Source of the DNA: Styela clava
Taxonomy: Eukaryota; Chordata; Ascidiacea; Stolidobranchia; Styelidae
Assembly: GCF_964204865.1 (NCBI RefSeq)
Contig: NC_135250.1
Location: forward strand, 4,464,001 to 4,528,000
Reading direction: 5' to 3'
DNA length: 64,000 bases
Made by a program: the position numbers and the translations under genes. The notes below the pieces were generated by a model that worked only from the letters and a program-made list of their open reading frames with translations, did no database searches and was not told where the DNA came from. Shown one piece after another: positions 1-64,000 of the stretch (its first letter is position 1; every line of letters begins with the position of its first letter).

Positions 1-91
1 TTTGTTTATTATTTGTGTGTTGAAGATTGAGTTGAGATCGAATTTATTAGAATTGGAAGTTGAAGTCGAGTTGTAGTTAGAGATATTAAAT

Positions 92-396
92 CAGTGGTTT
101 TTAAACGGTGAAGCTAATTAAAAATAAAAATATTTGTTTGAATTGATCATGCCCATTTTATTTTGGATATTTACATTTCTTATTTTGTCAGCCAGAAAGA
201 ACACTAATAAAAATACGATAATAAAATTTTGCTCATTTATTTCTTTATCCTCGTATTTTTGATGTGTTTTTGAGTAATACATACTCTCACCTTACTATCT
301 GTTATTTATAGCTTATTGTTAGCTAGTTAATTTTAGAGTGGGGCGTGAGACAAATTTTAAAAAGGGGGCGTGGTGTAAAAAGTTTGCGAACCACTG
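92..396. mobile_element. hAT-like MITE, about 305 bp
   Basis: Begins CAGTGGTTTTTAAACGG and ends in the inverted form GCGAACCACTG. It is flanked by 8-bp near-repeats TATTAAAT (84-91) and TATTAATA (397-404), 6 of 8 matching. Ends of this type and 8-bp target duplications are typical of hAT transposons. The interior resembles the copy at 59845-60144 (shared AAGCTAATT after the left end). No coding capacity is seen. Confidence 0.7.
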
Positions 397-602
397 TATT
401 AATAGTGATATGAACAGAACTATCGATTTAATAAGCATTCTCAAGCTTTGTAATGCTGGTACATAACTCTGTATGATATGTGCATAAATGTGTGTCATTT
501 CTTCAAAAAAAAAAAAAAAAATCTCCCCAGTTGGGAAACACTGGACTATTCTTCACCTCTGTATTGGAGAGCAAATTGTTCTATTATTTAATATTATTGT
601 GA

Positions 603-12072
<11,470 letters not shown>

Positions 12073-15000
12073 ATATTTGAGTTAAAATCTCTCAAAGTCT
12101 GCATTGGTAATACTGTTTGCGAAAAAACTTTGATAATTTTTTTTTACAATTTTTCAATTTGAGACTAAGCTGCTGAAATGTATGTTTTGTGTTCCCAAAT
12201 GTTAAAACTACAAACCATTCCCTGATTATGTATATACACTTAAAAGATTGATTGATATTTCAAAATTTTTTTGTGGAGTACATTTTTTTAAGGAAGTTCA
12301 AAATTATGGTAACAAAACGTAAGTATCCGTGTTTCTACAGAGATTCCATTATGAGTTTTTTTACCATCATAATTCTTGGCAATGTTCTATTTGAATACCA
12401 ATCAATCAAATCTTCTATTATAGGCAGGGATAACCAGAAACGAATAATTTTCATTTAAATACATCCCTGATAAAACTCGACCAAACAATCATGTATTCAA
12501 AATAATACTGTACATTTGCAGTGAAATATCCGGCTTTCACTCCTTATAAGGCTGGTTAAATTTGAAATGACAATGTCATTGATTTATGGCGTTATAAATG
12601 CCGTAGTTAGTTTTTCAACTTATTTTTCCCAATTATTTAAAAGCAACATCATACTCAGTTACCAAAACTAAGTGAACACACAGAACATGGTTATTAAACA
12701 TCAAACCGAAGTTTCTGGTATTTAGGTTAGATTCATATAGACGGGAATTTCAGTTACACCAGCATTATTGATATTATCAGTAATATGTACATTGTATTGT
12801 GCAATGTACCTGTTATTTGCTTGGAATACTTTCGTGTTCCAACAATTTGTTTCCTTGTCCATCGAAATGCAGTTTTGCCCATTTCTGTTCAAATTGTGTT
12901 CAAGAGAACATATGAAATTTTTATCAATCTCTCAATTGTATGGACGAATTTTGCAAAATGTTCTGGTGCCAAGTCATCAAATTGTGTAGTTTTTTGTACA
13001 TATTGTGTGGAATAAACGAGCACAAAATAAAATTCCTTTGCGGAAAGTAAACAGGCTTAGTCGTATTCACATCAATATTAGGATTGTGTTACATAGTGAA
13101 GTGTTTATTGATACATATGCTAATCAGGAAAGTTTAAATAGATCATGGGTTAGGACACCTTGGAGAAAATCGTGTTGTTGTTGCCGATATTAACCATCGG
13201 GTTATGACACGATTGTGACTTACTAGAAACCTATAAAATGCCCATCTCTAACACCCTCTACTTTGCGTACCGAACTACTCGCTAGAATCTCGGCGTTTCT
13301 CAAACAATATGCCTAGTGTGCCGCAAGAGATTCTAAGTTATGCCGCGACGTTTTTTTTTGAAATTCAGAAAATAAGCTATTCGTATTACACATGGGCATG
13401 CATGCAACGGACAAGCTTGTGAAGCTTGCATATCTAGTATATTAGGCTGGTAATAGTATTGCATTTGCCTTATCGTTGTATTAAGAGTATGGTAATTATC
13501 ACGTTTCATTGTATTGTTATGTCATAATGTATTTGTGAACGAGACGTCCACCTTCCACCATGTTGACTTGCGCGCTTAATTAGACTAACAGGAAAGTAAG
13601 TTTTGGCTATCTGCTTACAAATTCTATTTATTGGTGCAAAACCAATCAAAATAATTTGGCCATTTGCATCTTCTTGGCTCTGTGAACACGAATTTTCTGC
13701 TATGACTGAAATTAAAAACAAAACAGGCGCACACATCGCATTAACATCTGTAGAATAATTTGTTTAAAGTTAGCTTTATTTTTTACAAGTGTGCCGCAAT
13801 TTTTTTTTATTTGCTCAGTGCACCGCGAGCAAATGAGTTGGAGAACCACTGTTCTCGATTCTTATCTCGCATGAAAACCGATAATCCCACTGATCCTCAT
13901 TCCCGATAAATAAAGAAACTACGGTAGTTTTAAATTTGAATTCATTTATTTACACACAATTTTCGTGTTATATGTAAAAAATGGAAGTGCAGTAGCTTTA
14001 GTTACACTTGCAAATATTTTGGCAAATAAATAAAAAGTAAGGTAAATATCAGAAATGAGATAGAGCTCGAAAGCTGGACCTGAAACTTTCAGTTTTGATA
14101 ATATAAACCCCGAAAAATGGCAGATGACGTACACATATATACATGCAAGCTCCGAAGATGCAGAAAATGTACCTGATTTTGAACTCTTATATGTCGAGGT
14201 TTATGTTTTGTGATCATTGTTGGTTTCGTGAAGATGAGGAAGCCACACTTGCACTTGCCGCTGATACGAATTATTTGGTCTGTGACGTAAATAGGATATG
14301 ACAGCCATTGCCGCCATTTGGATTAGGGCGTGAAATTTGAATCGTGGAATGTTTCAATAAAATGATTTCAACGTGGAATTAATTTAAATTTGCATTCTTT
14401 ATTCGAATGATAACGCACAAGTTTCCGAATTCATTGACGGTCGTTAAAAATTGTCAGTCAATAATCACCGGGGACGCATTTTTAAAATTTACTATGGGCG
14501 CCATTTTGAATAGATACGCCACTATGTTTAGTAATATGATACCAATCTGGTTGCGTTTACAAAATCAATATATTATGTCACATGTATTATATATAACGTG
14601 TTGTGAACTCTAAAACAATATGAACATTACATGCATCGGTAAACGTTTACTGTGATCCGTCAGTGTGAGGAAATCGGTGTCTCTGAAATGTCATGTCCCA
14701 CCCGCACCATACATATTTGCAACGCTTTCTCCTCATGTTACGAGTTAGGGATGACTGGAACAAGTGTAGTACGAGGGGGCAAATAGGACAAATGTGTGAC
14801 AAATTAGAACAAGTGTGCTACGATTGGGACATGTGTGTTACGGGACGACATTACTGAGACAACAACAGCCTCAATCAACAGTCTTTCATGAAACTGGACT
14901 TTGCGTAGGCGTAGGAGTGATTATTTTTTTGACTGGTAGTTTTGGAAGAAGTGTTTCGTAATTGCAAGACGACTGTAAACTGACCGACGATCTCCGTTGA

Positions 15001-15105
15001 CAACAATCAATTCACCTTTTTTGTTGATTCGAATGGTTAATACATTCTTGTCACAGTGACGCTATTTTATAGCAAATATTAACATGATTAATCATTTTTT
15101 ACTGA
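12073..15105. other. Gap between PRPF8 and GH6; no gene recognised
   Basis: The two genes converge on this 3.0-kb stretch, so it holds both 3' ends. It is AT-rich. A stretch at 13291-13853 begins GGCGTTTCTCAAAC and ends GGAGAACCACTG, suggesting an old hAT-like element, but without a clear target duplication. Degenerate short repeats of an ACAAGTGTG unit lie at 14750-14860. Short ORFs here show no recognisable motif. Confidence 0.5.
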
Positions 15106-18100
15106 TCATCGTCCTTGACGCAGTATATCAGCCAATGACGTATAAGAGCTAGCCCCACCGGGACGCGATGCCGCAGGCGGAGCCCGCGGTTGAAATAAAC
15201 TAGTCTCGGGTGTTTCAACGACATCTGGTGTGTATGAGTCGGAACCGGATTCCGGAAAGAAGACTCCCGGATTTTGATTACTACCACCTTGTTGCTGATT
15301 TTGATTTGTGTTCCGTGAGTTAGGTCCATCGTTCGTCTGCTCACATCCACAGTTTGAAGATCTCTGTTCAGCGTGTGTAATCAAGCGGCATTCTTCTGCG
15401 CAGGGTTGAGAATGTCCGAGTAAGCATTTGTGATAAGTTCCGAACGTGTACAAACGCCCGTCGGCTTCTCCGGGGGCTTTAATCCAAACGTTAGCGTCAT
15501 GCACCCGAACCGCTTCGAGACGAATACATTTTCCTCGCATCATTGTTTTTCTTCTGAAAATGGCCAAAGCTTCTTCTTTAGTTCGCAATTGTACTGAGCG
15601 AAACGTCGTCTTGGTGGGCGCGGGTTGAATCGCTTTTATCGGTACTCTCCCACTTGGCATCGCTAAATCGTTATACCCGTTCCGCCTGAGGCCTCCGTTG
15701 TTATTGTTGTTGTGGTTAGCATTTGAAGGCTGATGGTTGTTTGGCTGTGGCTGAGCTATGCTACCAGGTTGGCCACCAAAGTTGACCATACTATTTTGAC
15801 TGTGGGCTCCGTTATTACGCATATTGTTTATATACTGGTTATAAGCTTCCGGGTTAGTTCCGGGGTCAGGAGGATTTCCACTTGGCATGCGAATGACTTC
15901 AGAGCCAGAACCTGGCGGGTTGGTTTGTTGCTGTTGTTGCGTTGGTCGTACTGGCGAAGCTTCTGGTGTCCAACGCTTTTGTCTCGGTGCAAGCTTGATT
16001 CCCCAAGACCAGCCAGGAGGCAAACCCTGTGAAATATAGTGAAAATGTAATAAGTTCAGGATTAAGGTATAAGGTTCTAAATGCCGCTGGAATGGCCTTT
16101 TCTGTAAAGCAGACATGGGCAAAGTACGGCCCGCGGGCCAGATCAGGCCCGCTGGGTAATTCAATTGGGCCCGCCTGATGCTGCCACAACCAAACTGAAA
16201 TCAAATTTTAATGCTTCAGCTAAAATAGCTCAAGGAATTTGTAGAGATTGCGGTTAAATTTAGTTCGGCACGAGTCTTATTGTTTTCCACCTCTGCTTTG
16301 TAACTCTGTAAATATTGTTTATAAAATGTAACTTTTTACGTCACACTCACATGGCTCGCCAGTCTAAGTGGGCAAAATAAGTGGCCGCTAATTCAAAAAC
16401 CTTGTCCACCCCTGCTGTAGAGTATGTTATGAACAGAGACGGATGCAACTGCCATTTTGATAGCTCTCAAAGGGCGTTATCAGGCTTTTATATAAACAAC
16501 AGGTAAGGACAAGAATTAAAATACGATCTGGAATCGAATTTAAACAGTCTCTGCGATAGAAAAGCATTGTTACGTTATAATGGTATTTAATTTAAAACAT
16601 TTTTAAAAATTGTTCACGCTTTTTATTTTGCCAAATTTTTTGGGGGAAATCGCGACATTTTTTCTTCATTTTATAATTAGTCTGTAAGATTGTCTTTTAA
16701 ACAATATAGTACTTGTCTAAATATAATATAAGGATCGCGAGATGTGAGGTTTCAAAGTTGCATAACTCGTACGGGATGCCAAAGCCGGAAAAAGGGCTTT
16801 CGGGGTCAGAAGACGTTCTCGGGAAAGCCGGAATGCCTGCTTTTAGGGTTCAAAGAGTTAATTCTATTTATGCTAATTCGACAAGTTTATATATATTCAT
16901 AGTAAGAAGCGTTTATCAGCTGCAATCTATAGCTAGATAATACATGCAGCAGTGTTGCCGCACATCGTCGCAAACTCGAACAACTGCATTCCATTTGGAT
17001 AAATAACATTTGACACGGGTATGATCTTACGAATATGCATAAATATTTAGCTTATAAAACAGGTCTGAAATAACTTTGGTTTATAGTGTATTCAAAAAGT
17101 GGTTTCTTCGTGCAAACATTGGCAGGTACACACCGGCACTGATGATGATGTACTGTGTATTAAAATAACTTATGCAATCTTTTTTGCCGACGATTTCCGA
17201 ATATCTACTGGGTCGTAACAGAACTTCTAATTTGGTGGCGAGATTTTTTTGTACATTCATTGATTTGCTATCAGTAGAGGTTGCACGAGACTAACTTCGT
17301 AAACTGCTTGTCTGAGGAAGTCTGATTTTGATCAGAACAATTGTGTTATAGTGTGCAGCAGGACTCTTGAATTACATGTTATTAATTTGCAATGGAGTTT
17401 GAACAAAGGATGCAGTTACATTTACAAATTTGCACATAATCGTTTGCTAAATCTGCAGACTACTAGCAATGGAATTCAAGTAATTTAAAATTGTATTGCC
17501 ACACGTTGAATATATTCAATCCGGCGCTCCAGAAGTGTGTGTACCAATATGGAGGTAACTAATTTTGTTCGCCTACTTTACATCAAGTTGTGTAAAGGGA
17601 CGGAAGCCTATGGGCAGGGGGTATATTCACTTGGCCAACACAGACAGTCCCCGAACTCATAATAGAACTAAAATAAGGAAAATCGGAATAAAATTATGGC
17701 CTAACCTGGTACACATTCTACGGGAGTAACGAAAAACAGCTTCAAGTTCGTCTCAAAACACAAGCAATTCATTACGATTACTTTATTTTTTATTTGACTT
17801 CGGGTTGCACATTATGTGATTATAAACGCATGTAAACCAAGTCAGATTTATTCAAAACTTTACAATTCAAGTTTATTTAGAATAGGATTTGTATATTTAT
17901 CCCGAGGAAGAGGAAAGCCGATACCACAGCTTAATCATATGGCGAACCACACGGCTTCTCGTGTTGATTTCTGATGCATGGACTTCATTTTAGGGAAAAT
18001 CGTAACCGAACCTACAAAGATGATAAACGTACAGCAATCTTCCTGCTAGCACAAAATTATACGTCACGCAGTTCGGATTGCACTTTGAACCCGCGCAGGG

Positions 18101-21100
18101 TAACCAGAAGTGCAATGGCAAACCTATTTTTCAGGCTTAGCACGACGCGCCAACCAAGAAAACTTAAGACATTACTGCTTACAACTCAGCAATACTGTAT
18201 ATTAGCAACAGTAATGACTTACCGATAGTACTCTGGGAGGATCAAAGTAACAACTCTCAATACCGCTGATGCCCTGTCGAGAGAAAGGTCCACCGTTCCT
18301 GCTTGTGTCAGTGATGTAGTGAAGTCCGGTCAGACAATGGAGACGCCGAGCCATCAGATTATTGTATGATGTGTTGAAAAAATGAGCCGTGTTGATGGAA
18401 AATCCTGGAATCAGAAGAATATAAAATGAATTTAAAACGTTCAATTTTCATTTTATTTCGAGTTCGCGGCTTCCAATTTTATTTTTGATAATACCGTACT
18501 AGTATTTAGGATTCATGCGTAACCGCCAAGAATCGTTTTGTAGAAAACTACAAAATATGTTTATATATCACCCGTGGGTTTCCGAAAGAAATTAGGGTTG
18601 TGTATTGCTTTAAATTTGTGAAATACTAGAACAGGGGTCACCAAACTTTTTTGACCGCGGGCCGGGTATGACTCAAATTGTGTTGAAACGGGCCGGATGA
18701 ATATTTTTGTCAATGCAATACAATAAATTCACAAATGTTGGGAATATCGCAGAATATAGATCGAGAACATCCTAGGAAAAAACATTAACAAGATTTCTAT
18801 ATCTAGACAACTATCCTGAGTTTAGCTGTTATCAAAACGTTGATGTCATGAATTAGAAATGTTACAAAATCCGCGGCAAAAAATGTACGCATCACGTCTG
18901 CTAAGTACCGTTACGCCGTGTTGAAATACCGCTCATAAAAACGACTGCCTGCTGTAGCTTGGAATTCTATGAAATTTTGACATAATTTAGATAAAATAAA
19001 CAACTATTATCTGGTATTTGAATTTTTTCATTAGCGCATAAATTTCCCAACATTCGACGCTTTTAAAAATTACGCCCCAGTTATACGTAGTGCAAATTAT
19101 TGATATTGTCTATGGAAACCAATAAAATTTATATGGACGTGTGTATTTCTTGTCTAACTTGATACTTACCAATTTTTATGAAGTTCGTACAATCAGAACA
19201 TCGTTAATTATTACCCACAATGAACCACTGTCAAACTATCATGCACAACTCCAGCGTTTATTTGCGACGATCTTTCGGCGGTGTCAATGACCGTTGCCAG
19301 AATAAAATCCTGAAATTATCTCAATATACCATAGATGTGACGCACATCGAAAGATTAGTGATTGATATGTGTTATTTTTCCATATTTAGTACAGTTCTTA
19401 TCAAAAAAGTAATACAATCATTATGGGAAAAATTGGCTGTCGGGCGGTACTAAAATTCCGATATCTCCGTTATTTCTTGACCGTTTATTCCAAACTTGGT
19501 ATTGTTTTCTATTTTTACTCAGATCTTTCCACTGGAGCAGTTTTTATTTAAATCGGATGAACCTCAATTTTTTTGTAACATACCTACATGAATATCCGCA
19601 TTAAAGCAGTACAAAAGTTAGTGTGGCTTTTGAAATTGGAGCAGTACGCGTGGGATTACAGTACTGTTAGCACAAAATGCACATTCGACGTTTATTTTAG
19701 CACGAAAAACAAACAGTTTCGTCGAAAGCAAGCGCCACGAGTGTACAAGTGTATCGCAGAAAACGTTACGTACTGGTAGCATTCAAAGTCGCAAAAACGA
19801 AGTTTTGTTTACAACCACGACTGAAAATCTGTCAGGGTGACAAAAGTGTCTGAGCGGATGCGGAAAGGCCTATTATTACGTCACTTTTCTGCATCTTGCC
19901 GATTGGCCAATGTTACGAAATAAAAAAGGACGACGATGTTCGTGAAAATCTTCCTTGGAAAAAAATTTAGCCATTTTTGCGTGTTATTGCGGACCGGATA
20001 AAATGACGCCGCGGGCCGGATAAAATGACGTCGCGGGCCGGATCCGGCCCGCGGGCCGTAGTTTGGTGACCCCTGTACTAGAACAATAGGCTGCTCGCAA
20101 TTCCCGTTTTAAATATTCGGTGATAGATTAAGAAGCGAATCTGCTTTGGATTGTTGCTTAGAGTCTCGTTCGCAAGAAATGTGTATAAATACCTAACAAT
20201 ACACATTCCCGCGACCTCTTGTATAATATCATTTCTCTTTAAGAAACGTCCACCGAAAATATCTTCAATAAAGTTTATCGCTTGATTAACAAAATAATTA
20301 ATAACTATCAGAATCGCTCAAGCGTTTGGTATTAATTAATTGGTTCCATTCATTCATCATTTTTTATGACTTGAACTCGTGTCAACTTCCTGTTTACGTA
20401 ATAAAACACTTTTTACGATCGGATGTAAATTAAAATTGTTTGTTTATCTTTGGAGAGTCTTGCGAATATCTGATGAAAGGAAAATATAATTGATTGCGTA
20501 TCTCCGGAAACCTTGCTATCTTGCTATACGATAGGTTCTTTTCTATAGCACAGGATAGGATTTAATATGATTTACACATTTATCCCGGGGTAGAGGCGAC
20601 GATAAGACGGCTTAATCATATGGCGAACAACGGCTTCTCGTCCGGTTAGCAGTTCATGTCAGGTATGGGATTAGTTAACCAGTACTCGGAATCATGGACT
20701 TGGTGCTTTGATGATAAAGTTTTTCTGTATAGAAAATTCGGAATGTCGGCAAATTACATCGCTTTGCTAACACCGGTTATACTTATATTTCTACTTCGCT
20801 TCTGCGATGGTGGATTCTTAAGCATATATATAAGTTATAATGCAAGGATGCTGTAGCAACAATGGAGACAAACTATTCTGAGTGATTCAAGAGTCTTGTT
20901 ACACACTAACACAAATATATTTCTGTAACGTTTCGTATAGTCAAGGTCAGACTTCCCCGCCTGATATAATTTCAGTTCATAACTCATCTATGATTGTCTG
21001 GGAAGTCTAACCTTGGACGAAACTTTACAGAAATAAATTTTTATAAGTGGGCAGTTGGATTTTCACCCAGGTTTTCTAATGATATCACGACTTGACATCA

Positions 21101-24100
21101 TAGTGGGAAAAGGGACGATTGAATCACTTAGAAAAGTGAAACTGTCGTCTTTCAATTTGTTTGTATTTCACAATGAACAAGGTAGCGTAGAGCCGTGGAT
21201 TAAATTAAACATATAAATTCATTTAATTTATAAAAAATTTACTATTTTTATACTAGTATTTCATAGTGAATTTTTATTTTCACATTCAGATCCGAATCGC
21301 AGAACTTCAAAAAAAGTAAGCGTAAAAATAGAAAATGTCGTGTATTATCTGAAATTTTAATCTCAGTGTAAACTCGTTTGTGCCTTTGCGATAGAAATCA
21401 AAGTTTACATATCAAATATTGAAACGAGTTATTCCAGTTACACAAAGGTATATATTTCAGGGAACAAAATGCGCTTTGTTGATAATTAGGATAAATTTAC
21501 ATAATTTGAGACGGGGTTTAGATATTTTGAAGCAACCGATCTCGATTACCGCGATATCTTATATAATCGTATTATCGGTACCAAGTCCGCAGAACTTTAT
21601 AGTTATTTTGGGGATATTTGTATACGACTGTCCACGGATGGCAGATTAACAGAGAAACAAACATTCAGGACTTGGGAGAGCGTAAATGATTTTCAGATAA
21701 TATTACAAATAAAAATTTTATATATTTTGGTATTTATTCGATTTTATAAAATCAATAAAATTTGGAAAAAAGTCCGCAGAACTTCATAGTAATTTTAAAG
21801 ATATTTTTATACTTTTTTATACAGTTCTCCACGATAGGCCTATTATTGATGGAACATTCAGGGACTGGTAGGACGTCAATAAATTCAAATGCTTCCGAAA
21901 ATGAAGTCAAAATTTCGATGTATTTCGCTATATATTTGGTTTTAAAAAAATCAATAAAAACAACATCGACCAATTTGAGGATGACATCATTAAGTATGCC
22001 GCAATCAATTCAAGAACATCTCTCTAAATAGTAAAATTCTAAGTACTACTTTCGTTCTCATGTTAAGTACACCAGATACCACATAAGTATTTTCCACTTC
22101 TTTACCTCTAAGGCCATCAAGACGCAGTAGAGACTTTGCCATATGTTCCATGTTTTCTCGTGTCTTGAGATAAGCCGCGTTTCCTGCATCGACGTACACC
22201 CAAGATCTTGACATCACTCTGTCAAAAATCGATACAAAATTGAGCTAAAAAGTTTTAAATTTCGAATCTTTGATACTCTAAGTTGGTTTTACATTTCTAT
22301 AAAAACGTACCGCGGTTAAATTTGTAAATTGAGCATTAAATTGATACTTAACGTGAGGATTATATTCTGAGAAAAACACCGATACGCGGAATATGATCTT
22401 TGTTTACTCTGATTTCAAATAATTACACGGTAATTAACGTTACTCGAGTGGAATATATCAAGTTTACACTTATGATTTACGTAAAAACGAGCCTCTCAAT
22501 TTCAAAAGAATCAACTTTCTTGCACTACTTTTTTGGCGCTCCAGAAGTGTGTGTACTAATATGGAGGTAACTATTTTTTTTCGTCAACTTTACATCAAGT
22601 TGTGTAAAGGGACTGAAACATATGGGCAGGAGGATATTCACTTGGAAAACACAAACAGTCTCCGAACGCGAAATCTAACTGAAATAAGGAAATTCGGAAT
22701 ATAATTATGGCCTAACCCTAACCTGGTACACACGCTACGGGAGTACCGTTTTTTTTATGTTTTTTAAATCTAATTCGGTTATACAATATAATTCCGATTT
22801 CAAGCTGCACGCCGATATGAATACAATAAGGTTTCGGCTTTGTACATGAAAGGAGACGTCAATAAAACGGCTCAATTCAATAGCGAACCACAATTTTCAC
22901 TTCCATCGGATATGGAAATATTAATTAATTTCTGCTTTTATCGGTTTGGGTAATTTTCAACAAAATTTAAGACCTTTTCAGACTTTTTTAATCGATGATA
23001 ATAAGGGAATTACATTCACAAATATATGGGGTTCCTATAACGTCTTAGAAATGCAAAGGGAATTTATCGATACCATAATTCTATTGTTTTGTCCCTCACA
23101 GAAGTATTAAATGAAGTAAAAATACTCAAACGATTACTGATTAAAAAATCAACAAAAGCTAGTTAAGCTTTATTGAGAACATAACAAAATTTATGGACAT
23201 CCGTTACAATGAGTACAACGTCACAGATTCAAAACATTCGTAACGTTTATATTCTGTACAATGATGATATTGTATTATATTCGCCAAAAGTCGCTTACTG
23301 GTAAAATATATTCTGTAAGCCGATATTGAATTACAAATAGCAACCCAACTATAAATACCCGTCGTGTAGTATTTTTCGGTTACAAAATCAAACTTTCATT
23401 TTCATAAATATGAATAACATAATCTCTTTCCACAAAATAGTAAGTTCAGTTATGAGCTTTCATTACATCATAGTCTAACTTCTTTAGATAAAACCAGATA
23501 TGGCTTAATAAACAGCAATATTCATTTTCATATTAATAGTTGTCGGGGAATAAAACAAAAAATTATCGACACTGTTTTCCCTCGTGCTTTTGTGAACATA
23601 TATTTAACAAAGCGTAATTGCTATTTGGAGTACACAAACACTTTTAATAAGAATAATAACATGCTACTAAGTTATAATAATCGGATTCGTCGAAATCCAA
23701 GCTCATTAAAATGCGACAACTCTCAAAATGAATGTTTATATAAGAATTAATTAAAATTAGTCGCGACAGAGTTACAGATATTCAGCGATAAATATTTATT
23801 GCAAGTGTAGCGTTATAATTAAAGGCAATTACAAGCTTCATCTGCGTTTAATAACTGTTGCAATGTTGCCAAATTTTAACAACAGATGCGCGGTTTTCGG
23901 TAACGTAAATTAGTCTAAAGCTTGGACGCTCTTTCGTGGAAAACATCACCGCGTGGAATTATTTGAAGTAAGATGCGCTGAAGTTGGTGAAATGAATTGA
24001 CAATATATATATGAACTGGTATTCAAGAGAAAATCCCAAGTCTGGCTAATATTTTTTTTGCAAATCATCCCGTCACCAAAAGTGTTCCATAAAGTAACAT

Positions 24101-24899
24101 TTGCGTAGATAAAGCTATATAACAACGGCCTGAATCTAAACGAAGAAAATCAATTTGTTATTTTAATAATTGATTAACTTGGTGAAATTAATAAAACTCA
24201 CTTTATAACTCTCTGTGCCCGTTGGTAGAATTCCTCCTTATATTTATCATTCAGCCATCCATATTGTAGGTTATGTGTATCATAAGAAAACATGAGAAGA
24301 TCAGGTTCAAGAATTACGATAGATGGAATCGACACAAGGTGTTTCAAATAACTGTTTAGTTTTTTATCGTAATCAGTCCACGTCTCAATCAACGATTTTG
24401 GTTGATAATGATTCCACACTTGGATATTTCTGGACAAACTTAAACCTTTACTTGGTCGCATTTTTATCACGATTACTGGAATTTTCGCTTGGCATGCTTC
24501 GGCTCTTATCATTGATATCGCCTCCCTGTCAGCGAAATTATCGCCCGTTAACCAATACGAGTTTTTCTGGTAGGTATCCGACGTTTCATGATGTGTGACT
24601 ACGCGAGTCGCGATCGTGTTGACCCCAAGAGTCGTTTGGTACATGGAAGGGTGATTGTAAGCCCCCAGTTTCGGTTCCGTGCCGTTTATGATTGACTCGC
24701 ACATCATTTCTGCTTTATCGACTGAAATCGCTCCTTTCGTTTCTTCAATCAGGATTTCATCTTCTTCCGTTTCTGATTTGTTTCCTTCTGTCGCCCCTTC
24801 GTGTCCTTGTGTCTGAATCACAACAAATATCACAGCCCCGACAATGATTGCGACAATAACACATAAAGCGAACACGAAACATTTCTTTGACATCGCCAT
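15106..24899 (-). CDS. Membrane-anchored GH6 (cellulase-fold) protein, GH6-1-like
   Basis: Four exons (24899-24202, 22218-22073, 18404-18223, 16026-15106) join in frame to give 648 residues. Residues 8-29 form one hydrophobic helix after MAMSKK, so the protein is probably a type II membrane protein with the GH6 domain outside the cell. Family landmarks appear in order: ILEPDLL (196-202), YVDAGNAAYL (exon 2), ITDTSRNGG (exon 3), and NVWIKAPGEADG (about 521-532), matching the IEPDSL, YLDAG, ITDQGRSG and WVKPGGECDG blocks of GH6 cellulases. Two catalytic aspartates of fungal Cel6A are not conserved: the WLDT block reads YWLTG (115-119), and the loop carrying the catalytic acid reads KMRPSKG (146-152). 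The aspartates of EPD and of the last block are kept. A Gln/Asn/Pro-rich stretch of about 115 residues interrupts the domain near residues 370-485, and the tail is low-complexity. Tunicate genomes carry GH6 domains, in cellulose synthase and in separate GH6 genes; no synthase is seen here. Activity is doubtful. Confidence 0.88.
16110..16414. mobile_element. hAT-like MITE in GH6 intron 3
   Basis: Ends CAGACATGGGCAAAG and CCTTGTCCACCCCTG are imperfect inverted repeats. The 8-bp flanks CTGTAAAG (16102-16109) and CTGTAGAG (16415-16422) match at 7 of 8 positions. The GGCCCGCGGGCC stretch near the left end recurs in other hAT-like elements of the window. Confidence 0.75.
17523..17728. mobile_element. 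MITE, CTCCCGTAG family (full-length copy)
   Basis: Starts GGCGCTCCAGAAGTGTGTG and ends with CTACGGGAGTA. At about 206 bp it looks full-length. It is in the opposite orientation to the copy at 6013 and lies in GH6 intron 3. Confidence 0.75.
17880..18165. repeat. Dispersed repeat with CTTAATCATATGGCGAACCAC
   Basis: Related sequence recurs at 5690-5960, 20555-20720 and in part near 22830 and 35290, sharing GGCGAAC(C)AC...GGCTTCTCG and TTAGCACGACGCGC. No inverted ends or coding sequence are evident, so the class is unknown. Confidence 0.5.
18632..20075. mobile_element. hAT-like element, 1.44 kb, exact 8-bp target duplication
   Basis: Begins CAGGGGTCACCAAACTT and ends with the inverted GTTTGGTGACCCCTG. 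It is flanked on both sides by TACTAGAA (18624-18631 and 20076-20083). GGGCCGGAT-type repeats lie just inside both ends. The two short ORFs inside (19220-19453, 19588-19779) show no transposase motif, so it is presumably non-autonomous. It lies in GH6 intron 2. Confidence 0.9.
22535..22745. mobile_element. MITE, CTCCCGTAG family, just outside GH6 exon 2
   Basis: Starts GGCGCTCCAGAAGTGTGTG and ends CACGCTACGGGAGTA. It carries the family interior (AACTTTACATCAAGTTGTG). It lies in GH6 intron 1. Confidence 0.75.
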
Positions 24900-27800
24900 A
24901 TTGACGGATTAATTTAGACTAGATTGGATTATTCAACGACCTGCTAACAAGAAATAAGATATATAAAGTGTACGTTAATTCAATATATACATCTGTACCC
25001 CGTGATGGAATTCAAAATTTTAAGAACACTTTCTCTTTTGTATCAAACTCACTATCAACAGATTTCCTTATTTTAAAATTTTTTTGCATGTTTGATTAAC
25101 ATGAAACGCTGTACATAAATTTAAAACATAACTTTCGAAACGCTGAATATAACGCTAGTTTTCAGCTGTGTACTCGTTTACCATTTTGCGTCAGTCGTCG
25201 AACGTCAAAAATAAAACACAAAAATTATTATCACGATATTCCCATGCAGTTCGCGCGAACCCTCTACATTCCACTACTATCCGAATCCCACAAAGATGGA
25301 AACGCAATATAAGAGGGTTCTATTTTTTAAATCATTGATTAAAATCATGAATCGACAAAACTAAAGTTGGATCCATAGCTTTGGTGAACAACTACATTTT
25401 TAGAAAATTATTTATAAAAAATTAGTATATTTATTAGTCGCTAAAGTGAATAAAATAGAGTTTAGATCTGTAACCAAACATGATGCGCACTTTCGTAACA
25501 GTAATACCTTTTAAATATTGCCTGAAGAATTACAATTCATTCATTTGTCTCTACAGCGACTAAAATATTTCAATCGCAGTTACGATTCCAAACTGTCGTG
25601 TCGAGCGAGATTATCATAAATTTGCGATGTTATCGCTCTGCATTCGCCCAGGGGTCTGAAGGCGCTCGTTAGCGTCAAATCTTTATTTACTTCGGCTCTT
25701 TTTCCTTCGCCGATTTTTACCATTTCTACTTTCTGCGTTAGAAATAACTCTGATAAATAATCTGTCTACAATAATACCCAAAATAAAATAGAGAGTGTTC
25801 GCTACTAGTAGTAAGCCTACTTATACATGCACAAAGGGTAAGGGGCAAAATATATAATTCAGCCCTGACAAAGTTTTCCGTATAGACAACAGTGGCTAAC
25901 CTATATCTAACTATAACAGTAACTGATCGCTTTTTACCAGTTGCGCGTGTATTACTAACACGCGACTTCGTTTTAGGTTTTGTTCGACTGCGACTCATAA
26001 CGTTATAACATTGATGCCAGATGTAAAACCATCCAACCTCACTCCGGACGACAAACAAAACAAATAACCTTTGATGTAGTGTCGAGACACTATTTATTGG
26101 CATTTTATCACATCTTTCTCCGTCATTTACATTTCATTTTCATCAAATACACGAACTCAAGTTGTAATTGGTGTCGTATATTCTTGCTAATGTAGTCGTA
26201 ATTGACCAGTTAAGTTTTTTATTATCGGGCGTATTCGGGAATCAGTTTGGTCGTGACCTCTAATACTAAGGCCATCAAGCAATTTATTCTGATATTTATC
26301 TCTGAATACATCTTGCTAAACAAGTTCAAATTGCCTATTGGCAAAATAAACATGAATTTGATAAATGTGGCAACCATTTTATCACGCGTGTATCCTGTGC
26401 GTCGCAGGATACCGTAACGTGACTACGGGTTGCAGCGCCTTGAGGCTGTCAACACTCATGGGCTTATGCAACAACCCGCCTCGCAACTTTTTAAACTAAT
26501 CATGATTAATTATATATGCATCACAGTAATTTTATTCAGTCTGGTTATTGAGATTTTTTTATACAACACCAATCTCGGACTGAAAGGAGTTACATAATCT
26601 ATCCGGCAATTAGATCTAGCCATAACGCGATTAATAAATTTAGGAGAAATACCGGTGCAAAATAAAAATTTAAGTCCGTCAACTTCCGTGCATAGCGAAT
26701 TTTATAAAAAACAATTCAGGTGAACTAATACGTTATTATAATAGTTATTCTTTCGATTACAAGTATATATATAAATTTTCTGTCTCAAACGTATACATTT
26801 ATCTAAAAATGTTAACTTGCAATAGCTCACTCGAAAAACCTTATTCATTTGGTATGTATTGAATAAACTCTACAGCTAACAGGCTCATTATTGTCGAAGG
26901 TAACAATTAACATCCGTAAAGGTAATCGGGATTTCTGGGACTTAATCACTGTTTGAATTGCATTTATTTGTTACGAACTGTTTTTGTTCGAGATCACATA
27001 TCTTTATCCCTTTCCAAAAAACGTTTAACGTTTCTTTGAATCCAATTCCTATGGAGATTACAAATCTCGTTATCCGGATTATGAGTTGGATAATATAATT
27101 GTAACATTCTAAATATATTGTTCAAGTGAAAAGGGCGGTTATAAATAACATTCATTTATCTCTTTATGTTTGCGCACTCTGATAATGATGCAGCATAAGT
27201 AGTTATATTTGTACTATGGTCTCGGTTGTTAGAGCTTTATGTTATTGGAACATGTTCGCCATGGCCCTTATTTTATAATTAAGCCGCCTTATCAGGCTTC
27301 AATTTCCACAGAATATATGAATCCTTACTTATTTTTCCACTTGACCACACACTGAAATTCAAGTCAAATAGTCAAATAAACAATGAAGCGTTGTTGGAAA
27401 AAAATTAAAATTAGTCTTAAAATTAAAAATAGAAACTGACAATAATGGTGAATAATGACAGCGCGGGATGATTTCGATCTTTATAATATAAGAAAAATAT
27501 ACTATTTACTTAAAATGTTAGAAAATTGCAAAGGATTGATTTGGCTCTCACAGATGTATTAAATGAAGTAACATACTCATAATTATTAATTTAAAAACAA
27601 CAAACCTGGTTATGATATATTGAGAACTGACTTCATAACCAGTGGCGTATCTAGGGTATGGCAGCCATGGCTCGTGCCATGGGCGCCGTTTGGACAGGGG
27701 CGCAAAAAAGGAGAAAAGTTTCAATCGTTAAATGTTCCAAAAAAATAATTTCGACTTGGTAATACCTGAAACTCGTAGGTTTACTCAAATAATAACGTAA

Positions 27801-28044
27801 CAAAATTGAAATTGTAAAGGGACTTTATGGACATGCTGTATATATTTAAATCCTAACTTTTTTTTTCATCTGACCACACTCTGGAAGTCAAGTTGAACAG
27901 TCAAATAAACGATAAATCGTTTCTAGAAATAGAAAATGAAATAGAGTCTTAAGCAAATTATCAAAGTAAACGATAGAAATCGAGAATAAAGGTAAATACC
28001 GACAGCGCGGAATGACTTCAAGCATTGAAATGAATATCTTAAAA

Positions 28045-28883
28045 CAGTGGTTTCTAACTTTTCATGGCTTGTGGCCCTCTTCCGGAGACTTTTAGCACTA
28101 TTGGCTCGTTGTTTATCATTTCAGTAGTATTCATAGTGTTAGTTTGATTGATAGATTCCAAATCCCATTGTTCCAACAATTCATGCTAAACAAAGTGTAA
28201 TACCCTGCGAAATACAATCCTATAAAACTAGGACACACAGGGAGAAAATCTAAACATCACTCCCCGCCCCGGTGACTTCCCTACACCCCCTATAGGGGGT
28301 AAACAACTACCCTAGTATTTTTAACACCCATCTCCTCTCACCCTAATTTTCAGGTGTGACGCCATACTTTAATGCTCATCTTAAATAAAATTGTATTTGA
28401 ATATGCAGAAAGTGGCACATATAATTGGACTCCCCCCCCCCCCCCCCTAAAATAAAAAGCTTGGGAACATACTTAGGAAGCCACGGGCCCTGACTTAGAA
28501 TATAAAGTATAAACCATCGGAAAATGTCAGGATTTCGAACTTTTTCAGAGGGAGTTTTATCATACACTGAATCACACCGAACCTCATAATATATAATGAT
28601 ATAATTATATCAGATAATATGGTGCTGATAATTAAGGGAAAATATCTTACAGCTGTTCGGAAACGGCTGTAATTAATTTCGTAATTTAGCATTCCATTTA
28701 AAATGTGGTGATCGGTTTAGGCTCTGTATATTTGTAATATCAAGTATATCTATGAAGTATATTTTTCCCTTATAATAAAATTCCACATTCTCAATAGGTT
28801 ATATAAATGCCTCTAGAATGGTGAAAACGATGGCCATGAGTGCCAAAAGGGTGCCACGAGCCATAGAAGGTTGAGAACCACTG
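28045..28883. mobile_element. hAT-like element, 0.84 kb
   Basis: Left end CAGTGGTTTCTAACTTTTC and right end GGTTGAGAACCACTG are inverted repeats, and the similarity continues inward for about 35 bp. The 8-bp flanks (TCTTAAAA, GTAGAGAG) do not match, so the borders may be composite. No coding sequence is seen. Confidence 0.55.
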
Positions 28884-29593
28884 GTAGAGAGTATTATTCA
28901 ATATTAAAATTAAGTAGATAATGCAATCTGTATAGTATATAAAACCCAAAATCGCTTTTTTCCCACATCGTAAAGCGAGATTTTTAATTTCTCATTAAAT
29001 CCTTAACAAAGATAACTATTTTATCACTTTTCAAAGCTGTCATTATATTTTGGAATGCTTTTAATCTGCATTTATATTATACTTTTGTAAGGTAATATCT
29101 TACAACTCCCCCGTGAAAAAATTATCCGATAATAACAACACATCGCTAGGTAGCATTTTTCATTTTTCGAATCAAACTCGAATATTTATACAGTTTATAA
29201 ACTAAAAAACACATAAACAGATCTTTCACATAATTTCCATCCGTTTGAAAATACACATACGCTCAGCTCCCTTGGAATCAAACCTTCTGCCTACTGCCCT
29301 ATTTATTTATACCCCAATTTTGTTCCTCGGCGGAACACATTCAAATAGAGACAAGACCCTTTTATATCCATCCTCTGTCCTAAACTAATCTAACACTCAA
29401 TATTACCTGATAACAATAATAGCAACTATAAATCTAGCGACCATCTTCCGACATCAAATTAGTTTAGGCTTAGTAACATCTCAGACAAAGCTGTTCAGTT
29501 TCGTCCAATAGTCTTTCTTCCTCGGGGGAATACATTTGAATGAAGACGAGACCCAAATAGCCATCCTCTGTCCTTAACCAACACTCAAACTGG

Positions 29594-29804
29594 TACTTCC
29601 GTAGTATGTGTACCAGGTTACGGTTAGGCCATAATTTTATTCCGATTTTTTTTTATTTCAGTTCTATCACGAGTTCGGGACTGTCCGTGTTAGCCAAGTG
29701 AATATTCCCCTGCTCATAAGTTTCAGTCCCGTTGCACAATTCGATGTAAAGTAGGCAAACAAAATTAGTTACCTCCATTTTGGTACACATACTTTTGGAG
29801 CGCC
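29594..29804. mobile_element. MITE, CTCCCGTAG family
   Basis: Starts TACTTCCGTAGTATGTGTACC and ends ACTTTTGGAGCGCC, about 211 bp, with the usual family interior. Confidence 0.75.
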
Positions 29805-30733
29805 CTCAAACCGGAATCAGTATAGTACCATTAATAGCAACTATAAATCTAACGAGCATCTTCTATCATTAAATTAATTTAGGCTTAGTAACCTCGTAGA
29901 CAAAGCTCTTCAGTTTAACCTATTATCCGTTATTTTGCCTGAGGCTTATTTACGTTGAACGTGAATATTTTGATATCACGCATCCAACGCGTGACGAACA
30001 ACCGGTAACTCTTTTAATTTGTGAAATTAAAACGTGATTTGATTTCTGAATTTTATTGTGCAATGTACGAATGCGCGTGAACTCGGGGCAAAAATTTCTT
30101 GCTGGTTATTTAGTGCTAACCAACTGATAGCGATCTTTTTATGCTGTTGCGAAAGAATAGGTCATAAGACAAAGGTGACACTGCTGATTGATGAATTGAT
30201 AGTTTTCTTTTGATTTGCTAAATTCCGATAAGAGCATTCGTAAAATAAATAAACCTCAAAACTGAAAAGTTTTTTTTTTACGTTTTAGGCCGCCCTCAGA
30301 CTTGATTACATCTGAGAAGTGCATGGAATTTTACGCTAGCTTAAGAAGGATGTCTATAATGTTTTATCGAATGAGGGATGACCAAAATATTCTCACCAGT
30401 AAAATTAAAACTATTTGGAACGATGGCTGAATTTTTTAGACATATTGCAAAAACTTTCGCATGGAATAGATATACACCAATTATAAAATTGCGGCATCAA
30501 AACGCAGTTTCTTTGCAATTATTTACGACCGGTTGCCCTCATCATATACATCATAAATATACCGGACTCCCGCTAACACCAATTGACCACACTATTCGCT
30601 GATACCTCGTTTCTCCGATATCTCTGAAATCGGCCGACATCAACACCGAAACTATACCATATTATCATTTTCTGATAATCCATGTGTTACGTAACACTAG
30701 GCGATGACGTAGTTTGCCAGATTTCCAGATCAT

Positions 30734-30734
30734 C

Positions 30735-30767
<33 letters not shown>

Positions 30768-30772
30768 TATAT
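30734..30772. repeat. (AT)n microsatellite
   Basis: About 39 bases of alternating AT with one TG interruption. Confidence 0.9.
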
Positions 30773-30955
30773 TGAATCAGTTTACTTCTAATTTTTATTA
30801 AATACGAGGACTGAAATTGGATTTGCTAAATTGTTGGAATTCATCATCTTGTTGTTGGATGATTGTTTTTGGTATTTTTAATATTGAATAGCATATGGTG
30901 AAAATCAGTTTTTGAAAGGGCATGTGTGATGGAAAATGAAAGCATGCTGAGGAAA

Positions 30956-31058
30956 ATGAATCGAATGCTATTTGCTACGGTCATTATTTCAATGTTATGC
31001 TTTGAACGAATTGAAGCTGGTATTTAGTTTGTGACGCCAGAGGAAAACGAAACACAAG
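30956..31058 (+). pseudogene. Broken signal-peptide first exon
   Basis: The first member of the + strand array. An ATG at 30956 (also in frame at 30944) opens a hydrophobic leader (MLFATVIISMLCFERIEAG). A TAG follows at 31025-31027. After the stop the same frame gives an acidic tail (TPEENETQ) and a phase-1 donor at 31058, exactly as in intact members. It is most simply a first exon killed by a nonsense change. Confidence 0.55.
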
Positions 31059-31343
31059 GTAAAAAAGTTGAATTCACGCAAGACAAATCGAATTGGCTCG
31101 TTTCTAGCAAATATGTTCATGAGAAACATGAGAGCAGTTCTCAGACATAGTCGTGCAATGGTACCAGTACGGTAAAACGGTTGGGTTAAACCATGGCTTG
31201 ACTTATATTTAAAATGAGTAAAATAAAACATATAGCCTGTTAACGGACACAAATATCACTTCCAACAACAACAATCATTCCAACAGCATGCATTTAGCAA
31301 TGAGATCCATAGGTTCATTTCGTATCCAATAAGTTACAACAAA

Positions 31344-31450
31344 TGACGTAAATAATAGGGAAACATTTCCACTGAGGCAGATAAACAAAAATCCGGTAAT
31401 GCGTGCCGGAATCATTTAATGAAAAAGGAAATATAAAGCTTGCATAAATA
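31344..31450 (+). promoter_or_regulatory. Putative promoter of first exon at 31553
   Basis: TGACGTAA at 31344-31351, CCGGTAATGCGTGCCGGAAT at 31393-31412, and the TATA-like CATAAATA at 31443-31450, about 100 bp before the ATG. The middle motif recurs before other first exons on both strands. Confidence 0.5.
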
Positions 31451-31552
31451 ACAGAAAACGAGGGATACTAAAATGAAATATTAACTGTTAACCGAGACGT
31501 TTCCTCTTGAGAAAGCCATCTTATACAGAGATAGCATAAATGCTTAAGCAAA

Positions 31553-31664
31553 ATGAATAGAAAGTTATTTTATTCAAGCATTATGGCAACAATATGCTTG
31601 GAACTTTTTGTAGCAATTGATGGACTTGGAGGCAAGTTTATGTGGGACATAGACGTGACTGAGG
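31553..31664 (+). CDS. Alternative first exon: signal peptide plus Trp-bearing tail
   Basis: ATG opens a hydrophobic leader (MNRKLFYSSIMATICLELFV) followed by GLGGKFMWDIDVTE. It ends with one base of a Gly/Glu-type codon before GTAAAT (phase 1). The nearest downstream exon in the same phase is the mini-exon at 31975. It belongs to the gene 1 array, or is the first exon of a lost gene copy. RNA data would be needed to show use. Confidence 0.55.
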
Positions 31665-31974
31665 GTAAATATTTAATTAATAAATTTAAATAAATAGTTG
31701 AGAGTAGTCGCGCTTACTCTAAGTCAGTGTTTCCCAGCCTATGGGTCGCGACCCGAAACTGGGTTATCTGAAAAACCTGATATTACTAAATTTATTTTCT
31801 AGTTGCCTAGATTTTATTGTTTATTTTTTCATTTGGTATGGAAGTGTTGCTCAATAGTAATTATATACATGGGAAGTATCACAGCGTAAAAACTTAGCAG
31901 CATTTATTTAATTGGAAAAGGTCTTGTGACTCTATAAATTGTATCGATTATTAAGTCCTACATTTTTTTTTTAG

Positions 31975-32022
31975 AGCAAGATGACGACGCAGATGTTCTG
32001 AAAGATGTAGACGATGCATGGG
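31975..32022 (+). CDS. Acidic phase 1-1 mini-exon
   Basis: A 48-bp segment between TTTTTTTTTAG and GTACG, phase 1 at both ends. It encodes EQDDDADVLKDVDDAWG (end residues completed by the neighbouring exons). Very acidic, with one Trp just before the junction Gly, like the tails of many first exons here. Confidence 0.5.
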
Positions 32023-32528
32023 GTACGTTTTTTTGATTAGACGAGTTCAGGCAATAAGAATCTTTATAAATATTTTTCCACTTCAATTTTGTGTCCTTTC
32101 AATATGAAATCGCAATTTCATGTACAGTACATGTTAAACCGCTACAAGTCGTTAAACACTACGTTGTTGTGATTTCTCAGTCAGGTTGATCAGGTGACAA
32201 ACACTGTACGATTTGGTAACCGTTTGGAGAAGCGTTCCAGTTTGTGCCAAAACCCTGGTGTGTTTTATTAACGCTCCACTCTTGCGCGAAGTTTTTTAGC
32301 TTTAGCATACAACGAGAAATAATATCATTACATTTATATTGTATATCAAAAGTCAAATTTTCATTTGAAAGAGTAAGAACAGGGGTATGCAACAGGCGGG
32401 TCATTTATATGATTTATTTCAGTGATGCATATATATATTATATATAGTGTGCACTGTGCAGTTGTTTTGATCCGTCCCGCAATTATACGTTCAAAAACAT
32501 TTCAATAATTATTTTCCGACATGGGTGA

Positions 32529-32588
32529 TATGAACCCGGTAGTGCGTGCATGATTTGTTGAATAAATAAGGAAGTTGGTTCTTCCGGG
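32529..32588 (+). promoter_or_regulatory. Putative promoter of first exon at 32657
   Basis: TGAACCCGGTAGTGCGTGCA is followed by GATTTGTTGAATAAATAAGG and then GAAGTTGGTTCTTCCGG. Almost the same order of blocks precedes the minus-strand first exons at 55754 and 59579. The paired GGAAGT...CTTCCGG blocks resemble facing ETS-type sites (inference). Confidence 0.55.
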
Positions 32589-32656
32589 ATTAAAAAAAAG
32601 CTGGAATATAGAGACAATTTCATTGCAAATTGGTGATGTATGATTGCATCGTCAAC

Positions 32657-32768
32657 ATGGGTTCTCTGTACTATTACGAAAATGTTATTGCATTAGTATG
32701 TTTGAATATTATTGACGTACTTAATGGAGAAGATTTGTCGTCATCAGGATGGATAGAAGTAAATCAAG
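32657..32768 (+). CDS. Alternative first exon, 'MG-NVIALVCLN' type
   Basis: The leader contains YYYENVIALVCLNIIDVLNG, then EDLSSSGWIEVNQ, and the exon ends in phase 1 before GTAACT. It matches the minus-strand exon at 59579-59465 (NVIALVCLNMIVVLAG) and has the same 112-bp length as the broken one at 55754-55643. ATG 32657 is chosen because those exons start there; an in-frame ATG at 32636 also exists. Confidence 0.6.
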
Positions 32769-33416
32769 GTAACTTGAACTACAAATTTGGCAGTGGCATT
32801 TCGTCTGGTTGGTGAATACTATCAAATCTTGTATAAATCGGAACAAATAGTGAGATTGGAACTTAAAATAAAATTGGGCAGCGAAATAGTTGTGTCGTTG
32901 TCTACTCTTAATACGATCAAAACCTATATGTATTGTAGATAAGTGAAATATTTTTATTGTATAATAGCAAACAAATTAAGCAGGACAGGTAGAGCCAGAG
33001 TTTAACATTTTTACTTGTATTTATTTCAAATATTTCTGTCAGCCTCATGGAATTCGTTTTTTGTGTGCTTTGACGTCATAAAAATTTGCGCACCTTGTGG
33101 CGGTTCCGCGACCGCATATCAGCCAGCACAACTCGTGCTCAGCGAACGTCGGCGGATCTCGTGCTTAGCGAAAGTGGGAAGTTTTTTTTGTGAGGAACGG
33201 TAGACTGCGGTACCTGATCTGGTAATATGGAAGTGACTCGGATCAGTTAGTATTTCAATTCACGTTGAAACTGAATCATGAAAAATGGATCATCGTCACA
33301 GAACCTGAAAAAGCTATGACAGCCCATGTACCGTTACCCTGATATATGTACCGTACCGGCAAGTTACCGCTTAAGCCGTCTCCATATATCTGAGCATAGC
33401 TCTCTTGATGTTTTAG

Positions 33417-33464
33417 AATTTAAAGTTGAAGATGAAGATGTGTTAACATGGGCAGTTAAACCAG
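33417..33464 (+). CDS. Acidic phase 1-1 mini-exon with Trp
   Basis: A 48-bp segment between TGATGTTTTAG and GTAATG encodes EFKVEDEDVLTWAVKPG with phase 1 at both ends. Same length and style as the mini-exon at 31975. Confidence 0.5.
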
Positions 33465-35639
33465 GTAATGCTAGAATAAATCTTGTTAAAACTATTTTCT
33501 TGAGTGTGACGGTCATTTTATGATGGTGATATAATCAAATTATGTGTCAATATTTCCTAAAAATGAAATATAAAATCAGAAAGGACAAGTAGCAAAGCAT
33601 ACTGTGATAAATGCAAGCTTACTCAGAGTCTTTTTGAATGAATGCGGTTTGGCTTTGGATTTGTAGAATAGAGAAAAATATCATATGAAATTCAAGGGCT
33701 GTCTGAGGAAGTCTGATTTTGGTCAGACGAAACGTTATAGAAATATATTTGTGCTAGTGTGCAGCAGGACTCTTGAATTCCATATTATGGTATTTTAATT
33801 CCTGCTACAGCATCCTTGTATTATACGCATACGGGAGTCAGTCAGTCAGTCAGTCAGTCGTTTATTTTTCACCAAAATGAAACATACACGTAATGCGAAC
33901 AAAAATTAGAGAAAACATAAATAAAGGCATTTCATGGTGAAGGGTGACGCGAAAAAACCAATGTTGGTTATCTAGCAGCGATATCTGTGATAAATGTCTA
34001 ACTTTGATACAAGTAGAATAGAATAAATCGAACACATTTAAGCAGTGAAGGAAAGAATGTCCAAGAAAATCCAAAACCGTAACAAAAAATGAGACTCCAG
34101 GCACAACCAGGGTAACCATGGGCAACAGTATAGTAATATAACAGCAGTCTGACCACAGTCAGCGTCGTGGAACCCTACAAGAATATTGCTTTTGAGGACG
34201 CGCGGTATGATAGTGGCCATGTACGCCGGGATACGTAATTAAGGCAGTTAGTTATTAAGAAATATATTTTGAAATATAAGCACATCATGATGGTTACAAT
34301 TATCTTAAATATGGGAGCAAGTTCAAGAAAGTATTGGCACTGTGGTATGGTTTCCAGAACTGGAGTCCTTGGAAAATTGGATGAAGGAAGTGTTATTGGA
34401 TGAAAATACAATCCAATTCATGTAAACAGAGAAATGGAAAATTAACAGGTAAATACATCATTCAATTCTATGTTGTGAACTAAGAAATGCAAAAAGTTGA
34501 AAATACCAGACAGCACAATTAGAATATAAAATATAGAGACACTAGTTTAAGAACCAAATAACAATTAATATAAACAAGAGAGCAATGCTCAAATATATGG
34601 ACACGAAAACTATTTGCAATAATTGCATCACGCTGTTAAACCGGCAAATATTTTTTGCATTGATGAAACCGCGACCACCATATTTCATAACATGTTGAAC
34701 ACTATTGAAAAGATTGTAATGCTTCTTTATTAGCATATTGATGTTGTTTACCGCAGAACTGTAATGAAAAAAGGGTAAAAGATGAGCATAAACATTGCAG
34801 CTGTGCAAGCGTACAAAAAAATGGAATAAGTTAATTTGACTGCAAATGCAGTAAGAGTAAACATGTAAATAAACTTGATATGATTTGGCACATACCTACA
34901 TCATTGACTGTACAGTGGTCATATATTTCATTCTCACATCTGCAAATTGCAACAATTTGATTTTTAAAATAGGTGAGTATCGATCAATTTATATTTGATA
35001 AAACTGAACAATCACAGCAATATAAAAACAGATGACAAAATGACTTATAGTTTGTCTTTAAACGTGTTCCCATATACCGTAAATGAAATATTATTTACTG
35101 CTTAACAAATTTTTGTATGCCTCTTTCAGGACATGATTCCACACATGAATCACATAAAAAACATTTTTAATTAACTTTCAGCCCTGGCCACTTAAACTAA
35201 TCAAATCCATGCTTCCGAAAACAAATAACTAACTAATCCCATACAGCCATACCAGACTTGGAATGGTACCTTACCGGTAACCGGACAAGGGGCTGTGGTT
35301 CGCAATATGGTTAAGCCGTTCTATAGGCTTTCCTCTCCATCGAGATAATTATGTAAATCTTATCCTTTTTGTAAAGTCTCTTCCTCTGCATATTTCTGTA
35401 TTTACTGATTTATGTACACTAACCTGCTGCACATGTTGAAATTTTTGTGAAGTTTCTTCCTCTGCATACGGTACCATACATATTCATGCAAATGTTGTTT
35501 CCAAAAAAATGTAACGAAACAGCGAAAAATTAGAAAGGCATAGCAGCTGTGCAGACATGCTGGCTCATTACAAAAACTTAATTTCAATGCAGGCACACAC
35601 TCTAAACAAATATAATTAATGCAACTAGTACAGTAATAC

Positions 35640-35815
35640 TGTACTAGTCTACCGATATCGTACCTGTACAGCTGTACCGGTACGTACCGTAACGGACTAC
35701 GGTACCGGTATCGGTAAGACGGTACGTAAACCTGTAAACGGTACCGGTACGTGCCGTACAGGCCACAGGGACTGTCATAGCTTTCCCAGCTATCGTACCG
35801 GTGCCGGTATCACGT
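35640..35815. repeat. GGTACC/TACCGGTA-rich palindromic block
   Basis: Dense overlapping copies of GTACCGGTA, CGGTACGT and GTACCGTA over about 175 bp, much more GC-rich than the surroundings. A smaller patch of the same words lies at 33330-33375. Confidence 0.7.
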
Positions 35816-36158
35816 TCGCTTAACACGGGAACCACAGTCTACAAATACTGAAATATATGGAAAGGGAACATTGATTGATTGATTGGACACCGAGCGAAAC
35901 AGTACCGGTAGTTTAACTTAACCTCAAAAACCTTTCGAGTTTATTGAGAAATAAATTGAAATACCAACTGATAACAGTAAATACCGCAGTCAACAAATAT
36001 ATGGTCACCAAGCGAAGCTGTAGTAATAGTCAACTAGCTAAGAAGTTATCGCAAACCGTTGCATTGCTGCATTGCGGGTACCGGTAACCCCAAACATCTC
36101 GATTCCCCATAAACAACTCTTAGCGGAGCAAGAATTACGATCGCTTCTCAGTTGATAT

Positions 36159-37326
36159 TAGGGTTGGATTATCCGGATAGCGGTTAACCGGATAACCAAG
36201 AGGTATTTTGCTATCTGATATCCGGATATTATTGTGACGGTTAACCGGATAATGAAGAAGTATAAATAATGCATATGCGCATTAGCGATTTTTATATTTT
36301 TTGTTGAGTGGCGACTGACATCTCCCAGAGCATATAATAACAACTTTTCCCACTCTAATCTGCCTATATTTTAGCCATCCGTAGAATGATGGAGTGAACT
36401 TCACTATTACATCACAAAACACGCAGAACAAATGTGAATATTGCGCTTATTAGAAGAGCTCATTTGCTTTATAAAGTTAGATTTGAACTGGAGGTACAGT
36501 TTAAGCAAGACTAACTTAAACGAATTCAGTTGAAAAGCATTGGTTGGGTGGGTGTGAGTGTTGCTTTTTCGTCGGGTGTGGCTTTTAGTTGTTGCGTGTA
36601 TTGAAGGAACGCATTTCATCATGATGTAAACCAGTTTGAATTTTGAGGACTTATTTCACAACACTTCCGATTCCATGTAATCTGTGTAGCATTTCAAAAT
36701 TTTGAGTACCAAATGTTATGTGCTTGCTTTTAACTTTGGTATATATGTATTTTCAAATTTCCATGTATCAACCGAATCAATAGATATACCAGCCGAAATA
36801 AATCTATTCTAAACTAATTGAACTTAAAAGCTTAAAGAAATGGTCATCGTGAGTTTGCGACACCAAAATTTAGTACGAGTCAAAATTGAAAGAAAATATG
36901 CTCAAGACACAAAAAAAACTTCTAAAAAATTTAACAATAAAAAAAAGAATAATATAAATTTTGACAAAGGATTCGAATATGAGAAAATGACTTAGCAGTC
37001 GAGGGAAAGACAATTAGGACACAGTATTTAAAAAAATGTTTCATTATATTATTCAGCTGTACTTCTGTACGATTACAGAGCTCAAATTTTTATTTATTGA
37101 CACATGCAAATGCACAATCATTTTTATTCGAGCTAAATAATACCTATGTACGTATTTACAATAGAACTGTGTGGTGGTTTTTAGTCAATTCGCCGCAAAA
37201 ATCTTGTGAAATCGGTTCTCTGAAGTTAGCAGAAACTATCCGGTTAACCGGATAGTTAAAATACGAAATACCCGGATATATCCGTTATCCGGATAGTATG
37301 AATTATAGGTATCCGAACTAACCCTA
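36159..37326. mobile_element. hAT-like element, 1.17 kb, exact 8-bp target duplication
   Basis: Begins TAGGGTTGGATTATCCGG and ends TATCCGAACTAACCCTA, flanked on both sides by GTTGATAT (36151-36158 and 37327-37334). Subterminal GGTTAACCGGAT and ATCCGGATA repeats occur near both ends. No transposase ORF. Confidence 0.85.
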
Positions 37327-37985
37327 GTTGATATGTCTTCGCGCAATCGCCACAAGGTGTCACTATTTTTTATTCTGATCACTTCTTTGAACACAAAATA
37401 CGAATCTCTCGAAGTCCACAGGAAATTTTAAAATAAATAAAAGTAATAGCCTTCTGGAGAAAATTTTTATCTTCAACCACTGAAAATTTCAAAGCAATTG
37501 GTCCAGTATTCGAAGAGAAAAGCGACTTTTTAAAAACGTGTCAAAGAACAAGAACAACAACAACATAATATTGAAACGATCGTTATGTCCTCTTCGTGTC
37601 CAATAAATCAATATTAATTCAGAGAGCAGGATCACTAAATCAAAAAGACCCTTACTAGCGCGAGTCACTAGCGCCTCTACTGATAGTTATACAGAAAAAT
37701 AGTTGGAAGTGATTAACAGGTGTCAATAGTTCAATGCTATTGAAGACTCGTCTCGCCTAATTTTTTTGTAGTGCCGAAAGAGCGTTTTTTTTATGACTGA
37801 TAAAGTTATTGGATTTGAAATGTCCAGTACCTAAAGACAGTTAGACTGCCAGGCTTAGGCTATAGTGCTTTGAATATATATTTAGGCATTTCTCTCTTGT
37901 TTCTATATTTTTTATTGTTTGGGAAACTGCCGAGCTTCGGTTTCATAAGCTCCTTTCAACCATGTTGTTGTAGAACTAGTCAGTA

Positions 37986-38095
37986 CGAATAACGTAAATC
38001 TCGTGAAAAATTCTGCGTCGTTGTCAATGAGCAACTCCGGTAATGCGTACAGGAGGATTTGGTGACTTAGAAAGGAAATGAAATTCATGCAAATA
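37986..38095 (+). promoter_or_regulatory. Putative promoter of first exon at 38184
   Basis: CGTCGTTGTCAATGAGCAAC leads to CCGGTAATGCGTACAGGA (from 38037). GAAATTCATGCAAATAGCAG sits in the TATA-like position near 38080-38098. The same blocks in the same order precede the exons at 39987 and 41780. Confidence 0.5.
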
Positions 38096-38183
38096 GCAGA
38101 ATACGTAAAAGAAAGTACAGAAATATGAATAGCGAACAGCTAATACAGATAGCTATAGACTACAGAGATAGTTTTCAAGCAAA

Positions 38184-38301
38184 ATGATTTTGAAATTATT
38201 GTTTATGAGTATTGTGGTAGCGGTATGTCTGAAACCCGATGGAGCCGAAGTTTTGGCTGGAGACCAATTTTGGAATTTGATATCGGGAGAAGAAGCTCCA
38301 G
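38184..38301 (+). CDS. Alternative first exon, 'KLL-VAVCL' type
   Basis: 118 bp. The leader is MILKLLFMSIVVAVCLKPDG, followed by a tail with DQFWNLISGEEAP, and a phase-1 donor (GTGAAA). It is the same length as its close relatives at 39236 and 41780. No mini-exon was found before the next first exon. Confidence 0.6.
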
Positions 38302-38708
38302 GTGAAACAATTCATTTTCTTTACAGAAGTGTTACTTTCTGTTTTGCTATGAATATATTTTTCGTTTTACAATAGTTGTACCATTTGCGCATGGTTACAA
38401 AGGCACGAATGTTTTGAATTTTTTTTTTTGAGATATTTGTGATTTTAATATTTTGGTACATTTGTAGCGAGGGCGAGGTATTTGTTTTTGTTTGATTTTG
38501 TCTAAGAGTTAATTTCGATACGCTAGCGTGTATGTGCTAATTATAATATCACAATATATGAATTTTCAATCTTTTTGGTGTAGCCCTTATGAAAAAATCC
38601 AGATGCTCGCGAAACGCCCTTCTCATAGTTTAATTGTGTTATATAGAATTATTGTCTATATAAAAGCAAATATAGACTTTTGGAGTTAGATGTGCAATGT
38701 GTATACAA

Positions 38709-38903
38709 CGGTGGTCGGCAAACTTCATGGGACAATTATGCACATTGACAGTAACGTCCGGGCCACATTTATTCCAGCATTGCGCATGGTCACCACTCAC
38801 AAGCATTCCATAATTGCATGCATTGAAAAAGGGGTTGTTTGGGGGACACAAAAAATTTCTTCAGAGCTGCATTGGCTCGCGGGCAGCAGTTTGCCGACCC
38901 CTG
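38709..38903. mobile_element. hAT-like MITE, 195 bp
   Basis: Ends CGGTGGTCGGCAAACTT and AGTTTGCCGACCCCTG are inverted repeats. Flanks GTATACAA and CTATACAG match at 6 of 8 positions. Confidence 0.65.
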
Positions 38904-39062
38904 CTATACAGACAAATTTCATCGTAGCAATGTCTGTTGTTTGTCTGTATGTACCAACTTCCAAGGTTCCGCCAGTTCACATTCAAATCCGAAAGCTTCG
39001 CTTGACATTCGATACCAATAACATAAGTTTCTGGCAAGCATTTGTTGAAAAATTAGATCAAA

Positions 39063-39155
39063 TGACGTAAATCTTTTTCGTTGTAGCTGGTGAGAATTTC
39101 GGGTAATGCGTACAGGAATCGGTAACTTAGGAAGGATATGAAATTTGTATAAATA
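39063..39155 (+). promoter_or_regulatory. Putative promoter of first exon at 39236
   Basis: TGACGTAA (39063-39070), CGGGTAATGCGTACAGGAAT (39100-39119) and TATAAATA (39148-39155), the last 88 bp before the ATG. This is the clearest TATA-box version of the shared arrangement. Confidence 0.55.
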
Positions 39156-39235
39156 ACAGAAAAAATGTGAAGTACAGAAATATGAATCGTTGCGAAAGCA
39201 AGCTAGATTACAGAGATACATGGTTTATAAAAAAA

Positions 39236-39353
39236 ATGACTTCGAAATTGTTGTCTGCGAGTATTATTGTAGCAATATGCCTAAATATTCATGGAGCCCA
39301 AGTTTTGACTGGATTCCAATTTTGGGACTTGAGTGCGACAGAAGAAGAACAGG
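39236..39353 (+). CDS. Alternative first exon, 'KLL-VAICL' type
   Basis: 118 bp. The leader is MTSKLLSASIIVAICLNIHG, then a tail with FQFWDLSATEEEQ, and a phase-1 donor (GTAAAA). It is close to the exons at 38184 and 41780. Upstream in-frame codons exist but the start is set by alignment with its relatives. Confidence 0.6.
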
Positions 39354-39820
39354 GTAAAACATCTTCTTTTTTCTACGGGAGTTGTGTTGTTTGAATATGT
39401 TTTGCTTTTGATATGTTCCCATTTATATGAAGGTGTTTAAAATATTTAAGTATAATATTTGCACAAGGTCAAAAAGAACACGAATACGAAACTGAGAAAT
39501 ACTTTTACGGTATATTTCTGATTTTGAATATCTTTGGTAGATTAGTTAATTAGACTGAATTTTCACTGGATTCCCGATTTGCTAAATTGTCGTTCTTGCC
39601 GGATTGACTGGAGCGGGTTATTTTTTTTTTTCTTGTAAAAATCGACTTTGACACCTCATCAACCAAAGATAGAATTCTCGATTCTCTTACTCCCGTTATC
39701 ACACTTTGACAAAATTCAGAGAAAAAGTTTTATGGAATATGCTTCCAAAGCGAAAAAATCAGCGCAAAAACTGTTATCTAGTTTCTATCAAACATGTTGT
39801 TTTGAATTAATTGGTACAAA

Positions 39821-39924
39821 TGACGTAAATCCTGTGAAAACTTTTCCGTCGTTGTTGATGAGCAACTCCGGAAATGCGCCGGGGATTTGGTGACTTAGAG
39901 AAGGAAATGAAATTTGTACAAATA
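39821..39924 (+). promoter_or_regulatory. Putative promoter of first exon at 39987
   Basis: TGACGTAA (39821-39828), CCGTCGTTGTTGATGAGCAA, CCGGAAATGCGCCGGGGATT (39868-39887), and TTTGTACAAATAGCAG near 39912, about 70 bp before the ATG. Confidence 0.5.
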
Positions 39925-39986
39925 GCAGAAAAATTTAGCTGCTGCCTGAGAGATGTTATTGTAAGAGAGTCCTTGACGGTTTGAGT

Positions 39987-40074
39987 ATGAGTACAGTAAC
40001 TAAAGCCTTGGCTAATTTGGTGCTTGTGATTCTAATTGAAAACGACAGGAAGGCACAGGCTGCTGAACCATTTG
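39987..40074 (+). CDS. Alternative first exon, 'MSTVTK...PFG' type
   Basis: 88 bp. The leader is MSTVTKALANLVLVILIEND, then RKAQAAEPF and a phase-1 donor (GTAATA). It closely matches minus-strand exons at 51724 (VKAAAPFG) and 52593 (VEAAAPF), also 88 bp. The tail lacks the Trp seen in most other first exons; the next mini-exon (40870) supplies one. Confidence 0.6.
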
Positions 40075-40869
40075 GTAATAGTTTAATATTTTATTGTAAT
40101 ATTAGTCATATAGTAAACTATATTTGGGTGAGCGAACACGTACTACTTCTTTTAACAAAATCTTCCTCTCGAATCTGTACGATTTAAACCTTACTTGATG
40201 TTTTGTTCGCTCTCCCCATTCAATATTCAGTTTTATTTATTTTGTTTTTATCGATTATTTTATCGTCTATTATGCTGATTATGTAGTCGAAATAAACCTA
40301 TACTTATAATTAGATATATATTTATATGTTCATTGAATATTCTCGGCGACAACCCTGGGCTGCTAAGTTGAGTTGAACTTTTTATTACGTTCGAAATTTT
40401 AGGAGAAGATTTCCAAAATAACTAAAACTAATTTTACACAACAATTATTTGCGACGCTTAATGATTCAAAACTTATACATCTTTAAATTTTTTTCGGAGA
40501 TTAATTCCTCCCCGGTCATTTTTTTTTGAATCAAGAAAGTTATAGGATTGGCGCAACGTGTTAAGACAAGCTTTAAGCTTAGCAAGCTTCCTAATCGCAT
40601 CGCTGATTCCTTTGGGCGATCTCGAATCCAGTCAGTAGAGATGATAGCTAACAACCCGTTGCCAAAGCTTGATTAACTCAACCACTGGTCTATTATGAAT
40701 TCTTTCACCAAAATCATACATCTGAATGGGTAGACTAATTGACATTGTTATACCTGACCTTGTTAGGAAATGGGACAGGGCGTAACGGGAACGGTCGGAG
40801 ATATAAATGAAATATCCTATTCCAATTAATTATTTTACAAAATATTACGATAAATTATTCATTTTGTAG

Positions 40870-40908
40870 CAGGAACTGGAAACGCTGAACTTGAAGTATG
40901 GGCGCCAG
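40870..40908 (+). CDS. Phase 1-1 mini-exon with Trp
   Basis: 39 bp between TTCATTTTGTAG and GTAAAA, encoding AGTGNAELEVWAPG. It resembles the minus-strand mini-exon at 57411 (VEVEVWKFVVNPG). Confidence 0.5.
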
Positions 40909-41270
40909 GTAAAATTATATTAACATTTGCTTAATTACTTTTACGATTAAATATTTGAGTGTCAACATAGAATATTGCCAAATTGATTCTTATGAATATA
41001 TATATTCTAAAATGGTAAGTTTTTGTTTGCAAATGACATTCGGAAATTGCATTCCTGCTATGCATAAGTACAGTATTGCGCTATTTATCATTATAGATTA
41101 TAGAACAACCGGTACAACAAAACTACTAGCTGGCTTCTACCAAACATGTTGATGCACATTTGGTTAATGCAAATTAAATATGTATCTGAGAATCGCCATC
41201 TGGTTTATATTGTTGGATATTTATGAAACTGCTGAGATTCGGTTTCATGAGTAGATTTAGTACGCACAAA

Positions 41271-41371
41271 TGACGTTAATCTAGTGAAAACCTTTTCCGT
41301 CGTTGTTAATGAGCAACTCCGGTAGTGCGTGTACAGGATTTGTCGAAGGGAATGAAATTTGCACAAATTTC
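41271..41371 (+). promoter_or_regulatory. Putative promoter, now cut off from its first exon
   Basis: TGACGTTA (41271-41278), CCGTCGTTGTTAATGAGCAA, CCGGTAGTGCGTGTACAGGA (41319-41338) and TTTGCACAAATTTCAG. The expected ATG lies at 41780, about 320 bp farther than in its relatives, because of the transposon at 41429-41744. Confidence 0.5.
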
Positions 41372-41428
41372 AGAAAAAACGTGAAAGTTCAGAAACGAAA
41401 TGAACAGTTAACTGTTGAGAAAGCTATG

Positions 41429-41744
41429 CAGGGCTACTCAACTATTTTTATCGAAGGTCCGCAAACAAAACTTCAAAATTATTTGGGTCCGGTCTTTCCA
41501 GAAATGATATTTCGGCATCCTTAAACGAGCACTTCCTCGACCGACTAATGATAAGTAGCAAATTAAAATTGTTTATTATGGTGTTATAGTTCTTTTCGTA
41601 TATATTCAAAACTATGAAAGTCATTTTATAATAGGAAATTCAAAAAGTGGGGCTAATGATCCAAAATAAATAATTAGGTGCGGTCCAAATCCAATACTCG
41701 AAAGGTCCGGATTGGGACCGCGGTCCGCCAGTTGAGTAGCCCTG
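41429..41744. mobile_element. hAT-like MITE inserted between promoter and first exon
   Basis: Ends CAGGGCTACTCAACT and AGTTGAGTAGCCCTG are perfect 15-bp inverted repeats. The flanks share CTAT but a clean 8-bp duplication is not seen. Removing it would restore the promoter-to-ATG spacing of sister exons. Confidence 0.75.
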
Positions 41745-41779
41745 CTATAGGGTACAGTGATACAAAGTTTATATGTAAA

Positions 41780-41897
41780 ATGATTTCGAAATTGTTATCT
41801 GCGAGATTTATTGTAGCAATATGCCTGAACATTAATAGAGCCGAAGTTTTGGTTGGAGCCCAGAAATTTGGGAATTCTCGTTGGGAAGATACTACAG
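41780..41897 (+). pseudogene. First exon with lost splice donor
   Basis: It has the 118-bp frame of the exons at 38184 and 39236: leader MISKLLSARFIVAICLNINR, tail with AQKFGNSRWEDTT. The donor position reads ACAG|GATAAA instead of G|GTAAA, and the frame then stops at TAA. With the MITE upstream it is probably dead. Confidence 0.6.
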
Positions 41898-42107
41898 GAT
41901 AAAACTCTTATCCACATAGTTGCGGTGCTGAATTTAACTTTTGTTTTGTTTCAATTTTGCTTACTAAAACGTCAAAGTTTTAACTAATCAAACTATACGG
42001 AATTACACAAAGCAGTGTTACTCACAACTTTTTTTTATGGGAAACGAGTTGATGAAAAATTATTAAAAACTGATAACTTCACACTTAGTACCTAATTCCT
42101 AAGCATT

Positions 42108-42213
42108 ATGATGTTAATGTTTTATTGTCGGAATATTATTGCAATGATATGTTGTAATATTGTTGTTGTGATGCCGGGACAATGGGACGAAGCAGACCCA
42201 GACTTACCCATAG
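42108..42213 (+). CDS. Alternative first exon, 'MMLM' type
   Basis: 106 bp. The leader is MMLMFYCRNIIAMICCNIVV, then MPGQWDEADPDLPI, and a phase-1 donor (GTAAAT). It is paralogous to the exon at 42574, 466 bp downstream. Its upstream sequence keeps only part of the promoter blocks (TACGGAATTACACAA). Confidence 0.55.
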
Positions 42214-42431
42214 GTAAATTGGTAAAGTAGGAAATAAAATATTGGACGTGGTGTTGTTAAAATGCTGTTGTTGTTGCTATTCTTGGTATTGATTGAAATA
42301 ACTAGATTCCGTCATGAAGTAAAACTCTAATTTCAGTTTGTATTAAATCCTTATCGCATTTTTGCCAGCATTGCGAAAATTGTACGCGTGAGTAGATTTT
42401 TTGCTGAAAAATGTTCTGTCGATGATATCAA

Positions 42432-42513
42432 CCGGTAGTACGCACAGGATTTATCGAAAGGACATGAAACTTTACGGAATTACACAACCCGGTTTTAGTG
42501 AATCAGTATAAAA
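42432..42513 (+). promoter_or_regulatory. Putative promoter of gene 1 proximal first exon
   Basis: CCGGTAGTACGCACAGGATT (42432-42451) is followed by TATAAAA at 42507-42513, 61 bp before the ATG. Confidence 0.5.
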
Positions 42514-42573
42514 GTCATGAGTTGATAAAAAATTCATATTACTGATATGAAGATACCTAATTTCTAGAGCAAT

Positions 42574-45036
42574 ATGATGTTAATGTTGTGTTGTAAAAAT
42601 ATCTTTGCAATAATATGTTTGAATATTGCTGTTGTGAACTCCGAATGGAAAATAGCAGGCATCGATATACCGCCAGGTGAATTTATAAAGATGAAAAAAC
42701 TTTTGATTTTCATTATTGTTGTTTCACTCTGATATACGAATTGGACGCTAAACGATTCTGTTCTCAATGTTGCAAAAACTTGGTTGCAACATTTCGAACC
42801 CAAGCAAATTTTTAAAGTTTAATGTTCGATAAAGCAAAAATATTTCCTGTTGTCAAGTAAATGTTAAACGATTACAAATTAACCAACATCGCTGTACCTT
42901 TGTATTAGAAAAATTGAATAAAATAAATATTAACTATTTTGTATCCAGCAGGAGCGGCAGCATGGGCGAATGCGTTGTCTGGAACTGACGATTTTGATTA
43001 CCTTTCACAAATAGCAAAAATACAATACGGCTCACCGCTAGATGTCGCCCTACAAAATCTCCGCACAGAAGGAATGAAACTTACACAAGTAGACCTAGTA
43101 GAATTGATATTGTCAACATCAACAGGTATAGGATGTTGTTTTTCTGTTTCTTAAATTATCTTAATTTATTTTTGCTCCGTTATGAATGTAAAACTGCTAA
43201 GGTAATCTACTAACTATCAGAAATTACAAACGTAATTATTAAAACCCCATTCTAAACTATAAGAGGGCTATGCTCAAATATATGGACACGTAGCGCCACC
43301 TAATGGCAATAATTTTGATGACGTCATAGCGAAAAAAAAAGTAATAGCCTTGTGGAGAAAAATTTTATCTTTAACCACTGAAAATTTCAAAGCAATTGGT
43401 CCAGTATTCGAAGAGAAAAGCGATTTTTTAATGATAATGACGAAAGAAAATAACAATAACAACAAAATTTTGAAACGATCGTTATGGCCACTAAACGTGT
43501 CCAATAACGTGAGATCTACCCCAAGCTGGTACATTAGCGTTGTACCATAGAGATCTAGCGCACAATAGCGTGAAATCTATTGCACTAGAGGTCTACCGCT
43601 GCACTTTCGATCCCTAGTGCATATCCCTTATTTTTATACATTTGATTAATAAGCGTTTTATAGCATGGGTCTGATCCTTTATGTTCCCCAGCTTTTTGTT
43701 TCAGTGGTGTTTCCAAATTTACGGGGTGGTAGATATTTTGTTATTAGTGATAAAACTATTTGTAACTCACAAAATTTTGTTATGTATTTGACTTATCATC
43801 TTCAGTAGAATATGAGCCACTTTCCAGGGTATTCATATACAATTTATTTACGTTAAAAATTTAAGTATGGTGTCACACCTAAAAATTTTAGGGGGGAGGG
43901 GAGCGGGGTTATTGTAGGGAAATTACTGGTCTGACTTAAACTTTATCTCTGCACTCTACTAGGCATCTGCATTTGCCGGTAGATTTCATGCCATAGTAGC
44001 ATCAACTTTTAATGGCATTTTATATTGGGCAGTTTGGATAACGAATGTTTCACGAAATTGAAGATTGACAACTTTTTTACTTATTTCATCAAGGCCAGTG
44101 GTTTTGGAACTTACAGAAAAATCATTTACAAATAACTGGGTGAAACCGCGGGTCGTAATAGGCATAGATAATAAATGGGACTGCGTTATAGAATTTGCAG
44201 CGCAAAATCGCAAAGATATTGGAATCACCCACACATACCAGATTAAACTCAATTAAAAACTATTTTTGTGGGCCACACATCATTCAAAATCGGCACTTCT
44301 CCACGGGCCACACAATTTTTCCTTGCGGGCTGCATTTGGCCTGCAGATTGCACACCCCTGATCTAGGTTGTCTTATATTACAGTGAACGATATGATTACT
44401 CAGAAGCAAAACATGGTTGAATACTCTACTGCTCTAAGGAACTTCAATTGCGTTCACTTCCCTTGCAAATATGATGGAAATTGTGAGCTTATACCACTCA
44501 TTGATTTCTCCGACAAATTAAAAGAAAGCCTGAAGATACAGACTATGAACGAAATCAGCATCATTATGGGACAGGCTGAATTTTTTAACTTTTATAAAGA
44601 ATTTGGAAGCACTGACCTTGGAACGCCCGAGGGCATTGAGACTGTTGTACATGCCTATTTATGGGATACTTCAGACACCATCAACCCTATGTTACTTAAT
44701 ATGCTGGCTTACACAGTTTCACCATGGATCAGCGACGACTGGATGCCAGAACTTGAAATTGATTGGAACACGAATGCATGGAAGCTTATAAATTTCATCG
44801 AGTTGTTCATAGCTCAAAAGATCATTGCAATGAGTTTGTCGGATTTGGCAAGATATGAAAGTATTGAAACGGTTGCAGCGATGTATCAACTCGTAGGAAA
44901 AGCTATTCGTTGTTCCTGTGCTCTGGGATTTGGAGGAACACATTGTGAATTTTGTGTACTTACTGATGCTTCTTTAATAGCAGATAATGAATTTGAATAT
45001 CATGGAATCAAACCGATTAGTGCTAAAGTTGGTTGA
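42574..45036 (+). CDS. Gene 1: secreted protein with split EGF-like domain (minimal model)
   Basis: Exons 42574-42676, 42949-43125 and 44384-45036 join in phase 1 to give 310 residues. The family is not recognised. Exon 1 is a signal peptide (MMLMLCCKNIFAIICLNIAV) with tail EWKIAGIDIPP. Exon 2 is 59 codons, predicted helical, with QIAKIQYGSPLDVALQNLR. Exon 3 has CVHFPCKYDGNC, then 142 residues without cysteine, then CSCALGFGGTHCEFC. The spacing C-x4-C-x5-C and C-x-C-x8-C is that of EGF domains, so an EGF fold may carry a large insert between its third and fourth cysteines; a final C follows two residues later. The protein ends EFEYHGIKPISAKVG. AATAAA lies at 45076-45081. Genes 2 and 3 have the same three-part plan. 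Eight further first-exon copies and three mini-exons lie upstream on the same strand; all the intact ones are phase-compatible, so exon 1 may vary. Secretion is likely; the role is unknown. Confidence 0.75.
42949..43125 (+). CDS. Gene 1 helical exon (phase 1-1)
   Basis: 177 bp between TTTTGTATCCAG and GTATAG. It encodes a piece starting AGAAAWANALSG, then IQYGSPLDVALQNLRTEG and ending STSTG. It aligns over most of its length with the gene 2 exon 48631-48816 (IQYGSPLNEALTNLRTEG), and its last half with the gene 3 exon 62677-62826. Confidence 0.75.
43260..43500. repeat. Dispersed repeat shared with 37440-37660 and 49490-49960
   Basis: AAAGTAATAGCCTT.TGGAGAAA and AAAGCAATTGGTCCAGTATT occur here and at 37440-37520 nearly unchanged. 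GCTCAAATATATGGACACG near 43271 recurs at about 34585, and in altered form at 49495 and 50275. The repeat sits in gene 1 intron 2. The class is unknown. Confidence 0.6.
44250..44362. mobile_element. Right end of a hAT-like element, close to gene 1 last exon
   Basis: GGGCCACACA repeats and TTGCACACCCCTG, like the right end of the element at 7351-7688. It ends about 20 bp before the acceptor of the last exon (44384). The left end was not located. Confidence 0.4.
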
Positions 45037-46806
45037 TAAAATATGTTATAGCTGTTGGCCTGTTATAACTACGTAAATAAAACTTATCCCCCCAACAACA
45101 GACATTTTATATTCCAATTTGTGTTGTAATATGTTGTATCAGTTATTACTACATAAATAAACTCTATCTAAACGTAATAAATGCAATATTTTAATTCTTT
45201 GTTCAATAAAATAACAGTTGGGGTTACGCGAGACCAACTTATTTCCTCAATGCTTTTGCGCAAGTGGATCCGTATCCGTATAACGCAAGGATGCTGTCGC
45301 ATTAGCAAGATTAAAAATGACTATTCTGTTAATTCAAGATTTTTTGCTACACACTAGCACACCGGTTCTCAACCAGTGGGTCATGGCCCACACCTGGGCC
45401 ACAGAAGAATTTTTAGGCGGGCCATAAACCTATCAAAACACTGATTGAATGACGATGCTGTTTTTTGCTACTGAGTGCTAATGCTCATTTCTATCATTAG
45501 AGTGGAAGTGTCTATCTTTGCGAAAATGATTTTTTTTTTTGTAGTTTCTCCCTTGCGTAAGAAAGTGAAAGTGCCACAGATTTTTGTTGTGCAACAAAAT
45601 TGGGTCACGAAAAAAAAAGATAGAGAACCACTGCAATAGCACAAATTTATATCTGTGACGTTTCGTCAGACCCCAAAAGACATCTGTGCTAATGCACAGC
45701 AACACTCTTGAAAGAAATACCTTGAATAACATAGTATATGAAGCATGGTCGGATCGGATCATTGCCAAGCGATAAAATATGAATGGCATGACGCCATGAA
45801 AGCAACCACATCTTAGCGTTCCATAAACCTCATCTCAGAACTGTGAAAATATTTCAGAGAGTGTCAGCGACATCTAAGACCAGCCAGCCAGCTGTGAGTA
45901 AATTTTGAATAACGTCCATGACTAATGTTGATTTGTTTTGTGACAAGTTCTACAAGTCCGGGAAGAAATTTGATGCCCAATGTAAGGAAATACCATACCA
46001 TCTCTTCACTCCAGCTGTACTCCTCACAAACTTTTTGCCGTATTAAATGTTAAGTTATGCACTTCCAAAGTGCGCAGAGTCTTGTCGAGTTTGGCATTCG
46101 TTTCATTTTACGCCTGCGCAGATCAATTTCTATTACCTAGTTTCATATGTGTATCGTTGACTTCTAAAAAATGAAGTATGATGTTGTTGGACTTGAACAT
46201 CAGGTAGAAATAACAAGCAATCTCATAATTAAATTCTGCCAGTGGAACTAAATCATGGAGAATATCAAAAAGTTTGTTTAATTTGTTTCGAAAGAAAATG
46301 GAATGTTGTTTGGCATATTCAGAGCACTATACATTCATTTTAACTGCATTTTATGTTATCTAGTTTCCTATCTGAACTGATATTATAGGCTACATTGAAA
46401 CAATTAAATGACCAGTGACACCCTATACTTAAGACTAAAACTGTGCGTACAGATTGAAAACGTATTGGGATACGCGATTCTCGTCACACTATTTGTATAA
46501 ATTGTTTATAGAAGTTTTCATCATCAACTGAATGAAAGATATTTCGAAAGGCTTTCTATTAGTTCGTATATGTTCCAAGAAGACTTTTCGATTCACAAAA
46601 ACAAAACAAAATAGATTCCTGAAGTGTGCTACACTAATTTGGATTATGAGAAGTAGTATATATAAAACGTTACCTAGTAATTCGCTTTCACACACCCAAC
46701 CATAGTTACATAACATGTTTTTCGAACAAAACAAAATTAAAGTATAAAATATATTTTGTTGCGATAAATTTTATTCACGTAGTTCCAACAGCCGTAACAT
46801 ATTTTA
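45037..46806. other. Spacer between the tail-to-tail genes 1 and 2
   Basis: It holds both 3' UTRs (AATAAA at 45076 on +, and at 46775-46770 on -). There are fragments of the AAGGATGCTGT / GACGAAACGTT dispersed repeat (45205-45365, 45640-45720). A possible hAT-like element lies at about 45362-45633 (GGTTCTCAACC...GAGAACCACTG, flanks with TAGCACA). No further gene is seen. Confidence 0.5.
46770..46775 (-). terminator. Poly(A) signal of gene 2
   Basis: AATAAA on the minus strand 32 bp after the stop codon, in the context CTACGTGAATAAAA. Gene 1 has the matching CTACGTAAATAAAA on the plus strand at 45070-45083. Confidence 0.6.
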
Positions 46807-49800
46807 TCAACCAACTCTAGCACCAATCGGTTTGATTCCATGATATTCAAATTCATTATCTGCTATGATGGAATCATCGGTAAGAACACAAAATTCACAA
46901 TGTGTTCCTCCAAATCCTAGAGCACAAGAACAACGAATAGATTTCCCAACTAGATCATACATCGCTGCAACCGTTTCAACACTTTCATATCTTGCCAAAT
47001 CTGACAAACTCATTGCGATGATCTTTTGAGCGATGAACAACTCGATGAAATTTATAAGTTTCCACGCATTTGGGCTCCAATCTAATTCAATTACTGGCAT
47101 CCATCCATCGTTGATCCATAATGACATTGTGTAACCCTGACCACTAAGTCTAACATTGTTACTATTGACAGAAGTAGCCCATATATAGTCATTTACAACA
47201 TTCTCTATAGCTGCAGGATCAGCGACAACGGTTCCAGACAAACTGTTGAAAAATGATTGAAAATCACTCAGTCTCATGGCCATACTGATTTCGTTGAAAA
47301 CTTGACCTCTCAGTGATTCTTTTAATTCATCAGAGAAATCAATGAGTGGTATAAGCTCACAATTCCCATCATATTTGCAAGGGAAGTGAACGCAATTGAA
47401 GTTTCGTAGATTGGTAGAGTACACAACCACCTTTTGCTTCTGAGTAATCATATCAACTGTAAAGTAAGGCAGATGAGACAGGTCATAAGAAGACAAGATC
47501 AAGAAAACAATAATGTTCATTTTGAAAACAATTTTCATCAAAATTTACGTATGGAACATCAATAAATTTTTACTTTATTGTATGATGGTTTACAATTTAT
47601 AATATTTATTATATATTATATTTATTTATACGAGCTATTGCTTTATGGGTTAAGACTTAATCATATAGAAATATATACTCAATAATTACAGATGTAATGA
47701 TAATTAGTTTTAATATGTGGCAACTATGGGTTAGGTTCAAAGGTCATTTTAGAGTTGTCTAGAAATTCCCGCTCTCAGATAGCGTGGTGTGTGCTTCTGT
47801 GTCCGACATGATCTGCGTATGATGCTTTGATTACCCAGTACAAGTTTTTGCAATACAACATCCTGACTTGTTAATCAGTCTGTCAGTGCTTTTAGAAGAA
47901 GAATCACACAACCCAGCGATGCATGAGAACAATCTTGGGCATCCAGATGTGTGTGAACTAATGTTATATGGAGATAACTAATTTTGTTCGCCTACTTAAC
48001 ATCAAGTTATGTAGAGGGACTGAAGCCTATAGGCAGAGGGTATATTCAATTGACTAACACAGACAATCCCCGAACTCGTAATAGAACTAGAATAAGGAAA
48101 TTCGGAATGAAATTATGGCCTAACCTGATACATTTACTACGGGAATGCACAATCCTGGGGTCTGGTATAGTTTAGTACCACATGTACTTCTAGTTGACCT
48201 GGCTCAACAATTTTTGCATATGTCAATCCTAACCCCCACCTGACTACGTCACCGAAAAATTACGTCATTTCGACGTCACAGTGGCGTAATAAGGTCCACC
48301 GAAGTATGCGGAAGGTCGTCCAAAACGCGCAGACGATCACCCGAAATCAAACAATCAATTTCTCCCGTTTTCTCGTCACAACGATCACGATAGGAGAGAG
48401 ATCGCCGGCTTTAGCAAGTTTGTTATCGGCGGCGCAGATGTCATTTCGGGCGATATTAATTATACTTTGGCAATCCCTATGACGTGATGGGGACGTCGTA
48501 GTGACTTAATTTTTGTATGGCATAGTCAGGCGGGGGTTAGGAATAGCATATGCAAAATTTGTTATGCTACGCCCACCGGAAGTACTTGTGGTACTAAACT
48601 ATACTAGACCCCAATCTTGTGTGTGCATACCTGTTGATGAGAACAAGAGCATGTCAATTAAATTCATTTCTGAAAGTTGTGTGCCTTCTGTGCGAAGATT
48701 TGTCAGAGCTTCATTTAAAGGTGAGCCATATTGTATTGCTGCTATTTGTTGAGCATAAGTCAAATCAGCAGCTGCTCCTAGCTTCTTGCTCCAGTCGTCC
48801 GGCACAGCAGGGGCTGCTGAAATAAATAGTAAATATGGTAATTTGCTTTTATTTTTAAACATAAAATAGCTAAGAGATCACTTCATTTATTCATCTAAGT
48901 ATCAGAACGTATCACTGGGCGGACAAAATTTTTCCGTGCTGGCAATATTTAGAACTTTTAGTTGCCGGTCTAGGTCAGTTTTGAAAAGAGCTAACAACTC
49001 TAATGCACAGATTTATAGAGCAAATGGAGCCATAACCGGTTACCGACTAAGTTGTTCCCGCAAAATGGCAAGGACTACGGCATTCATTTCACATGTAATT
49101 GTTCTCTGCAGGATTTGAACCCGCGAATTTTTTATGTTTACTTGGCGGTGCGATCTATATTGCAAACGCAATATTGAGTATTTTTATATGGGTTGATCTT
49201 CTGTATGTTTTGACATACATCCTAAATATTACAAGTTGCAATAGAAAATTTTACCTAACTTCAACAGGCTCCGCTCTAATTTTAGGTGTAAAATATAAGA
49301 ATCTTTATTTAAAATTGTAATCATGTATATGTTGGCATGTTTATTTTCGTCTATTTTATTGAATGCACCCAGGTCTCGGTAAATTAAGTTACCTTCACAT
49401 GATCATGTTCTCAGTTAAAATGCAATAATAGCCGTACGTATTTGCGGTTTTTCTATCATCGTATATGCCATATGGTATATTAAACAAGAGAACATTGCAA
49501 AAATATATGAACACAAAGGCCAACACTAAATATCTTGCACAAAATTTCCCCAAAAATCATGTCCTGTAGGACGCGGTAACTGCGGAAGGCCTGCAGTAAC
49601 GGCACACGGACTGTTCTGGCCTTCAATGTCCTGTGACGATGATGATTCGTGCGTTCAGTCTCAATATTGAACGGAATATCAAATGTTTCAAATCACAACT
49701 GTAGTATCAAATCTTTTACTGATTTACGCTGAGCGCGATATCCGCTGATTGCGATGGCGAAACCGACACACGGTGCGTAATTTTTAATTTGGATGACGTC

Positions 49801-51724
49801 ATTACACAAAATTTCAAAGCGATAAACGAATTAAACGGAGCCCAGAGAAATTTTTAAAATAAGTAAAAGCAATAGCCTTCTAGCGACAACAACAATCTTT
49901 ATTAAACGAATATTTCAAAACAAATGGCCCAATAGTTCAGGAATTTTTTTTCACAACCACTAGCTAAGAAGGAAGAATTCTAATACCAATATAAGGTACT
50001 CCCGTAGTATGTGAACCAATATGGCGGACACCAGAACGTAGTATGTGTACCAGGTTAGGGTTAGGCCATCATTTTATTTCAATTTTCCATTTTTTAGTTC
50101 TATTACGAGTTCGGGAACTAGCCTAGTGGCTCCCGTAGTATTATACCTGAAATTGTGGCCTAACCCTAACCTGGTACACATACTACGTTCTAGTGTCCGC
50201 CATCTTGGTTCACATACTACGGGAATAACTAATATAATAACAGAACGATCCACAGGTTCACTTCGTGCCAAACAAGAGAACAACGCGCAAATATATGGAT
50301 ACGGCGATATCGGGACCGTTACAAACACACGCCATTCGGTAAGCACAAGTTACCCGGTGCGATGGCACAGTGTTTTGTTCATGACGTGTATTAATCCGGG
50401 AAAGATTATGATTCACTGAAGAGGATATTTTAAAAATATATACGGTAAGTTATAAGCCACAGCATTCTAGTGAGCACTTTCATAATTAGATCTTGAAAAG
50501 TAGAAACTAATAGGTCCAGTTAATAAGAATCATACATTGTAGAAAGTCTATGCATGTCACTTTCTTACATACATAGTTCATTTTCTCGTGATTTACGTTT
50601 GTTATGTAATAAAATTTTACTGAACAATCAATTTTTTCTGTAATCACCACATAAGAACCGCAGCCACGATTTTGTTTTTGAAATCGAGTTTGTATAAAGT
50701 ATTGTCATGATCTTCTTTTGAGTATTGTCTCACATACTGAAATTGATTTAAAAGTCATTGTCCGATTTTACATTGTTTCTCATTTTATTGTGTTCTTTTG
50801 ACTGTTTTTGCCAGACGGGCACGTACTTGTACGTTTTTAACTCTTTTATTAAGTTATGCCCGTATTCCAGGTCGTCTGCATTTTGTTTGTCCGTTTGTTG
50901 TTGTTTTGTTTCTTTCAGAGTGACCAAAATAAATTGATTGATTGTCTCAATAACAACAGCACGAACAACAACGATTAATATGCCCGTGCAAAAGTATATT
51001 GGTTCAATTTTAATTTCCTATATTAGACTGGTATAGCTCTGAAGTCTGAGTGATTTTTTCGTTCTTTAATATTTTTTGTGAATTTTATGTCCAGCGCGAG
51101 TTTTTCTAGTGTTTATTAGAAGCCTTCTGTAGTATTACCTGCTGCTTCTTCCCATCCTCCGAATGTTCCTCCTTGTTCAGCTAGAAAGATAATTTTTATG
51201 GTAATTTGAGAAATTGCCGTTTGAATTCGTAATTTCTCTTTATATCGGAGAGATGAAAGGCCGATAAAACGATCTACCGTCCTGCCAAGCCTGGTATGGG
51301 AATGAGAAATTGATATATAGCCTAAGACCAAAAGCATATTTTTGGTAGGACTCTTTTGCTTTCGAACAAGCCCCAACACAATCGGCCCCTGATAACTAAC
51401 GACGCGTTAGTAGCTACTAATATTTGGAAGGAGCGGAATTTTTCTGTTTCGGCAATGCTAACTCTATTCATTGTACCCAAGGCGGTGTGGTCGACACGCG
51501 ATTTGAACCCGGAATTTTATCCTGTAATGTCAGCTAAGTTAGGCCTAACGCGCTACACAATTTACACAGGATTCCAACACGCGAACCTAAATATTATCTT
51601 TGAATATTAATTTATATTACAAATGCAACATTTTACCAAACGGAGCTGCCGCCTTTACCATTCTATCATTTGTGTTTAGAATCACTATCAGTAACGTTTC
51701 AAGAAGATAAATTACCAAACTCAT
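46807..51724 (-). CDS. Gene 2: secreted protein with split EGF-like domain (one splice model)
   Basis: Exons 51724-51637, 51180-51139, 48816-48631 and 47456-46807 join in phase 1 to give 321 residues. The signal peptide begins MSLVIYLLETLLIVILNTND and ends KAAAPFG. A 14-residue mini-exon adds GGTFGGWEEAAG. The helical exon has IQYGSPLNEALTNLRTEG. The last exon has CVHFPCKYDGNC, a 142-residue insert and CSCALGFGGTHCEFC. Compared with gene 1, the first 25 or so and last 90 residues of the last exon are nearly identical, but about 80 residues between differ strongly. The last exon can also be read upstream to ATG 47541 through a hydrophobic stretch (MNIIVFLILSSYDLS), an alternative unspliced start. 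Five more first exons and four more mini-exons lie farther upstream (to 59579), so the 5' end shown is one choice among several. Function unknown. Confidence 0.7.
47937..48145. mobile_element. MITE, CTCCCGTAG family
   Basis: GGGCATCCAGATGTGTGTG to TTTACTACGGGAA with the family interior. It lies in gene 2's last intron, directly beside the element at 48155. Confidence 0.7.
48155..48613. mobile_element. Element with about 95-bp inverted ends, next to a splice donor
   Basis: The left end CTGGGGTCTGGTATAGTTTA and the inverted right end (TTGGGGTCTAGTATAGTTTA) stay similar for about 95 bp, sharing GTACCACA.GTACTTC and CCTAACCCCC.CCTGACTA. The middle is GC-rich and non-coding. The right end lies about 15 bp from the donor of the gene 2 helical exon (GT at 48630-48629). 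Possible 4-bp flank AATC on both sides. Confidence 0.7.
48631..48816 (-). CDS. Gene 2 helical exon (phase 1-1)
   Basis: 186 bp between TTATTTCAG and GTATGC. It encodes a start with APAVPDDWSKKLG, then IQYGSPLNEALTNLRTEG and ends SSTG. Clearly homologous to gene 1's 42949-43125. Confidence 0.75.
48862..51138. other. Intron of gene 2; repeats only
   Basis: It contains a tRNA-like fragment with GGATTTGAACCCGCG near 49112, a copy of the AAATATATG/AGCAATAGCC repeat (49490-49960) and the foldback MITE 49997-50226. No exon-like segment with phase-1 borders was found. Confidence 0.45.
49997..50226. mobile_element. Foldback form of the CTCCCGTAG MITE
   Basis: The left arm (TACTCCCGTAGTATGTGAAC, GGCGGACACCAGAACGTAGT, GTACCAGGTTAGGGTTAGGC) reappears inverted at the right end. 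The arms are about 70 bp and the whole could fold into a long hairpin. Each arm contains two nested copies of the MITE terminus. Confidence 0.7.
51139..51180 (-). CDS. Phase 1-1 mini-exon with Trp
   Basis: 42 bp between TCTTTCTAG and GTAATA, encoding AEQGGTFGGWEEAAG. It lies between the nearest gene 2 first exon and the helical exon. Confidence 0.55.
51490..51570 (-). repeat. tRNA-like SINE head
   Basis: On the minus strand GTAGCGCGTTAGGC resembles a pol III A box and GGGTTCAAATC a B box, at tRNA-like spacing. The region shares patches with 48915-49130. It is not a clean tRNA; a tRNA-derived SINE is likely. Confidence 0.4.
51637..51724 (-). CDS. Alternative first exon, 'MS-V...APFG' type
   Basis: 88 bp, phase-1 donor (GTAAAA). 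Leader MSLVIYLLETLLIVILNTND, tail RMVKAAAPF. It is the partner of + strand exon 39987 and minus exon 52593. Upstream (51820-51880) a block including GCGGGATATACAAGAGAAG is shared with the sister exons. Confidence 0.6.
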
Positions 51725-52047
51725 TTTCAAACCATCAAATAAAACCTCTAAGTCGTAGGGTCTACAATGACATTTGATCAGGAGATCGCAAATTTATATC
51801 GAAAAATTCTCTATTCCTGTGCGTATGCCTTATTCATAACTTCTCTTGTATATCCCGCTTACGTCACGAGTGAATTTCTCTTTTCCGGTGTGTCGAAATA
51901 TTCAACTCAAATTATTAGTTGCAATTTTTGGTTGATTTGCGCGAACAGAATCAGGTATTTTGCCATGAAAATAGATTTAACAAAAGAACATTGTGCAGAT
52001 ACATAGACAATTTTTCAAAAAAATGAATGGAGCTTTATTATTGTTAC

Positions 52048-52089
52048 CTGCTGGTGCCCCCTCTAATACAAGTCCTCCGACTGCCCCTG
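52048..52089 (-). CDS. Gly/Ala-rich phase 1-1 mini-exon
   Basis: 42 bp between TATCGCTTTAG and GTAACA, encoding AGAVGGLVLEGAPAG. No Trp. Same length and phase as the mini-exon at 51139. Confidence 0.45.
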
Positions 52090-52121
52090 CTAAAGCGATA
52101 AGGTATTATGATAGTTAGAAC

Positions 52122-52433
52122 ATTTTTCATTGATAAAAGATTATATATTATTTGTTTCTGGATAACCCAGGTCAGGTATGGTGGTCAAGATACACTAACT
52201 TAGACTGGAAACCCGTAACCGACTAGTGAACAATTCATTTGAACTCGAAAATAGGACTTAATATATAATATTCCAATATTTTTCATTGATAAAAGATTAT
52301 ATATTATTTGTTTCTGGATAACCCAGGTCAGGTATGGTGGTCAAGATACACTAACTTAGACTGGAAACCCGTAACCGACTAGTGAACAATTCATCCGAAC
52401 TCGAAAATAGGACTTAATATATAATATTCCAAT
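52122..52433. repeat. Tandem duplication, 2 x 156 bp
   Basis: 52122-52277 and 52278-52433 are nearly identical (about two differences), each running from ATTTTTCATTGATAAAAG to ATATAATATTCCAAT. A recent duplication in an intron of the minus array. Confidence 0.9.
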
Positions 52434-52505
52434 ATATTTACAACATGCGAATCCGAGTATTATATCTGAATAATAATTTATATTACAATGAATGCAACAT
52501 ATTAC

Positions 52506-52593
52506 TGAACGGAGCTGCCGCCTCCACCATTCCATCTTTCGTAATTAGAATCCCAAATAAAAACGATACAAGGATTTTGGTTACTGAACTCAT
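52506..52593 (-). CDS. Alternative first exon, 'MSSVTK...APF' type
   Basis: 88 bp. Leader MSSVTKILVSFLFGILITKD, tail GMVEAAAPF. The last base before GTAATA is A rather than G, so the junction residue would differ. Flanking DNA is duplicated with the 51724 copy. Confidence 0.55.
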
Positions 52594-54100
52594 ATTTAAG
52601 CCGCCTAACGACTTCTCCACAATAATATTTGATCATAAGCTCCCAAATTGATATCACAAACATCTCAAACCTATACGTCATTCATATTAATCATAATTTC
52701 TCTTGCAAATCCCGTTTCCGTGCCTAGTAGATTCAGCTTTTCCGGTAAATCAACGCCTTTAAACTCATATTTATTGTTTGCAATCTGTGGTTTTAAAGAT
52801 CGGGAAAAAAAAACATTTTGCACGACTCGAGAATTAGTCTCATCACATCCGTTATTTTCCAATAAAAGTAAACCCAACAACAGAACAATGCACAGGGGAA
52901 TTAGCCTATTGGGTAGCCATTGCCATTGCGGTCCTTTGAAAAAATAATGCCTCCTTACATATTATTAACAGCTTGCACATGGCCTGATTCGGTGCGGAAG
53001 GCGTAAAAACGTCGTATATGAAAAGCACGTCAGCCGTGTGCGAAGCGTGCTCCGTTGGTGGAGAATCCTCGTTCTGACGCAACTTTTTTTTGTAATTGGC
53101 AAGATTCAGCGTGACGACCGACTATAATTTAGGGTGAATGCAGATGAGATTTGAAACACTATAAAATTGTAGATCTCAAGAGACTGTACCATATGTAAAT
53201 ATTGGAATTTGAATCCGATTGATACGTAGTTTAAGAGAAAAACACTTTTATTTCAATTTCAACAGCAACACAATGAACAATCATATTTAGCGAAACTAAC
53301 TATAGGCCCATTTTCTGCCTTTGTGGAATATTTTCCTTCTGCTTCCCTAGTTTCGGGCAAAGCAATTTTGTTTGGAAATTATTATATCATCGTGCAAATT
53401 TCATAATTATTATTCCGCAACTGCAGGAAAGCATATTGTACTTACTGGCCAATGCTCTAAGTCCGGCGCCTGCCTCTGCTACCTCGATAACTTATGGTAT
53501 TATACAAAGTTGTCACTGAGAAATTTTTTATATTTCTTCCAAAGAGATGGATTCCAGATTGGGCATGGAATAAACTAACTAGATAATTCTCACAGATCAT
53601 GGACAGTGGCAAAATCCGTAACTGATTAGTTGGTACTTAATCCAACCGTCGACTCAAAAAAGTTTTATACTTAACTCGCAATTAATTGTGCCCACGGAAT
53701 TTGTTCAAAAGTAATAAGGGGTGACATTGTGCGAGTGTTTTGAATGTTTAGGTTTAGGACGATATGCCATTGAAAGACTTTACTGGAAAACAATTAAATT
53801 TTTATCATACTATAAAGGTGTATTATACTTTGTCGGACCAAAAGGCCTTATACACGTATATTTCTAGGTTTGAATACTGCTCGTTTACAACTACTGCTTG
53901 AAAATCTAACTTTATTTAATTATTTGCCAAAAACGCACTATATACTAATTTTGTTCACTTTAATACAGAAGGAAAATCTTTTTCTACAAATTCAGCGAAA
54001 GTAGACATGACATATTTAACTCCAATCCAGGTTTTCAAGTTAAATCTAAAATCTCTTATAACGTATCGTTACCAAATTAATACACTCATACATATATTAC

Positions 54101-54197
54101 CAACGAGGTTTGCCGACTCTGCCACGCTACTTTCTGTAATTGTCATCGCAAGTAATAACATTATCACGATTTTAGAACATAACGTTACTGTACTCAT
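54101..54197 (-). CDS. Alternative first exon, 'MSTVT' type
   Basis: 97 bp. Leader MSTVTLCSKIVIMLLLAMTI, tail TESSVAESANLV, phase-1 donor (GTAATA). Upstream on the minus strand near 54715-54655, GGGAAGTGCGATTAGGAT and GCAAGAGAAATTATGA recall the shared promoter blocks. Confidence 0.55.
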
Positions 54198-55436
54198 ACT
54201 TTGGCGGTCAAATAGCTACAATAGTATCTAAGAAAGCCGACAAGTGTTAGTATCAAACTTTAAATGTATGTAGCTACTGTTATTATACTTGAACCAGCAA
54301 TATCTCTCTGCAATATTACAAGGTAGCCGCTAGAAAAACCGAAAATTTGTCAAGCAGCTATTTTTTTTCACAAAGAATAACTTTCACAAAGCTTTTCAAA
54401 GGGATGGGTTATATTCCGCTCATAGATGCTCAAAATATTGTCCGTGGACTTCAGAGCAGTGTCTTAACCTAGAAGTCCGAGCTTGTTTAGCGTTTTGAAA
54501 GTTTATTTGCGGGATATCGTTCCAATTCAACCTAGACCTATATACGCATTTTATTCGTGATCTCATCTGATCTTGAAATTTTATGCCTTCCTAGCAACCA
54601 CCCTGCATATGCTCAAAAAAGCAGATTTTATGAATATTTCAATTCTAACGCGCCATACATATTACTCATAATTTCTCTTGCATATTCCGATTCCATCCTA
54701 ATCGCACTTCCCAAAAATCGACATCAACTTAAAAATAATTGCATATTTTAATTGCATAATTTGCAATTTTTGGATAAAAAAATCAACTATTTTAAAAAAT
54801 TTCGGGTATCATAAATAGTCTAATCATATGATATTAAACCATACTCCCACCAACTTCTGCTTAATACATAACCCATCTGAAACAATTTTGAGCAAAGGCG
54901 TGGAAATATATATCCCATCATTTTTTTATTTTTCATCTACCGTATTCTATTTTTCATCCCTTTTTTATAGCATCACTGAAGAATGGGTGAATGGCAATAT
55001 ACATTGCACATTATTTATTTTAAACCAGAGCTTTTTAGACCGCGCGCCCGTTTTAGAATTTGTTAAGTCTCGCGCCCCATCTCAGAAATAGCTATATATA
55101 TATACCAATGAGCTACAAATAACAGATTGTAAGACGGAAGTATGCGACATTCAAAAAACACGTTGAAAATATTTAGATGGAACCTGAATAGTAAAATAAG
55201 TTTTGAAATGTAAATATCCAAAATAAGGCGGACAACATCAAATCTAACAATTATTTTTATTTTTTCATTAGCTTCACGCCCTCTCAAAAACGCGTCCCAT
55301 CGTTTGAGAACCACTGAACTATAACTAATTTTATTTCAAGACGATGACTCTCCTTACAATATCATCATTTTAAAGTACAGTCACTCTCTAATATTTGTTT
55401 TAAATTGCAGCAAAAATTAAACATTATTGGTGTCAC

Positions 55437-55517
55437 CTGCTAGTCCTGCCCCGCCGAATCCCAGTGCTATGGCAGTATCGCCCGCATGTGCTTCTAATGT
55501 CGCCGCATCTTCCGTTT
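55437..55517 (-). CDS. Long phase 1-1 mini-exon
   Basis: 81 bp between CGTTTTAG and GTGACA, encoding ETEDAATLEAHAG followed by DTAIALGFGGAGLAG. The second half resembles the Gly/Ala-rich mini-exon at 52048. Confidence 0.5.
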
Positions 55518-55642
55518 CTAAAACGATATGCACACACATTAATCTACAACTTCAATTCTTTGAGTGGCTCACAATACCCTGCATCACACTATCTAAATCT
55601 TCCATCGACCAAATTTTTAACAATGGTAAGAAAGTAAATCAC

Positions 55643-55754
55643 CTAGCTTTTCTTCTAGCTAGTCTGTGAACCAAATTATCCCCCCGCAAGGTACAACATA
55701 AATATTCAAAAATGCCAATGCAACAACATTCGAAAAATTCAATAGAAACTTCAT
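55643..55754 (-). pseudogene. Broken first exon, 'NVVALAFLN' type
   Basis: Leader MKFLLNFSNVVALAFLNIYV, then GGIIWFTD and TAG at 55661-55659. The frame past the stop gives LEEKL and a phase-1 donor, and the 112-bp length equals that of exon 32657-32768. A nonsense change in an otherwise standard first exon. Confidence 0.55.
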
Positions 55755-55819
55755 GTTTCTGATCGCATTATTCAACACCTATTCACAGTAAAACTCTCCT
55801 TATATTTTATCTGTTTTGT

Positions 55820-55882
55820 TTCCGGAAAGTCTCTCCACTTCCCTATTTATTCAACCAATCCTGCACGCATTGCCGGGTTCAT
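55820..55882 (-). promoter_or_regulatory. Putative promoter of first exon at 55754
   Basis: On the minus strand: TGAACCCGGCAATGCGTGCA, GGATTGGTTGAATAAATAGG, then GAAGTGGAGAGACTTTCCGG. The same blocks as at 32529-32588 and 59654-59712. TGACGT lies about 15 bp upstream. Confidence 0.55.
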
Positions 55883-56149
55883 ATCACCAGCACGTCATAA
55901 AGTATTCATAGAAATATTTTTGACATAAAAAGCGAGGTTTTATGGTAACGACTATTCGTGAAAGTTGCTTGCTCGCCAGTATGATTTGCTCGCCATCATA
56001 TTGCTAACTGAACTTCGTAGCCTCGAGTTGGGTTGCACGAGAGTAACTCCCTATCCTTCCTCTACGCCTTTATGCTAGTGTATCCGTATGTGTATACTGC
56101 AAGGATGATAAACATGATTATTCTATCCAACTTAAGAGTGCAGCACGAC

Positions 56150-56542
56150 TAGGGCTGGGCATTTCGAATCGAATATGAAATTATTCGAATCGGTTCAGAG
56201 CAAAATTTCGAATTGCCGCCATCTTGTTTTTTCTTCCCGCCAATGGTCGAGCAAAATTTCTAATTTTTTTTTCTTGGAGCCATATTTTTTCAACGCAATT
56301 CTGACATATGACTCTTTTCTGTTGTGAGTTATTGAGAAAAACGTGTTTTTATTGTGTGTGAACGCTCAGCAATCTGCCTGAGTGATGTATACTATGTTTT
56401 CAGTAATTTATGTGTCTGGAGGACCTAACACAATAAAAGAGTTACATACAATTTTATATCTCCAAATATTCGAGATTCGATTCGAAAAAAATTATTCGAT
56501 TCGATTCTGAAATCATCAGGTATTCGAAAATGCCCAGCCCTA
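56150..56542. mobile_element. hAT-like MITE, 393 bp, exact 8-bp target duplication
   Basis: Begins TAGGGCTGGGCATTTCGAAT and ends ATTCGAAAATGCCCAGCCCTA (inverted). Flanked by AGCACGAC on both sides (56142-56149, 56543-56550). TTCGAATCG-type repeats lie near both ends. It interrupted an older dispersed repeat. Confidence 0.9.
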
Positions 56543-57410
56543 AGCACGACTCTTTAATAGGATAGAATAAACTTCACAGGTTTGCAAATACGATCCACCC
56601 AATGAACTGCAAATTACGTGCAAAAATTTATCCGTGGTTGTCATCACCATTGTAATTCACTCATTCGGTGGTCGTTTAGGGCCTTGGGATTTTTTGTACA
56701 AAGCCCCGCAAAAACAAAACACCCCTGACAACACTCAAAATAAGAAAAATACCAATTATTCAGAAAATGTTAGGAATGCAAATTCCGCTAATAAAATTCA
56801 AATCGGTCATAACCCCAACTGGATAATTAATAATTTTTAATTTGTTATTTATAAACGTCGCGTTTTTTATTTTATTTCGTCAAATCTCACATTCTTGCAT
56901 TAGTGGCGGTGGCTTTGTACAAAAGATCCCAGTCTTGTCTCTTTCTCTATACATCACTAATGTTTAAGTAGTTAGCTATTTTTAAATTAGCCATAAACTG
57001 CAAATCCGGCGTCAGTCGGCATTTACTGGTGTCTTATGCATCACTGTGATTTTATACTTCTTCAGTGTAACTATTGGCTCTTTAGTAAATTTGCTCAGAT
57101 ATATACGTGTATTCCTTACTTCTGATTGGGCTAGCAAGATCTTGTTTTGGCCAACCTTTTTAAAAAATAAATTGTGAAAAGCATTATATTTGGCTAACTG
57201 TCCGCAAGGTTTATTCGGTTTAACATGCGCAACAACAAGAACATGAATAATAATCAATTGTTATGCAAACAATCCATATTTCCAAATTGGGTCTAAAACT
57301 ATGATTGTCTTACAGCTCACTTTTTATTTTTACTTTCCTGGTCATCATTGCATGATTCCGCACAAATATTTATTCGGAATAAAACGAAGTAACATACATA
57401 TTAGTAATAC

Positions 57411-57455
57411 CTGGGTTAACCACAAATTTCCAAACTTCTACCTCTACCCCTTGAG
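57411..57455 (-). CDS. Phase 1-1 mini-exon with Trp
   Basis: 45 bp between GTTTTAACAG and GTATTA, encoding AQGVEVEVWKFVVNPG. Resembles the + strand mini-exon at 40870 (ELEVWAPG). Confidence 0.5.
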
Positions 57456-57689
57456 CTGTTAAAACAAAAATTACTTGAGGCGATATAGAAAATCTCCATT
57501 GAAATGGGAATTTTCATGATTATCTTGAAGAGGTTGAAAGGCGATTTGGACAAACGAGAATCATGCCATATCGTCTGGCTAGCCGCCAGAAACAAGACAG
57601 TAAATTGATTTACCTCGGTTTATCATCAATTCAAACTAACCAAGTATTCATCTGAAACTACGACAAAGCTTATGCCTAATATATATTAC

Positions 57690-57725
57690 CTTGTGCTGCC
57701 GATTTCACATCAAATCCTGTGACAG
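57690..57725 (-). CDS. Short phase 1-1 mini-exon
   Basis: 36 bp between CTCGTTTTAG and GTAATA, encoding AVTGFDVKSAAQG. The smallest of the set, so it could be chance; it lies in line between the exons at 57968 and 57455. Confidence 0.4.
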
Positions 57726-57877
57726 CTAAAACGAGATATATTTATTTAAGTAATTCCTTAAGTTTATTTCCCAATGCCCAAGGAGTAAATTTACCCGATA
57801 TTGAGAACATCTGACTTACATTAATTAACACTCACTCCATTAGAATATGAAAAATATATGAAGAAACATTCACCTAC

Positions 57878-57968
57878 CTGCCCAACTAAGACCAGCGTTT
57901 GCTGCAAATAATGTAGAAACCATACATAAAACACTCATTATACCAAGTAAAGTGTTTTCCAGTGCCAT
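57878..57968 (-). CDS. Alternative first exon, 'MALENTLL' type
   Basis: 91 bp. Leader MALENTLLGIMSVLCMVSTL, then FAANAGLSWA and a phase-1 donor (GTAGGT). Minus strand 58092-58070 has ACCCGGAAATGCGTTTAAAAG, a version of the shared upstream motif. Confidence 0.55.
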
Positions 57969-58329
57969 ATTCTTGTTCCTTCAGTGACTGTGCGCAAATG
58001 AAAAAGTAAAATCAGCAATAATGCTATGAATGGGCACGTTTTAAAGTTCGTAATATCTTCCGGTTTCTTTTAAACGCATTTCCGGGTAAAACTAAATTGC
58101 AACTCACGTGAGAAAGTATCCGAAAGAACAACCCCATATCCTCATCGGTATTTTCAGCATTACCGCTAATATATAATTTCATGACCAAAATCAATTTGTT
58201 CTATTGTTTGAAACGAAAACTTCTCCAACCGCCACTAAACACTTGACGCGTTTTTCACGCGAGTGTGGCCGATTTGTCCGACGTGAAATACGCACTGCGG
58301 TGATTTTTTGAATAACAATCAAAATGGTG

Positions 58330-58401
58330 TGGAGACGCCGGGGATCGAACCCGGGGCCTCGCGCATGCAAAGCGCGCGCTCTACCACTGAGCTACGTCCC
58401 C
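58330..58401 (-). tRNA. tRNA-Ala (anticodon UGC)
   Basis: 72 nt on the minus strand, beginning GGGGACGTAGCTCAGTGGTA. The anticodon stem is CGCGC/GCGCG with loop TTTGCAT, and the T arm contains GGTTCGATCC. The acceptor stem GGGGACG pairs with CGTCTCC and includes the G3-U70 pair that marks alanine tRNAs. No intron and no encoded CCA. Confidence 0.95.
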
Positions 58402-58586
58402 AACGAGGTAACTCGTATGGATTATTCCATGTGATAGTTATCGTTATCATTGTTATTTCTTCTGTGATGATGGATCAATCGAATTTGGACTACTTACTAT
58501 TAAAACCAGTAAAATTAAATGAAAAAATACACTGGTTGAAAGTACGCAAAAGACAATTTGAATGAACAACATCAACCAAAAGAGCG

Positions 58587-58652
58587 TGCAGATGCTGAGG
58601 ATCGAACCCGGGGCCTCGCGCATGCAGAGCGCGCGCTCTGAGCTACATCAAA
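58587..58652 (-). pseudogene. tRNA-Ala (UGC) pseudogene
   Basis: It keeps the anticodon and T arms of its neighbours, but six bases of the D loop (GTGGTA region) are missing and the acceptor stem is mismatched (TTGATGT against GCATCTG). A decayed copy between two intact ones. Confidence 0.85.
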
Positions 58653-58779
58653 ATAAAGTGAATGAGAATATTCCGTATGCGGTCAGTAGCATTCATTGAA
58701 TAACGAACGGTAGGCAAAATCGACTGGTTGAAAGTCCGCGATAGGGCAATCTGAATGGATGAAGACAACCAAAAGAGCG

Positions 58780-58851
58780 TGGAGACGCCGGGGATCGAAC
58801 CCGGGGCCTCGCGCATGCAAAGCGCGCGCTCTACCACTGAGCTACGTCCCC
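58780..58851 (-). tRNA. tRNA-Ala (anticodon UGC)
   Basis: Identical over all 72 nt to the gene at 58330-58401. Flanks such as AAAAGAGCGT and CTGGTTGAAAGT are shared between copies, showing local duplication. Confidence 0.95.
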
Positions 58852-59089
58852 AACGGTACATCGTGCCCTGGTTATTTATTATAACAAAATCCTAAGCCAC
58901 TTGTGATCACTTTTGTGTTGATAGATAGTGGGAATAAACTATTGTTCGGATCGCTGGTATTGCTACCTACGTTCCATCTAAGCTAGTCGTTTTCAACCGG
59001 TTCCAATTTGGCTATTGTACAGATACCGATGGAAATTTCCACTTCGACTATTTATTACAATTTACTTTATGTTTTGATTACATTAGACC

Positions 59090-59408
59090 AGTGGTTCCCA
59101 AACTGTTGGTCGCGACCCCGTCCGAAGATTTTCCGGGGTCGCCTAATTTATGCGCACACAAGTGAATAGAATTTGAAAGTTGGAAAGTGAAATTTGTGCT
59201 GGATGGCAGGTACCGTGAAAGTGCCTAACTTCGGATTTTTTAGCAATAACTCGACCATTGATTGTTCAAAATTGCTCGGTCAATTTTTCATGTGGTACTC
59301 AACCTTGTATCAGTGTAGCCGCCTGGTTTATAGCTGTGGGGTCGCGAGTATCTGTAGGCTTTAATTTTATAAAAATTGAGGTTGCGAAAAAAAGTTTGAG
59401 AACCACTG
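59090..59408. mobile_element. hAT-like MITE, 319 bp
   Basis: Ends CAGTGGTTCCCAAACTG and AGTTTGAGAACCACTG. Target duplication CATTAGAC (59082-59089) and CATCAGAC (59409-59416), 7 of 8. GGTCGCGACC lies inside the left end. Confidence 0.85.
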
Positions 59409-59464
59409 CATCAGACGACTACGCCACTATAGCTTTGTACCATTTAGTTTTCAAATAAAATGAC

Positions 59465-59579
59465 CTTGTTTTTCTTCTTGGCCAATTTGATCGCGTTTAA
59501 GATCTGCCCCAGCAAGTACGACAATCATATTTAAACATACTAATGCAATGACATTGGTGAAATAGAACAGAAAACCCAT
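59465..59579 (-). CDS. Alternative first exon, 'MG-NVIALVCLN' type
   Basis: 115 bp. Leader MGFLFYFTNVIALVCLNMIV, then LAGADLKRDQIGQEEKQ and a phase-1 donor (GTCATT). Matches the + strand exon at 32657. The outermost first exon of the minus array. Confidence 0.55.
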
Positions 59580-59653
59580 GTCTCTGATATAATCATATAT
59601 ATACCACCTATTCACAATGGAATATTCTTTAAATCTTGGTTGTTTTGTTTGGC

Positions 59654-59712
59654 CCCGGAAGGTCTCACTTCCTTACATATTTAACCAATCCTGTACGCAC
59701 TGCCGGGTTCAT
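59654..59712 (-). promoter_or_regulatory. Putative promoter of first exon at 59579
   Basis: Minus strand: TGAACCCGGCAGTGCGTACA, GGATTGGTTAAATATGTAAG, GAAGTGAGACCTTCCGGGG. Block order and spacing match 32529-32588 on the other strand. TGACGTAG lies about 10 bp upstream. Confidence 0.55.
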
Positions 59713-59844
59713 AAGAACTACGTCAGAACGTATTTATGGAAATATTTCTGAGTGGAGACGAGTGCACTTGAGTGGGTAACTCAACTTTCGTAATAATGTT
59801 GCATATACGGGGGATGATAACCTTGCAAATACAATACTTTTGAC

Positions 59845-60144
59845 CAGTGGTTCTCAAACGGTGAGGCGCGACAATTTTGGAGAGAGCGTGAAGCTAATTG
59901 AAACTATTTGCTAGATTTGATCTTGCTCGCCTTATTTGTTTCTAAAACTTTTTCTTTATTTCAATATTTACATTCCATCCGCGTATTTTCAACGCGCTTT
60001 TTGATTAAAACATACTTCCCTTCGCCTTACTCTCTGTTACTTGTAGTTTATTGTTAAGTAGCTTGTTAGCTATAGTTTCAAAAGTGGGCGCGAGACTTGA
60101 CAAATTCTAAACAGGGGGCGCGGAATAAAGTTTGTGAACCACTG
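59845..60144. mobile_element. hAT-like MITE, 300 bp, exact 8-bp target duplication
   Basis: Ends CAGTGGTTCTCAAACGG and TTTGTGAACCACTG, flanked by CTTTTGAC on both sides (59837-59844, 60145-60152). Same family as the copy at 92-396. Confidence 0.9.
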
Positions 60145-60152
60145 CTTTTGAC

Positions 60153-61486
60153 TATATTAACAATTACTTTGCTGTGTCATTTGTTCATGTTAGAAGTATA
60201 CGAATATACTATGATAATGCTCACAAACTTAGAGTCGGACTGGCGGTGTCTACGTTACAAAATGATATTGACCATCACGTATATTTATTTACGTCTTGTG
60301 TAAAACATCATTTATAATTTTGGCAATTTTCTTGAGTTTTCGTCCTATGCAGGTTTTGTGCGATTTTTATTATAGTTGAAAATGAATCATCCTAAATAAC
60401 CGGTTAACGAAAACTGTGTGTCTGTATATAAGGATCAAAACCTATAAGGATCAACATTTGTATTTCATTGAACTGGTAGAATAGAAATCTTTCTGCTGTG
60501 ATTCAGAAGGTAATGGAAACTAAACTTAAAAACACCAAAAGTAATGTAGTATAGGCTGAAATAGTTCTCAATGTTCGTTGTGCTATAGGGCTATATCGGC
60601 AAATATCAAATATATGGTTATTAATTTTTTTTTAACAGATATAAAAGAAAAAAATATGACGTCGAATCGGTGCATTGATTCTTAACTAGTATATTACCCT
60701 GTCCTCAGCATTGATACTTAATTAAGTTGACCAATTCCATGAAATGGAAAGATGCCATTTCAACGAAGACAATATTAAGCGCCATACAACAAATTATACG
60801 TTATAAAGTACAAACTGCATTTGTTGGTTTTATGTGCGAAAGTTGCAAAATACGTTGTTCCTCGTTATTCATTTCCTTTTGAAAACAAACGTTTTGTGCG
60901 GATATATTCACGATAGTATCACGTGAGTAACTTGAAACCGTGTCCGGAAATTTTGCCGTAGGAAACTTCGCCGCAGGAAATTTCGCCGCATAGGAAAAAT
61001 CGCAAGAGCATTTTGCTGTAAAACAAGTATTTGTGATTAAACAGTTAGGTTTATAGGGTTAGGGTATGCTGTTAAATAACGAATCTTTTTTTAAATAAGG
61101 CCATTTTTCATACGGCGAATTTTCCTAGAACCACTTGAAACTTATAAAATGTAAAATTTGCTGTGACGGTCTGAATTGCGACTCGGGATTTTGAGACAGG
61201 AACTCAATATCAAGACGCAACTCAATTTGACTTATGACTTGAGATTGTGGTCAAATTGGCACTCATCTAGCCAATGTTGATATTTTGAACCGCTCGCATG
61301 CCTTTTTCAAAGATAACGTACTATAATTTTTCTATGTTGCGTACGCTTGAAACCTAACAAAAGTCAATAAATGTATTACATCAAAATCTCTATTTTTTCA
61401 CAAAATATTTACAGTATTCCTTACCTTATATAGCAATGTTCAGTTCAAAAGAAAATAATATACTTTACAATATAAAAATTGGATTA
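60153..61486. other. Intergenic before gene 3's 3' end
   Basis: No gene seen. A small cluster of GCCG.AGGAAA.TTCGCCG units lies at 60950-61010. The rest is AT-rich and unremarkable. Confidence 0.45.
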
Positions 61487-63023
61487 TTATGCAACTGCTG
61501 CAATTCCATGGAACAGAAATTCATATTCCAAAACTGAAATCTTTTTATTTAAAATACAAAACTGACAATGAACGCCTCCAAATTCATCAAAACATAAACA
61601 ATGAATAAACTTTGATGCTATTTCATCCAATTTATCGACCGACTTTACCATCTCGTATTCAACCAACGCTGTTTTGCTATCTCGAACAAGGCGCTGAGCT
61701 ACGAGTAATTGAATATACTTAAGAGCGATCTGGACGCTTTCATTTTTATCAGAATACTCTAGAAACACTCCATCGTCAGCCCACGCTGATTCGGTGTTAA
61801 CTGAATGATCTGATGGAGTAAAGTAAGCATCTAACACGTTGTTCAGATTAGAATACATTTCTGCAACTTCGCTAGTACCATCATTGATGCGATTCTTTAT
61901 TTGATCTACATTGTATTTCACGTTTTCTTTCATTTCCGCTTTTTGTTCAGGTGAAAAGTATATCGAAAATACTATCGGCTTGCATTGTCCGTTATACTTG
62001 CATGGAAAATGGGCGCAGAAAAAACTGGTGAACGCGGTAGAGTATAAATTGATTCCGGTTTGGATCTCGTTCAATTCGGCTATGAAAAAAATAGGAAAAC
62101 CTTATTTATGAGAGTTATTAGCAGTGGTGCATTTCTAAATTTTAGGAATGGGTTCTCAAAATTTTGTATCGAACTCGTTAACATAAGTTCTCTCATTTCT
62201 GCAAAATGTATGCAGGTCACTGCGTGAGCATCAATAACATGACATGAAACGCCGAATATAACGCATTTGCTGTGGTCGTTTGAAAGAAGGCTGAATTAGC
62301 TGAATAACGCGGAATTCCGAGAACGGGTGGTAGGGACACTGCTGTAGTAAGTTAAGCTTTTTTTTGTGGTCTTGTATAACAGCAAAAATGTGTGGTTATT
62401 TCGTTACCTGGAACATTAGTAAGCTATAAATTGGTTCTTGAAATTGGCTGATATGATCTTTATTTTTTTTGTAAGATTTTGTAGTGTTAGTGACATAAAA
62501 TCCTCAATTTTTCCAAATATTAGGTCCACCCAGAAGCATGTGTACCAAGATGGCACACATACTGAACACAGTAAGTATACCAGGGTAGGGTTCAGGTTGT
62601 GCGACATCTTGGTACACATACTTTAGGACCACCGATCCTCTTCATCCTCGTTCAATAAATGCAAATCGTAACTTACCCAGCGGCTGTGGAGCACTGAGGA
62701 GATCTTCTAAATTAATATCATATATCCTATTTGCTTCATCTTGAAGATCTAAGTGTGCTTTTTTCACTGGGAATTCTAAAAGTGTTGATGCTTCATCATG
62801 TAGATCGCCGAGTACGACTAGTTCGTCTGGTGTAACATCATGTACACAAAAAAAAAATAGTACTTTTCTAATCTAAAAATTATTCTTTATTAAGAAAACA
62901 TATTTTCCGATACTCACCCGAATATGTCCGGGAAACATCTCCGGCATGAGCACGAAAGAAGAATATAGCAGCTAATAGTACGGTTCCTGATGCCATTTCG
63001 ACACAACCAATGATAAGCTCCAT
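61487..63023 (-). CDS. Gene 3: secreted protein with split EGF-like domain
   Basis: Exons 63023-62918, 62826-62677 and 62079-61487 join in phase 1 to give 282 residues. The signal peptide can start at 63023 (MELIIGCVEMASG) or 62996 (MASGTVLLAAIFFFRAHAG). The helical exon (50 codons) has DLQDEANRIYDINLEDLL and aligns with the ends of the gene 1 and 2 helical exons. The last exon has CAHFPCKYNGQC, then 127 residues without cysteine, then CLCFDEFGGVHCQFC, and ends EYEFLFHGIAAVA. It is the most diverged of the three paralogs, with no array of extra first exons seen in the window. A TATATATATA lies about 160 bp upstream of the start on the minus strand, but the CCGGTAATGCG motif was not found. Function unknown. 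Confidence 0.75.
62520..62635. mobile_element. Short foldback fragment of the CTCCCGTAG MITE
   Basis: AGCATGTGTACCAAGATGG and, inverted, ACATCTTGGTACACATACTT near the two ends, in gene 3 intron 2. Interior mostly lost. Confidence 0.5.
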
Positions 63024-63618
63024 AACATGAATGATCGTTAAAGTACAATTCTGCAATTCTAGCTCATATGTAAGGAAGTTGCAAAATACGTTGTCATTAG
63101 TAACACATTTCCTCGTAAAAGGAAACGTTTCGGTAGTCTGAATCATGACGATACATAGCTCAGGTACCAGTTCAAATCGTATATATATATTGGATTGATT
63201 GATCAGTCAGTTAACCGTTCCAGATGTATAGGCTTGGTTTGTATAGAAAGTCATTTACGACTGGTTGTTATGTTCACAACCTTGGAATAAATAAGGAATT
63301 AAACATGATCGTTGCCTTAAAATATTATTTATTACAAATTCAATTCGTCTAACATTCATGCATGTCGCTGGCGCCTATTATTTGCCTATTTTTTAGACCG
63401 AAACTCAGAAACTGTCCTCATTTAGGCCGTATCTTCCATTTGACAATTTCCTGATCCCGTTCAAATACGTCTTTACTTAATATGCGCATCTCCTAATTTC
63501 TCCAAGTAGGCTACCTATAAAACTATTCTAAACACTTAAATTGATATACGCCTTCATCTGACAGTTTTATTCTTTATCTTGTTATAGGTATTGTATAACA
63601 TACATTCAATGCGATACT

Positions 63619-63832
63619 TACTCCCGTAGTATGTGTACCAAGTTGGGGTTAGGCCATAATTTTATTCCGATTTTTTCTTTATTTTTGTTCTATTACGAGT
63701 TCGGGGACTGTCTGTGTTAGCCAAGTGGATATACCTAGCGTCCATAGGTTTCAGTCCCTTTACACAACTTGATGTTAAGTAGGCAAACAAAATTAGTTAC
63801 CTCCATATTGGTACACACACTTCTGGAGCGCC
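63619..63832. mobile_element. MITE, CTCCCGTAG family (full-length copy)
   Basis: TACTCCCGTAGTATGTGTACC to ACTTCTGGAGCGCC, 214 bp, a good reference copy of the family. It lies upstream of gene 3. Confidence 0.8.
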
Positions 63833-64000
63833 AATCCAATAACCTAAATCCCTGCGGTAAATGTTCATAAGATTTACTATCCAAATGACGTCAGCAGATA
63901 TTTAGTCATAATTATACCAATGTTTGAGAAAAGAAGAAATCGCCTCACGTCCTCAAATCACAAAAGACAAATACTAAACGATTTTATTAAATTTTATTTT

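What the first reader, a model, noticed from the sequence alone, without database searches (positions are those of the whole stretch)
30956..59579. Mirrored locus with two arrays of alternative signal-peptide first exons
Fifteen segments (nine on +, six on -, counting those in the minimal gene models) look like first exons: an ATG, a 20-25 residue hydrophobic leader, a short polar tail and a splice donor. All point toward the last exon of gene 1 or gene 2, and every intact donor leaves phase 1, matching the acceptors of the mini-exons, helical exons and last exons. This layout allows many different secreted N-termini on a constant C-terminal domain, as in clustered protocadherin or UGT1 loci but with exchangeable signal peptides and mature N-termini. 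The alternative is a row of decayed partial gene duplicates.
Basis: partly seen in the sequence, partly recalled or inferred. Interest (0 to 1): 0.9.

Follow-up and report, generated by a model that had tools for sequence, protein, structure and literature searches.

The report
Mirrored arrays of alternative signal-peptide exons
A sea-squirt-like genome carries two mirror-image rows of small start exons, most of them intact and many with a similar stretch of DNA just upstream, all aimed at a shared gene ending, so one gene could probably make many secreted proteins with different beginnings; this still needs RNA evidence.

Summary
Fifteen first-exon-like segments (9 on +, 6 on -) lie at the stated places; 14 of 15 keep a GT at the expected donor, in phase 1. 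Twelve are intact; three are decayed.

New evidence favours working alternative first exons over a row of relics. In the better-conserved pairs an island (about 170 bp upstream plus the exon) stands out from unalignable flanks. A motif, CCGGNARTGCGT (up to one mismatch), lies upstream of nine first exons and nowhere else in the window; a longer form occurs 9 times in 376.6 Mb, 5 of them here. Seven of the nine motif-tagged units are intact. No clear remnant of the shared exons was found between units. The five unit types searched matched only this locus; type D did not complete.

Against: dN/dS is only weakly below 1 and equal in pairs with a decayed member, five donors are weak, several pairs show no upstream island, and no RNA was available. 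Joining of first exons to last exons is inferred. The layout is that of UGT1 or protocadherin clusters, probably evolved separately in a tunicate.

The parts
30956..31058 (+). first exon D0, decayed (in-frame stop)
31393..31404 (+). upstream motif of D1
31553..31664 (+). first exon D1, intact
31975..32022 (+). mini-exon candidate, phase 1-1
32536..32547 (+). upstream motif of E1
32657..32768 (+). first exon E1, intact
33417..33464 (+). mini-exon candidate, phase 1-1
38037..38048 (+). upstream motif of A1
38184..38301 (+). first exon A1, intact
39100..39111 (+). upstream motif of A2 (1 mismatch)
39236..39353 (+). first exon A2, intact
39868..39879 (+). upstream motif of B1 (1 mismatch), in an A-type upstream block
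39987..40074 (+). first exon B1, intact, weak donor
40870..40908 (+). mini-exon candidate, phase 1-1, tandem acceptor
41319..41330 (+). upstream motif of A3, 461 bases from its ATG
41780..41897 (+). first exon A3, decayed (donor GA)
42108..42213 (+). first exon C1, intact
42432..42443 (+). two-mismatch form of the motif before C2
42574..42676 (+). first exon C2, intact
42949..43125 (+). helical exon, gene 1
44384..45036 (+). last exon, gene 1
46807..47456 (-). last exon, gene 2
48631..48816 (-). helical exon, gene 2
51139..51180 (-). mini-exon candidate, phase 1-1
51637..51724 (-). first exon B4, intact, weak donor
52048..52089 (-). mini-exon candidate, phase 1-1, tandem acceptor
52506..52593 (-). 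first exon B3, intact, very weak donor
53446..53478 (-). mini-exon candidate, phase 1-1, poor acceptor
54101..54197 (-). first exon B2, intact, weak donor
55437..55517 (-). mini-exon candidate, phase 1-1
55643..55754 (-). first exon E3, decayed (in-frame stop)
55865..55876 (-). upstream motif of E3
57411..57455 (-). mini-exon candidate, phase 1-1
57690..57725 (-). mini-exon candidate, phase 1-1
57878..57968 (-). first exon F1, intact
58074..58085 (-). upstream motif of F1
59465..59579 (-). first exon E2, intact, weak donor
59695..59706 (-). upstream motif of E2
61487..62996 (-). gene 3, simple relative: leader exon 62996-62918, helical exon 62826-62677, last exon 62079-61487 (second and third bounded by eye)

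Best explanation
Two inverted copies of one variable-constant gene. In each copy a row of small units (upstream regulatory block, signal-peptide first exon and, in the short-tailed types, a phase 1-1 mini-exon) lies upstream of shared exons: a helical exon and a last exon with a split EGF-like cysteine pattern. Each upstream block acts as its own promoter. First exons lack an acceptor, so a transcript skips the later first exons and splices its own leader, through mini-exons where present, into the shared exons in phase 1. The products are secreted proteins with different signal peptides and different short mature N-termini on a constant C-terminal part; promoter choice decides which is made where or when. 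Shown: anatomy, phases, conserved upstream blocks, motif, intact frames, no clear constant-exon remnants. Inferred: promoter activity, splicing, cleavage, secretion, function.
For: 14 of 15 leaders with a phase-1 GT. Leader density 8 against 0.31 expected, none antisense. Open phase 1-1 segments 32 of 110 sense, 10 of 90 antisense (overlapping segments, helical exons included). Upstream similarity with flanks at background for the three E pairs, A1-A2 and C1-C2. Nine motif copies in the window, each sense-oriented upstream of a leader; 5 of 9 genome-wide exact long-form copies here, 1 for the reversed control. Seven of nine motif-tagged units intact, against 0.2-17% expected per exon under neutral decay. 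No clear constant-exon remnants between units. E and B leaders on both arms; dS of E1-E2 (0.43) near that of the last exons (0.48).
Against: No RNA. The motif was derived from these same upstream regions, so its nine copies show retention and locus specificity, not independent origin; six of 16 upstream regions examined (D0, C1, B2, B3, B4, gene 3) lack it. No clear upstream island for D0-D1, A1-A3, A2-A3, B2-B4, B1-B3, B1-B4. pN/pS 0.66 (p 0.054) in intact pairs, 0.65 in pairs with a decayed member. Five of the 12 intact exons have donor scores below 0 (B1, B2, B3, B4, E2). The donor and acceptor matrices are generic and recalled, not trained on this genome.
Confidence: 0.62

Rival explanations
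1. The leaders with their mini-exons belong to separate short genes for small secreted peptides with their own 3' ends; only the leaders nearest the last exons (C2 for gene 1, B4 for gene 2) serve those exons.
For: Each unit has its own upstream block, and no RNA links the distant leaders to the last exons.
Against: A translated comparison of the two arms shows the leaders, helical exons and last exons, and no shared terminal exon was recognised in the best 60 rows printed. All placed donors have the phase of the shared acceptors.
Confidence: 0.18
2. A row of relics: partial duplications of promoter plus first exon that are mostly not used and are decaying.
For: Three of 15 are decayed; pN/pS is near neutral; a further decayed copy of gene 3's upstream region lies at 60751-60894.
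Against: Twelve of 15, and seven of nine motif-tagged units, are intact at dS of about 0.4-0.7 to near relatives.
Confidence: 0.13
3. The upstream islands only mark the edges of the duplicated segment, or recent gene conversion, and carry no promoter function.
For: Units are tandem and the motif copies are partly shared by descent; B1 carries an A-type upstream block.
Against: dS of 0.43-0.72 between the intact pairs E1-E2, A1-A2, C1-C2 and B3-B4 is not recent; E pairs and the A1-A2 pair have similar upstream limits.
Confidence: 0.07

Closest known systems
UGT1/Ugt2 variable-constant clusters (vertebrates)
   Same: [quoted passage not shown] PMC9013439, passage).
   Different: Here the variable exons are about 90-120 nt (signal peptide plus a short tail) with extra mini-exons, in two mirrored copies, and the protein has no UGT match in Pfam. 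Splicing is not shown.
Clustered protocadherins alpha and gamma
   Same: [quoted passage not shown] here a motif at -117 to -160 for eight units.
   Different: Protocadherin variable exons are large and encode whole ectodomains, and the element binds CTCF; here the bound factor is unknown and the motif is absent from several units.
IgLON genes with promoters 1a and 1b
   Same: Alternative first exons with own promoters encode alternative signal peptides (PMC5288359, passages).
   Different: Only two leaders, and the mature N-termini are identical there; here the tails after the leader differ.
Schistosome micro-exon genes (MEGs)
   Same: Secreted products built partly from very short exons (PMC10526429, abstract start in a search listing).
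   Different: Here a last exon of about 650 nt carries most of the protein and the variation lies in first exons; sequence relation was not tested.

Membership tests
Multiple-variable-first-exon (variable-constant) cluster | Tandem array of homologous first exons | tested here: met
   15 leaders in two arrays, classes A to E with more than one member
Multiple-variable-first-exon (variable-constant) cluster | One set of constant exons downstream, none between the variable exons | tested here: met
   One helical and one last exon per arm; no clear remnant between units, best stray nucleotide hit E 0.002 on the opposite strand
Multiple-variable-first-exon (variable-constant) cluster | Reading-frame compatibility of every variable donor with the constant acceptor | tested here: met
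   14 of 15 donors GT in phase 1, placed by hand; acceptors phase 1
Multiple-variable-first-exon (variable-constant) cluster | Own promoter for each variable exon | tested here: inconclusive
   Conserved upstream blocks and motif for many but not all units; no activity data
Multiple-variable-first-exon (variable-constant) cluster | Each variable exon spliced to the constant exons | not testable with these tools
   No RNA available
UGT1 or clustered protocadherin by descent | UGT or cadherin domains | tested here: not met
   Pfam scan of the three last exons shows neither
EGF-domain proteins | Match above a curated EGF cut-off | tested here: not met
   EGF_laminin at 14.9 bits or less against 21; seven cysteines invariant in four relatives, split by 143 residues in gene 2
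IgLON-type alternative signal peptides | Identical mature N-termini after signal cleavage | tested here: inconclusive
   Tails differ between units, but cleavage sites were not predicted by a dedicated program

The most novel reading that the evidence does not exclude
An invertebrate chordate independently evolved a protocadherin/UGT1-like variable-constant locus whose exchangeable part is a signal peptide plus a short mature N-terminal peptide, with an oriented promoter element found almost only at this locus, so that cells or tissues choose one leader each and add mini-exon combinations, giving dozens of secreted isoforms from two mirrored genes.
Probability: 0.3. Interest if true: 0.85.

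Novelty: new variant of a known kind. Interest (0 to 1): 0.6.

Why it matters
Variable-constant first-exon clusters are best known from vertebrates, and one study calls the Ugt1, Gcnt2 and Ugt2a organisation vertebrate-specific (PMC1885805, passage). A tunicate case with tiny variable exons would show that the design can arise by duplication of promoter plus leader alone, and would allow promoter choice to be studied in a compact 28-kb locus with a built-in duplicate. The rows that my searches listed (titles and abstract starts, at most 12 rows each, open-licence library only) show no such locus in a tunicate; that is not proof of absence in print.

Tried and rejected
dN/dS as a test of function: too weak, and the same for pairs with a decayed member. 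A first identity comparison with free end gaps was meaningless and was replaced by global alignment z-scores (that script stopped on its last print statement after giving the numbers used). Strict splice matrices found almost nothing; looser thresholds with strand and phase controls were used. Assembly artefact (haplotype copy) rejected: the last exons are 72% identical in protein and the introns between helical and last exon show no similarity above shuffles. Dispersed mobile-element origin of the units not supported for types A, B, C, E and F, which matched only this locus; the B search found only B4 and B3 and missed B1 and B2, so diverged copies elsewhere could be missed; type D did not complete. 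PDB searches gave nothing significant for the gene 2 last exon (best E 0.11) or the last-exon profile (best E 1.3).
Full report
WHERE IT IS. The window is G000:C1:4464001-4528000 of a 376.6-Mb genome in 379 contigs. A cellulose-synthase segment on contig 9 passes the Pfam cut-off (26.6 bits against 24.7). That a cellulose synthase in an animal-like genome points to a tunicate is recalled knowledge; the organism is inferred, not named.

THE CONSTANT PART. Gene 1 (+) has a helical exon 42949-43125 and a last exon 44384-45036; gene 2 (-) has 48816-48631 and 47456-46807. The last exons are 72% identical in protein; gene 3 (last exon 62079-61487, -) is 31% identical to gene 2. The genome search with the gene 2 last exon found these three and one more place, on contig 19 (36% over 66 residues). 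There I read by eye one leader exon ending in phase 1 and a phase-1 last-exon acceptor (sequence). Seven cysteines are invariant in the four sequences, three near the start and four near the end, 143 residues apart in gene 2. The two groups resemble the two halves of an EGF domain, but no match is significant or reaches a cut-off. The gene 2 helical exon matched only itself and its mirror copy.

THE VARIABLE PART. By eye and similarity the fifteen first exons fall into classes A (38184, 39236, 41780), B (39987; 54197, 52593, 51724 on -), C (42108, 42574), D (30956, 31553), E (32657; 59579, 55754 on -) and F (57968 on -). Donors were placed by hand; 14 of 15 have GT there, in phase 1. Twelve are intact. 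Nine mini-exon candidates (three on +, six on -), picked by eye, and the two helical exons are open in phase 1 with lengths divisible by 3 (for 55517 and 53478 the script allowed only such lengths, so this is not independent evidence). The splice scan at limits 1 and 1 lists only some of them; 57455, 55517 and 53478 fall below it and 51180 appears there with another acceptor. All five short-tailed units (B1 to B4, F1) are followed by a mini-exon before the next leader; of the ten long-tailed units only D1, E1 and the decayed E3 are. I read this as one N-terminal peptide encoded either in the leader exon or in a mini-exon of its own; that is inference.

MORE THAN CHANCE. In 13 control regions (260 kb of strand) the leader scan with hydropathy at least 2.3 and donor at least 0 gave 3 phase-1 hits; the sense strands of the arrays gave 8 in 26.4 kb where 0.31 were expected, plus 2 of phase 0; the antisense strands gave none; four flanking regions gave 2 phase-1 hits in 80 kb. 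With hydropathy at least 1.6 it is 8 against 1.53, with 2 phase-1 hits antisense. Open phase 1-1 segments between splice-like sites are 32 of 110 on the sense strands and 10 of 90 antisense (Fisher p 0.003); with stricter limits 10 of 22 against 1 of 13. These segments overlap and include the helical exons.

UPSTREAM BLOCKS. Global alignment z-scores against shuffles were made for 21 pairs. Between -170 and -1 they are 12.7, 14.0 and 17.2 for the E pairs, 9.4 for A1-A2, 6.8 for C1-C2 and 8.3 for B3-B4; from -500 to -171 no pair exceeds 2.4. Leader codons score 6.7 to 12.4 in these six pairs, tails 3.2 to 9.6, and the first 170 intron bases at most 3.3, except B3-B4 (7.9). A1 and A2 resemble B1 only upstream, so B1 has an A-type block before a B-type leader. 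Several pairs show no clear island: D0-D1 (0.9), A1-A3 (1.5), A2-A3 (2.6), B2-B4 (-0.1), B1-B3 (2.5), B1-B4 (1.9). For A3 a reason is visible: a mobile-element-like insert with inverted ends (about 41429-41744) lies between its motif and its ATG. The intron between helical and last exon scores 24.0 between the genes against a shuffled mean of 23.7.

MOTIF. The motif was found by comparing these upstream regions. CCGGNARTGCGT with at most one mismatch occurs nine times on the two strands of the window (seven exact), each time upstream of a first exon and in its direction; 0.51 are expected from base composition. Distances to the ATG are 117 to 160 bases in eight cases and 461 in A3; a form with two mismatches precedes C2 at 142; D0, C1, B2, B3, B4 and gene 3 have none within 600 bases. 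CCGGNARTGCGTRC occurs nine times in the genome, five of them here (D1, E1, A1, E2, E3), against one for the reversed pattern. Behind the four others a lax scan (donor at least -3, hydropathy at least 1.6) found nothing at two, a phase-0 leader-like frame with a weak donor at one, and a weak phase-1 one (hydropathy 1.81, donor -1.6) at one; I take these as chance, without proof. The copies here are related by duplication, so the count shows locus specificity and retention. F1 keeps the motif in DNA otherwise not alignable to E1 or E2.

SELECTION OR RELICS. At 0.2 to 0.45 substitutions per site a simulated neutral exon keeps ATG, frame and GT in 0.2 to 17% of cases, depending on indel rate. Taking the nine units tagged by the motif, seven are intact (A3 and E3 are not); P is about 1e-4 or less for p of 0.167 or less. 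pN/pS is 0.66 for four intact pairs (p 0.054) and 0.65 for three pairs with a decayed member (p 0.039), so that measure does not separate them. A sensitive search of the window found no clear fragment of the helical or last exons between the leaders: stray protein hits have E of 0.3 or more, stray nucleotide hits include one of 53 bases at E 0.002 near 49361 on the opposite strand and one at E 0.058 near 40078. The duplicated unit therefore probably did not include the constant exons.

HISTORY. E and B leaders exist on both arms in the same order towards the last exons. E1-E2 dS (0.43) is close to Last1-Last2 dS (0.48), while Hel1-Hel2 is 0.95 and B1-B3 1.52. The simplest account is an array that already held E and B types, an inverted duplication, separate expansion (A and C on +, more B on -) and some decay.

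HOW IT WORKS, AND COMPARISON. The layout is that of UGT1 and protocadherin clusters: variable first exons, each with a promoter, joined to constant exons (PMC2819257, PMC1885805, PMC9013439, PMC7811963; passages). The upstream motif recalls the protocadherin conserved sequence element at about the same distance from each start codon (PMC7811963), but what binds here is unknown. Twin signal-peptide promoters are known in IgLON genes (PMC5288359, passages). It works like these, if the inferred splicing is right; it is not a UGT or cadherin by descent. What the secreted proteins do is unknown; variable short N-termini on a fixed body would suit recognition or tissue-specific roles, which is speculation. 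Whether each leader truly joins the last exons needs RNA.

Noticed in passing
60751-60894 and 62989-63130 (-): The upstream region and start of gene 3 are repeated (73% identical) between gene 3 and array 2; by eye the copy at 60751-60894 has no leader-like frame, so it may be a sixteenth, decayed first exon of array 2.
   Followed up: partly
58329-58851 (-): Two tRNA-Ala genes and a degenerate third copy lie inside array 2 between first exons E2 and F1.
   Followed up: no
40870, 42949 (+); 52089, 48816 (-): Four of 12 acceptors checked are tandem (NAGNAG) sites, which could add or drop one residue at the junction.
   Followed up: no
46807-47544 (-): The last exon of gene 2 is open upstream through its acceptor to an in-frame ATG with a hydrophobic start (47538), a possible unspliced leader or just a translated pyrimidine tract.
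   Followed up: no
41429-41744: Insert with inverted ends of a hAT-like kind (label recalled) between the motif and the ATG of A3.
   Followed up: partly
52119-52430: A 156-bp direct repeat, 98% identical, in the presumed intron between B3 and its mini-exon.
   Followed up: no
603-875 and 2312-2596 (+); 15106-16200 and 24198-24908 (-): Neighbouring genes: PRP8 exons (Pfam) and a frame with a sub-threshold glycosyl hydrolase family 6 match; the frame at 24198 looks similar by eye only (no Pfam or PDB hit).
   Followed up: partly
9558, 17523, 22535, 29716, 47942, 63744: A dispersed repeat of about 100-200 bp in at least six places in both orientations, one of them in the intron between helical and last exon of gene 2.
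   Followed up: no
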